From assembly GCA_030272155.1 (NCBI GenBank), contig CP126193.1, positions 5,208,001-5,272,000 of the forward strand: a stretch of 64,000 nucleotides of DNA, in the 5' to 3' direction. Positions 1 through 64,000 of the stretch are shown piece after piece (position 1 is the first letter of the stretch; every line of letters begins with the position of its first letter). Source of the stretch: Tetradesmus obliquus (Eukaryota > Chlorophyta > Chlorophyceae > Sphaeropleales > Scenedesmaceae). The translations under genes and the position numbers were made by a program. The notes below the pieces were generated by a model, which did not search any database, was not told the DNA's origin, and was given only the letters and a program-made list of their open reading frames with translations.

Positions 1-2010
1 AACCGGCGCGGCGCATCGAAGGCCGCTGCGCTTATTTTCGTCTGTCAGTCCTAGGCATGTGAGGGCCTAACATGCTTGGTCATGGAACGTCCGGGATAAA
101 ATCGTCCAGTAGGAATTTTAGCCGGCCAGTGAGTTTCCAGTGGCGGTCCATAGACAACCTTGCCAACCCGCATCCTGCCCCCAGGACATTCGTACGGCTT
201 CAAATGTGATAAATCAGCATTTTACAAAGAGATATAACAATGAATAAACTTTCACGAAGCACACCTAACACATTTCCATAATGGGCCACGAGGCGGGCCT
301 GAGTGAAAATTCAACCGGCGCGGCGCATCGAAGGCCGCTGCGCTTATTTTCGTCTGTCAGTCCTAGGCATGTGAGGGCCTAACATGCTTGGTCATGGAAC
401 GTCCGGGATAAAACCCGGGTTTCTTGCTTCAAAAAAAAAAAAAAAAAATAAAAAAATAAAAAAATAAAACGTCCGGGATAAAATCGTCCAGTAGGAATTT
501 TAGCCGGCCAGTGAGTTTCCAGTGGCGGTCCACAGACAACCTTGCCAACCCGCATCCTGCCCCCAGGACATTCGTACGGCTTATAATTTAATAAATCAAC
601 ATTTTACAAAGAGATATATCAATGAATAAACTTTCACGAAGCACACCGCACATTTCCATAATGGGCCACGAGGCGGGCCCGAGTGAAAATTCAACCGGCG
701 CGGCGCATTGAAGGCCGCTGCGCTTATTTCCGTATGTCAGTCCTAGGCATGTGAGGGCCTAACATGCTTGGTCATAGAACGTCCGGGATAAAATCGTCCA
801 GTAGGAATTTTAGCCGGCCAGTGAGTTTCCAGTGGCGGTCCACAGACAACCTTGCCAACCCGCATCCTGCCCCCAGGACATTCGTACGGCTTATAATTTG
901 ATAAATCAACATTTTACAAAGAGATATAACAATGAATAAACTTTCACGAAGCACACCTAACACATTTCCATAATGGGCCACGAGGCGGGCCTGAGTGAAA
1001 ATTCAACCGGCGCGGCGCATCGAAGGCCGCTGCGCTTATTTTCGTCTGTCAGTCCTAGGCATGTGAGGGCCTAACATGCTTGGTCATGGAACGTCCGGGA
1101 TAAAACCCGGGTTTCTTGCTTCAAAAAAAAAAAAAAAAAAAAAAAAAACGTCCGGGATAAAATCGTCCAGTAGGAATTTTAGCCGGCCAGTGAGTTTCCA
1201 GTGGCGGTCCACAGACAACCTTGCCAACCCGCATCCTGCCCCCAGGACATTCGTACGGCTTATAATTTAATAAATCAACATTTTACAAAGAGATATATCA
1301 ATGAATAAACTTTCACGAAGCACACCGCACATTTCCATAATGGGCCACGAGGCGGGCCCGAGTGAAAATTCAACCGGCGCGGCGCATTGAAGGCCGCTGC
1401 GCTTATTTCCGTATGTCAGTCCTAGGCATGTGAGGGCCTAACATGCTTGGTCGTAGAACGTCCGGGATAAAATCGTCCAGTAGGAATTTTAGCCGGCCAG
1501 TGAGTTTCCAGTGGCGGTCCACAGACAACCTTGCCAACCCGCATCCTGCCCCCAGGACATTCGTACGGCTTATAATTTGATAAATCAACATTTTACAAAG
1601 AGATATAACAATGAATAAACTTTCACGAAGCACACCTAACACATTTCCATAATGGGCCACGAGGCGGGCCTGAGTGAAAATTCAACCGGCGCGGCGCATC
1701 GAAGGCCGCTGCGCTTATTTTCGTCTGTCAGTCCTAGGCATGTGAGGGCCTAACATGCTTGGTCATGGAACGTCCGGGATAAAATCGTCCAGTAGGAATT
1801 TTAGCCGGCCAGTGAGTTTCCAGTGGCGGTCCACAGACAACCTTGCCAACCCGCATCCTGCCCCCAGGACATTCGTACGGCTTATAATTTAATAAATCAA
1901 CATTTTACAAAGAGATATATCAATGAATAAACTTTCACGAAGCACACCGCACATTTCCATAATGGGCCACGAGGCGGGCCCGAGTGAAAATTCAACCGGC
2001 GCGGCGCATT

Positions 2011-2266
2011 ATTTTTTTTTTTTTTTTTTTTTTTTGAAGCAAGAAAGTTACAAGGGCTGACCTACATAACTGTGCACTTGCTCCACAAAAAGATCCATTG
2101 AGAGAGTGAGGCAACCTGTTCCGCACTCACCCCACAGGTCTCTTGTACCAAGAGACGCTGTCACACGATCATGCAGACAGCCCCGTGCGGGGCAGCCCCG
2201 AAAGGCATCCAGGACCTGACCGAGTGCCCAGACTCCACTAAAATCACAGTTACGCAATGACGTCCT
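2011..2266 (-). mobile_element. 5'-truncated LINE 3'-end copy with 13-bp target duplication
   Basis: A 256-bp insert in a satellite monomer. On the plus strand it begins with a T-run, followed by gaagcaagaaagttacaag and the reverse complement of a 3' UTR-like sequence. It is bounded by ggcgcggcgcatt at 1998-2010 and 2267-2279, a perfect target-site duplication. The antisense poly(A) and direct repeats are the marks of target-primed reverse transcription. The 5' end stops inside sequence that continues upstream in the larger LINE block at 11148-13140, so this is a truncated LINE copy. A LINE-mobilised SINE with the same 3' end is the main alternative. Confidence 0.85.
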
Positions 2267-2379
2267 GGCGCGGCGCATTGAAGGCCGCTGCGCTTATTTC
2301 CGTATGTCAGTCCTAGGCATGTGAGGGCCTAACATGCTTGGTCATAGAACGTCCGGGATAAAACCCGGGTTTCTTGCTT

Positions 2380-2412
<33 letters not shown>

Positions 2413-2617
2413 GTCCGGGATAAAATCGTCCAGTAGGAATTTTAGCCGGCCAGTGAGTTTCCAGTGGCGGTCCACAGACAACCTTGCCAACCCGCATCCT
2501 GCCCCCAGGACATTCGTACGGCTTATAATTTGATAAATCAACATTTTACAAAGAGATATAACAATGAATAAACTTTCACGAAGCACACCTAACACATTTC
2601 CATAATGGGCCACGAGG

Positions 2618-4541
2618 AAAATAAAAATAAAAATGGGCCACGAGGCGGGCCTGAGTGAAAATTCAACCGGCGCGGCGCATCGAAGGCCGCTGCGCTTATT
2701 TTCGTATGTCAGTCCTAGGCATGTGAGGGCCTAACATGCTTGGTCATGGAACGTCCGGGATAAAATCGTCCAGTAGGAATTTTAGCCGGCCAGTGAGTTT
2801 CCAGTGGCGGTCCACAGACAACCTTGCCAACCCGCATCCTGCCCCCAGGACATTCGTACGGCTTATAATTTGATAAATCAACATTTTATATATATAACAA
2901 TGAATAAACTTTCACGAAGCACACCGCACATTTCCATAATGGGCCGCGAGGCGGGCCCGAGTGAAAATTCAACCGGCGCGGCGCATCGAAGGCCGCTGCG
3001 CTTATTTCCGTATGTCAGTCCTAGGCATGTGAGGGCCTAACATGCTTGGTCATCCGGGAACGTCCGGGATAAAATCGTCCAGCAGGAATTTTAGCCGGCC
3101 AGTGAGTTTCCAGTGGCGGTCCACAGACAACCTTGCCAACCCGCATCCTGCCCCCAGGACATTCGTACGGCTTATAATTTGATAAATCAACATTTTACAA
3201 AGAGATATGACAATGAATAAACTTTCACGAAGCGCACCTAGCACATTTCTATAATGGGCCACGAGGCGGGCCTGAGTGAAAATTCAACCGGCGCGGCGCA
3301 TCGAAGGCCGCTGCGCTTATTTTCGTCTGTCAGTCCTAGGCATGTGAGGGCCTAACATGCTTGGTCATGGAACGTCCGGGATAAAATCGTCCAGTAGGAA
3401 TTTTAGCCGGCCAGTGAGTTTCCAGTGGCGGTCCATAGACAACCTTGCCAACCCGCATCCTGCCCCCAGGACATTCGTACGGCTTCAAATGTGATAAATC
3501 AGCATTTTACAAAGAGATATAACAATGAATAAACTTTCACGAAGCACACCTAACACATTTCCATAATGGGCCACGAGGCTTCAAAAAAAAAAAAATGGGC
3601 CACGAGGCGGGCCTGTGTGAAAATTCAACCGGCGCGGCGCATCGAAGGCCGCTGCGCTTATTTTCGTATGTCAGTCCTAGGCATGTGAGGGCCTAACATG
3701 CTTGGTCATGGAACGTCCGGGATAAAATCGTCCAGTAGGAATTTTAGCCGGCCAGTGAGTTTCCAGTGGCGGTCCACAGACAACCTTGCCAACCCGCATC
3801 CTGCCCCCAGGACATTCGTACGGCTTATAATTTGATAAATCAGCATTTTACAAAGAGATATAACAATGAATAAACTTTCACGAAGCACACCTAACACATT
3901 TCCATAATGGGCCACGAGGCGGGCCTGAGTGAAAATTCAACCGGCGCGGCGCATCGAAGGCCGCTGCGCTTATTTTCGTCTGTCAGTCCTAGGCATGTGA
4001 GGGCCTAACATGCTTGGTCATGGAACGTCCGGGATAAAATCGTCCAGTAGGAATTTTAGCCGGCCAGTGAGTTTCCAGTGGCGGTCCATAGACAACCTTG
4101 CCAACCCGCATCCTGCCCCCAGGACATTCGTACGGTTTATAATTTAATAAATCAACATTTTACAAAGAGATATATCAATGAATAAACTTTCACGAAGCAC
4201 ACCGCACATTTCCATAATGGGCCACGAGGCGGGCCCGAGTGAAAATTCAACCGGCGCGGCGCATTGAAGGCCGCTGCGCTTATTTCCGTATGTCAGTCCT
4301 AGGCATGTGAGGGCCTAACATGCTTGGTCATAGAACGTCCGGGATAAAATCGTCCAGTAGGAATTTTAGCCGGCCAGTGAGTTTCCAGTGGCGGTCCACA
4401 GACAACCTTGCCAACCCGCATCCTGCCCCCAGGACATTCGTACGGCTTATAATTTGATAAATCAACATTTTACAAAGAGATATAACAATGAATAAACTTT
4501 CACGAAGCACACCTAACACATTTCCATAATGGGCCACGAGG
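2618..4541. repeat. Representative 1,924-bp higher-order repeat (six monomers)
   Basis: One full unit measured from one A-rich stub (aaaataaaaataaaa) to the next. In order it holds that stub, a tatatata monomer, a tcatccgggaacg monomer, a plain monomer, the cttc-poly(A) stub at 3579, and further plain monomers. Distances between successive A-rich stubs are 1924, 2027, 1924, 1654, 5046, 2263, 1923, 2967, 1923, 1968, 1924, 1650 and 1583 bp. The 1,924 unit therefore recurs, interleaved with versions that carry the longer cccggg-type poly(A) insert or have gained or lost monomers. This pattern is expected from unequal exchange that copies multi-monomer blocks. Confidence 0.9.
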
Positions 4542-6017
4542 AAAATAAAAATAAAAATGGGCCACGAGGCGGGCCTGAGTGAAAATTCAACCGGCGCGGC
4601 GCATCGAAGGCCGCTGCGCTTATTTTCGTATGTCAGTCCTAGGCATGTGAGGGCCTAACATGCTTGGTCATGGAACGTCCGGGATAAAATCGTCCAGTAG
4701 GAATTTTAGCCGGCCAGTGAGTTTCCAGTGGCGGTCCACAGACAACCTTGCCAACCCGCATCCTGCCCCCAGGACATTCGTACGGCTTATAATTTGATAA
4801 ATCAACATTTTATATATATAACAATGAATAAACTTTCACGAAGCACACCGCACATTTCCATAATGGGCCGCGAGGCGGGCCCGAGTGAAAATTCAACCGG
4901 CGCGGCGCATCGAAGGCCGCTGCGCTTATTTCCGTATGTCAGTCCTAGGCATGTGAGGGCCTAACATGCTTGGTCATCCGGGAACGTCCGGGATAAAATC
5001 GTCCAGCAGGAATTTTAGCCGGCCAGTGAGTTTCCAGTGGCGGTCCACAGACAACCTTGCCAACCCGCATCCTGCCCCCAGGACATTCGTACGGCTTATA
5101 ATTTGATAAATCAACATTTTACAAAGAGATATGACAATGAATAAACTTTCACGAAGCGCACCTAGCACATTTCTATAATGGGCCACGAGGCGGGCCTGAG
5201 TGAAAATTCAACCGGCGCGGCGCATCGAAGGCCGCTGCGCTTATTTTCGTCTGTCAGTCCTAGGCATGTGAGGGCCTAACATGCTTGGTCATGGAACGTC
5301 CGGGATAAAACCCGGGTTTCTTGCTTCAAAAAAAAAAAATAAAAAAAAAAAAAAAAAAAAAAAAACGTCCGGGATAAAATCGTCCAGTAGGAATTTTAGC
5401 CGGCCAGTGAGTTTCCAGTGGCGGTCCACAGACAACCTTGCCAACCCGCATCCTGCCCCCAGGACATTCGTACGGCTTATAATTTAATAAATCAACATTT
5501 TACAAAGAGATATATCAATGAATAAACTTTCACGAAGCACACCGCACATTTCCATAATGGGCCACGAGGCGGGCCCGAGTGAAAATTCAACCGGCGCGGC
5601 GCATTGAAGGCCGCTGCGCTTATTTCCGTATGTCAGTCCTAGGCATGTGAGGGCCTAACATGCTTGGTCATAGAACGTCCGGGATAAAATCGTCCAGTAG
5701 GAATTTTAGCCGGCCAGTGAGTTTCCAGTGGCGGTCCACAGACAACCTTGCCAACCCGCATCCTGCCCCCAGGACATTCGTACGGCTTATAATTTGATAA
5801 ATCAACATTTTACAAAGAGATATAACAATGAATAAACTTTCACGAAGCACACCTAACACATTTCCATAATGGGCCACGAGGCGGGCCTGAGTGAAAATTC
5901 AACCGGCGCGGCGCATCGAAGGCCGCTGCGCTTATTTTCGTCTGTCAGTCCTAGGCATGTGAGGGCCTAACATGCTTGGTCATGGAACGTCCGGGATAAA
6001 ACCCGGGTTTCTTGCTT

Positions 6018-6057
<40 letters not shown>

Positions 6058-9000
6058 GGGATAAAATCGTCCAGTAGGAATTTTAGCCGGCCAGTGAGTT
6101 TCCAGTGGCGGTCCACAGACAACCTTGCCAACCCGCATCCTGCCCCCAGGACATTCGTACGGCTTATAATTTAATAAATCAACATTTTACAAAGAGATAT
6201 ATCAATGAATAAACTTTCACGAAGCACACCGCACATTTCCATAATGGGCCACGAGGCGGGCCCGAGTGAAAATTCAACCGGCGCGGCGCATTGAAGGCCG
6301 CTGCGCTTATTTCCGTATGTCAGTCCTAGGCATGTGAGGGCCTAACATGCTTGGTCATAGAACGTCCGGGATAAAATCGTCCAGTAGGAATTTTAGCCGG
6401 CCAGTGAGTTTCCAGTGGCGGTCCACAGACAACCTTGCCAACCCGCATCCTGCCCCCAGGACATTCGTACGGCTTATAATTTGATAAATCAACATTTTAC
6501 AGAGAGATATAACAATGAATAAACTTTCACGAAGCACACCTAACACATTTCCATAATGGGCCACGAGGAAAATAAAAATAAAAATGGGCCACGAGGCGGG
6601 CCTGAGTGAAAATTCAACCGGCGCGGCGCATCGAAGGCCGTTGCGCTTATTTTCGTATGTCAGTCCTAGGCATGTGAGGGCCTAACATGCTTGGTCATGG
6701 AACGTCCGGGATAAAATCGTCCAGTAGGAATTTTAGCCGGCCAGTGAGTTTCCAGTGGCGGTCCACAGACAACCTTGCCAACCCGCATCCTGCCCCCAGG
6801 ACATTCGTACGGCTTATAATTTGATAAATCAACATTTTATATATATAACAATGAATAAACTTTCACGAAGCACACCGCACATTTCCATAATGGGCCGCGA
6901 GGCGGGCCCGAGTGAAAATTCAACCGGCGCGGCGCATCGAAGGCCGCTGCGCTTATTTCCGTATGTCAGTCCTAGGCATGTGAGGGCCTAACATGCTTGG
7001 TCATCCGGGAACGTCCGGGATAAAATCGTCCAGCAGGAATTTTAGCCGGCCAGTGAGTTTCCAGTGGCGGTCCACAGACAACCTTGCCAACCCGCATCCT
7101 GCCCCCAGGACATTCGTACGGCTTATAATTTGATAAATCAACATTTTACAAAGAGATATGACAATGAATAAACTTTCACGAAGCGCACCTAGCACATTTC
7201 TATAATGGGCCACGAGGCGGGCCTGAGTGAAAATTCAACCGGCGCGGCGCATCGAAGGCCGCTGCGCTTATTTTCGTCTGTCAGTCCTAGGCATGTGAGG
7301 GCCTAACATGCTTGGTCATGGAACGTCCGGGATAAAATCGTCCAGTAGGAATTTTAGCCGGCCAGTGAGTTTCCAGTGGCGGTCCATAGACAACCTTGCC
7401 AACCCGCATCCTGCCCCCAGGACATTCGTACGGCTTCAAATGTGATAAATCAGCATTTTACAAAGAGATATAACAATGAATAAACTTTCACGAAGCACAC
7501 CTAACACATTTCCATAATGGGCCACGAGGCTTCAAAAAAAAAAAAATGGGCCACGAGGCGGGCCTGTGTGAAAATTCAACCGGCGCGGCGCATCGAAGGC
7601 CGCTGCGCTTATTTTCGTATGTCAGTCCTAGGCATGTGAGGGCCTAACATGCTTGGTCATGGAACGTCCGGGATAAAATCGTCCAGTAGGAATTTTAGCC
7701 GGCCAGTGAGTTTCCAGTGGCGGTCCACAGACAACCTTGCCAACCCGCATCCTGCCCCCAGGACATTCGTACGGCTTATAATTTGATAAATCAGCATTTT
7801 ACAAAGAGATATAACAATGAATAAACTTTCACGAAGCACACCTAACACATTTCCATAATGGGCCACGAGGCGGGCCTGAGTGAAAATTCAACCGGCGCGG
7901 CGCATCGAAGGCCGCTGCGCTTATTTTCGTCTGTCAGTCCTAGGCATGTGAGGGCCTAACATGCTTGGTCATGGAACGTCCGGGATAAAATCGTCCAGTA
8001 GGAATTTTAGCCGGCCAGTGAGTTTCCAGTGGCGGTCCACAGACAACCTTGCCAACCCGCATCCTGCCCCCAGGACATTCGTACGGTTTATAATTTAATA
8101 AATCAACATTTTACAAAGAGATATATCAATGAATAAACTTTCACGAAGCACACCGCACATTTCCATAATGGGCCACGAGGCGGGCCCGAGTGAAAATTCA
8201 ACCGGCGCGGCGCATTGAAGGCCGCTGCGCTTATTTCCGTATGTCAGTCCTAGGCATGTGAGGGCCTAACATGCTTGGTCATAGAACGTCCGGGATAAAA
8301 TCGTCCAGTAGGAATTTTAGCCGGCCAGTGAGTTTCCAGTGGCGGTCCACAGACAACCTTGCCAACCCGCATCCTGCCCCCAGGACATTCGTACGGCTTA
8401 TAATTTGATAAATCAACATTTTACAAAGAGATATAACAATGAATAAACTTTCACGAAGCACACCTAACACATTTCCATAATGGGCCACGAGGAAAATAAA
8501 AATAAAAATGGGCCACGAGGCGGGCCTGAGTGAAAATTCAACCGGCGCGGCGCATCGAAGGCCGCTGCGCTTATTTTCGTATGTCAGTCCTAGGCATGTG
8601 AGGGCCTAACATGCTTGGTCATGGAACGTCCGGGATAAAATCGTCCAGTAGGAATTTTAGCCGGCCAGTGAGTTTCCAGTGGCGGTCCACAGACAACCTT
8701 GCCAACCCGCATCCTGCCCCCAGGACATTCGTACGGCTTATAATTTGATAAATCAACATTTTATATATATAACAATGAATAAACATTCACGAAGCACACC
8801 GCACATTTCCATAATGGGCCGCGAGGCGGGCCCGAGTGAAAATTCAACCGGCGCGGCGCATCGAAGGCCGCTGCGCTTATTTCCGTATGTCAGTCCTAGG
8901 CATGTGAGGGCCTAACATGCTTGGTCATCCGGGAACGTCCGGGATAAAATCGTCCAGCAGGAATTTTAGCCGGCCAGTGAGTTTCCAGTGGCGGTCCACA

Positions 9001-9589
9001 GACAACCTTGCCAACCCGCATCCTGCCCCCAGGACATTCGTACGGCTTATAATTTGATAAATCAACATTTTACAAAGAGATATGACAATGAATAAACTTT
9101 CACGAAGCGCACCTAGCACATTTCTATAATGGGCCACGAGGCGGGCCTGAGTGAAAATTCAACCGGCGCGGCGCATCGAAGGCCGCTGCGCTTATTTTCG
9201 TCTGTCAGTCCTAGGCATGTGAGGGCCTAACATGCTTGGTCATGGAACGTCCGGGATAAAATCGTCCAGTAGGAATTTTAGCCGGCCAGTGAGTTTCCAG
9301 TGGCGGTCCATAGACAACCTTGCCAACCCGCATCCTGCCCCCAGGACATTCGTACGGCTTCAAATGTGATAAATCAGCATTTTACAAAGAGATATAACAA
9401 TGAATAAACTTTCACGAAGCACACCTAACACATTTCCATAATGGGCCACGAGGCGGGCCTGAGTGAAAATTCAACCGGCGCGGCGCATCGAAGGCCGCTG
9501 CGCTTATTTTCGTCTGTCAGTCCTAGGCATGTGAGGGCCTAACATGCTTGGTCATGGAACGTCCGGGATAAAACCCGGGTTTCTTGCTT

Positions 9590-9631
<42 letters not shown>

Positions 9632-11607
9632 GTCCGGGATAAAATCGTCCAGTAGGAATTTTAGCCGGCCAGTGAGTTTCCAGTGGCGGTCCACAGACAA
9701 CCTTGCCAACCCGCATCCTGCCCCCAGGACATTCGTACGGCTTATAATTTAATAAATCAACATTTTACAAAGAGATATATCAATGAATAAACTTTCACGA
9801 AGCACACCGCACATTTCCATAATGGGCCACGAGGCGGGCCCGAGTGAAAATTCAACCGGCGCGGCGCATTGAAGGCCGCTGCGCTTATTTCCGTATGTCA
9901 GTCCTAGGCATGTGAGGGCCTAACATGCTTGGTCATAGAACGTCCGGGATAAAATCGTCCAGTAGGAATTTTAGCCGGCCAGTGAGTTTCCAGTGGCGGT
10001 CCACAGACAACCTTGCCAACCCGCATCCTGCCCCCAGGACATTCGTACGGCTTATAATTTAATAAATCAACATTTTACAAAGAGATATAACAATGAATAA
10101 ACTTTCACGAAGCACACCTAACACATTTCCATAATGGGCCACGAGGAAAATAAAAATAAAAATGGGCCACGAGGCGGGCCTGAGTGAAAATTCAACCGGC
10201 GCGGCGCATCGAAGGCCGCTGCGCTTATTTTCGTATGTCAGTCCTAGGCATGTGAGGGCCTAACATGCTTGGTCATGGAACGTCCGGGATAAAATCGTCC
10301 AGTAGGAATTTTAGCCGGCCAGTGAGTTTCCAGTGGCGGTCCACAGACAACCTTGCCAACCCGCATCCTGCCCCCAGGACATTCGTACGGCTTCAAATGT
10401 GATAAATCAACATTTTACAAAGAGATATAACAATGAATAAACTTTCACGAAGCACACCTAACACATTTCCATAATGGGCCACGAGGCGGGCCTGAGTGAA
10501 AATTCAACCGGCGCGGCGCATTGACGGCCGCTGCGCTTATTTCCGTATGTCAGTCCTAGGCATGTGAGGGCCTAACATGCTTGGTCATGGAACGTCCGGG
10601 ATAAAATCGTCCAGTAGGAATTTTAGCCGGCCAGTGAGTTTCCAGTGGCGGTCCACAGACAACCTTGCCAACCCGCATCCTGCCCCCAGGACATTCGTAC
10701 GGCTTATAATTTGATAAATCAGCATTTTACAAAGAGATATAACAATGAATAGACTTTCACGAAGCACACCTAACACATTTCCATAATGGGCCACGAGGCG
10801 GGCCTGAGTGAAAATTCAACCGGCGCGGCGCATCGAAGGCCGCTGCGCTTATTTTCGTCTGTCAGTCCTAGGCATGTGAGGGCCTAACATGCTTGGTCAT
10901 GGAACGTCCGGGATAAAATCGTCCAGTAGGAATTTTAGCCGGCCAGTGAGTTTCCAGTGGCGGTCCACAGACAACCTTGCCAACCCGCATCCTGCCCCCA
11001 GGACATTCGTACGGCTTCAAATGTGATAAATCAGCATTTTACAAAGAGATATAACAAAGAATAAACTTTCACGAAGCACACCTAACACATTTCCATAATG
11101 GGCCACGAGGCGGGCCTGAGTGAAAATTCAACCGGCGCGGCGCATCGAAAAAAAAAAATCACAGTTACGCAATGACGTCCTGTGATGTGTGACAGACCGT
11201 GACTGGCCCATGAAACAAAAGCTGTCCATAGTGTAGCTGTCAGCTATCAATGCATGGTGACTTGCACACCTCTAAAAGCTGCACCTCACAGGCAGCATTA
11301 CGACACACACACACAAGACGCCTATTTATAGGTAACTGATTGTCGACACAGACAATCACCACCTGTCTATTGATAGACTCTCCACTTCATGCAAAGCATA
11401 TCCTGCTATTGACCGAACATACCCCTATGAGACATGTGGCATTATGTAAAAAATGACACCAACACAGACACATATAACCACACACACAAACTTATCAGCA
11501 CATGCCTGCACACATCATCATACTCTGCTACCCACACGCATGCATACATAACGTAACCCAGCCATCAACTTAGCCTTTGCCATTCTATTTTGCAACACAT
11601 CACAACG

Positions 11608-11804
11608 GTCAGGTCCTGGATGCCTTTCGGGGCTGCCCCGCACGGGGCTGTCTGCATGATCGTGTGACAGCGTCTCTTGGTACAAGAGACCTGTGGGGTG
11701 AGTGCGGAACAGGTTGCCTCACTCTCTCAATGGATCTTTTTGTGGAGCAAGTGCAAAGTTATGTAGGTCAGCCCTTGTAACTTTCTTGCTTCAAAAAAAG
11801 AAAC
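11608..11804 (+). mobile_element. Nested LINE 3'-end insertion in LINE block 1
   Basis: A 197-bp copy of the LINE 3' end, opposite in orientation to its host block. It runs from gtcaggtcctgg to cttgcttcaaaaaaagaaac. The 12-bp target duplication cacatcacaacg lies at 11596-11607 and 11805-11816. It is truncated about 60 bp further in than the copy at 2011-2266. Confidence 0.87.
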
Positions 11805-12664
11805 CACATCACAACGAGGAACGACAACCACTACTCCAACGGATGCATTGCATATCCTGCCCGAACCGTCAAAACAGACCACCACGCCACCTATACCCGT
11901 GCCCAACCCATCACTCACATGCCAGCCGTGCCGGCCCGAACCTTGATGCGACCATCTGCGCCCACCCTATACAGGGCTCCCCACTTCTGCCAAAAGTCAA
12001 CAAGTTTGATCTCAGGCGACCTTCCTTGCAGCCATGCAAACGGTATCCCACAACCCAACCTAACATCTACTTCCACCCTATCCCATTCCCTCTGAATTTG
12101 CTGCCGTAGCTCTGCCAGAAACCTGCACGCCACAGCCTTAGCAGCGTATGATGAGCTGCCCGGCTCGCCAGCTGCAAACCGTTGGCTGCCCATGCTGCTG
12201 GTGCTGCTGCTGCTGCTGCTGTTGCTGTTGTCCTCCGCACCGCTGTTGCTGTGGCTCTGCGATTGCAAACCGCTGCCTGCATTGCGGCTGCTGCCGCCAC
12301 CGCTGCCATCCGCACTGGCCACAGTCACGCCAGCCATGCTGCTGCTGCAGCGCACCAACCAAATCGATTCCAGCAGCAGCAGACGCAGCTGCGTTCACAA
12401 CTGCTGCTGCCCTGCTGGCGGCGCCCACACACTGAAGTCATCCAGCAGCAGCAGACGGCTGTTATTAACAGGGACACTGCTGCTGGCTGCACTAGCTGCC
12501 ACACCTGTTGCGCATACCACTGCCACACTGCTGCAGCTATTGGGCACTCCACAAACAAGTGGGTGAGGGTCTCCAGTTGCTGCGGCTGCTGACACTGCTG
12601 TGCTGGGCAGGCAAAGTGAGCCGGCGCGCGCCTGCTGGATGCCAGCATGCGCCGTGCGCCTACC

Positions 12665-12725
12665 TTTTTTTTTTTTTTGAAGCAAGAAAGTTACAAGGGC
12701 TGACCTACATAATTGTGCACTTGCT
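12665..12725 (-). mobile_element. Nested 61-bp LINE tail interrupting the zf-RVT region
   Basis: A 14-base T-run, then gaagcaagaaagttacaag and about 30 further bases of LINE tail. It is flanked by cctacc at 12659-12664 and 12726-12731. It falls in the zf-RVT coding region just after LLHAGVKVG, and its short target duplication repeats the codons for VG on the far side. The host LINE was therefore already in place when this copy landed. Confidence 0.8.
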
Positions 12726-15700
12726 CCTACCTTCACTCCTGCATGCAGAAGCCGCCAGCCAAACACTCGCAGCCGCCTCGGCAGCTGGGTGTCTTTCAGC
12801 CTCTGATAACTCGCCACCCAGCGGTGCTGCCTGGCATTGACAGCACCCATGGATTGGGTGATCGGGTCCAGTAGATCATTGTGTGCTGGGCAGCTGATGC
12901 GCTGCTGTTGCTGCTCCTGTTGCTGCCGTGACCACTGCTGCTGCTGTTGCTGCGCGCTGTCTTGGCAGCTCCCGCTCCCTGGACGGATCCATCCAGGACG
13001 CATGGTAGGCTGCCATCATAGCTGCATCGCTAAACCGCTGGCTGTCACTGCTGCTGCTGCTGCTGCGATTGCCAGGCGCCTCGCTACTTTGCTGCATTTG
13101 CTGGAAAGACCGTTTCTGAGCTGCCTCCATCTCCTGCAAGCGGTCCACAGACAACCTTGCCAACCCGTATCCTGCCCCCAGGACATTCGTACGGCTTCAA
13201 ATTTGATAAATCAACATTTTACAAAGAGATATAACAATGAATAGACTTTCACGAAGCACACCTAGCACATTTCCATAATGGGCCACGAGGCGGGCCTGAG
13301 TGAAAATTCAACCGGCGCGGCGCATCGAAGGCCGCTGCGCTTATTTTCGTATGTCAGTCCTAGGCATGTGAGGGCCTAACATGCTTGGTCATGGAACGTC
13401 CGGGATAAAATCGTCCAGTAGGAATTTTAGCCGGCCAGTGAGTTTCCAGTGGCGGTCCACAGACAACCTTGCCAACCCGCATCCTGCCCCCAGGACATTC
13501 GTACGGCTTATAATTTGATAAATCAACATTTTACAAAGAGATATGACAATGAATAAACTTTCACGAAGCGCACCTAGCACATTTCTATAATGGGCCACGA
13601 GGCGGGCCTGAGTGAAAATTCAACCGGCGCGGCGCATCGAAGGCCGCTGCGCTTATTTTCGTCTGTCAGTCCTAGGCATGTGAGGGCCTAACATGCTTGG
13701 TCATGGAACGTCCGGGATAAAATCGTCCAGTAGGAATTTTAGCCGGCCAGTGAGTTTCCAGTGGCGGTCCATAGACAACCTTGCCAACCCGCATCCTGCC
13801 CCCAGGACATTCGTACGGCTTCAAATGTGATAAATCAACATTTTACAAAGAGATATAACAATGAATAAACTTTCACGAAGCACACCTAACACATTTCCAT
13901 AATGGGCCACGAGGCTTCAAAAAAAAAAAAATGGGCCACGAGGCGGGCCTGTGTGAAAATTCAACCGGCGCGGCGCATCGAAGGCCGCTGCGCTTATTTT
14001 CGTATGTCAGTCCTAGGCATGTGAGGGCCTAACATGCTTGGTCATCCGGGAACGTCCGGGATAAAATCGTCCAGCAGGAATTTTAGCCGGCCAGTGAGTT
14101 TCCAGTGGCGGTCCACAGACAACCTTGCCAACCCGCATCCTGCCCCCAGGACATTCGTACGGCTTATAATTTGATAAATCAACATTTTACAAAGAGATAT
14201 GACAATGAATAAACTTTCACGAAGCGCACCTAGCACATTTCTATAATGGGCCACGAGGCGGGCCTGAGTGAAAATTCAACCGGCGCGGCGCATCGAAGGC
14301 CGCTGCGCTTATTTTCGTCTGTCAGTCCTAGGCATGTGAGGGCCTAACATGCTTGGTCATGGAACGTCCGGGATAAAATCGTCCAGTAGGAATTTTAGCC
14401 GGCCAGTGAGTTTCCAGTGGCGGTCCACAGACAACCTTGCCAACCCGCATCCTGCCCCCAGGACATTCGTACGGCTTATAATTTGATAAATCAGCATTTT
14501 ACAAAGAGATATAACAATGAATAAACTTTCACGAAGCACACCTAACACATTTCCATAATGGGCCACGAGGCGGGCCTGAGTGAAAATTCAACCGGCGCGG
14601 CGCATCGAAGGCCGCTGCGCTTATTTTCGTCTGTCAGTCCTAGGCATGTGAGGGCCTAACATGCTTGGTCATGGAACGTCCGGGATAAAATCGTCCAGTA
14701 GGAATTTTAGCCGGCCAGTGAGTTTCCAGTGGCGGTCCACAGACAACCTTGCCAACCCGCATCCTGCCCCCAGGACATTCGTACGGTTTATAATTTAATA
14801 AATCAACATTTTACAAAGAGATATATCAATGAATAAACTTTCACGAAGCACACCGCACATTTCCATAATGGGCCACGAGGCGGGCCCGAGTGAAAATTCA
14901 ACCGGCGCGGCGCATTGAAGGCCGCTGCGCTTATTTCCGTATGTCAGTCCTAGGCATGTGAGGGCCTAACATGCTTGGTCATAGAACGTCCGGGATAAAA
15001 TCGTCCAGTAGGAATTTTAGCCGGCCAGTGAGTTTCCAGTGGCGGTCCACAGACAACCTTGCCAACCCGCATCCTGCCCCCAGGACATTCGTACGGCTTA
15101 TAATTTGATAAATCAACATTTTACAAAGAGATATAACAATGAATAAACTTTCACGAAGCACACCTAACACATTTCCATAATGGGCCACGAGGAAAATAAA
15201 AATAAAAATGGGCCACGAGGCGGGCCTGAGTGAAAATTCAACCGGCGCGGCGCATCGAAGGCCGCTGCGCTTATTTTCGTATGTCAGTCCTAGGCATATG
15301 AGGGCCTAACATGCTTGGTCATGGAACGTCCGGGATAAAATCGTCCAGTAGGAATTTTAGCCGGCCAGTGAGTTTCCAGTGGCGGTCCACAGACAACCTT
15401 GCCAACCCGCATCCTGCCCCCAGGACATTCGTACGGCTTATAATTTGATAAATCAACATTTTATATATATAACAATGAATAAACTTTCACGAAGCACACC
15501 GCACATTTCCATAATGGGCCGCGAGGCGGGCCCGAGTGAAAATTCAACCGGCGCGGCGCATCGAAGGCCGCTGCGCTTATTTCCGTATGTCAGTCCTAGG
15601 CATGTGAGGGCCTAACATGCTTGGTCATCCGGGAACGTCCGGGATAAAATCGTCCAGCAGGAATTTTAGCCGGCCAGTGAGTTTCCAGTGGCGGTCCACA

Positions 15701-18700
15701 GACAACCTTGCCAACCCGCATCCTGCCCCCAGGACATTCGTACGGCTTATAATTTGATAAATCAACATTTTACAAAGAGATATGACAATGAATAAACTTT
15801 CACGAAGCGCACCTAGCACATTTCTATAATGGGCCACGAGGCGGGCCTGAGTGAAAATTCAACCGGCGCGGCGCATCGAAGGCCGCTGCGCTTATTTTCG
15901 TCTGTCAGTCCTAGGCATGTGAGGGCCTAACATGCTTGGTCATGGAACGTCCGGGATAAAATCGTCCAGTAGGAATTTTAGCCGGCCAGTGAGTTTCCAG
16001 TGGCGGTCCATAGACAACCTTGCCAACCCGCATCCTGCCCCCAGGACATTCGTACGGCTTCAAATGTGATAAATCAGCATTTTACAAAGAGATATAACAA
16101 TGAATAAACTTTCACGAAGCACACCTAACACATTTCCATAATGGGCCACGAGGCGGGCCTGAGTGAAAATTCAACCGGCGCGGCGCATCGAAGGCCGCTG
16201 CGCTTATTTTCGTCTGTCAGTCCTAGGCATGTGAGGGCCTAACATGCTTGGTCATGGAACGTCCGGGATAAAACCCGGGTTTCTTGCTTCAAAAAAAAAA
16301 AAAAAATAATAAAAAAACGTCCGGGATAAAATCGTCCAGTAGGAATTTTAGCCGGCCAGTGAGTTTCCAGTGGCGGTCCACAGACAACCTTGCCAACCCG
16401 CATCCTGCCCCCAGGACATTCGTACGGCTTATAATTTAATAAATCAACATTTTACAAAGAGATATATCAATGAATAAACTTTCACGAAGCACACCGCACA
16501 TTTCCATAATGGGCCACGAGGCGGGCCCGAGTGAAAATTCAACCGGCGCGGCGCATTGAAGGCCGCTGCGCTTATTTCCGTATGTCAGTCCTAGGCATGT
16601 GAGGGCCTAACATGCTTGGTCGTAGAACGTCCGGGATAAAATCGTCCAGTAGGAATTTTAGCCGGCCAGTGAGTTTCCAGTGGCGGTCCACAGACAACCT
16701 TGCCAACCCGCATCCTGCCCCCAGGACATTCGTACGGCTTATAATTTGATAAATCAACATTTTACAAAGAGATATAACAATGAATAAACTTTCACGAAGC
16801 ACACCTAACACATTTCCATAATGGGCCACGAGGCGGGCCTGAGTGAAAATTCAACCGGCGCGGCGCATCGAAGGCCGCTGCGCTTATTTTCGTCTGTCAG
16901 TCCTAGGCATGTGAGGGCCTAACATGCTTGGTCATGGAACGTCCGGGATAAAATCGTCCAGTAGGAATTTTAGCCGGCCAGTGAGTTTCCAGTGGCGGTC
17001 CACAGACAACCTTGCCAACCCGCATCCTGCCCCCAGGACATTCGTACGGCTTATAATTTAATAAATCAACATTTTACAAAGAGATATATCAATGAATAAA
17101 CTTTCACGAAGCACACCGCACATTTCCATAATGGGCCACGAGGCGGGCCCGAGTGAAAATTCAACCGGCGCGGCGCATTGAAGGCCGCTGCGCTTATTTC
17201 CGTATGTCAGTCCTAGGCATGTGAGGGCCTAACATGCTTGGTCATAGAACGTCCGGGATAAAATCGTCCAGTAGGAATTTTAGCCGGCCAGTGAGTTTCC
17301 AGTGGCGGTCCACAGACAACCTTGCCAACCCGCATCCTGCCCCCAGGACATTCGTACGGCTTATAATTTGATAAATCAACATTTTACAAAGAGATATAAC
17401 AATGAATAAACTTTCACGAAGCACACCTAACACATTTCCATAATGGGCCACGAGGAAAATAAAAATAAAAATGGGCCACGAGGCGGGCCTGAGTGAAAAT
17501 TCAACCGGCGCGGCGCATCGAAGGCCGCTGCGCTTATTTTCGTATGTCAGTCCTAGGCATGTGAGGGCCTAACATGCTTGGTCATGGAACGTCCGGGATA
17601 AAATCGTCCAGTAGGAATTTTAGCCGGCCAGTGAGTTTCCAGTGGCGGTCCACAGACAACCTTGCCAACCCGCATCCTGCCCCCAGGACATTCGTACGGC
17701 TTATAATTTGATAAATCAACATTTTATATATATAACAATGAATAAACTTTCACGAAGCACACCGCACATTTCCATAATGGGCCGCGAGGCGGGCCCGAGT
17801 GAAAATTCAACCGGCGCGGCGCATCGAAGGCCGCTGCGCTTATTTCCGTATGTCAGTCCTAGGCATGTGAGGGCCTAACATGCTTGGTCATCCGGGAACG
17901 TCCGGGATAAAATCGTCCAGCAGGAATTTTAGCCGGCCAGTGAGTTTCCAGTGGCGGTCCACAGACAACCTTGCCAACCCGCATCCTGCCCCCAGGACAT
18001 TCGTACGGCTTATAATTTGATAAATCAACATTTTACAAAGAGATATGACAATGAATAAACTTTCACGAAGCGCACCTAGCACATTTCTATAATGGGCCAC
18101 GAGGCGGGCCTGAGTGAAAATTCAACCGGCGCGGCGCATCGAAGGCCGCTGCGCTTATTTTCGTCTGTCAGTCCTAGGCATGTGAGGGCCTAACATGCTT
18201 GGTCATGGAACGTCCGGGATAAAATCGTCCAGTAGGAATTTTAGCCGGCCAGTGAGTTTCCAGTGGCGGTCCATAGACAACCTTGCCAACCCGCATCCTG
18301 CCCCCAGGACATTCGTACGGCTTCAAATGTGATAAATCAGCATTTTACAAAGAGATATAACAATGAATAAACTTTCACGAAGCACACCTAACACATTTCC
18401 ATAATGGGCCACGAGGCTTCAAAAAAAAAAAATGGGCCACGAGGCGGGCCTGTGTGAAAATTCAACCGGCGCGGCGCATCGAAGGCCGCTGCGCTTATTT
18501 TCGTATGTCAGTCCTAGGCATGTGAGGGCCTAACATGCTTGGTCATGGAACGTCCGGGATAAAATCGTCCAGTAGGAATTTTAGCCGGCCAGTGAGTTTC
18601 CAGTGGCGGTCCACAGACAACCTTGCCAACCCGCATCCTGCCCCCAGGACATTCGTACGGCTTATAATTTGATAAATCAGCATTTTACAAAGAGATATAA

Positions 18701-20475
18701 CAATGAATAAACTTTCACGAAGCACACCTAACACATTTCCATAATGGGCCACGAGGCGGGCCTGAGTGAAAATTCAACCGGCGCGGCGCATCGAAGGCCG
18801 CTGCGCTTATTTTCGTCTGTCAGTCCTAGGCATGTGAGGGCCTAACATGCTTGGTCATGGAACGTCCGGGATAAAATCGTCCAGTAGGAATTTTAGCCGG
18901 CCAGTGAGTTTCCAGTGGCGGTCCACAGACAACCTTGCCAACCCGCATCCTGCCCCCAGGACATTCGTACGGTTTATAATTTAATAAATCAACATTTTAC
19001 AAAGAGATATATCAATGAATAAACTTTCACGAAGCACACCGCACATTTCCATAATGGGCCACGAGGCGGGCCCGAGTGAAAATTCAACCGGCGCGGCGCA
19101 TTGAAGGCCGCTGCGCTTATTTCCGTATGTCAGTCCTAGGCATGTGAGGGCCTAACATGCTTGGTCATAGAACGTCCGGGATAAAATCGTCCAGTAGGAA
19201 TTTTAGCCGGCCAGTGAGTTTCCAGTGGCGGTCCACAGACAACCTTGCCAACCCGCATCCTGCCCCCAGGACATTCGTACGGCTTATAATTTGATAAATC
19301 AACATTTTACAAAGAGATATAACAATGAATAAACTTTCACGAAGCACACCTAACACATTTCCATAATGGGCCACGAGGAAAATAAAAATAAAAATGGGCC
19401 ACGAGGCGGGCCTGAGTGAAAATTCAACCGGCGCGGCGCATCGAAGGCCGCTGCGCTTATTTTCGTATGTCAGTCCTAGGCATGTGAGGGCCTAACATGC
19501 TTGGTCATGGAACGTCCGGGATAAAATCGTCCAGTAGGAATTTTAGCCGGCCAGTGAGTTTCCAGTGGCGGTCCACAGACAACCTTGCCAACCCGCATCC
19601 TGCCCCCAGGACATTCGTACGGCTTATAATTTGATAAATCAACATTTTATATATATAACAATGAATAAACTTTCACGAAGCACACCGCACATTTCCATAA
19701 TGGGCCGCGAGGCGGGCCCGAGTGAAAATTCAACCGGCGCGGCGCATCGAAGGCCGCTGCGCTTATTTCCGTATGTCAGTCCTAGGCATGTGAGGGCCTA
19801 ACATGCTTGGTCATCCGGGAACGTCCGGGATAAAATCGTCCAGCAGGAATTTTAGCCGGCCAGTGAGTTTCCAGTGGCGGTCCACAGACAACCTTGCCAA
19901 CCCGCATCCTGCCCCCAGGACATTCGTACGGCTTATAATTTGATAAATCAACATATTACAAAGAGATATGACAATGAATAAACTTTCACGAAGCGCACCT
20001 AGCACATTTCTATAATGGGCCACGAGGCGGGCCTGAGTGAAAATTCAACCGGCGCGGCGCATCGAAGGCCGCTGCGCTTATTTTCGTCTGTCAGTCCTAG
20101 GCATGTGAGGGCCTAACATGCTTGGTCATGGAACGTCCGGGATAAAATCGTCCAGTAGGAATTTTAGCCGGCCAGTGAGTTTCCAGTGGCGGTCCATAGA
20201 CAACCTTGCCAACCCGCATCCTGCCCCCAGGACATTCGTACGGCTTCAAATGTGATAAATCAGCATTTTACAAAGAGATATAACAATGAATAAACTTTCA
20301 CGAAGCACACCTAACACATTTCCATAATGGGCCACGAGGCGGGCCTGAGTGAAAATTCAACCGGCGCGGCGCATCGAAGGCCGCTGCGCTTATTTTCGTC
20401 TGTCAGTCCTAGGCATGTGAGGGCCTAACATGCTTGGTCATGGAACGTCCGGGATAAAACCCGGGTTTCTTGCTT

Positions 20476-20515
<40 letters not shown>

Positions 20516-21166
20516 GTCCGGGATAAAATCGTCCAGTAGGAATTTTAGCCGGCCAGTGAGTTTCCAGTGGCGGTCCACAGACAACCTTGCCAACCCGCAT
20601 CCTGCCCCCAGGACATTCGTACGGCTTATAATTTAATAAATCAACATTTTACAAAGAGATATATCAATGAATAAACTTTCACGAAGCACACCGCACATTT
20701 CCATAATGGGCCACGAGGCGGGCCCGAGTGAAAATTCAACCGGCGCGGCGCATTGAAGGCCGCTGCGCTTATTTCCGTATGTCAGTCCTAGGCATGTGAG
20801 GGCCTAACATGCTTGGTCATAGAACGTCCGGGATAAAATCGTCCAGTAGGAATTTTAGCCGGCCAGTGAGTTTCCAGTGGCGGTCCACAGACAACCTTGC
20901 CAACCCGCATCCTGCCCCCAGGACATTCGTACGGCTTATAATTTGATAAATCAACATTTTACAAAGAGATATAACAATGAATAAACTTTCACGAAGCACA
21001 CCTAACACATTTCCATAATGGGCCACGAGGCGGGCCTGAGTGAAAATTCAACCGGCGCGGCGCATCGAAGGCCGCTGCGCTTATTTTCGTCTGTCAGTCC
21101 TAGGCATGTGAGGGCCTAACATGCTTGGTCATGGAACGTCCGGGATAAAACCCGGGTTTCTTGCTT

Positions 21167-21208
<42 letters not shown>

Positions 21209-24200
21209 GTCCGGGATAAAATCGTCCAGTAGGAATTTTAGCCGGCCAGTGAGTTTCCAGTGGCGGTCCACAGACAACCTTGCCAACCCGCATCCTGCCC
21301 CCAGGACATTCGTACGGCTTATAATTTAATAAATCAACATTTTACAAAGAGATATATCAATGAATAAACTTTCACGAAGCACACCGCACATTTCCATAAT
21401 GGGCCACGAGGCGGGCCCGAGTGAAAATTCAACCGGCGCGGCGCATTGAAGGCCGCTGCGCTTATTTCCGTATGTCAGTCCTAGGCATGTGAGGGCCTAA
21501 CATGCTTGGTCATAGAACGTCCGGGATAAAATCGTCCAGTAGGAATTTTAGCCGGCCAGTGAGTTTCCAGTGGCGGTCCACAGACAACCTTGCCAACCCG
21601 CATCCTGCCCCCAGGACATTCGTACGGCTTATAATTTGATAAATCAACATTTTACAAAGAGATATAACAATGAATAAACTTTCACGAAGCACACCTAGCA
21701 CATTTCCATAATGGGCCACGAGGCGGGCCTGAGTGAAAATTCAACCGGCGCGGCGCATCGAAGGCCGCTGCGCTTATTTTCGTCTGTCAGTCCTAGGCAT
21801 GTGAGGGCCTAACATGCTTGGTCATGGAACGTCCGGGATAAAATCGTCCAGTAGGAATTTTAGCCGGCCAGTGAGTTTCCAGTGGCGGTCCACAGACAAC
21901 CTTGCCAACCCGCATCCTGCCCCCAGGACATTCGTACGGCTTATAATTTAATAAATCAACATTTTACAAAGAGATATATCAATGAATAAACTTTCACGAA
22001 GCACACCGCACATTTCCATAATGGGCCACGAGGCGGGCCCGAGTGAAAATTCAACCGGCGCGGCGCATTGAAGGCCGCTGCGCTTATTTCCGTATGTCAG
22101 TCCTAGGCATGTGAGGGCCTAACATGCTTGGTCATAGAACGTCCGGGATAAAATCGTCCAGTAGGAATTTTAGCCGGCCAGTGAGTTTCCAGTGGCGGTC
22201 CACAGACAACCTTGCCAACCCGCATCCTGCCCCCAGGACATTCGTACGGCTTATAATTTGATAAATCAACATTTTACAAAGAGATATAACAATGAATAAA
22301 CTTTCACGAAGCACACCTAACACATTTCCATAATGGGCCACGAGGAAAATAAAAATAAAAATGGGCCACGAGGCGGGCCTGAGTGAAAATTCAACCGGCG
22401 CGGCGCATCGAAGGCCGCTGCGCTTATTTTCGTATGTCAGTCCTAGGCATGTGAGGGCCTAACATGCTTGGTCATGGAACGTCCGGGATAAAATCGTCCA
22501 GTAGGAATTTTAGCCGGCCAGTGAGTTTCCAGTGGCGGTCCACAGACAACCTTGCCAACCCGCATCCTGCCCCCAGGACATTCGTACGGCTTATAATTTG
22601 ATAAATCAACATTTTATATATATAACAATGAATAAACTTTCACGAAGCACACCGCACATTTCCATAATGGGCCGCGAGGCGGGCCCGAGTGAAAATTCAA
22701 CCGGCGCGGCGCATCGAAGGCCGCTGCGCTTATTTCCGTATGTCAGTCCTAGGCATGTGAGGGCCTAACATGCTTGGTCATCCGGGAACGTCCGGGATAA
22801 AATCGTCCAGCAGGAATTTTAGCCGGCCAGTGAGTTTCCAGTGGCGGTCCACAGACAACCTTGCCAACCCGCATCCTGCCCCCAGGACATTCGTACGGCT
22901 TATAATTTGATAAATCAACATTTTACAAAGAGATATGACAATGAATAAACTTTCACGAAGCGCACCTAGCACATTTCTATAATGGGCCACGAGGCGGGCC
23001 TGAGTGAAAATTCAACCGGCGCGGCGCATCGAAGGCCGCTGCGCTTATTTTCGTCTGTCAGTCCTAGGCATGTGAGGGCCTAACATGCTTGGTCATGGAA
23101 CGTCCGGGATAAAATCGTCCAGTAGGAATTTTAGCCGGCCAGTGAGTTTCCAGTGGCGGTCCATAGACAACCTTGCCAACCCGCATCCTGCCCCCAGGAC
23201 ATTCGTACGGCTTCAAATGTGATAAATCAGCATTTTACAAAGAGATATAACAATGAATAAACTTTCACGAAGCACACCTAACACATTTCCATAATGGGCC
23301 ACGAGGCTTCAAAAAAAAAAAATGGGCCACGAGGCGGGCCTGTGTGAAAATTCAACCGGCGCGGCGCATCGAAGGCCGCTGCGCTTATTTTCGTATGTCA
23401 GTCCTAGGCATGTGAGGGCCTAACATGCTTGGTCATGGAACGTCCGGGATAAAATCGTCCAGTAGGAATTTTAGCCGGCCAGTGAGTTTCCAGTGGCGGT
23501 CCACAGACAACCTTGCCAACCCGCATCCTGCCCCCAGGACATTCGTACGGCTTATAATTTGATAAATCAGCATTTTACAAAGAGATATAACAATGAATAA
23601 ACTTTCACGAAGCACACCTAACACATTTCCATAATGGGCCACGAGGCGGGCCTGAGTGAAAATTCAACCGGCGCGGCGCATCGAAGGCCGCTGCGCTTAT
23701 TTTCGTCTGTCAGTCCTAGGCATGTGAGGGCCTAACATGCTTGGTCATGGAACGTCCGGGATAAAATCGTCCAGTAGGAATTTTAGCCGGCCAGTGAGTT
23801 TCCAGTGGCGGTCCACAGACAACCTTGCCAACCCGCATCCTGCCCCCAGGACATTCGTACGGTTTATAATTTAATAAATCAACATTTTACAAAGAGATAT
23901 ATCAATGAATAAACTTTCACGAAGCACACCGCACATTTCCATAATGGGCCACGAGGCGGGCCCGAGTGAAAATTCAACCGGCGCGGCGCATTGAAGGCCG
24001 CTGCGCTTATTTCCGTATGTCAGTCCTAGGCATGTGAGGGCCTAACATGCTTGGTCATAGAACGTCCGGGATAAAATCGTCCAGTAGGAATTTTAGCCGG
24101 CCAGTGAGTTTCCAGTGGCGGTCCACAGACAACCTTGCCAACCCGCATCCTGCCCCCAGGACATTCGTACGGCTTATAATTTGATAAATCAACATTTTAC

Positions 24201-25677
24201 AAAGAGATATAACAATGAATAAACTTTCACGAAGCACACCTAACACATTTCCATAATGGGCCACGAGGAAAATAAAAATAAAAATGGGCCACGAGGCGGG
24301 CCTGAGTGAAAATTCAACCGGCGCGGCGCATCGAAGGCCGCTGCGCTTATTTTCGTATGTCAGTCCTAGGCATGTGAGGGCCTAACATGCTTGGTCATGG
24401 AACGTCCGGGATAAAATCGTCCAGTAGGAATTTTAGCCGGCCAGTGAGTTTCCAGTGGCGGTCCACAGACAACCTTGCCAACCCGCATCCTGCCCCCAGG
24501 ACATTCGTACGGCTTATAATTTGATAAATCAACATTTTATATATATAACAATGAATAAACTTTCACGAAGCACACCGCACATTTCCATAATGGGCCGCGA
24601 GGCGGGCCCGAGTGAAAATTCAACCGGCGCGGCGCATCGGAGGCCGCTGCGCTTATTTCCGTATGTCAGTCCTAGGCATGTGAGGGCCTAACATGCTTGG
24701 TCATCCGGGAACGTCCGGGATAAAATCGTCCAGCAGGAATTTTAGCCGGCCAGTGAGTTTCCAGTGGCGGTCCACAGACAACCTTGCCAACCCGCATCCT
24801 GCCCCCAGGACATTCGTACGGCTTATAATTTGATAAATCAACATTTTACAAAGAGATATGACAATGAATAAACTTTCACGAAGCGCACCTAGCACATTTC
24901 TATAATGGGCCACGAGGCGGGCCTGAGTGAAAATTCAACCGGCGCGGCGCATCGAAGGCCGCTGCGCTTATTTTCGTCTGTCAGTCCTAGGCATGTGAGG
25001 GCCTAACATGCTTGGTCATGGAACGTCCGGGATAAAATCGTCCAGTAGGAATTTTAGCCGGCCAGTGAGTTTCCAGTGGCGGTCCATAGACAACCTTGCC
25101 AACCCGCATCCTGCCCCCAGGACATTCGTACGGCTTCAAATGTGATAAATCAGCATTTTACAAAGAGATATAACAATGAATAAACTTTCACGAAGCACAC
25201 CTAACACATTTCCATAATGGGCCACGAGGCGGGCCCGAGTGAAAATTCAACCGGCGCGGCGCATTGAAGGCCGCTGCGCTTATTTCCGTATGTCAGTCCT
25301 AGGCATGTGAGGGCCTAACATGCTTGGTCATAGAACGTCCGGGATAAAATCGTCCAGTAGGAATTTTAGCCGGCCAGTGAGTTTCCAGTGGCGGTCCACA
25401 GACAACCTTGCCAACCCGCATCCTGCCCCCAGGACATTCGTACGGCTTATAATTTGATAAATCAACATTTTACAAAGAGATATAACAATGAATAAACTTT
25501 CACGAAGCACACCTAACACATTTCCATAATGGGCCACGAGGCGGGCCTGAGTGAAAATTCAACCGGCGCGGCGCATCGAAGGCCGCTGCGCTTATTTTCG
25601 TCTGTCAGTCCTAGGCATGTGAGGGCCTAACATGCTTGGTCATGGAACGTCCGGGATAAAACCCGGGTTTCTTGCTT

Positions 25678-25721
<44 letters not shown>

Positions 25722-28700
25722 GTCCGGGATAAAATCGTCCAGTAGGAATTTTAGCCGGCCAGTGAGTTTCCAGTGGCGGTCCACAGACAACCTTGCCAAC
25801 CCGCATCCTGCCCCCAGGACATTCGTACGGCTTATAATTTAATAAATCAACATTTTACAAAGAGATATATCAATGAATAAACTTTCACGAAGCACACCGC
25901 ACATTTCCATAATGGGCCACGAGGCGGGCCCGAGTGAAAATTCAACCGGCGCGGCGCATTGAAGGCCGCTGCGCTTATTTCCGTATGTCAGTCCTAGGCA
26001 TGTGAGGGCCTAACATGCTTGGTCATAGAACGTCCGGGATAAAATCGTCCAGTAGGAATTTTAGCCGGCCAGTGAGTTTCCAGTGGCGGTCCACAGACAA
26101 CCTTGCCAACCCGCATCCTGCCCCCAGGACATTCGTACGGCTTATAATTTGATAAATCAACATTTTACAAAGAGATATAACAATGAATAAACTTTCACGA
26201 AGCACACCTAACACATTTCCATAATGGGCCACGAGGAAAATAAAAATAAAAATGGGCCACGAGGCGGGCCTGAGTGAAAATTCAACCGGCGCGGCGCATC
26301 GAAGGCCGCTGCGCTTATTTTCGTATGTCAGTCCTAGGCATGTGAGGGCCTAACATGCTTGGTCATGGAACGTCCGGGATAAAATCGTCCAGTAGGAATT
26401 TTAGCCGGCCAGTGAGTTTCCAGTGGCGGTCCACAGACAACCTTGCCAACCCGCATCCTGCCCCCAGGACATTCGTACGGCTTATAATTTGATAAATCAA
26501 CATTTTATATATATAACAATGAATAAACTTTCACGAAGCACACCGCACATTTCCATAATGGGCCGCGAGGCGGGCCCGAGTGAAAATTCAACCGGCGCGG
26601 CGCATCGAAGGCCGCTGCGCTTATTTCCGTATGTCAGTCCTAGGCATGTGAGGGCCTAACATGCTTGGTCATCCGGGAACGTCCGGGATAAAATCGTCCA
26701 GCAGGAATTTTAGCCGGCCAGTGAGTTTCCAGTGGCGGTCCACAGACAACCTTGCCAACCCGCATCCTGCCCCCAGGACATTCGTACGGCTTATAATTTG
26801 ATAAATCAACATTTTACAAAGAGATATGACAATGAATAAACTTTCACGAAGCGCACCTAGCACATTTCTATAATGGGCCACGAGGCGGGCCTGAGTGAAA
26901 ATTCAACCGGCGCGGCGCATCGAAGGCCGCTGCGCTTATTTTCGTCTGTCAGTCCTAGGCATGTGAGGGCCTAACATGCTTGGTCATGGAACGTCCGGGA
27001 TAAAATCGTCCAGTAGGAATTTTAGCCGGCCAGTGAGTTTCCAGTGGCGGTCCATAGACAACCTTGCCAACCCGCATCCTGCCCCCAGGACATTCGTACG
27101 GCTTCAAATGTGATAAATCAGCATTTTACAAAGAGATATAACAATGAATAAACTTTCACGAAGCACACCTAACACATTTCCATAATGGGCCACGAGGCTT
27201 CAAAAAAAAAAAAATGGGCCACGAGGCGGGCCTGTGTGAAAATTCAACCGGCGCGGCGCATCGAAGGCCGCTGCGCTTATTTTCGTATGTCAGTCCTAGG
27301 CATGTGAGGGCCTAACATGCTTGGTCATGGAACGTCCGGGATAAAATTGTCCAGTAGGAATTTTAGCCGGCCAGTGAGTTTCCAGTGGCGGTCCACAGAC
27401 AACCTTGCCAACCCGCATCCTGCCCCCAGGACATTCGTACGGCTTATAATTTGATAAATCAGCATTTTACAAAGAGATATAACAATGAATAAACTTTCAC
27501 GAAGCACACCTAACACATTTCCATAATGGGCCACGAGGCGGGCCTGAGTGAAAATTCAACCGGCGCGGCGCATCGAAGGCCGCTGCGCTTATTTTCGTCT
27601 GTCAGTCCTAGGCATGTGAGGGCCTAACATGCTTGGTCATGGAACGTCCGGGATAAAATCGTCCAGTAGGAATTTTAGCCGGCCAGTGAGTTTCCAGTGG
27701 CGGTCCACAGACAACCTTGCCAACCCGCATCCTGCCCCCAGGACATTCGTACGGTTTATAATTTAATAAATCAACATTTTACAAAGAGATATATCAATGA
27801 ATAAACTTTCACGAAGCACACCGCACATTTCCATAATGGGCCACGAGGCGGGCCCGAGTGAAAATTCAACCGGCGCGGCGCATTGAAGGCCGCTGCGCTT
27901 ATTTCCGTATGTCAGTCCTAGGCATGTGAGGGCCTAACATGCTTGGTCATAGAACGTCCGGGATAAAATCGTCCAGTAGGAATTTTAGCCGGCCAGTGAG
28001 TTTCCAGTGGCGGTCCACAGACAACCTTGCCAACCCGCATCCTGCCCCCAGGACATTCGTACGGCTTATAATTTGATAAATCAACATTTTACAAAGAGAT
28101 ATAACAATGAATAAACTTTCACGAAGCACACCTAACACATTTCCATAATGGGCCACGAGGAAAATAAAAATAAAAATGGGCCACGAGGCGGGCCTGAGTG
28201 AAAATTCAACCGGCGCGGCGCATCGAAGGCCGCTGCGCTTATTTTCGTATGTCAGTCCTAGGCATGTGAGGGCCTAACATGCTTGGTCATGGAACGTCCG
28301 GGATAAAATCGTCCAGTAGGAATTTTAGCCGGCCAGTGAGTTTCCAGTGGCGGTCCACAGACAACCTTGCCAACCCGCATCCTGCCCCCAGGACATTCGT
28401 ACGGCTTATAATTTGATAAATCAACATTTTATATATATAACAATGAATAAACATTCACGAAGCACACCGCACATTTCCATAATGGGCCGCGAGGCGGGCC
28501 CGAGTGAAAATTCAACCGGCGCGGCGCATCGAAGGCCGCTGCGCTTATTTCCGTATGTCAGTCCTAGGCATGTGAGGGCCTAACATGCTTGGTCATCCGG
28601 GAACGTCCGGGATAAAATCGTCCAGCAGGAATTTTAGCCGGCCAGTGAGTTTCCAGTGGCGGTCCACAGACAACCTTGCCAACCCGCATCCTGCCCCCAG

Positions 28701-29257
28701 GACATTCGTACGGCTTATAATTTGATAAATCAACATTTTACAAAGAGATATGACAATGAATAAACTTTCACGAAGCGCACCTAGCACATTTCTATAATGG
28801 GCCACGAGGCGGGCCTGAGTGAAAATTCAACCGGCGCGGCGCATCGAAGGCCGCTGCGCTTATTTTCGTCTGTCAGTCCTAGGCATGTGAGGGCCTAACA
28901 TGCTTGGTCATGGAACGTCCGGGATAAAATCGTCCAGTAGGAATTTTAGCCGGCCAGTGAGTTTCCAGTGGCGGTCCATAGACAACCTTGCCAACCCGCA
29001 TCCTGCCCCCAGGACATTCGAACGGCTTCAAATGTGATAAATCAGCATTTTACAAAGAGATATAACAATGAATAAACTTTCACGAAGCACACCTAACACA
29101 TTTCCATAATGGGCCACGAGGCGGGCCTGAGTGAAAATTCAACCGGCGCGGCGCATCGAAGGCCGCTGCGCTTATTTTCGTCTGTCAGTCCTAGGCATGT
29201 GAGGGCCTAACATGCTTGGTCATGGAACGTCCGGGATAAAACCCGGGTTTCTTGCTT

Positions 29258-29297
<40 letters not shown>

Positions 29298-31433
29298 CCG
29301 GGATAAAATCGTCCAGTAGGAATTTTAGCCGGCCAGTGAGTTTCCAGTGGCGGTCCACAGACAACCTTGCCAACCCGCATCCTGCCCCCAGGACATTCGT
29401 ACGGCTTATAATTTAATAAATCAACATTTTACAAAGAGATATATCAATGAATAAACTTTCACGAAGCACACCGCACATTTCCATAATGGGCCACGAGGCG
29501 GGCCCGAGTGAAAATTCAACCGGCGCGGCGCATTGAAGGCCGCTGCGCTTATTTCCGTATGTCAGTCCTAGGCATGTGAGGGCCTAACATGCTTGGTCAT
29601 AGAACGTCCGGGATAAAATCGTCCAGTAGGAATTTTAGCCGGCCAGTGAGTTTCCAGTGGCGGTCCACAGACAACCTTGCCAACCCGCATCCTGCCCCCA
29701 GGACATTCGTACGGCTTATAATTTGATAAATCAACATTTTACAAAGAGATATAACAATGAATAAACTTTCACGAAGCACACCTAACACATTTCCATAATG
29801 GGCCACGAGGAAAATAAAAATAAAAATGGGCCACGAGGCGGGCCTGAGTGAAAATTCAACCGGCGCGGCGCATCGAAGGCCGCTGCGCTTATTTTCGTAT
29901 GTCAGTCCTAGGCATGTGAGGGCCTAACATGCTTGGTCATGGAACGTCCGGGATAAAATCGTCCAGTAGGAATTTTAGCCGGCCAGTGAGTTTCCAGTGG
30001 CGGTCCACAGACAACCTTGCCAACCCGCATCCTGCCCCCAGGACATTCGTACGGCTTATAATTTGATAAATCAACATTTTATATATATAACAATGAATAA
30101 TCTTTCACGAAGCACACCGCACATTTCCATAATGGGCCGCGAGGCGGGCCCGAGTGAAAATTCAACCGGCGCGGCGCATCGAAGGCCGCTGCGCTTATTT
30201 CCGTATGTCAGTCCTAGGCATGTGAGGGCCTAACATGCTTGGTCATCCGGGAACGTCCGGGATAAAATCGTCCAGCAGGAATTTTAGCCGGCCAGTGAGT
30301 TTCCAGTGGCGGTCCACAGACAACCTTGCCAACCCGCATCCTGCCCCCAGGACATTCGTACGGCTTATAATTTGATAAATCAACATTTTACAAAGAGATA
30401 TGACAATGAATAAACTTTCACGAAGCGCACCTAGCACATTTCTATAATGGGCCACGAGGCGGGCCTGAGTGAAAATTCAACTGGCGCGGCGCATCGAAGG
30501 CCGCTGCGCTTATTTTCGTCTGTCAGTCCTAGGCATGTGAGGGCCTAACATGCTTGGTCATGGAACGTCCGGGATAAAATCGTCCAGTAGGAATTTTAGC
30601 CGGCCAGTGAGTTTCCAGTGGCGGTCCATAGACAACCTTGCCAACCCGCATCCTGCCCCCAGGACATTCGTACGGCTTCAAATGTGATAAATCAGCATTT
30701 TACAAAGAGATATAACAATGAATAAACTTTCACGAAGCACACCTAACACATTTCCATAATGGGCCACGAGGCGGGCCTGAGTGAAAATTCAACCGGCGCG
30801 GCGCATCGAAGGCCGCTGCGCTTATTTTCGTCTGTCAGTCCTAGGCATGTGAGGGCCTAACATGCTTGGTCATGGAACGTCCGGGATAAAATCGTCCAGT
30901 AGGAATTTTAGCCGGCCAGTGAGTTTCCAGTGGCGGTCCACAGACAACCTTGCCAACCCGCATCCTGCCCCCAGGACATTCGTACGGCTTATAATTTAAT
31001 AAATCAACATTTTACAAAGAGATATATCAATGAATAGACTTTCACGAAGCACACCGCACATTTCCATAATGGGCCACGAGGCGGGCCCGAGTGAAAATTC
31101 AACCGGCGCGGCGCATTGAAGGCCGCTGCGCTTATTTCCGTATGTCAGTCCTAGGCATGTGAGGGCTTAACATGCTTGGTCATAGAACGTCCGGGATAAA
31201 ATCGTCCAGTAGGAATTTTAGCCGGCCAGTGAGTTTCCAGTGGCGGTCCACAGACAACCTTGCCAACCCGCATCCTGCCCCCAGGACATTCGTACGGCTT
31301 ATAATTTGATAAATCAACATTTTACAAAGAGATATAACAATGAATAAACTTTCACGAAGCACACCTAACACATTTCCATAATGGGCCACGAGGAAAAAAA
31401 AAAATAAAAATGGGCCACGAGGCGGGCCTGTGT

Positions 31434-31522
31434 TTTTTTTTTTTTTTTTTTTTTTTTTGAAGCAAGAAAGTTACAAGGGCTGACCTACATAACTGTGCAC
31501 TTGCTCCACAAAAAGATCCATT
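31434..31522 (-). mobile_element. 5'-truncated LINE 3'-end copy with 12-bp target duplication
   Basis: An 89-bp insert: T-run, then gaagcaagaaagttacaag and about 45 bp more of the LINE tail, ending at agatccatt. The target duplication gcgggcctgtgt lies at 31422-31433 and 31523-31534. The target carries the cctgtg variant of the monomer. No other copy of this exact insertion is seen, so it postdates spread of the higher-order repeats. Confidence 0.87.
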
Positions 31523-33294
31523 GCGGGCCTGTGTGAAAATTCAACCGGCGCGGCGCATCGAAGGCCGCTGCGCTTATTTTCGTATGTCAGTCCTAGGCAT
31601 GTGAGGGCCTAACATGCTTGGTCATGGAACGTCCGGGATAAAATCGTCCAGTAGGAATTTTAGCCGGCCAGTGAGTTTCCAGTGGCGGTCCACAGACAAC
31701 CTTGCCAACCCGCATCCTGCCCCCAGGACATTCGTACGGCTTATAATTTGATAAATCAACATTTTATATATATAACAATGAATAAACTTTCACGAAGCAC
31801 ACCGCACATTTCCATAATGGGCCGCGAGGCGGGCCCGAGTGAAAATTCAACCGGCGCGGCGCATTGAAGGCCGCTGCGCTTATTTCCGTATGTCAGTCCT
31901 AGGCATGTGAGGGCCTCACATGCTTGGTCATCCGGGAACGTCCGGGATAAAATCGTCCAGCAGGAATTTTAGCCGGCCAGTGAGTTTCCAGTGGCGGTCC
32001 ACAGACAACCTTGCCAACCCGCATCCTGCCCCCAGGACATTTGTACGGCTTCAAATGTGATAAATCAACATTTTACAAAGAGATATAACAATGAATAAAC
32101 TTTCACGAAGCACACCTAGCACATTTCCATAATGGGCCACGAGGCGGGCCTGAGTGAAAATTCAACCGGCGCGGCGCATTGACGGCCGCTGCGCTTATTT
32201 CCGTATGTCAGTCCTAGGCATGTGAGGGCCTAACATGCTTGGTCATGGAACGTCCGGGATAAAATCGTCCAGTAGGAATTTTAGCCGGCCAGTGAGTTTC
32301 CAGTGGCGGTCCACAGACAACCTTGCCAACCCGCATCCTGCCCCCAGGACATTCGCACAGCTTATAATTTAATAAATCAACATTTTACAAAGAGATATAA
32401 CAATAAATAAACTTTCACGAAGCACACCTAGCACATTTCCATAATGGGCCACGAGGCTTCAAAAAAAAAAAATGGGCCACGAGGCGGGCCTGTGTGAAAA
32501 TTCAACCGGCGCGGCGCATCGAAGGCCGCTGCGCTTATTTTCGTCTGTCAGTCCTAGGCATGTGAGGGCCTAACATGCTTGGTCATGGAACGTCCGGGAT
32601 AAAATCGTCCAGTAGGAATTTTAGCCGGCCAGTGAGTTTCCAGTGGCGGTCCACAGACAACCTTGCCAACCCGCATCCTGCCCCCAGGACATTCGTACGG
32701 CTTATAATTTGATAAATCAGCATTTTACAAAGAGATATAACAAAGAATAAACTTTCACGAAGCACACCTAACACATTTCCATAATGGGCCACGAGGCGGG
32801 CCTGAGTGAAAATTCAACCGGCGCGGCGCATCGAAAAAAAAAAAATCACAGTTACGCAATGACGTCCTGTGATGTGTGACAGACCGTGACTGGCCCATGA
32901 AACAAAAGCTGTCCATAGTGTAGCTGTCAGCTATCAATGCATGGTGACTTGCACACCTCTAAAAGCTGCACCTCACAGGCAGCATTACGACACACACACA
33001 CAAGACGCCTATTTATAGGTAACTGATTGTCGACACAGACAATCACCACCTGTCTATTGATAGACTCTCCACTTCATGCAAAGCATATCCTGCTATTGAC
33101 CGAACATACCCCTATGAGACATGTGGCATTATGTAAAAAATGACACCAACACAGACACATATAACCACACACACAAACTTATCAGCACATGCCTGCACAC
33201 ATCATCATACTCTGCTACCCACACGCATGCATACATAACGTAACCCAGCCATCAACTTAGCCTTTGCCATTCTATTTTGCAACACATCACAACG

Positions 33295-33491
33295 GTCAGG
33301 TCCTGGATGCCTTTCGGGGCTGCCCCGCACGGGGCTGTCTGCATGATCGTGTGACAGCGTCTCTTGGTACAAGAGACCTGTGGGGTGAGTGCGGAACAGG
33401 TTGCCTCACTCTCTCAATGGATCTTTTTGTGGAGCAAGTGCAAAGTTATGTAGGTCAGCCCTTGTAACTTTCTTGCTTCAAAAAAAGAAAC
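33295..33491 (+). mobile_element. Nested LINE 3'-end insertion in LINE block 2
   Basis: Counterpart of 11608-11804, with the same target duplication cacatcacaacg at 33283-33294 and 33492-33503. It was inherited with the duplicated block, not inserted independently. Confidence 0.85.
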
Positions 33492-34351
33492 CACATCACA
33501 ACGAGGAACGACAACCACTACTCCAACGGATGCATTGCATATCCTGCCCGAACCGTCAAAACAGACCACCACGCCACCTATACCCGTGCCCAACCCATCA
33601 CTCACATGCCAGCCGTGCCGGCCCGAACCTTGATGCGACCATCTGCGCCCACCCTATACAGGGCTCCCCACTTCTGCCAAAAGTCAACAAGTTTGATCTC
33701 AGGCGACCTTCCTTGCAGCCATGCAAACGGTATCCCACAACCCAACCTAACATCTACTTCCACCCTATCCCATTCCCTCTGAATTTGCTGCCGTAGCTCT
33801 GCCAGAAACCTGCACGCCACAGCCTTAGCAGCGTATGATGAGCTGCCCGGCTCGCCAGCTGCAAACCGTTGGCTGCCCATGCTGCTGGTGCTGCTGCTGC
33901 TGCTGCTGTTGCTGTTGTCCTCCGCACCGCTGTTGCTGTGGCTCTGCGATTGCAAACCGCTGCCTGCATTGCGGCTGCTGCCGCCACCGCTGCCATCCGC
34001 ACTGGCCACAGTCACGCCAGCCATGCTGCTGCTGCAGCGCACCAACCAAATCGATTCCAGCAGCAGCAGACGCAGCTGCGTTCACAACTGCTGCTGCCCT
34101 GCTGGCGGCGCCCACACACTGAAGTCATCCAGCAGCAGCAGACGGCTGTTATTAACAGGGACACTGCTGCTGGCTGCACTAGCTGCCACACCTGTTGCGC
34201 ATACCACTGCCACACTGCTGCAGCTATTGGGCACTCCACAAACAAGTGGGTGAGGGTCTCCAGTTGCTGCGGCTGCTGACACTGCTGTGCTGGGCAGGCA
34301 AAGTGAGCCGGCGCGCGCCTGCTGGATGCCAGCATGCGCCGTGCGCCTACC

Positions 34352-34411
34352 TTTTTTTTTTTTTGAAGCAAGAAAGTTACAAGGGCTGACCTACATAACT
34401 GTGCACTTGCT
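34352..34411 (-). mobile_element. Nested LINE tail in the zf-RVT region of block 2
   Basis: Counterpart of 12665-12725, with 13 T's instead of 14 and cctacc at 34346-34351 and 34412-34417. Confidence 0.8.
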
Positions 34412-35879
34412 CCTACCTTCACTCCTGCATGCAGAAGCCGCCAGCCAAACACTCGCAGCCGCCTCGGCAGCTGGGTGTCTTTCAGCCTCTGATAACTCGC
34501 CACCCAGCGGTGCTGCCTGGCATTGACAGCACCCATGGATTGGGTGATCGGGTCCAGTAGATCATTGTGTGCTGGGCAGCTGATGCGCTGCTGTTGCTGC
34601 TCCTGTTGCTGCCGTGACCACTGCTGCTGCTGTTGCTGCGCGCTGTCTTGGCAGCTCCCGCTCCCTGGACGGATCCATCCAGGACGCATGGTAGGCTGCC
34701 ATCATAGCTGCATCGCTAAACCGCTGGCTGTCACTGCTGCTGCTGCTGCTGCGATTGCCAGGCGCCTCGCTACTTTGCTGCATTTGCTGGAAAGACCGTT
34801 TCTGAGCTGCCTCCATCTCCTGCAAGCGGTCCACAGACAACCTTGCCAACCCGTATCCTGCCCCCAGGACATTCGTACGGCTTCAAATTTGATAAATCAA
34901 CATTTTACAAAGAGATATAACAATGAATAGACTTTCACGAAGCACACCTAGCACATTTCCATAATGGGCCACGAGGCGGGCCTGAGTGAAAATTCAACCG
35001 GCGCGGCGCATCGAAGGCCGCTGCGCTTATTTTCGTATGTCAGTCCTAGGCATGTGAGGGCCTAACATGCTTGGTCATGGAACGTCCGGGATAAAATCGT
35101 CCAGTAGGAATTTTAGCCGGCCAGTGAGTTTCCAGTGGCGGTCCACAGACAACCTTGCCAACCCGCATCCTGCCCCCAGGACATTCGTACGGCTTATAAT
35201 TTGATAAATCAACATTTTACAAAGAGATATAACAATGAATAAACTTTCACGAAGCACACCTAGCACATTTCCATAATGGGCCACGAGGCGGGCCTGAGTG
35301 AAAATTCAACCGGCGCGGCGCATCGAAGGCCGCTGCGCTTATTTTCGTATGTCAGTCCTAGGCATGTGAGGGCCTAACATGCTTGGTCATGGAACGTCCG
35401 GGATAAAATCGTCCAGTAGGAATTTTAGCCGGCCAGTGAGTTTCCAGTGGCGGTCCACAGACAACCTTGCCAACCCGCATCCTGCCCCCAGGACATTCGT
35501 ACGGCTTCAAATGTGATAAATCAACATTTTACAAAGAGATATAACAATGAATAAACTTTCACGAAGCACACCGCACATTTCCATAATGGGCTACGAGGCG
35601 GGCATGAGTGAAAATTCAACCGGCGCGGCGCATCAAAGGCCGCTGCGCTTATTTCCGTATGTCAGTCCTAGGCATGTGAGGGCCTAACATGCTTGGTCAT
35701 GGAACGTCCGGGATAAAATCGTCCAGTAGGAATTTTAGCCGGCCAGTGAGTTTCCAGTGGCGGTCCACAGACAACCTTGCCAACCCGCATCCTGCCCCCA
35801 GGACATTCGTACGGCTTCAAATGTGATAAATCAACATTTTACAAAGAGATATAACAATGAATAAACTTTCACGAAGCAC

Positions 35880-36408
35880 ACCTAGCACATTTTCATGATG
35901 GGCCACGAGGCGGGCCTGAGTGAAAATTCAACCGGCGCGGCGCATCGAAGGCCGCTGCGCTTATTTTCGTATGTCAGTCCTAGGCATGTGAGGGCCTAAC
36001 ATGCTTGGTCATGGAAACGTTCGGGATAAAATCGTCCAGCAGGAATTTTAGCCGGCCAGTGAGTTTCCAGTGGCGGTTCACAGACAACCTTGCCAACCCG
36101 CATCCTGCCCCCAGGACATTCGTACGGCTTGAATTTGGTCAATCAACATTTCACAGAGAGATATAACAATGAATAAACTTTCACGAAGCACACCTAGCAC
36201 ATTTCCATAATGGGCCACGAGGCGGGCCGGAGTGAAAATTCAATCGGCGTGGCGCATCGAAGGCCGCTGCGCTTATCTTCGTATGTCAGTAAAAAAAATA
36301 TTTTTTTCGTATGTCAGTCCTAGGCATGTGAGGGCCTAACATGCTTGGTCATAGGCCGCTGCGCTTATTTTCGTATGTCAGTCCTAGGCATGTGAGGGCC
36401 TAACATGC
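35880..36408. repeat. Degenerate right edge of the satellite array
   Basis: The last monomers accumulate private changes (tttcatgatggg, gaaacgttcggg, cttgaatttggtcaatc, tcaatcggcgtggcg). They then break up into partial pieces: gtatgtcagtcctaggcatg and aggccgctgcgctta reappear out of register at 36303-36408. Edge monomers of satellites typically escape homogenisation. A 13-bp direct repeat ttcgtatgtcagt (36278-36290 and 36306-36318) brackets a small A/T palindrome. Confidence 0.85.
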
Positions 36409-36880
36409 TTTTTTTTTTTAAGTAAGCAAGTTACCAGGGCAGGACCAAATAACTTCAGACAAACTCCATGAAAGATCCATTGAGAGGATGAGGCAACCTG
36501 TTCCGACACTCACCCCACAGCGCTCTTTGTCAAGAAGCGCCGTCACACGGCCATGTAGACAGCTCCCTAAGGAGCATCTCCGTGGGGCATCCAGGACCTG
36601 ACCGAGCACCCAGATTCCGCTACGATCACAGCAATACAAAAGGATGTACTGTGACGTGTACTAATCCATGGTTGACCACTTGTGGCAGTGTCCACTGCGC
36701 ACGGGATGATGGCACACGGACCGTGCCACAAAACCAGCAGAGCCATGCCAACCATGAAGGCGGCAAAGAACAAACCAGAGATCTAAAGAGCACGCGAGCA
36801 GTTGGCAAGACCAACACCGGCCTGCTCCTGGCTACGGCCATGAGGCCACGATGCAGGAGGGCACCTAGATAAGCACCTCC
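36409..36880 (-). mobile_element. Older, diverged LINE 3'-end copy at the array border
   Basis: An 11-base T-run at 36409-36419 is followed by agtaagcaagttaccaggg, a diverged form of the young LINE tail. Homology is clear through agatccattgagag, gaggcaacctgttcc, catccaggacctgaccgag and gatcacag, and fades near 36665. Beyond that the text may be more upstream LINE, but I cannot align it with the young block. Many substitutions and small gaps show it is much older than the copies inside the array. The right limit is a guess, and no target duplication was found. A second weak match to the tail (ggtcagttacaggggcagg) lies at 36911-36929. Confidence 0.65.
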
Positions 36881-36916
36881 AACTAGTGGTAAACTTTCTT
36901 TATATGGTAAGGTCAG

Positions 36917-36921
36917 TTACA
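36917..36921 (-). terminator. Possible poly(A) signal (TGTAA) for the cysteine desulfurase gene
   Basis: TGTAA on the minus strand about 110 bp past the stop codon at 37031. TGTAA is the usual green-algal polyadenylation signal. A pentamer is weak evidence alone, and this one sits in sequence that may be an old LINE tail. Confidence 0.3.
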
Positions 36922-37030
36922 GGGGCAGGAAGCAACCATGAACAAACTGGTAGCGCTGCCGTCGCCAATGAGCCAAATGAGCCGCACACAAACAACCTTG
37001 ACATAAACGGGCACAACGCACCAACCACAC

Positions 37031-40000
37031 TCATTCCATACCCATTTCACCAAAGAAGTCTATTGTCTCCTTCAGTGCATCTATGAATAAGTCTACTTCC
37101 TGGAAGGTGTTGTAGATGTAGCAGCTAGCACGCGCGCTCGCTGGAATGCCTAGGTGCCTATGCAGCGGCTGCGTGCAGTGGTGGCCCGACCGCACTGCCA
37201 CGCCAGCTGTATCTAGCAGCGTCGACACGTCAGTGGCGTGCAGGCCGCCCACGTTGAAGGATGCCAGCGATGCGCGGCCCCGCTTGGCGCTGGGTGGCGG
37301 GCCGTAGATGGTCACCTTGTCCAGCGCCGCCAGCCGCTCGTACAGGTAGCAGCCGATCTCCTGCTCGTACGCATGCACCTGCTCCATGCCTATGCCTGCC
37401 AGGTAGTCGCAGGCTGCCCCTAGCCCGATGGCCTCAGCGATGGATGGCGTGCCCGCCTCGAAGCGCGCCGGGGGTGCCGCGTAGGTGGAGTGGTCCAGGA
37501 ACACGTCCTGGATCATCTCGCCGCCACCCATCCAGGGCGGCATGGTCTCCAGCAGCTCGTACCTTGAAGGTGGAAGGAGGGCAAGGCAGCAGCAACGAGC
37601 AGCAGGATGTTGCGGCTGCAGTGCACGAAGCGCCCAGTTGAGACTGGGATACATGTCTAGCAAGAGCATCTGAACACAGCATACAGAGACAACACGCAGG
37701 AGGCAGCAGAAAAGCAGGCAAAACATGCGACAGTTGTTACTTGTACATCAGCGCACCAGGGCTGCATCAGCTCGGCATGCAGCTGCAGCCGGTGCACAGC
37801 GCTTTGCTGCTTCACGAGCTCTGCGCATGACAGCACAACCAACAAACTAACAGCCCTGTACACACACAGTGCTGGAAGCTGCATGTCTCTTCGCCTCTCG
37901 TGACAGCAACCCTTGCCCGCGCCATCCACCCCGAAGCCCTGGCCCGCATTTGAGAGCGAGGTTGGTTGCAACTGCTCTTCGCACCCCATCGTCCCACCCC
38001 AGCCCTGGCCCGCACCTGCCCCACAGGAAGCCGATGCCTGTTGGCGCCATGGCCTTGTGGCCCGAGGCCACGATCCAGTCCACGCCCAGCGCCCGCACAT
38101 CAATGGCCATGTGCGGCACAGACTGGCACGCGTCCAGCAGCACCTTGGCCCCTACCGACCGCGCCGCGTCCACCACGGCCTCCACGTCCAGCACAGCGCC
38201 CAGCATGTTGCTCACGTGCACCAGGCTGATGAGCTTGGTGGACGGCGTGACCAGCTCGCGCAGGTGCTGAGGGGGCAGCAGGGGTGCGCAGCAGCAGGCA
38301 GCAGTAGGCAGCGCATTGACATAGTGAGCCTGGCTGATGTGCCAGCAGGTTGCCACAGCTGGTTTATATACCGCAGCTTGTATGGGCTGACTGAAACTTT
38401 GGCAGGCACAGCGTGCAGCATGCATGGGGCATCATGCAGGACACAAATACCAATTAACCCTCAAGATACAAATAGATAGAATCGCACATGAAACGCTACT
38501 CGAGTGTGCAGGACAACAGTCAAGCTGCTCCCCACCACAGCAGACCCAACACAGCAGAACACATAGAAATGCAATCAACAGCTGCAATACCGGCCGCTGC
38601 AGTGCTGGCCGTTGCAGTGCTGGCCGCTGCAGTGCTGCCCAGCAGCAGCTCAACACTGCCTCTGCGCACTAACACCTGTCATACTGCTGCTCATCACAGA
38701 TGAGACGCAGCTGGAGCAGTACCTCTCCGGTTGCTGCCAGTTGCTGCCCTCTGCTGCCCTCTGCTGCCGGTTGCTGCCAGTTGCTGCCCTCTGCTGCCAG
38801 TTGCTGCCCTCTGCTGCCGGTTGCTGTCAGTTGCTGCCCTTTGTTGCCCTGCAAGCAGGCCCCACCTGCATGTCCAGCTCCTGGCTGTCTGTCAGCCGCA
38901 CATGCTTCAGCACTGCGCCTGTCTTCTGCGCCACCAGCTGCCACGGCACCAGGTTGCTGTGGTGCTCAGCCACTGACAGGATGATCTGCGGCAGGCACCG
39001 GGCAAGGCAGCACACAGCAAAGACATTGACATACAGCAGGGACATACAGCAGGGAGATGCACGCCAGGTACATGCTCAGAACCTGAGCAGGCCAGCTGCT
39101 GCTGCTGCTGCTGCTGCTGTTGGTGTTGCTGCCACAACCTGGTGACTCGCATGCTGCCAACAGTATGCAGGCTTGGCAACAGCTATGTGCAGCGCTGCTG
39201 TTGCTTGCATGTTCAACGTGATGAAACACGCACACCAGCCGGCAGCAGCGACAGCCATGATAGCTGTGGCGCCTGATCTGGGCTATGCCTGTGGCAAGCA
39301 TGACGCTGCAGGCTGTTGCTGCTGCTGTGGAGCCTGCTGTTGGTGATCCTGCTGCTGCTGCTGAGGCTGGGTGGCAGGCCAGCAAGCTACAGGTGAGCCC
39401 TACAGCAGAGGCACTGCAGGTGATGCAATGCCCCTCCGCCAGCTCATCAGCCGGGACTAGGGCTGTGCCTGCTGCTCTTCCATTGCTGTCCTTCTGTCCC
39501 TGCCCTGTCAGACAGCTGCTGCGCACCGACTGCCAGCAGTGCCTGCTGCTGCTGCTGCACTGCCACCGCCTGCCCCACCCCGCGCACCTCATCCCCTGGC
39601 TTGAGGTTGTCCATGCCCCAGGTCATGGCCACGAGGTTGATGGCCTCGCTGGCGTTGCGCGTGAACACAATCTCCCTGTCGCTGGCAGCGCCCACAAAGC
39701 GCGCCACCTTGCCGCGCGCCTCCTCGTAGGCTGTGGTGGCCTTGGCGCTGAGCGTGTGCACGCCCCTGTGCACGTTGCTGTTGTAGTGCCTGTAGTAGTC
39801 ATCCATGGCCTGGATTACTGCCAGCGGCTTCTGGCTGGTGGCTGCGTTGTCCAGGTACACCAGCGGCCGCCCGTTGATGCTCTGCTCCAGGATGGGCACA
39901 TCCTTGCGGATGGCTGCCCCCAGGCCTGACACGCTGCTGCTGGGAGCCTCTGCTACTGACTGCACGTGCAGACAGTGCATGCATGCAGTGAGAAGTGCGG

Positions 40001-40320
40001 CAGCACACCAGCAGCAGCAGCAGCAACAGCAGCAGCAGAGGACAGGGGCCGAATCCTCGTCAGGGATGATGCACAGCGTGCAACAGCCAGGCAGAATACA
40101 TGCAGAGCGATATCATGGGTGATATCGCACGCAACTGGCGCATGCAGCTACCACACTGCTTGAGGGCACGGCCGTGGAACGTGGTAGGCTTGTGCTAGAG
40201 GCTCAGGCTCCACACTGCTGTACGTACCGCCGCACGCCTGCGCCATGAACGACTGCTAGACTGTGAAGGTGGCGTCCAACTGCAGCTAGGGGGCCCCGCC
40301 GCTCCCCTGATCGTGTCCAT
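37031..40320 (-). CDS. NFS2: Plastid cysteine desulfurase, SufS/NFS2 type
   Basis: PLP enzyme that takes sulfur from cysteine (releasing alanine) for plastid Fe-S cluster assembly, normally activated by SUFE. Five exons: 40228-40320, 39588-39959, 38866-38985, 38016-38266 and 37031-37562; all introns are GT-AG and the phases close, giving 455 residues (Arabidopsis NFS2 is about 463). Visible are [12 protein letters not shown], the substrate/PLP segment [27 protein letters not shown], the PLP lysine in [10 protein letters not shown] (about K266) and the catalytic cysteine in [11 protein letters not shown] (about C408), which is the group II (SufS) form of the motif. The lysine motif has Ala where GPTG is usual. 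Exon 1 is short, basic and Ser-rich ([15 protein letters not shown]...) like a plastid transit peptide. It was chosen from its GTACGT donor and matching phase and is the least certain exon. The gene is divergent from EFL1. Confidence 0.92.
38731..38850. repeat. 10-bp minisatellite in NFS2 intron
   Basis: Twelve consecutive 10-mers of the form (t/c)tgctgcc(a/c/g)(g/t), alternating ttgctgccag, ttgctgccct, ctgctgccct and ctgctgccgg. It lies in the intron between the third and fourth exons, close to the donor at 38865. A related 18-bp repeat (ggccgctgcagtgct type, three copies) is at about 38590-38638 in the same intron. Confidence 0.85.
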
Positions 40321-40699
40321 GCCTGGCCAGTAGCGGAGTGCGAACCAGGTATAGATGCGAGTGAGACAACAGCCTGTGCCAACAATAAACACAAACGTCA
40401 CTTGTCCAAATAATAGCTAGCTAAGCAATCGCTTGCTGCGGTGATGAGTGCTCTGGACAAGTGCCATGCATGTGAATGCATAACACCAGCTGCTCTGTTA
40501 TAGGGCTTTCGGTTTAGCACTGCGAACAGCACATACCCTGCTTCCTTACCGAACGCAGTCGATTTCAGCATGGACGGAACAATGTGCTTCGAGTTGGCAC
40601 CAGCGTCATCTGTACTGGCTGGCATCATATGCGGCACAACTCAATTGCTCGTGATTTCGTACTAGTTAGCTCCTGAAAAGCTGTATTGTATCCTTCAAG
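40321..40699. promoter_or_regulatory. Divergent intergenic region NFS2 / EFL1
   Basis: The 379 bp between the proposed start codons of two oppositely transcribed genes must hold both promoters and 5' UTRs. It is less GC-rich than the flanking exons. I see no clear TATA box or recognised element. Confidence 0.5.
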
Positions 40700-40751
40700 A
40701 TGAACGTCACTGTAGAGGAGCTGGCTGTGCTGCAGCAGCAGCAGGTGGGTG

Positions 40752-40782
<31 letters not shown>

Positions 40783-41156
40783 CCAGGCTGAGCAGCATCC
40801 ACTGCTGCTTCTCCAGACGTCCACACAGCATGCTTGAAGTGTGTTTGCCGTCACCCCCAGCAGCAGGTTGTGCTTCTGAGCTGCCCTCACTGGCGCTGCC
40901 ACTACCCTGTCACTGCCGCCTTGCTGTCTTGTCAGGCCCGCATCCGCAACATGTGCATCATGGCGCACGTGGACCACGGCAAGACCACGCTGTCCGACCA
41001 CCTGATAGCAGCCAACGGGCTCATCCACCCCAAGATGGTGGGCGAGCTGCGCTACCTGGACAGCAGGGACGACGAGCAGGCGCGCGGCATCACCATGAAG
41101 AGCAGCAGCATCAGCCTGCTCTACGTGCCGGGCGCGGCACAGCGGCCAGAGGTGAG

Positions 41157-41215
<59 letters not shown>

Positions 41216-44200
41216 CGGGCTGGTGGCTGCTGCAGCAGCAGCCGCAGCAACTCTAGGCCCAACCCTCAGGGCAATTTCAGGCAGCGAGAGCAATGTTGCG
41301 GGACTGTATCAGCCACGCTCCTGCCCAGCAGCCAGCATGCGCTGCCTGGAGAGCATGCGGCCTGCGGCTGCGACGGTAGCAGCAGTCGACAAGGCAGCTG
41401 CTCACCAGTAGTTACAGGCCAGCCTGCTGTCGCTGACAGCAGTGCAACAGTCAAAACCAGCAGACGCTCGCCCATCGCCTGAGCAGCACCAGGCATGCTC
41501 TGCGCTGCTCTGCTGTGTGGCTCTGCGCCTTCATTGTGCTGCTGCCGGCAGGGCCCGCGCAGCGTCAGTCATGAGGAGAAGCTGTCTGCTGGGTACCTGG
41601 TGAACCTCATCGACAGCCCCGGCCATGTGGACTTCTGCAGCGAGGTGTCCACGGCTGCGCGGCTGAGCGATGGCGCGCTGGTGGTGGTGGACGCGGTGGA
41701 GGGGGTCTGCATACAGACGCACGCGGTGCTGCGCCAGGCCTGGGAGGAGAAGGTGGGGCGGGGTGGCAGCAGGCTGATGGGTGTATGGTGCTGATGCAAC
41801 GGCCCCTGCAGCAGCCGACAGCAGGCAATTGGCACTGCTGCGCAGCGTGGCTGACCGCACATGCAGCGCCTTTGCAGGCGTCCTCTCACCTCATGCGCCA
41901 ACGTGCTGCGTGTGCTGCTGCGTGGGTGACACCGCTTCCTCTTTGACTTGTGTGGAGACGCCCCTTTCAACCCTGCCAGCCACCTGACTGCTGCATCCCA
42001 CCAAACCAACCCCCCGCAAACAATGCACTCTCACCCGGCTGCCTTTCCCTCTCTGTGGTGTCAGGTGAAGCCGTGCCTGTTCATCAACAAGATGGACCGG
42101 CTCATCCTGGAGCTGCGGCTGCCCCCTGAGGAGGCAGCAGCCCGCATCACCGCCATCGTGGCGCACGTCAACATGATCTGGAGCGCCTTTGACAGCGAGC
42201 ACTTCATGCGCGAGGCTGACGCGGTGCTGGCCGCGGAGCAGCAGCAGCAGCAGCAGCTGCAGCAGGCGCGCGACGGCGATGGCGGGTGAGCCGCAGATGC
42301 ACCTGCCGAGCGGCAGCAACGTCGTGCACACGACACGCTTCTGACATCTATGCTGGCTGTAAGTGGTGGTCTGCAAGGCAGCAGCTGCTCGAGCCATGTA
42401 CACTCGGTCGCCTTCTCACCTCCCCCTGCTCCCATCTGCCACCCCTATTCTACCCCCACCTCTGCCCCTTGTTGCTGCAGTGACGGCGCTGAGGAGGCGC
42501 CCCAGGTCCCCGATCAGGACAGCGAGGATGTGTTCCAGCCCTCCAAGGGCAACGTGGCCTTTGGCAGCGCAGGTGACGGCTGGGCCTTCAGGCTGGGCCA
42601 GTTTGCGGCCATGTACAGCGCCAAGCTGGGCGCCAAGCCTGCAGCGCTGGCTGCTGCGCTGTGGGGCGACTGGGCGTATGCGCCCAAGGAGCGGCGCGTG
42701 GTGCGCGCACGTGGCAGGGCCGGGCAGGGCGGGCGGCGCACCATGTTTGTCACGTTTGCGCTGGAGCCGCTGTGGAGGGCGTACAGCGTGTGTGACGGGG
42801 AGGATGCCAAGGTGGGGGGCTGTAGACTGCACCGCAGCAGGCGTGTTGCTCCTGTTGCGATGGACTCGCCAGCATGAATGCTGCGTTTGTTGGATTGTGT
42901 TGTGCAGATTGTGTGCAGTGGTGTCGCGGTGTGGCTCTGTGCCAAGCATCCGCGGCAGCCCAACGTGTCTGTGCTCCAGCCTACCTTAGTGCCTTATCTG
43001 CTGTTGCTGCCGTGGCTGCTGTGCTCCACCTGCCTCCCCCCCCCCCCCAGGCTGTGCTGGGCCCCATTGTCACCAGCAGGGGCCTGTCCCCCCAGGTGCC
43101 CGCCAAGCTGCTGGAGGGAGGCGACCCGCGCGCTGCGCTCAAGGCGGTGCTGCGCGCCTGGCTGCCGCTGTCAGAAGCTGTTCTAGGCATGACTGTGGAG
43201 CACCTGCCCAGCCCCGCAGCAGCAGCGCCGCTGCGCCTGCCACACCTCATGGACGGCGGCAGTAACACAGCACTGCTGGGCGTGGCTGGCAGCAGCAGCA
43301 ACAGCAGCACAGTACACGATCTGATAGCAGACGCAGGCAATGCAGCAGAGGAGCAGCAGCAGCAGCAGCAGCAGCTGGACGAAGGCACGCTAGCCGAGGT
43401 GCAGCAGCAGCTGGAGCGCACGTACAGCGCGCTGTGTGCGTCCTCCTCGGACCCTGATGCGCCTCTGGTGGTGTTTGTGTCCAAGATGGTGTCAGTGCCG
43501 GCCAACCTGCTGCCACGTGCCCCTGGTGACGCGGCTGCTGGCGGCTGCGGCCACGCGCAGGGCGAGGTGTTCCTGGCGTTTGGGCGCGTGTTCAGCGGCG
43601 TGGCTCGTGCGGGCGCGCGCGTGCACGTGCTGAGCAGCGCATACGACCCGCGGCTGCCAGGGCAGCAGCGGCAGAGCGCCGTGCTGCGCGGGCTGTACCT
43701 GATGATGGGCAGGTGAGGCGGCCGTACCGGATGTGGTGGGGGGAGAGCAGCATGATGTGCAGGTGAGAGGTAGGCGGGTGTGATGGGGGTGAAGGGTCAT
43801 GCTGGATCGGCGGATCAGCTGGGCAGGCTGGTGTGGCAGCAGTAAGGCAGTACATACTGTATGCCTGGTGGTGGTGGAGGTGGTGCTGCTGCTGCTGCTG
43901 CTGCTGCCGAGCTGCACCTGAATGCACCAGCAACAGCATTCACTGCTGCAGCTGCTACCATCAACTAATTCGCATACTCCCTGCCCCTTGCTGCTGCTGC
44001 TGCTGGCAGGGCGCTGGAGCGTCTGCCGGCCGTGCCAGCCGGCAACGTGTGCGCCATTGCTGGCCTGGAGACGGCCATCCTGAAGAGTGCCACTCTGGCA
44101 GGCAGCCCCGCTGCGCTGCCCCTGGCGCCCATGACCTTCCAGGCTGCCCCTATTGTGCGTGTGGCGCTGGAGCCGAGTGCTCCTGGGGACATGGCTGCAC

Positions 44201-46218
44201 TGGCTGCTGGGCTCAAGCTGCTCAACAGGTGGGGGGCAGGAGGGGGAGGCAATCACAGCCAGCGCCCACAGGGCATGTGTGGAGGATGGAGGCAGCAGGG
44301 CTTGACAATTGGCTGGCTTGCGGGGACGCTACTGCAGGGCTGGTTGCAGTTGCTTGCCATAGCTTTGAATGTATGATTGCTGTTGGAGTGAAACCATGTG
44401 TTGCCACTCGTGCTCTCGCAAGCCCTGCTTGCATGCCTGGTGTCTGGTCCTGGCTGCAGGGCTGACCCGTTCGTTGAGGTGGGTCTGAGCGAGAAGGGTG
44501 AGCACCTGCTGGGTGCTGCTGGCGAGGTGCACCTGGAGACGGTGGTCAAGGACCTGCGGGAGCGCTTTGCACGCGTGGACTTCCAGGTGGGGAGGGGGGG
44601 GGCAGCAGGTGCTCTGTGCGTGGCTGAGTGTGGTCTGCAGGCAACTAGTTTCAGATGCACAGCAGCATGTCGCCCCTCACTATTAGCCCATGTGGACTTC
44701 CAGGTGCGGGTGGGTGAGGGCAGAGCGGGGTGGACCTTCTCAGGAACGGACCCTGCCGACAGCAGCGCATGCCATACAGTGTGTGGCGGCTTTCCATTGA
44801 GACTAGCTGCGGCTTCCGCCTCACGCGTGCTGGATGCTGCTGGGCTGCAGGTGTCACCGCCGCTGGTGGCCTTCAAGGAGTCTGTGCTATCCGGTGGTGA
44901 TGCTGTGGAGGGGCAAGTGGTCAAGCCTGCCAGGGTGGTGGAGGGGCAAGTGGTCAAGCCTGCCAGGGTGGTGGAGGCAGCCACACCCAGCGGCTGCTGC
45001 GTGGTGCGTGTGAAGGCGCATGCGCTGCCTAATGCCACAGCAGCGCTGCTGGATGAGCACGCACACCTGCTGCGGGAGCTGGTGGAGCACCACGGCAGCA
45101 GGCAGCAGCAGCAGCAGCTGCAGCAGGGCACGCAAGCTGCGGCTGCAGCAGCCAGCTGGCGGCATCAGCGGCGCAGCATAGACGGCAGCGACAGCAGCAG
45201 AGAGGCCTCCAAACTGCGGGAGGCGTTTGTCAGCAGTGTCGCGGCAGCCACCAACAAGCAGCTGCCGCGCCTGCTGGAGCGAGCTTGGCTGTTGGGGCCG
45301 CGCAATGTAGGGCCCAACATAGCGCTGTGCAGCCCATCAGCTTGCACCAGCAGTAGCAGCACTAGTAGTAGCAGTAGTAGCAGCAGTAGCAGCAGTAGCA
45401 GCAGCTTGTTTGACGTGCCTGCCGCCCAAGTGGTACGCACGTCCAGCAAGCTCAACCCAGCAGCCGCAGCAGCCAAGGCAGCCGCGCCAGGCAGTGCAGC
45501 AGAGGCCAAGCACCAGCACCAACATGAGCAGGGAGGTGCTGGCGCTAATGGCGTGGCCCCAGGCCATGACGCGGCAGCAGCAGCACACGACGCCGCAGCT
45601 GACGCTGCTGAGGCGGCAGCCCACACGCTGGACGTGCCCTTTGGCCGGCCCAGCGCGGCGGCGATGCTGGCGCAGCAAGCTGCAGCTGGCTTCGACTCGC
45701 AGCAGCCGCCAGACAGCAGTGAAGGCGCTGCTGCTGCTGCCGCTGCTGCTGCTGCTGCCGGGCTGGGTGAGCTGTGGCCGCACATCATCAGCAGCGTGGA
45801 GTCTGGCGCCACTGCAGGCTTCCAGCTGGCTGCTGGTGCTGGCCCGCTGTGTGATGAGGCCATGTGGGGCGTGGTGTTTGAGCTGGAGGTGCGGCTGCTG
45901 CTGCCAACGCAGGCTGCTGCTGCTGCTGGTGGTGCTTCCGGGCTGGACCTGGCTGAGTCGGTGTACGGGCCCTTCTCAGGACAGGTGGGGTGGATGGGTG
46001 CGGCTGCAACTTGCAAACCATGCTGAGGCCTGTCAGAAGCTGCTTTGAAAAGTGTGCATTCACAGGCTGCTTGCTGTGCAAGGCTGTGATCCTTCTCGAG
46101 AGGCAGCGCCCTGCGCGTCCAATCTTCAGCCCCACAGCACAGCCAGCCAACACCTGCTGCTCCTGCTGCTCCTGCTGCTCCTGCCACTCCTGCCGCTCAT
46201 TGCTGCTGCTGCTGCCGC

Positions 46219-46261
<43 letters not shown>

Positions 46262-47254
46262 TCATGGGCGCTGTTGCCGTGGCCTGCAGGCGTGCGGTGC
46301 TTGAGGGCGAGCCGCGGCTGGTTGAGGCGCTGTACCTGTGCCAGGTGCAGGCCAGCGCTGAGGCGCTCAGCGGCGTGTACGCAGTGCTGGGGCGGCGGCG
46401 CGCACGCATCCTGGCGGTGAGTCAATGGGTTGGGTGGTGATGGGCGGGATATGCCAGGCTACTGGGATGGGAGCCAGCTGCAGATGGACTGGTGTGTGGT
46501 TGTGGTGGACATACACACGGACCTGGAGAGAGGTTTTCCCATCAGTTTGTGCATGCACCAGCAAAGCAGTACACATAGTCTTGCATCATGACAGACAGAA
46601 ACGTGTGTTTTGTTTGCTGTTCTGCGTGTGGTCACCGCGCCAGCCAGAAGTGTTGTGTCAGTAACATGCCCATGTGCGCTCTACTCAGCATGTGGCTGGC
46701 TGCTGCCTGACCCTGTCACTGCCTGCCTTTCCAACCACCACCAACCCACCCTCAACCCCCACAGGAGGAGATGCGTGAGGGCAGCGGGGCGTTTGTGGTG
46801 CACGCCTACCTGCCGGTGGAGGCCAGCTTCGGGCTGGCTGACGAGATGCGGCGGCGCAGCAGCGGCGCGGCCTCAGCCAGCCTGCTGCTCAGCCACTGGG
46901 AGCGGCTGCAGGTAGGGTGGGGGTGGGGGAGCAGGTGCTGGCATTGGTGGATTTCCCAAGGGCAGAGGCAGGAACGTGTTGCTGACGTGCAGATGAGGTG
47001 TGCTGCATTCATTTGGTCAACGTTGGCACACAAGCTTTGCACGTTTGGCGAGCAGTGCAGCAGATGCAGGCATGCAGCCTCTCATCTGCAGCTGCTGTTG
47101 TCTGCTGCCACTCCCCCAGGTGGACCCCTTCTTCGTGCCCAGCACCGAGGAGGAGCTGGAGGAGTACGGCAGTGAGGCGGGCGGCCCCGCCAACCTGGCG
47201 CGCCGCCTGATCGACGCGGTGCGGCGGCGCAAGGGCCTGCCGGTGGAGGAATAG
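40700..47254 (+). CDS. EFL1: Elongation factor-like GTPase 1 (60S ribosome maturation)
   Basis: EF-2-like GTPase that, with SBDS, evicts eIF6/TIF6 from late cytoplasmic pre-60S subunits. Twelve exons: 40700-40744, 40936-41151, 41552-41752, 42065-42285, 42481-42811, 43051-43712, 44010-44228, 44460-44586, 44851-45984, 46261-46416, 46765-46911, 47120-47254. Every junction keeps phase and gives 1,197 residues (human EFL1 about 1,120). G1 AHVDHGKT (25-32), G3 DSPGH (108-112) and G4 NKMD (162-165) are present, followed by [17 protein letters not shown], the domain II segment, [25 protein letters not shown] and SGGASAL-like [15 protein letters not shown]. Exon 9 is swollen by Ser-, Ala- and Gln-rich runs. 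The frame ends at TAG (47252-47254) after KGLPVEE. Fifteen more in-frame codons, VVAKATKQRTLKRNV, follow before TGA at 47300 and match the family's conserved C-terminus, where the TAG position is normally lysine (AAG). Confidence 0.96.
41161..41214. repeat. (CAG)18 microsatellite next to an EFL1 splice donor
   Basis: A pure run beginning nine bases into the intron after exon 2. A shorter CAG run lies at the same place after exon 1 (about 40749-40779). Confidence 0.95.
44587..44703 (+). other. Possible in-frame alternative extension of EFL1 exon 8
   Basis: The end of exon 8 with its donor, gtggacttccaggtg (44575-44589), is repeated inside the following intron at 44692-44706. Use of the second donor would add 117 nt (39 codons) in frame. 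The whole 264-nt intron is also stop-free and a multiple of three. Homologues align across the shorter form, so I treat the first donor as the main one. Confidence 0.45.
44905..44970 (+). repeat. 33-bp tandem duplication in EFL1 exon 9
   Basis: Two identical 33-bp copies encode [11 protein letters not shown] twice in a row, in frame. It lies just after [11 protein letters not shown], in a part of the protein that varies in length between species. Confidence 0.9.
46201..46257. repeat. (CTG)n tract at the acceptor of EFL1 intron 9
   Basis: An almost pure CTG run ending at the acceptor of exon 10 (46261). It replaces an ordinary pyrimidine tract. The last introns of the NFS2, EFL1 and METTL21-like genes show the same habit. 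Confidence 0.85.
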
Positions 47255-47302
47255 GTGGTGGCCAAGGCCACCAAGCAGCGCACACTCAAGCGCAACGTGT
47301 GA

Positions 47303-48426
47303 GGGCGCATCAAGAGCGCTCGCCGCCCAGCCAGCACCTGCCAGGCATGCTGTACAGCCACATGTGGCTGTGGCGTGGTGGCGTGTGGCTTGCGCCATGC
47401 TGGCAGGGCCTGGCTGGCAGGGCGCTGCGAGCATCTCGCCAGGGCGGCGCAGGTAGCCACCTGCACGGCATGGGGCCGCCCCATCTGCGGCGTCACGCTG
47501 CACGGTGCTGTCTAGGTTGTGCGTGTGTGCAGGGCGATGGTGCCTGCTAGCATGTGCGTGCGGCAGCAAGGGCGCCATGTTGCTGATTAACAAGCAAGTT
47601 GCTGCAACACGTGTATGTGACTTTGGTATATGGATGACCGGTGGCCGATGGCATGTGGACCAGTGCTCTCCTGCATCACGGTGTTCACATACGGTGCCTT
47701 TGCAAAAGCAAGTTGTGGTCACCTCAGACGGTCTGAGGAAGCAGTGAAGCCTTCACTTGCAGTGCAAGCTGCGTGCTGTGCCTCCAAGAACAGCAGCAGA
47801 TGGCTGCAGATGCGGGGCCCTTAGCAATAGCTCAAGTAGTGCCAATGTGCACTGATAAGTGCGCAAGGCAGGCGGTCTTCAGTTGCTGCTCAAGATAGAT
47901 GAACGGCCCAGCCTGGGCGGGTACGGCGTACCCCGCCCCATGCTCTTCACGCAGCTGACTCAGCTGCTCGGATGCAGCGTTTGATCTTCTGCTGTGTACG
48001 GGTACCTATAGGACTAGCTAGGCCGTCACAAACAATGTGAAGTGCACCCAAGCTTTCGCAACGTTTTCAAGTTGACATATCAAATCAGTTGCCTTTGGTT
48101 CACTTGTTGCAAGCCTAGCAACGCGGTCTACACCCCAGCAACAATGCTGGACACGCCACGGTGTTGCCAGCTTGTGAAGGTGCACCTTGGTGATCACAGT
48201 GATGTCGAAACACGGTGCTTGCAAATGCCACATCAATGCTGCTGCTGCCTGCCACTCTACCCTGCCTGCTCCAGCGGCAGCCCATCAAGCTGCCATGCCG
48301 TGGTCGCTGTACCGCATGCTGGTGCAACACAGCTGGGGGTTCCATCCTGTCGATTGCTGCACGTTCTGCATGCGCCATTGCTGTAGCCCAATAGTACGGT
48401 TCCATGCTTCAGCTGCTGATGTCTGC
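47303..48426. other. Intergenic, between convergent EFL1 and DUF212 genes
   Basis: Should contain both 3' UTRs. I recognise no gene, repeat or RNA here. The open frames are short and unlike known families. Confidence 0.5.
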
Positions 48427-50512
48427 TCACACTCCCACCAGCATCTGCCCTGCTGTCGGGTTGGGGTAGAAGATGCCAAAGAACACTCCCAGCACAGCAC
48501 CGCAGCACACCTGCAGCAACACACATGGAGCCAGCGGTTGGTCACTGAATGCTCAGTCACTTGCAGCACCGCCACCCTTGAGCTTGTCATCTGCTGCATT
48601 AGCGACGGCTACTGATTGACCGCACAACATGCTAACATGTTGAGGACTTGCCTCAACCCGTGTCTGCAAACATGCTAGTGACGGCAGCTTGTGCATCATT
48701 GTGCAACAGCCACCCACGACGCCTCTGCCTGCTGCCTGTGCCTGGTCGCATGCCGCAAGGCCAAGTCTGCAAAGCCCTGCAGCGCTGCCGCAGGCTGCCT
48801 GCTGCCCCTCTCATACCCCAAGCTGTCTTTGTGTCCCTCCCTGCGCCAGCATGTCTCCTGTCCTTTGCTGCCTCAGGCTGTCCTGTGTCTCTGCCTGTCC
48901 CGCACCTGCAGCGGCGTGTGCCCCAGCACCTCCTTGAGCTTCACGTCGCTCACTGGGTGGCCGTCCAGCAGCTCACCGATGACCTGGTTCAGCACCTCAG
49001 CCTGCTTGCCTGCGGGGGGCACGGCAGCACAACAAGACAAGTGCTCTTGCACAGCAGCATGCGCCAGCAGCGCACGACTCTGCCAGCATGGCAGTGCACA
49101 TCCAACAGCAACACACACTGCAGCAGGCTGCCAGATGCACCATATACTGATTGTTTTGGTCTGGACAGAGTCAGCCACCGTGCAGCAGGGGCTCGGCATG
49201 TCTTCTGCCACTGGCCAGTGTGCTGGCTGCACATGCTGCACATGCCCCACCTGCGTGCCGCCGCACGCCTGCCGCGTCGTACATGACGATGGAGCTCAGC
49301 GCCACCGCCAGCGCAAATGCGCTGCTGCCCACGCCGTGCTGGTACGCGATGCCTGTGGTCACGCCCTGCACACAGCACAGTACAGCCAGACACACACCAC
49401 ACGAAGTTGAAGAGGTGCAGTGACTGTGAGCAGCGTTGGGGCGAGTGAGTTGCGCACCTATGGACGCAGTTTGCTTGCACCTGAGATGTTGACAGCCGCT
49501 GAGTCGCGCGCCAGCACCATGCCTGCCAGTCCAGACGAGATGCATGCTAGCTGTGAACCATGAACTGGTCCAGGGTCATCTGTCGAGCAGCTGCTGCTGC
49601 TGCTGCTGCAGTTGATTGCGCTGCTTGTTGCCTCACTCACCGCCACAAGTGCTGAATGCGAGGAGGGCATGCCGCCAGAGGCCACGATTGCCTTGAGGTC
49701 CCACACGCCCTTCTTTATCCGGTGCGTGAAGATCTGCACGCGCAGGTGCACATGTAGCAGGCAGCCACGCGTCACTGCTGCCCCCGGGCAGGACACCACC
49801 ACATGTGCAGCAGCTGGCATGGCCACCATCCAGGCTGTACAGGCGAGCATTGCACAGCCTTGCAAGCTGTTGCTGAGAAATAGCAGCGGTTTTCATTGCT
49901 GCAGACCCAGCTGTGGCGCTGCACATGCCCCCCGGCCGCACCTTGAGCGTCTGCGCGCAGAACCAGGCCCAGAATCCAGCCAGGAACACCCTGTTGGTGA
50001 ACAGGTCTGTGAAGCCGCCCCCAGGCAGTGCAGGCACCACAGCCATAGCAGCCATAGCTGACAGCCCATCGCTCCTGCAATAAAGATGTTTGCAAATGTG
50101 AGTCCTGCACATATACCAATGCCATGCTGTGTCCTGATGGTTGTCCTGGTGTCATGTAGTTGTGCAGTGCTCACCCCAGCAGCAGCTGCTGCAGCCTGTG
50201 TCGCTTGCACCACAGCCCCAATTGGCGTAATTGCCATCGAAGCTTTGTCAAAACAACTGCTACAGCTACTCTTTGCACGGTTTGCACGGTCTGCTGGGTG
50301 TTTGCTGCCTCCAGCACGGGTGTGCTGCTGCTACTGCCTGTGTTGATGCTGCTGCTCTGCTGCTGCTGTGCTTGGGCAATGACGGGCAGCCGTTTGGCTC
50401 GCAGACATGTTACATGTGGCTGCTTTGTGCTGTGAATGTGCTTCGATCCAAGAGCAGCGCATCGCCTGTGTACGGTGAGGCCAGGCTGGCCAGCCAGAGA
50501 TCTCATGTTCAT
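48427..50512 (-). CDS. DUF212 / PAP2-like membrane protein, probably plastid-targeted
   Basis: Member of the divergent PAP2 family (DUF212, annotated as acid phosphatase/vanadium haloperoxidase-related; bacterial YuiD). Substrate unknown. Six exons: 50175-50512, 49942-50074, 49641-49733, 49251-49365, 48906-49009 and 48427-48510, giving 288 residues with consistent phases. The family core is complete: NRVFLAGFWAWFCAQTLK, then GVWDLKAIVASGGMPSSHSALVA, then SSIVMYDAAGVRRHAGKQAEV and LGHTPLQ, ending in a hydrophobic helix (VCCGAVLGVFFGIFYPNP). The 112-codon first exon begins MNMRSLAGQPGL, is basic and Ser/Gln-rich with few acids, and looks like a plastid transit peptide. A 23-codon open stretch in intron 3 (LACISSGLAG...) was left out because homologues join directly across it. 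Confidence 0.85.
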
Positions 50513-52301
50513 TTAGCGCGATAAGCAAGTAAACAAGAAAGATCTGAGCGGACTGGCGTGCGCAGTAATAGAGAGGCGCGTATGCGTTTAGGTGGCGTGG
50601 AATCAATTGTTGTATGGCTTCAGGGTGGTCTCATTGGGGTCAGACAAGGCTTTATATGTTAAGATTCATAAGTGCATAACGCTGAGTGTTGAATGAGTCG
50701 CCCTTCGATCCCACGATGGTCACAGCTTATGACCCTGCAGTCAAACTGACAGTGCAGGAAACAACTCCTGAACCGTCCCACCGATGACCTTAACTCCTTC
50801 CTGGTGTGCATGCTGTTCGTGCCCTTCCAAGGCACCAGTTGAAGTGGCCATGGTGCTGCTGCACTGTAGCACCGCTGAATGGCAAACAGTGTACGTTTGA
50901 CAGTTCACAGACGTTCAATCTACTAGGGATATGATACCAGGTTAATCCTGCTTTCACAAGCAACGTCAGTATCAGGTTGTTGCCATCCAAATAGTGTTGA
51001 GGGCCCCACTCAGCTGCTGGCTGAGGGCCCCTGGGCCAGTGGCAAGGCAGGCAGGCCCTTTGGAAAGATGCCATTACAGTGTGGCAGTCTCTTGCAAAGG
51101 CAATTGCAAAGCTTCACCACATGCCAAATCTGGAATTCTCACGAGTAAAGATGTCACGGGGCAAATGGCCTCAGCAGTGAAGCAGCTGGCAGCTGTGGCA
51201 GAACCGCAGCCTACTGCCAGACACTCGGAGTGCAGCTCAAGCTTCAGAACGTGAAAGCATTGTCGTTCCCCTCTACTCCTAATGGGGATCAACATTCACC
51301 TCACACACATCGATATGAGACTACTGCCGTTATAGTTTGTGACTTTGCGAATAATGCAGAATGCTTGCGTGGATTAGTTCAAGCAGTACTGCTTACTGCT
51401 TTTCGTACGACACTTAAACGTGCACAGTACTGGGCACATGATGGCGTTGCATGGATGATCAACGGCAAAACGATCAGCATACATGCTTGACCAGAGGGCA
51501 GGAGGTCGCGCATCGGCCGTATTGCGACAGCATCAGCCACGGGAGTTGAAGCACAGCACACGTCGCTATCACTGCTGCGGGCACGAACACCCCCTCATAC
51601 AGGTATCAAATTGATGCTAGACACAAGACCTTTTACGTTCCGTGCGCCAGATCAGCCGAACCTGCTTCGTCACTGTCCGCACCGCTGCTCCAGTCATGTG
51701 CCCAGTCACTGTGTCAGTTCAGGCCGAAGGGTTCACGGCCTGCGCAGCATACGGTGGGGCGGTATATATTCCACGCTGTGCCTGGCAGCGAAGCATGTGC
51801 TGGTTCAGGAAGCCTGGTCACTGCGATCATGCCAACCATCGAACTCATGGTAGGCTGTGCGAGCAAGAGTTAGTGGTGCCAGGCTTTGCAGGGTTTGCAG
51901 ATGCGCCCCGCCTCTGCAGATTCAAGACGACACAGCAATGGCCTCGCCTATGCATCTGCAGTTCCTTGAAGATGGTGATACTAGTCAACCAAAGAACATC
52001 CTTTCGTTACACAATAACGCTTGCCCAACATACAACACACGAGCGCAAGCTGTCCAGTGCTGCTGGTCACTTGTTGGGCTTGTTCCAGTCAGGGTCAAAC
52101 TCGCCACGCGCCCTGCAAGCAGTGGCAACGGCAGCAGCAGCAGCAGCAGCATGTTGGTAGAAATGCTTGGCATTTCCACGCACAAGCACTGCAGCCTTAA
52201 CCCAGTAAGCTGTTTGATTGCCAACAGGGCAATCACGCAGCACAGGCACCCGACGGGCAAACACAGCGCAGGCACATGCAGCAGCGCAGCGTGCCTCAGC
52301 C
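50513..52301. other. Intergenic, 1.8 kb with no recognised gene
   Basis: Upstream of the DUF212 gene and downstream of the LSMT-like gene. It holds a TGTAA on the minus strand at 52007-52011, a possible poly(A) signal about 290 bp past the LSMT-like stop, and a short CAG run at 52130-52151. The open frames (for example 51230-51490 plus) resemble nothing I know. Confidence 0.5.
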
Positions 52302-55120
52302 TCACCAGCGCTTGAATCCGTCGATGAGCTGCGCGGGCTTCTTGGGCAGCTCGTCGATGAAGTCGAAAACCTCGATGATGTCGGCGTTGGGGTTGGCCAT
52401 CTTGCCCGACTTGGTGGGTATGCCGCGGATGGGCGCCAGGCGGCGCCGCACCGCGTCCATGGTCTGGCTCAGGATGGTCTTCTCAGCCAGCCGCAGCCGC
52501 ACCGCCAGCCGCTCGCGCCCGCTCAGGTCGGGTTGCTGCGCAGGTAAGAGTGGTGACAAGGTGACACAGGGGTGCACAGGGGTGCGGGTGTTCAACGTCA
52601 GCGTGTTGCAAGTAGCGTCGAGGATATTGCACGATGTACATAAGCAGACGGTGCGAACACAAACTGCATGCACAGTCCGCGGCTGTCAGAGCAGCAGCGT
52701 AGCGGAGGCCTGCCTGCTGTGCAGGAGCCGGTGCACGAAGCTGAGGTAGCAACCATGCTTGCAAGCAAGGAAAGTGATAGACGGATACAGTGGCAGCTGC
52801 TCTGCTGCTGCTGCTGCTCTGCTGCTGCTCTGCTGCAACTGTGCCCACGGAGCGGTGATGGTGCTGCCAGGCCGCCCCTCCCCTGGCACCCCACCTGGTT
52901 GAGCTTGGTGTCCTCCTCCAGGCTCGTCTTGTAGGCTGCCAGGCTCTCACGGCAGTCGCCCATCAGCAGCTGCAGCACCTCGTACTCGTTCATCTGGCTG
53001 ATGACCACGTCCTGCTCAAAGTTGACCTGCAACCAGTGACAGCAAAGGCATGTGCAGCTGTCAGCCACACCAACTCTTACAAGAGTGTCACTCAGATGAT
53101 GAATGAGCAGCCACACCAGCCTCACGAAACCTGCTGCTGCAGAAGCACCACCAACTACACAACCAGGGAACACCTGCCAGGCAGCAAGCAGCATCGCACC
53201 AGCTGTGGCTGCACACATCACCACAGCCTGCGCTGCGCTGCCCCCCCCCACCCACCCACCCACCCACACACACACCTTGGCGAAGAGCCCCACGTCCTGG
53301 ATGCGGGACAGCCGCAGGTAGCTCAGCAGCTGGATGGGGAAGCGGTCTGCATACACGGGGAAGCGCTCCTGCGCGGCAAAGCCAAAGCTCTCCAGCAGCT
53401 GCTGCTTCATGCCATAGTACCTGCGCAGCCAGGCCAGGCCAGCAGCAGGAATAGCACATGTAGCACAGCACATGACAGCGGTCCAATGCTTGCACTGTTC
53501 GTACATCAAGTTGCATGTTGGCTTTAATGATCACGCACGTTGTGGGTTGAAAAATTACTGCGATTGCCAATACGCTGCATCACCAACGCTGCTGTGAAAG
53601 TTTTGATCAGACACGCTGATGGCTAGCGCAGCAGCTGCTGCTGGTGCCAGCTGCTGATGTCAGCTGCCGCACCTGTCTCCTGGCAGCAGGCAGGCAGGGA
53701 AGTAGAGGCTGTCGCTCATGTTGCCGTCCTGCAGGGTGCCTGTGCTCAGCAGCAGCTCGCCATTGGGCCGCCCGTCATTGACCAGCACCTCCTGACCCTC
53801 CCTGCAGGCGCACCACAGCAGCCAGCAAGCATTGGCCGTTCAGTAAAAGAGGCAGCTACGGCATCTGGCACCTACAATGCTTGCGTGCTGGTGCATCTGC
53901 GAAGGCAACTAGACGGCCAGCCACCACCAGCACAGCACTGGTCACGCAATGAATCTATCCAGCTTGTGCAACAGTTGTCTCAGTTCAACCGCAACCCAGT
54001 GGTTCCTGCTGCAGCACATATGCCACAACTGCCGCAGCTACCAAAGGCTTCCAAGTGCTGTTGCTGCTGCTGCTGCCTTGTTCCTGACCCAATTGCTGCC
54101 ATGTTTCCCTGCCTGCGCCCCGCACCTGTAGGGCCGTGTGGTGGTCACCACCACCGCCTGCCGCTGCGCATCATAGTCCAGCGTGCAGCCATTATCATTG
54201 CCGGTGCGCGCCAAACTCCCAGCCACGGGCACCAGCGCAAAGCACTCCGCGCTGGGCAGGTACGTGGCGCAGGCCAGCACCACGCAGAAGCTGCGCAGGA
54301 AGGCCGCCTCATTGAACACGCTAGGGCTGAAGCGCTCCGGCGCCTGACTGAAGTGCTGCTCAGCCAGCTGCGCCCACTGCTGCTGCAGCGCCGCCTGGCG
54401 CTCCTGCGCCTCTTTAAGCACCGGCGAGCCTGTCAGCAGCTCTGCACGCTCCTGCTCACCCCACAAGATGGGTGAGGCGGTGCTGTGCGGCAGCGTGCCC
54501 AGCAGCGTGACCCAGGGCGAGGCGCTGCCGCGAGCCCGCTCCGCCATGAGCCACAGCGTGAGCCCCACCAGCTCGCTGCACTGCGCCGCAATCGTGCCCA
54601 CTAGGTCGTGCTTCTCTGCGTCGATGCCTGTGACTGCCAGCGACTCGGGCACCTCCAGCAGCACCTCCCCTGCCTGCACGTCCCGCGCTGCGATCATGCC
54701 CACGCGCTCCCCGCTGCCTGCTGCCTTGAAGCGCTTCGGCTCAAGCTTGTCAGTGACGGGCGCGCCCTGGCCCGCCAGCCACTTGAGCAGGTGCGCCACT
54801 GTGGCCACAAGCTCCACCTGGTCAGCCTGCTGTTCAGATGCTGCCAGTGCCCGCAGCGGCGCTACTGGTGCATGCCGTAGCCTGGCAGCAGCAGTGGCAG
54901 CAGATGCAGCACATGCAGGGGCTGAGACGAGCGTGACAGGGTGCCCATTGGTTGAGAAGATAGTGGATTGAGCAACAGCCCTGCAACACTTGGTGTTGCA
55001 TGCATCTGCGGACGAACTCACCTGCTGCTGGTGCTCCACTGACGTGGTTGGTGTGCACCACGCCCTTGGCGGGCCAGACACCGCTGGCCGATCATGATGG
55101 CTATACAATTGCTTCCTCAA
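52302..55120 (-). CDS. Rubisco LSMT-like SET-domain protein, plastid-type
   Basis: Resembles the plant SET-domain family of Rubisco large-subunit lysine methyltransferases. Five exons: 54126-55120, 53673-53801, 53276-53420, 52895-53026 and 52302-52535, giving 544 residues. The N-terminus is Ala/Arg/Ser-rich (SAATAAARLRHAPVAPLRALA) like a transit peptide. The SET N-part reads VGMIAARDVQAGEVLLEVP and the SET C-part GQEVLVNDGRPNGELLLSTG. The last 180 or so residues match the Rubisco-LSMT substrate-binding fold (GDCRESLAAYKTSLEEDTKL, then RLRLAEKTILSQTMDAVRRRLAP). The usual NHS motif is replaced by GNDNGC and the catalytic-Tyr motif (SYG) by VNDG, so methyltransferase activity is doubtful. An in-frame CAG/GTGAGT at about 55020 could hide another intron, so the start is uncertain. 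Confidence 0.85.
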
Positions 55121-55493
55121 TTGCCAAGATCGGATGTCTCGATACCAGGCAAGTGTGGTAGTAGTGCCTGGTGTGAACTCGAAAGGCGAACACTAGGCCA
55201 CAACTACCCGCAAGCAACACTAATATTCGGCCACTATAACTTTGCGACCGTTAGCACTTATCAGCAGAGCAGACCGAGAATGGGTCTGACAAGGGCAGAA
55301 GTGACAATCTTAGAATGACAAGTTGGAGTGGCCTGACAGTCACTACAGCAAGCTTGAAGCCCCAAGGTGTGTTTAGAACTTTATTGCACCAAGCAACCTA
55401 GCATCAGCTGCAGCAGTCCACCTGTTGGTGCCACACACTGCCTCTTCCACCACTGCTGCCGCCACGCGTGCTGCACGTTCGCCTGCTGCACCC
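55121..55493. promoter_or_regulatory. Divergent intergenic region LSMT-like / METTL21-like
   Basis: The 373 bp between opposed start codons is relatively AT-rich for this region. An upstream in-frame ATG at 55425 would lengthen the plus-strand protein by 23 residues. No clear core-promoter motif was seen. Confidence 0.5.
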
Positions 55494-57901
55494 ATGTCCA
55501 GCTTCAAGCTTCAGATAAAAGGCTGGGAGGATGGGGAGCGCGTTGACAAGATTTTGGAGAAGCCTGACAGGTGGCAGCTGCACTCAGCAGACCAGGTGCG
55601 GCTGGGGCAGGCAGAGTGGGCCAGGCCTGTGCCGCAAGCAGTGCGCCAGCAGCATGTTGTTTGCAAGCAGCGGCTACGTTCTGTATGTCTCAAGAGCTTG
55701 CTCAACTCTTGGTACGGCATTTAAAAGGGCTATCACGGCATGCAAAGGTTGTATACTTGTTTCCTGCAGGTCATCATGCACATCGATGACATGCAGGTTG
55801 TCATCAACCAAAAGGTAGGAGCAGCGGCAAGGGTGCTGCCAGCAGGGCATGCAGGGCAATCACAACCAGTGCATTCTGAGCGGCAGGCTTACTTAGGCAA
55901 GGGCCTCGTGCGCTGTTGGCGCAGCATAGCTAACGCTATGTTTTCCTGCTCTTGTTCCTGCTCCTGCTCCTGTAGCCTCACGAGGTCACGGCCAAGAAGC
56001 TGGGCGTGGGTGCTTGCGCCTGGGAGGGCGAGATGCTGCTGGCAGCATACCTCATGTGTGAGTGGAGGCCCTGGCCTGCTGCAGCAGCAGCGCCTGTGAT
56101 GGAAGCAGGCAGCCAGCGCTGCCGCAGCTGCTTTCAGCGCTTGCAGGGCCAGCCAGCTGCACGCACTGGCAGCCAGCCTGAGCTCAGCAATGCAGATGCA
56201 GACCCGAGTGTAAAATGGCGAATTCTATACAAAGCCAGGATACCGAAGTACGCTGGTCATCGAGTGTGTTTGGCGACCCTACACGTGCAGGGCAGTGCCT
56301 GCGTCTGATGCAGCTTTGCATGGTGTCCCTTTGGTGTAGCACCTGCAGCTGTAGCAGTGGTTCATCTCCTGTAGCGCAACTTGTGTAGCTGCAGCAGTTG
56401 TGCTGCGCTGTTTGTGTTTGGCCTGCCTGGATGCAGCACTGCTGAACTGCCGCTGCCGTTGCTCCTGCTCCCGCTGCTGCTGCTGGCAGCCGCCGCGCCT
56501 GCGCACAGGTACACGGGCATGCGTGTGCTGGAGCTGGGCTCTGGCCCCGGCCTGGCTGGGCTGCTGGCAGCCAAGCTGGGGGCGCGCGTGGTCATCACTG
56601 ACAAGGCGGTGGTGGTGCCGCTGATCAGCGAGAACATCGCGCTCAACGGCATCGGCCACACGCCCACACCCAGCTGCAGCGGCACGGCAGAGGTGCGGTA
56701 GTGGAATGCTGATGTGATGTGATGTGCTTGTGCCACCTGCGCATACCGCAGTGGCCTATAGTGCTGGTGCTCTAATTTAGCCTCTGTTGACGAGCTGGGC
56801 AGCAGCATGTGCATGACTGACAGCGGCGGCTGTTGCTGCTGTAGGCTGCTGTGGTGATCGCGTGTGTTTGATGCTGCCCTGCAGGCTGAGGCGCTGGAGT
56901 GGGGCGCCCCCGGCTATGAGGATGTGGTGCGCACCCTGGCCAGCCGCAAGCCTGAGCTGGTGCTGGCAGGTGGGGGCAGCAACAGAGGCAGCACACAGCA
57001 TGTTGCGCTGGGGCGGCTGAGCTGTGCCTGTCTTGCAGTGTACAGCTGGGGGCCTTGCCTGCCGGCTGTGCGTGTGGCTGCAACTTTTTTTTGTGCAACA
57101 AGCAGAACGTACAGCTGTTGCTGCTGTGATGATTGCACGTGCATGCGCATGCACTGCAGGCGGGGCTCACAGCGTAGACACGCCAACGCCAAGCATGCTG
57201 CACTGTACAACAGCGTGACATGATGCAAATGATTATGAGCTGTCAGCATGCTTCAGCCCTGCTTACATGTTGTAAAATGAAAACTCTCCCTTTACAGCAG
57301 CAGCATGCATGCACGCATGCATGCATGTTGTGCCATTAACCTCCGCTGCCGCTTCGGTGGTCTGCTCCTGCAGCTGACTGCTGCTACATTGACCAGGATG
57401 GAGCGAGCCCAAGCACACCACACTTCATCGCGGCATGCAGAGGTAATAACACGTGTCTAGTGTGCCTCTTTGTGCCTCTTTTTTGCTGCTGCTTGGACCT
57501 TATCAGGTCCAGCAGCTGCTATGCACACCAGCGGCTCTGGGTCAGGCGTCCCCAACCCCCGTGTCTAACAGCTGCAGCATGTGGGCTCACGGCTGCTGCT
57601 TTCTGCTGTCTGCTGTGCAGGCCTGTGTGGGCCTGATACGCGTGTGCTGGTGTCGTTTGAGCTGCGGTCCAATGCAGTCAAGGAGACGTTCCTGGCGGAA
57701 GCAGCCAAGGCCTTCACACAGGTGGGTGGCGTGCATGCAGAGGCGGTTGGCAGCCAGAGTGTCAGCCTTGGCCGTTGCAGGCGCAGCTGGCTCCTGCCCA
57801 GCTGTATCAAAAGGGGTTGTCATATGACCAGTTACGGCCTCGAGCTCCCAGGTTTACAACAGTGGGCTACAGGCAGTGCCTGACGCCTGCTGACAACGCC
57901 G

Positions 57902-57945
<44 letters not shown>

Positions 57946-58036
57946 GTGGTGTTGCCAGGTGCGGCGTGTGCCTGTGAGCAGCCTGCCCAAGTGCTACAGG
58001 GTGGAGTACATCGAGCTGTACGAGCTGAAGCCCTGA
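55494..58036 (+). CDS. METTL21-like protein lysine methyltransferase (Methyltransf_16)
   Basis: Seven-beta-strand SAM-dependent enzyme of the METTL21 group, which methylates lysines of chaperones, elongation factors and similar proteins; the target here is unknown. Eight exons: 55494-55595, 55770-55814, 55976-56055, 56509-56692, 56885-56969, 57374-57442, 57621-57721 and 57959-58036, giving 247 residues (METTL21 proteins run about 220-250). Motif I VLELGSGPGLAGL and the acidic strand-2 end VVITDK, then ISENIALNG, are clear. LVLAADCCYID fills the family's D-x-x-Y catalytic-loop position. The protein ends SFELRSNAVKETFLAEAAKAFT then YIELYELKP, the family's usual C-terminus. The start at 55494 was chosen because the conserved frame begins there; ATG 55425 upstream is an alternative. 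A TGTAA at 58340-58344 is a possible poly(A) signal. Confidence 0.88.
57905..57943. repeat. (CTG)n tract before the last METTL21-like exon
   Basis: About 13 CTG/GCT units in the last intron, ending some 15 bp before the acceptor at 57958. Confidence 0.9.
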
Positions 58037-58884
58037 CGGGGGGGCCGGCGCATAACAACAGACCAAACCAGCCACACAAGCCTGGTGAGTGCAGTGTGCA
58101 GGTGTGTTACACTTAGCTGCGCCAGCGCAACCATGTGAGACGGCACTAGCAGTAATAGAGATGGATACACCATGCCGCTCTGCAAATGCAATGTTGTGTG
58201 CATGCTTCAGCACACCAACATGCATGTATAGCCGCAGCACTGTATATAGGTACGTTCCCACTGATGCAGTGGGAACATGAAGCAGATTGAGTTCATAGGT
58301 GAGTGTTCGCCTTCAAACCTCACCCAACACAGCTGTTGCTGTAACACGGATCAGTGACAGTCGGCAGATCTACAAGCTGGTCAATCCAACATACGTTGAA
58401 GGAACACACAGATTCACCATGCAAAAACTACTCGTGCAGAATGTCTAGGCATTCTTCATATACGCTGTGGCAGCCTTAGTGGAGCATGCCATGCCATGCA
58501 AATGTAGTGGCTTGCAAGAGCCTCGGAACTGTTCGCAAGCGCATACTAGTTGCACATCTGTACATTTGCATTTCAAATGCTCACAGCTAAGAGCGTCATG
58601 TGTTGCTATGCCAGCTTGATCAACAGCAAGCAAGATATATACAGCCAAGCTGCTAACACGCTGGGGCAAACACATCGCATGCTTGTGTGGACAGCAGTGC
58701 ACATGATGACACCACAGCTCACTGCTCACAACAGCACTTCAAATGCTGGCCAATGCTTATGACAGCAGATGGACCAATTACTATGAGTGCTCGAGTGTGC
58801 CCGCCTGCAGACCTTCCTGTCTAGCTGCCCCTGATCCTACTGCTACATCTTACTGAAAGCCCCTGTCATGCTGTGCAGGTGCAT
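58037..58884. other. Intergenic, between convergent METTL21-like and Cys-rich genes
   Basis: Holds both 3' ends and the hairpin listed separately. No further gene recognised. Confidence 0.5.
58254..58276. other. Perfect 9-bp hairpin in the METTL21-like 3' region
   Basis: gttcccact, loop gatgc, agtgggaac. It lies about 220 bp past the stop codon and before the possible TGTAA signal, so it could form in the 3' UTR. Confidence 0.6.
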
Positions 58885-60348
58885 CTACAAGCCAGCCGCG
58901 GCAACAGCCAGCAGTGCAGCGCCAGCACACGCCAGCCAGGCCACCACGCCCCGCGGCCGTACGCTGCCAGCAGCCGACACCCACTGCTGCTGCTGCTGCG
59001 CGCCGTCAGCCCATCCACTCGCGCCGCTGCTGCTGCTGCGCTCACTGCCAAGCGGGCTGGGCCTGCCGCCTGGCAGCTGGCTCCTGCACACAAACAGCAG
59101 CGGGTCTCCCTTGCACATCTTGTGGTACGGCCCGCACTCGTTGTGGTCGGCGCTGTCGGTGCACAGCTGGCCATACACGCTGAGGACGTCGCACTGCGGC
59201 GCCGCTGCGCTCCAGTCGCAGCGCGTGCAGGCTGCCGCGCCTGTGTCCACCTCGCACAGCATTCTGCTGAGCTGGCGCGCCGCTGCTGTGGGCGTGAGGT
59301 ACCTGAGGCCGCCAAAGTCCTTGCACTGCTTCACAGCAGTGTTGTCTGTCATACACAGCGAGCGGTAGTTGGCACAACCCTGCAGCAGCAGTGCCAGGCA
59401 ACACCAGAATGGTTCAGTGGCTCTGCAGCATGCTGCACTTAATGTTGGTCGCGGCCGAAGTCGGCTGCTGGCTGACTTGAGAGCAGCTCCAGTTTTTTTT
59501 GCAGGCTCTATGCCTTGCTTGTGCATACACGATTCCACCAGTGACCACTACTGAGCAGTAATGTAGTTCATTACAGTGGGTAGAAGGTCGTAAGGGCATG
59601 GGCTGGGGCAAGCAATGCACAGTGGCAAACACTGCAAATCACTTGAAGACGGTGACTGTTGGCCGAGAATTTGCAAGTTGCATGTAAGCATTCTGATCAC
59701 ACTGTAACAACTGCTTTACCGTTTCGTTCTTGCCAATGCTGTCATGCCTGCATGCTGTGGCCAGCAAATGGAAGTCGTTGCAAGTGCGTGGTGTCTTGCC
59801 GATGCTCATAGGGTCCACGCCAGTGCTGCACAGCTTGAACAGTGAGCATGCTGACAGATTCGGCTGTGAGCCACAGATGACCTCCAGGTCCTTCATGGCC
59901 TGCTCTTCGCTGTACTTGTAGTCCGTGCATGAAGAAGAGGTGGGGTTGCTGACACATGTGTCAGTGCTGCTGGGTGAAGAGCTGCTGGAGTCACTGCTGC
60001 TGGTGCTGCTGCTGCTAGAGTCTGCTGCAGAGCCTGGTGAGCCAGGGCTTGGCTGTTGTCCTGCGTCCGTTGCAGGGGGCCCTAAAGGTAAAGGCATAGA
60101 GGTGAAGCGCGAGTCAGCCGCAGCAGGGTGTGTGAACGTGGACGGGCCAGGCTGCATCGGGGGTTGACAACCATGCCCGAAGCCAGGCGCCAACTCCCTG
60201 ACTAATAATTCACTGCAATCTCACCTGAGCTTATTTCAGCTCCCGGAGCTGCGAACTGTGATGATTGTGCGTTCACAATGGCCAGTGGCGGGCATACTAA
60301 AAGCAGCATGAAGCAGGCGATTGGCCCGGTCCCCGTTCGTCGCCGCAT
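58885..60348 (-). CDS. Secreted Cys-rich protein with signal peptide and hydrophobic C-tail
   Basis: Function not recognised. Three exons: 60225-60348, 59720-60081 and 58885-59379, giving 326 residues. The first exon is a signal peptide (MRRRTGTGPIACFMLLLVC..., likely cut after IVNA). Next is a Pro/Ser-rich linker of about 45 residues with long Ser runs, as in algal cell-wall and surface proteins. The Cys-rich part follows, in which C-x2-[FY]-x2-[LM]-C-like motifs recur: CSLFKLC, CANYRSLC, CGPYHKMC and a looser CDVLSVYGQLC. The C-terminus (VVAWLACAGAALLAVAAAGL) is a single hydrophobic stretch that ends the protein, fitting a GPI-anchor signal or a membrane anchor. The first splice uses the acceptor cctttacctttag, which restores phase; the second uses a GTAAAG donor. 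Likely an extracellular or surface protein. An upstream ATG at 60405 is in frame. Confidence 0.7.
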
Positions 60349-61011
60349 GATTTTAGGTATGGTCTCCTTGATTGCAGCAAATATACGTCGACAGCCCACA
60401 GTCACCAGCCCTTAACGGGCACGCCACACTAGCGCCCGAGTGCTTCTGCAGCTGGCCCAGTTAAAACCATTCGCGAAGATATCGACAAAATGTGTGCGAT
60501 ACATACACTGCTACTACACCATGTGGCGAAAGCAGACAACTGCTGTTAGTGACACCGGCAACACCAGTGAGTCAACCGAACACATGCATCAGCTGAATCA
60601 CGCCTGCTAGGCAGACCACATGCAGCGCCTACAGCTGCATTCAGCTGATGTCTGTGACAAAGGCGTACGATCAGTACCAACCAAAGCAGACCAACAATCT
60701 CCCTGATCTGCATGCTGTACATAAACGACTGCTGCATTCCTTGCACAAGTGCGCGCATACAAAATTGCCATTGAACAATGACAGAAGAACTTCAATTGCC
60801 TGAACAGACAAGTCATTCAATTGCCATTTGCCTGCTGCCCCATACAAATGCCCATGGCAAGCGCCATTGGACTTTTGTCTGGACGACACACCACATACAG
60901 GGCATGTGCTGCTGCACCTTGGCACAGGACACGGGGCATACCAGCTGCAGCTCCTTGCATCCTGCAGGAAACCAGAAACAACCACCGTTGTGTTCAGCTG
61001 CTGCCGGCACC
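60349..61011. other. Intergenic, between Cys-rich and phosphotransferase genes
   Basis: Promoter side of the Cys-rich gene and 3' side of the phosphotransferase gene, both on the minus strand. Nothing else recognised. Confidence 0.5.
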
Positions 61012-63274
61012 TCACTCCTCATCAGCAGCAGGCTTGCGCTTAATGGTGAGGCAGTAGATGTCCAGGTGCTCGCATATCTGCCCGATGACCACCAGCACGT
61101 AGTGCAGGTACCCCGCCAGCAGCGCTGCATCCAGCGCCAGCGTCACAGTGAGGGGGTCATACAGCCCCAGCACCTTGTTCAGGTTACCCAGCGCCAGGCA
61201 CACAATCGCCCACAGAGGCGCCTGGAAGGGCTCCTTGCACATGTGTGCCATAATGAGCTGGCTGGCCATGAGGGCGTACGCAATGCCAAAGCCAGCGTTC
61301 TGTGCGCGGCACAGGTACAGCTCCTCGCAGGGCCGCCACAGCCAGATGCAGCCCAGCACCAGCAGAGTAACGATGATCACAAAGTGCGCCGCAGCTGCGC
61401 CCTTCGCCAGCTGCTTGTGGCCGCGCTCCTGCAAGCACCAGCAGCACAGGCACACCATGTCTGTCAGCGCGTTATGCCAAGCAGGCAGGTACATGAACAA
61501 TCTGGGCAACAACACATGCAGCCGTCCCCGGCAACGCTTCAAAACATCACGATGCGGCAGCTGCCGCAAAGCAGAAAGCGGACTGGCCACAGCGCAGCTG
61601 CCGCTGCTGGCTGGTGCTCACCCGTGCCGGCATGCTGGAGGTCTGGTAGGCCCACACGTTGCGGATGTTGGTGGTGGCCTGGTAGAAGCCCACGCAGATC
61701 ATCAGGATGATGATGGCGTCGTTCATCACTGCAGCATGGCGCAACAAACAAGCAGCAGAGCGACGTGATCAGCAGGCATGTCTAGGAACCTAGCGCCAGC
61801 CACACAACACATGTGCACAGTTGCGGACGAGCATGTGCTGCACCGCCACCAAAGGCTGGCTTGACTACCGCCTCAAAGCAGCAGAGCTGTCCACACATGT
61901 GAGCACAGCTGTTGCTGCTCACATCTTCAAGCACCATCCCTGCGCTGGGTGTGGGCACAGCACGTCTGTCGCACTACACAGCCATGCTGCTGCTGCTGCT
62001 GCTGCTGGGTCAGCCGCCACTCACTCCAGCCCTGCAGCGCGGGGATGGGCAGGTAGTTGGTGGCGGGCTCACGCCAGAAGGCGGGCCCCAGGATAAAGGT
62101 GGCCATGTGCACTGCTGCCAGCGTGTAGTTGCACTCCAGCACGCCATAGTACTGGTTGCCGTACTTCATCACGCTGGTGTGGTACTCCTCCCACTGCGCC
62201 AGAATCCAGGTGAACATCACCTGCAGGGGAGGCAGCGGACAGCAGCGGCAAAGGCAGCAGCAGCTTGAGCAGGAGGCTTGCAAGCGGCACCATGCAGCAC
62301 ATTGCTTTGACAGTGCCTGCTGGTCCTGCTAAAACTGCTACTGCTCCGCTCCCCATGCTCACCAGCCGCTTTCATGCTTGCACAGAACGGCTGCAGCTGC
62401 AGCGGAATGCAATGCGGCTCTGTGGGCATCTGCTGTTTCACAACTGCTGCTGGCAGTGGGTTCGCGCCTCACCCCCAGGTTGCCCAGCGCGTGCGCCCAG
62501 CTGCAGCCGATGCTGAGGCTGCACGCGATGTTGGCCAGCAGCAGGTTCACGCTCAGCGCATCGCAGCCGTGGTCGAAGAGCTGGCCCAGCGGTGAGGAGG
62601 TGTTGGTGCGGCGCGCGTGCTTGCCATCCAGGCAGTCTAGGATGGTGTAGAACACCACCGCAAACGCGCTCAGCAGGTAGGTCCAGCGCGGCGCGTCACC
62701 TGCAGCAGCAGGCAGTACCAAATGCGGCTGAACTTATTGCTGGCTATCTGCTGAACAGGCCTGCACCAGGTGTCATGTATGCATGCAGCCTGGGCACGGC
62801 ATTGCTGACGCTGCGGCTGCAGCACAGCAAAGTGACTAATTGGAGCCCACACTGCACCACTATCTTGCCTAACAGGCTGCATTGCTGCAGCTGCTGCTGC
62901 TGCCGCCTCACCCACGAAGTCTGGCGTGTAGTATGCTGAGGTCAGGTATGAGGCCACCAGCGCCATGGTGCCCATCAGCGTGATCAGGTTGGGCGCCAGC
63001 CACAGCGGCAGCTGCAGCGCAGCCCCTGGCACCAGCAGGATTAACGTGGCAGGAAAGCAGCATGAAATTCTTGATCAATAAATGCTTTGGCTTTCAGAGT
63101 GTAGTGCAACACACAGCAGCAGCTGACGCAGCAGCTGACACAGCAGCTACTGCATGAGGAGTGGTGCTCACAGTCGAGGAACGGCCGGTGCAGGTTGTCA
63201 AGGTACGTGTAGCCAGATGCTTTGTACTGATAAGCTTTGAGGCCATCCAGGCCCCGCTTTGTGAGGTATTTCAT
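61012..63274 (-). CDS. AAPT1: CDP-alcohol phosphotransferase (ethanolamine/choline type)
   Basis: Last step of the Kennedy pathway: transfers phosphoethanolamine or phosphocholine from its CDP form to diacylglycerol, in ER or Golgi membranes. Six exons: 63172-63274, 62912-63025, 62473-62699, 62025-62220, 61622-61728 and 61012-61428, giving 387 residues (plant AAPT1 about 389). The catalytic motif DG-x2-AR-x8-G-x3-D-x3-D is complete as DGKHARRTNTSSPLG then QLFDHGCD. The N-terminus MKYLTKRGLDGLKAYQYKASG and LWLAPNLITLMG fit the eukaryotic EPT/CPT family, and several hydrophobic helices follow. The C-terminus is short and polar (KRKPAADEE). The start at 63274 matches family N-termini; an in-frame ATG at 63319 would add 15 residues. 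Sequence alone does not settle ethanolamine versus choline preference. Confidence 0.92.
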
Positions 63275-64000
63275 CTGCAACAGGCTTGACTCGCCGGCAA
63301 ACTGTTGTTGTTGACGCAATGCTGCTCGCAGAGCAATGGCTTTATCTCGCTGCCTACGCTCTCAGGTCACGGTAACGTCTTGCCTAACAACAAGTTCCAG
63401 GCATGCAGCAGCTGCAAACAGTACAAGCGGGCGTGTGGGCGTTGTTGCCGCTGCTACACCAGGTCACGCAGCTGGTTCTAAGCAGTGAGTCGAATCGTAT
63501 GCGTTGATCACAGTGATCGCTTCTGCAACGATCTGATGGCTGAAGCACTGCTGTGCAGCAGAAACCCTTTGGGCGGTTTAGCTTGAGGTTGGCTTGTGTC
63601 ATACAAGTTGTGTGTCTGCCCGGACGCACGATCTTATTCCCTGCTGTTTTCACCAAAGGATGTTGCACGTTAAATTACAATGTTCATTTGTACTTGCCAT
63701 CAGCCCTACGTATTCTGTACAGGCACTTTTTGAAGCAGGCACAGCACAGCACACAGCACTTCAGGGCATGACCTCCCTGAGGGCCGGCAAGCAACAGCGG
63801 ATAACCCAGATATCTGAAAGCTAAAAAGATGCTGGTAGCACGTAGTCATGAAGTTTAGAGCTACACTGACTGAGAGGGGCTGCCAGTCCCTCCACAAAGG
63901 TGAGCCCGCCGCTTTGCAGCAGCATGTGCTGCGTGTGTCGTGCATGCCCCCAGCCAGCAGTACTTACTTATATGTTATGTTGATTCTCCAGCATTCCTGC
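63275..64000. other. Upstream region of the phosphotransferase gene, no gene recognised
   Basis: Holds the promoter of the phosphotransferase gene. The open frames are short and match nothing I know. Confidence 0.5.

Follow-up and report, generated by a model that had tools for sequence, protein, structure and literature searches.

A satellite array on the contig here called C3 of Tetradesmus obliquus is probably the satellite core of the C3 regional centromere, and it appears to belong to a set, with one such locus on most likely every chromosome of this Scenedesmaceae alga. This reading is drawn from the genome sequence (GCA_030272155.1; 104.66 Mb in 17 contigs), in which we analyzed the window C3:5,208,001-5,272,000, a stretch of 64,000 nucleotides, together with homologous loci on the other contigs. 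All satellite and LINE counts are lower bounds; 194 of the 364 matches of one satellite search had no assigned place.

The C3 array and its higher-order structure

The array occupied 82.9 kb (C3:5,161,512-5,244,380) and consisted of 243 monomers in a single orientation. Monomers of ~312 bp started in the window from position 19 to position 36,352, the 99th being partial (Table 1). TRF returned rows of 312-bp period, with a single 340-bp row, from 1,147 to 36,290, and non-satellite DNA split these rows at ~11.15-13.14 and ~32.84-34.83 kb. The 83,150-base C3 block was composed of 76,182 bases of satellite, 5,443 of LINE-only sequence and 1,525 of other DNA. GC content was 49% in the array and 60% in its right flank, and tRNA and Rfam scans of the 64-kb window gave 0 hits.

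Table 1. Features of the 64-kb window (positions are those of the window)
Feature	Position	Strand	Details
Right 44% of the C3 satellite array	1..36408	+	99 monomer starts; basic unit 306-315 bp; one orientation
Micro LINE insert, CCCGGG + TTTCTTGCTTC + A-tail	1106..1146	+	16-bp target duplication AACGTCCGGGATAAAA at 1090-1105 and 1147-1162
Repeats of the CCCGGG + TTTCTTGCTTC insert			Tails begin at 431, 2381, 5328, 6019, 9591, 16291, 20477, 21168, 25679, 29259
5'-truncated antisense LINE 3' end	2011..2266	-	Matches LINE sequence of the C10 locus at 95% identity; target duplication GGCGCGGCGCATT at 1998-2010 and 2267-2279 (13 bp by eye, 12 by script)
A-rich insert AAAATAAAAATAAA	2618..2631	+	Target duplication AATGGGCCACGAGG at 2604-2617 and 2632-2645; yields 340-bp monomer
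Micro LINE insert, CTTC + A-tail	3579..3593	+	14-bp target duplication AATGGGCCACGAGG; yields 341-bp (sometimes 340-bp) monomer
Repeats of the CTTC + A-tail insert			A-runs at 7534, 13919, 18421, 23311, 27202, 32461
In-phase 1,924-bp six-monomer unit	6294..8217	+	Further in-phase starts at 17181, 22071, 25962
2-kb composite	11150..13137	-	Antisense LINE piece (ORF2 C-terminal part + 3'UTR) with two more LINE 3' ends nested inside
5'-truncated antisense LINE 3' end	31434..31522	-	12-bp target duplication GCGGGCCTGTGT at 31422-31433 and 31523-31534, read by eye (script overlap 36)
Second copy of the 2-kb composite	32837-34825
Older antisense LINE 3' end	36409..36631	-	79-80% identical; right edge of the array
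ORF with exon of chloroplast-type cysteine desulfurase (NifS/SufS)	37031..37726	-	Lies shortly beyond the array's right edge

The spacing series 340-306-315-341-312-310 (sum 1,924) was found 10 times, in any phase, among the 242 intervals of the full C3 array (five of them in the window), compared with a mean of 0.14 in 500 shuffles of the intervals. Monomer identity by lag peaked at 6, 12 and 18; the values at lag 6 (0.9593) and lag 12 (0.9577) exceeded the maximum of 200 order shuffles (0.9550), and that at lag 18 (0.9538) did not. On C1 the lag signal was weak (0.9533 vs a shuffle maximum of 0.9507). Nine in-phase units on C3 were 0.998-1.000 identical to one another (36 pairs), and the monomers inside them were 0.956-0.990 identical, with a mean of 0.973, when gap columns were left out; in one unit with inserts scored as differences, within-unit identity was 0.865-0.968. 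The C3 satellite is thus a higher-order repeat, its units being more alike than their own monomers, and this structure is real but shallow, because the monomers of a unit stay so similar once gap columns are removed.

An earlier note on this DNA had described a young array of more than 36 kb of ~311-bp monomers with multi-monomer higher-order repeats. The tandem monomers were confirmed, and the extent was too small, since the array runs on leftwards beyond the window. The spacing series, lag values and unit identity bear out the higher-order organization, its depth falls short in that the units differ little inside, and the near-identity of the in-phase units bears out its youth.

LINE insertions into satellite monomers

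Two of the six monomers in each C3 unit carried 28-29 extra bases, made up of an A-rich tail and a 14-bp target duplication, and one of these two tails included the last bases of the LINE. The 340/341-bp length therefore results from a micro-insertion, along with the target duplication it made, in a ~312-bp monomer. For the AAAATAAAAATAAA insert (35 copies in the C3 array) we only infer a LINE origin, because it holds no LINE-specific base and has its target site in common with the CTTC insert. The note had reported that satellite and LINE occur together; our results go further, in that the LINE is inserted in satellite monomers and its tails serve as markers of the higher-order units.

Target duplications were scored by overlap of the flanking monomer coordinates, since repetition within the array confounded exact-word searches. 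Across the C3 and C1 arrays, 245 of the 257 non-satellite inserts showed an overlap of 12-17 bp, at nine sites, and 12 did not. The inserts at these sites were 5'-truncated ends of at most ~0.5 kb, and many were nothing but a tail. Within the 2-kb insert at 11150-13137 one LINE piece is nested in another; a twin-primed inversion was ruled out there by alignment and by a 12-bp duplication read by eye, and a search for a target duplication at the outer ends of this composite found none.

The LINE has two ORFs, and ORF2 contains Exo_endo_phos (5e-12) and RVT_1 (1.1e-28) domains, with zf-RVT below the cut-off. With an AP endonuclease, a reverse transcriptase (RT), a poly-A tail and 12-17-bp target-site duplications, it is L1-like. 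The joint occurrence of monomer and LINE, and the transposon origin proposed for plant satellites (PMC11005252), might suggest that the 312-bp monomer is an old LINE piece, e.g. a tandem 5'UTR, and the locus simply a Zepp cluster. However, when the window was compared with a full-length LINE locus on C10, monomer matches were confined to the left end (bases 3-118) and the right-end satellite, with none in ORF1, ORF2 or the 3'UTR among matches starting up to base 9,400; the monomer was therefore rejected as a part of this LINE. A relative with the monomer in its UTR was likewise not seen among the LINE copies of this genome, and we consider this origin highly improbable.

Distribution of the LINE and the satellite among chromosomes

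All 41 RT matches at E<=1e-100 fell on 13 contigs, in a single cluster per contig, and none outside these clusters (best 86 of 172 candidates scored), and all 42 ORF2-end DNA matches lay in or within ~60 kb of RT clusters (best 40 of 225 candidates scored). On C1, C3 and C7, truncated LINE 3'-end copies were found inside satellite. Among the matches listed, the LINE occupied one locus on each of 16 of the 17 contigs; C13 had no match to LINE or satellite. On C12 and C17 the LINE was inserted into its own copies. Thus, it behaves like Zepp, being nested, 5'-truncated and present as one cluster per chromosome, with none elsewhere among the candidates scored and C13 without a match.

Homologous satellites were located on 10 of the 17 contigs, at one place each, among the matches listed. 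Each locus has its chromosome's own version of a single ~300-322-bp satellite, and the versions form three superfamilies 53-61% alike. Words of a conserved box (see below), taken from C7/C17 monomers, gave matches that as predicted were all at LINE clusters: C5 had all 100 listed of 663 matches (76 of 99 intervals were 311 bp), C17 had 70 of 70 (42 of 69 intervals were 322 bp), C11 at least 88 and C12 at least 11. Reversed-pattern controls gave 0 matches each. A satellite search aimed at C13 placed matches on C5, C11 and C17 only, among those listed. Seven satellite blocks lay 0-22 kb from an RT copy, for which a rough product of chance probabilities was 7e-11 (allowing 60 kb and assuming the lengths of two contigs). 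Relative positions, computed for 11 loci (C1, C3, C5, C7, C8, C10, C11, C12, C14, C15 and C17), were all internal, at 0.29-0.78 along the contig.

The earlier note had offered one array per chromosome with CENH3 enrichment as support for a centromere, and a location at chromosome ends or at many dispersed sites as evidence against it. The 11 loci with a relative position were all internal, and no scatter over dispersed sites was seen among the matches listed. As far as these matches reach, they point towards one array per chromosome, with a single satellite place on 10 contigs and a single LINE locus on 16; no match was listed on C13, and no satellite was located on six contigs with a LINE locus.

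Those six (C2, C4, C8, C9, C15 and C16) had LINE clusters without a located satellite among the matches listed, and therefore the satellite may not be needed. This would suit a pericentromeric or other heterochromatic satellite, whose blocks adjoin the true centromere without CENH3 and in which the LINE builds up where insertions are tolerated. However, the C3 block is only 83 kb, with a gene <1 kb from its right edge, and therefore a separate core would hardly fit on that side; mapped algal centromeres, moreover, look like one compact locus per chromosome in the accounts available (PMC8226300, PMC3446292). We regard this explanation as unlikely, though the most credible of those set against a centromeric core. 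A selfish LINE without a centromere role, with a sequence preference for the satellite and for its own copies, on arrays that spread between chromosomes by exchange, would explain insertion into both targets and the use of monomer place 172-186 on C3 and C1, on opposite strands. Its nine sites nevertheless fall at about eight distinct monomer positions, so its site preference is loose, and a landing pad alone leaves unexplained why there is one locus per chromosome with satellite superfamilies so dissimilar; we give it little credence.

A conserved box and a proposed history of the arrays

A ~30-bp box, AGTGGCGGT..GnCAnCCnTGCCAACC (also bounded as AGTGGCGGT..TGCCAACC), was recognisable in all three superfamilies, and 20 of its 30 columns were invariant over six chromosome types (P=0.004). 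At widths of 15, 20, 30 and 40, P was 0.017, 0.034, 0.004 and 0.017; without C17, whose box has ten extra bases in the middle, it was 0.43, 0.73, 0.06 and 0.03, and other monomer stretches were then about as conserved. The box is a candidate protein-binding site, for which this conservation is suggestive only.

Returning to the centromeric reading, we propose that regional centromeres of chromosome-specific satellite were invaded by a Zepp-like LINE, which would be attracted by centromeric chromatin. CENH3 nucleosomes would sit on the satellite, whose monomer length of 311-312 bp approximates two nucleosomal repeats; the box might be bound by a protein. The many copies of the same insert show that tails were duplicated along with the monomers next to them, presumably via unequal exchange or conversion; on C3, six-monomer blocks with two tails make up the higher-order unit.

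More tentatively, and with somewhat less than even confidence, these may be truly satellite-based chlorophyte centromeres, in which an old satellite (superfamilies ~55-60% alike) has a constrained ~30-bp box for a sequence-specific centromere protein, and a centromere-confined LINE labels, and perhaps seeds, new higher-order repeats with its truncated tails. If so, green algae, a lineage that also has Zepp-type LINE centromeres, would have evolved satellite centromeres separately from land plants and animals.

Two H3-like candidates were noted at C1:917238 and C1:919543, known by position only.

Comparison with known systems

Among green algae, transposon-enriched centromeres were previously described in Chlorella, Coccomyxa and Chlamydomonas; in Auxenochlorella the candidates are short and AT-rich (PMC12636532). 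Two Chlorella genomes are presented as having centromeres without satellites (PMC11005252), and low tandem-repeat abundance is given for seven basal plants including green algae (PMC4053949). Literature searches for a centromeric satellite in Scenedesmaceae returned no report among the best-ranked titles and abstracts. The candidate centromeres found here, often satellite and LINE together, look different from the transposon-only ones described for other green algae.

Zepp clusters in Coccomyxa subellipsoidea and ZeppL-1_cRei in Chlamydomonas are described as LINE arrays (PMC3446292, PMC8226300, PMC10030371). Like these, the LINE here forms a localized, mostly internal cluster per chromosome that was not seen elsewhere, with nested and 5'-truncated copies; the likeness is one of arrangement. 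Unlike in those arrays, LINE sequence on C3 is a minority (5 kb LINE-only) beside 76 kb of satellite. The note's contrast with Zepp algae is softer than claimed because the LINE behaves in a Zepp-like way and nests in itself. A chlorophyte with chromosome-specific satellites beside a Zepp-like LINE would let a change from LINE-only to satellite centromeres, or the reverse, be asked about directly.

Sunflower centromeres combine HaCEN-LINE with a 187-bp chromosome-specific tandem repeat, and CENH3 was shown there (PMC4628103). The pairing of a centromere-enriched LINE with a chromosome-specific tandem repeat is similar here, in centromere candidates known from sequence; the sunflower repeat is on one chromosome pair, whereas homologous satellites are on 10 contigs here, and, unlike in sunflower, the C3 higher-order units carry LINE tails. 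In poplar, the Celine LINE is concentrated, and possibly nested, in every chromosome's centromere, with CENH3 shown; CENH3 domains average 633 kb, and the satellite probes Pt7 and Pt20 mark only a few centromeres (PMC11288735). The LINE here is likewise nested and concentrated at candidate centromeres.

Alpha-satellite and plant higher-order satellites have multi-monomer units nearly identical to each other, and the alpha satellite monomers within a unit are much less alike than 96-99%. Higher-order satellite arrays occur in human and in plants (PMC11005252). The T. obliquus arrays resemble these in their near-identical multi-monomer units and a possible conserved box, and differ in having 311-322-bp monomers that are 96-99% alike within a unit, lengths of tens to ~100 kb, and a phase marked by retrotransposon tails. 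Such tails and the target duplications around them provide natural labels for the growth of higher-order repeats.

Structure of the satellite array

The genome searched comprised 104,662,953 bases in 17 contigs (C1 to C17), in which the window occupies C3:5,208,001-5,272,000. A telomere-to-telomere study of Scenedesmus obliquus UTEX 3031 (Biondi et al. 2024, referenced in PMC12636532) probably describes the same assembly. For Tetradesmus obliquus assembly GCA_030272155.1, one publication lists 104.70 Mb, 17 contigs and a GC content of 56.5% (PMC12571836).

Within the window, TRF returned rows of 312-bp period (one of 340 bp) from 1,147 to 36,290 with two breaks, and we placed 99 monomer starts, the first at 19 and the last at 36,352. 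The array extends leftward to C3:5,161,512, for a total of 243 monomers over 82.9 kb, and carries 241 plus-strand and no minus-strand copies of the box, a ~30-bp conserved stretch of the monomer. In the 83,150-base block, 76,182 bases aligned to the satellite, 5,443 only to the LINE (a two-ORF retrotransposon found at the same loci) and 1,525 to neither. GC content was 49% in the array versus 60% on either flank. The right border of the array is marked by a LINE 3' end (36409-36631) that is older, sharing 79-80% identity with the C10 LINE, so that the border may predate the inner inserts. The ORF just to its right had 'Cysteine desulfurase 2, chloroplastic' as its best solved-structure match.

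Mean monomer identity on C3 peaked at lags of 6, 12 and 18 monomers. The values at lags 6 (0.9593) and 12 (0.9577) exceeded the maximum of 200 order shuffles (0.9550), whereas that at lag 18 (0.9538) did not. The six-spacing series of the 1,924-bp unit occurred 10 times in the 242 C3 intervals versus 0.14 in shuffles, and nine in-phase units were 0.998-1.000 identical in all 36 pairs, while the monomers inside them were 0.956-0.990 identical, gap columns excluded. The C1 array presented a much weaker case than C3, with a best lag of 7 (0.9533 versus a shuffle maximum of 0.9507). The higher-order repeat on C3 is real but shallow and, as the earlier note had stated, alternates with variant blocks.

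The LINE and its tails in the satellite

In the full LINE copy on C10, ORF1 (703 aa) had no Pfam match, and ORF2 (1,795 aa) matched Exo_endo_phos (5e-12) and RVT_1 (1.1e-28), with zf-RVT only below the cut-off. Satellite-monomer matches flank this LINE at both ends of the segment, outside the ORFs and the 3'UTR; the match table of the window against the segment covers rows starting up to base 9,400.

LINE tails are marks of the higher-order unit on C3. The 340-/341-bp monomers consist of a ~312-bp monomer plus AAAATAAAAATAAA or CTTC-A(n) plus 14 repeated bases, and a third insert type consists of CCCGGG-TTTCTTGCTTC and an A-rich tail, with 16 bases repeated. TTTCTTGCTTC is the terminal part of the LINE 3'UTR. 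The purely A-rich insert contains no LINE-specific bases; its assignment to the LINE rests on the insertion site and the duplication, both of which it has in common with the CTTC insert.

We placed both flanks of 257 inserts (79 on C3, 178 on C1), ranging in length from 12 b to 4 kb, on the monomer, two longer C1 segments being left out. The flanks overlapped by 12-17 bases in 245 of them, which occupy three C3 sites and six C1 sites; the remaining 12 were composites, the array edge and the insert at 31,434, whose overlap was 12 bases by eye versus 36 by script. Single sites recur, one 83 times on C1 and another 26 times on C3, and these copies are best explained as single insertions multiplied along with the array. 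Some site preference is possible, since two different tails on C3, and on C1 a tail in the opposite strand, all sit at monomer place 172-186.

Genome distribution

For the RT protein, 86 of the 172 candidates were scored, and the 41 matches listed, all at E<=1e-100, lie on 13 contigs. ORF2-end DNA gave 42 matches (40 scored of 225 candidates), all in or near the RT clusters, and the LINE 3' end gave 45 (40 scored of 1,018 candidates), adding C1, C3 and C7. C13 had no match among the RT, ORF2-end and LINE 3'-end matches listed. The C12 and C17 locus sequence examined consisted of LINE 3' ends nested in one another.

Locations of LINE, satellite and second RT family features
Feature	Location	Basis or content
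Full LINE copy	C10:3,214,001-3,224,000	ORF1, ORF2, poly-A tails
Longer LINE 3'UTR copies ending in TTTCTTGCTTC	window 2,011-2,266; 11,606-11,802; 31,434-31,522	Sequence comparison
RT clusters	C2, C4, C5, C6, C8, C9, C10, C11, C12, C14, C15, C16, C17	One per contig, spans 0-110 kb
Satellite	C1, C3	Sequence analysed in full
Satellite	C7, C10, C14	Sequence analysed in pieces
Satellite	C6, C11, C12	Position
Satellite	C5	Position and 701 bases of sequence
Satellite	C17	Position and one monomer sequence
Second RT family series	C8:1465647-1537094; C1:4961566-5003550; C1:7979495-8055957	

Among the matches listed, satellite spacing was 311 bp in 76/99 intervals on C5, 322 bp in 42/69 on C17, and on C12 312 bp in three of ten and 624 bp in two. 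CACCCGTGCCAACCTGV had 357+306 genome matches and CACCCGTGCCAACCCV 105+277, with 100 of 100 matches listed on C5 and C6, respectively. The refined box word had 62+302, of which 170 were placed (C5 1, C11 88, C12 11, C17 70); a further 145 reverse and 49 forward matches would fall on C12 or later if the listing follows contig order, as it seems to. Reversed-pattern controls gave no matches in all five box searches and in one further search.

The C1 satellite is oriented opposite to that of C3 (254/255 box copies), and C1:4410001-4550000 holds 37.6 kb of LINE-only sequence in 140 kb, flanks included, far above C3, with six insertion sites. A second RT family (RVT_1 positions 5/6-194) forms copy series in a few places, with members roughly 4-24 kb apart; one series lies about 0.4 Mb from the C1 satellite/LINE locus. 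Two contigs have RT elements no more than about 4 kb from one of their termini, at the start of C10 (C10:3620-4102) and towards the end of C7 at 6,124,559 (C7:6120259-6120741); these are perhaps subtelomeric retrotransposons.

Satellite families and the conserved box

Grouping of the C1, C3, C5, C7, C10, C14 and C17 monomers gave group I (C1, C3, C10, C14; 82-94% alike between chromosomes), group II (C5, C7; 84% alike) and C17, which stands alone. Likeness between groups was 53-61%, gap columns excluded. With six chromosome types aligned, 99/311 columns were invariant, and the densest 30-column window, AGTGGCGGT..TGCCAACC, held 20 of them (permutation P=0.004; 0.017 for both the 15- and the 40-column width, 0.034 for 20 columns). 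Without C17, whose box contains ten extra bases, P was 0.43, 0.73, 0.06 and 0.03 at widths 15, 20, 30 and 40. Judged from these alignments, the conserved box is suggestive.

Comparison with known centromeres

Two neighbouring H3-like stretches at C1:917238-917498 and C1:919543-919809, apparently exons, scored 122 bits versus 160-165 for ten H3 copies; they are possible candidates for one or more CENH3 genes.

Mapped algal centromeres follow the pattern of a single compact internal locus on each chromosome, which is described as a cluster of Zepp or ZeppL elements (PMC3446292, PMC8226300, PMC10030371). The loci of the present alga resemble this pattern among the matches listed, and carry satellite too, on at least ten contigs. 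Excerpts of two reports give green-algal centromeres as transposon or short AT-rich sequence, without satellites (PMC11005252, PMC12636532). The combination of LINE and satellite has known precedents, since a centromeric LINE with a chromosome-specific tandem repeat is described in part of a sunflower study (PMC4628103) and a centromeric LINE in part of one on poplar (PMC11288735).
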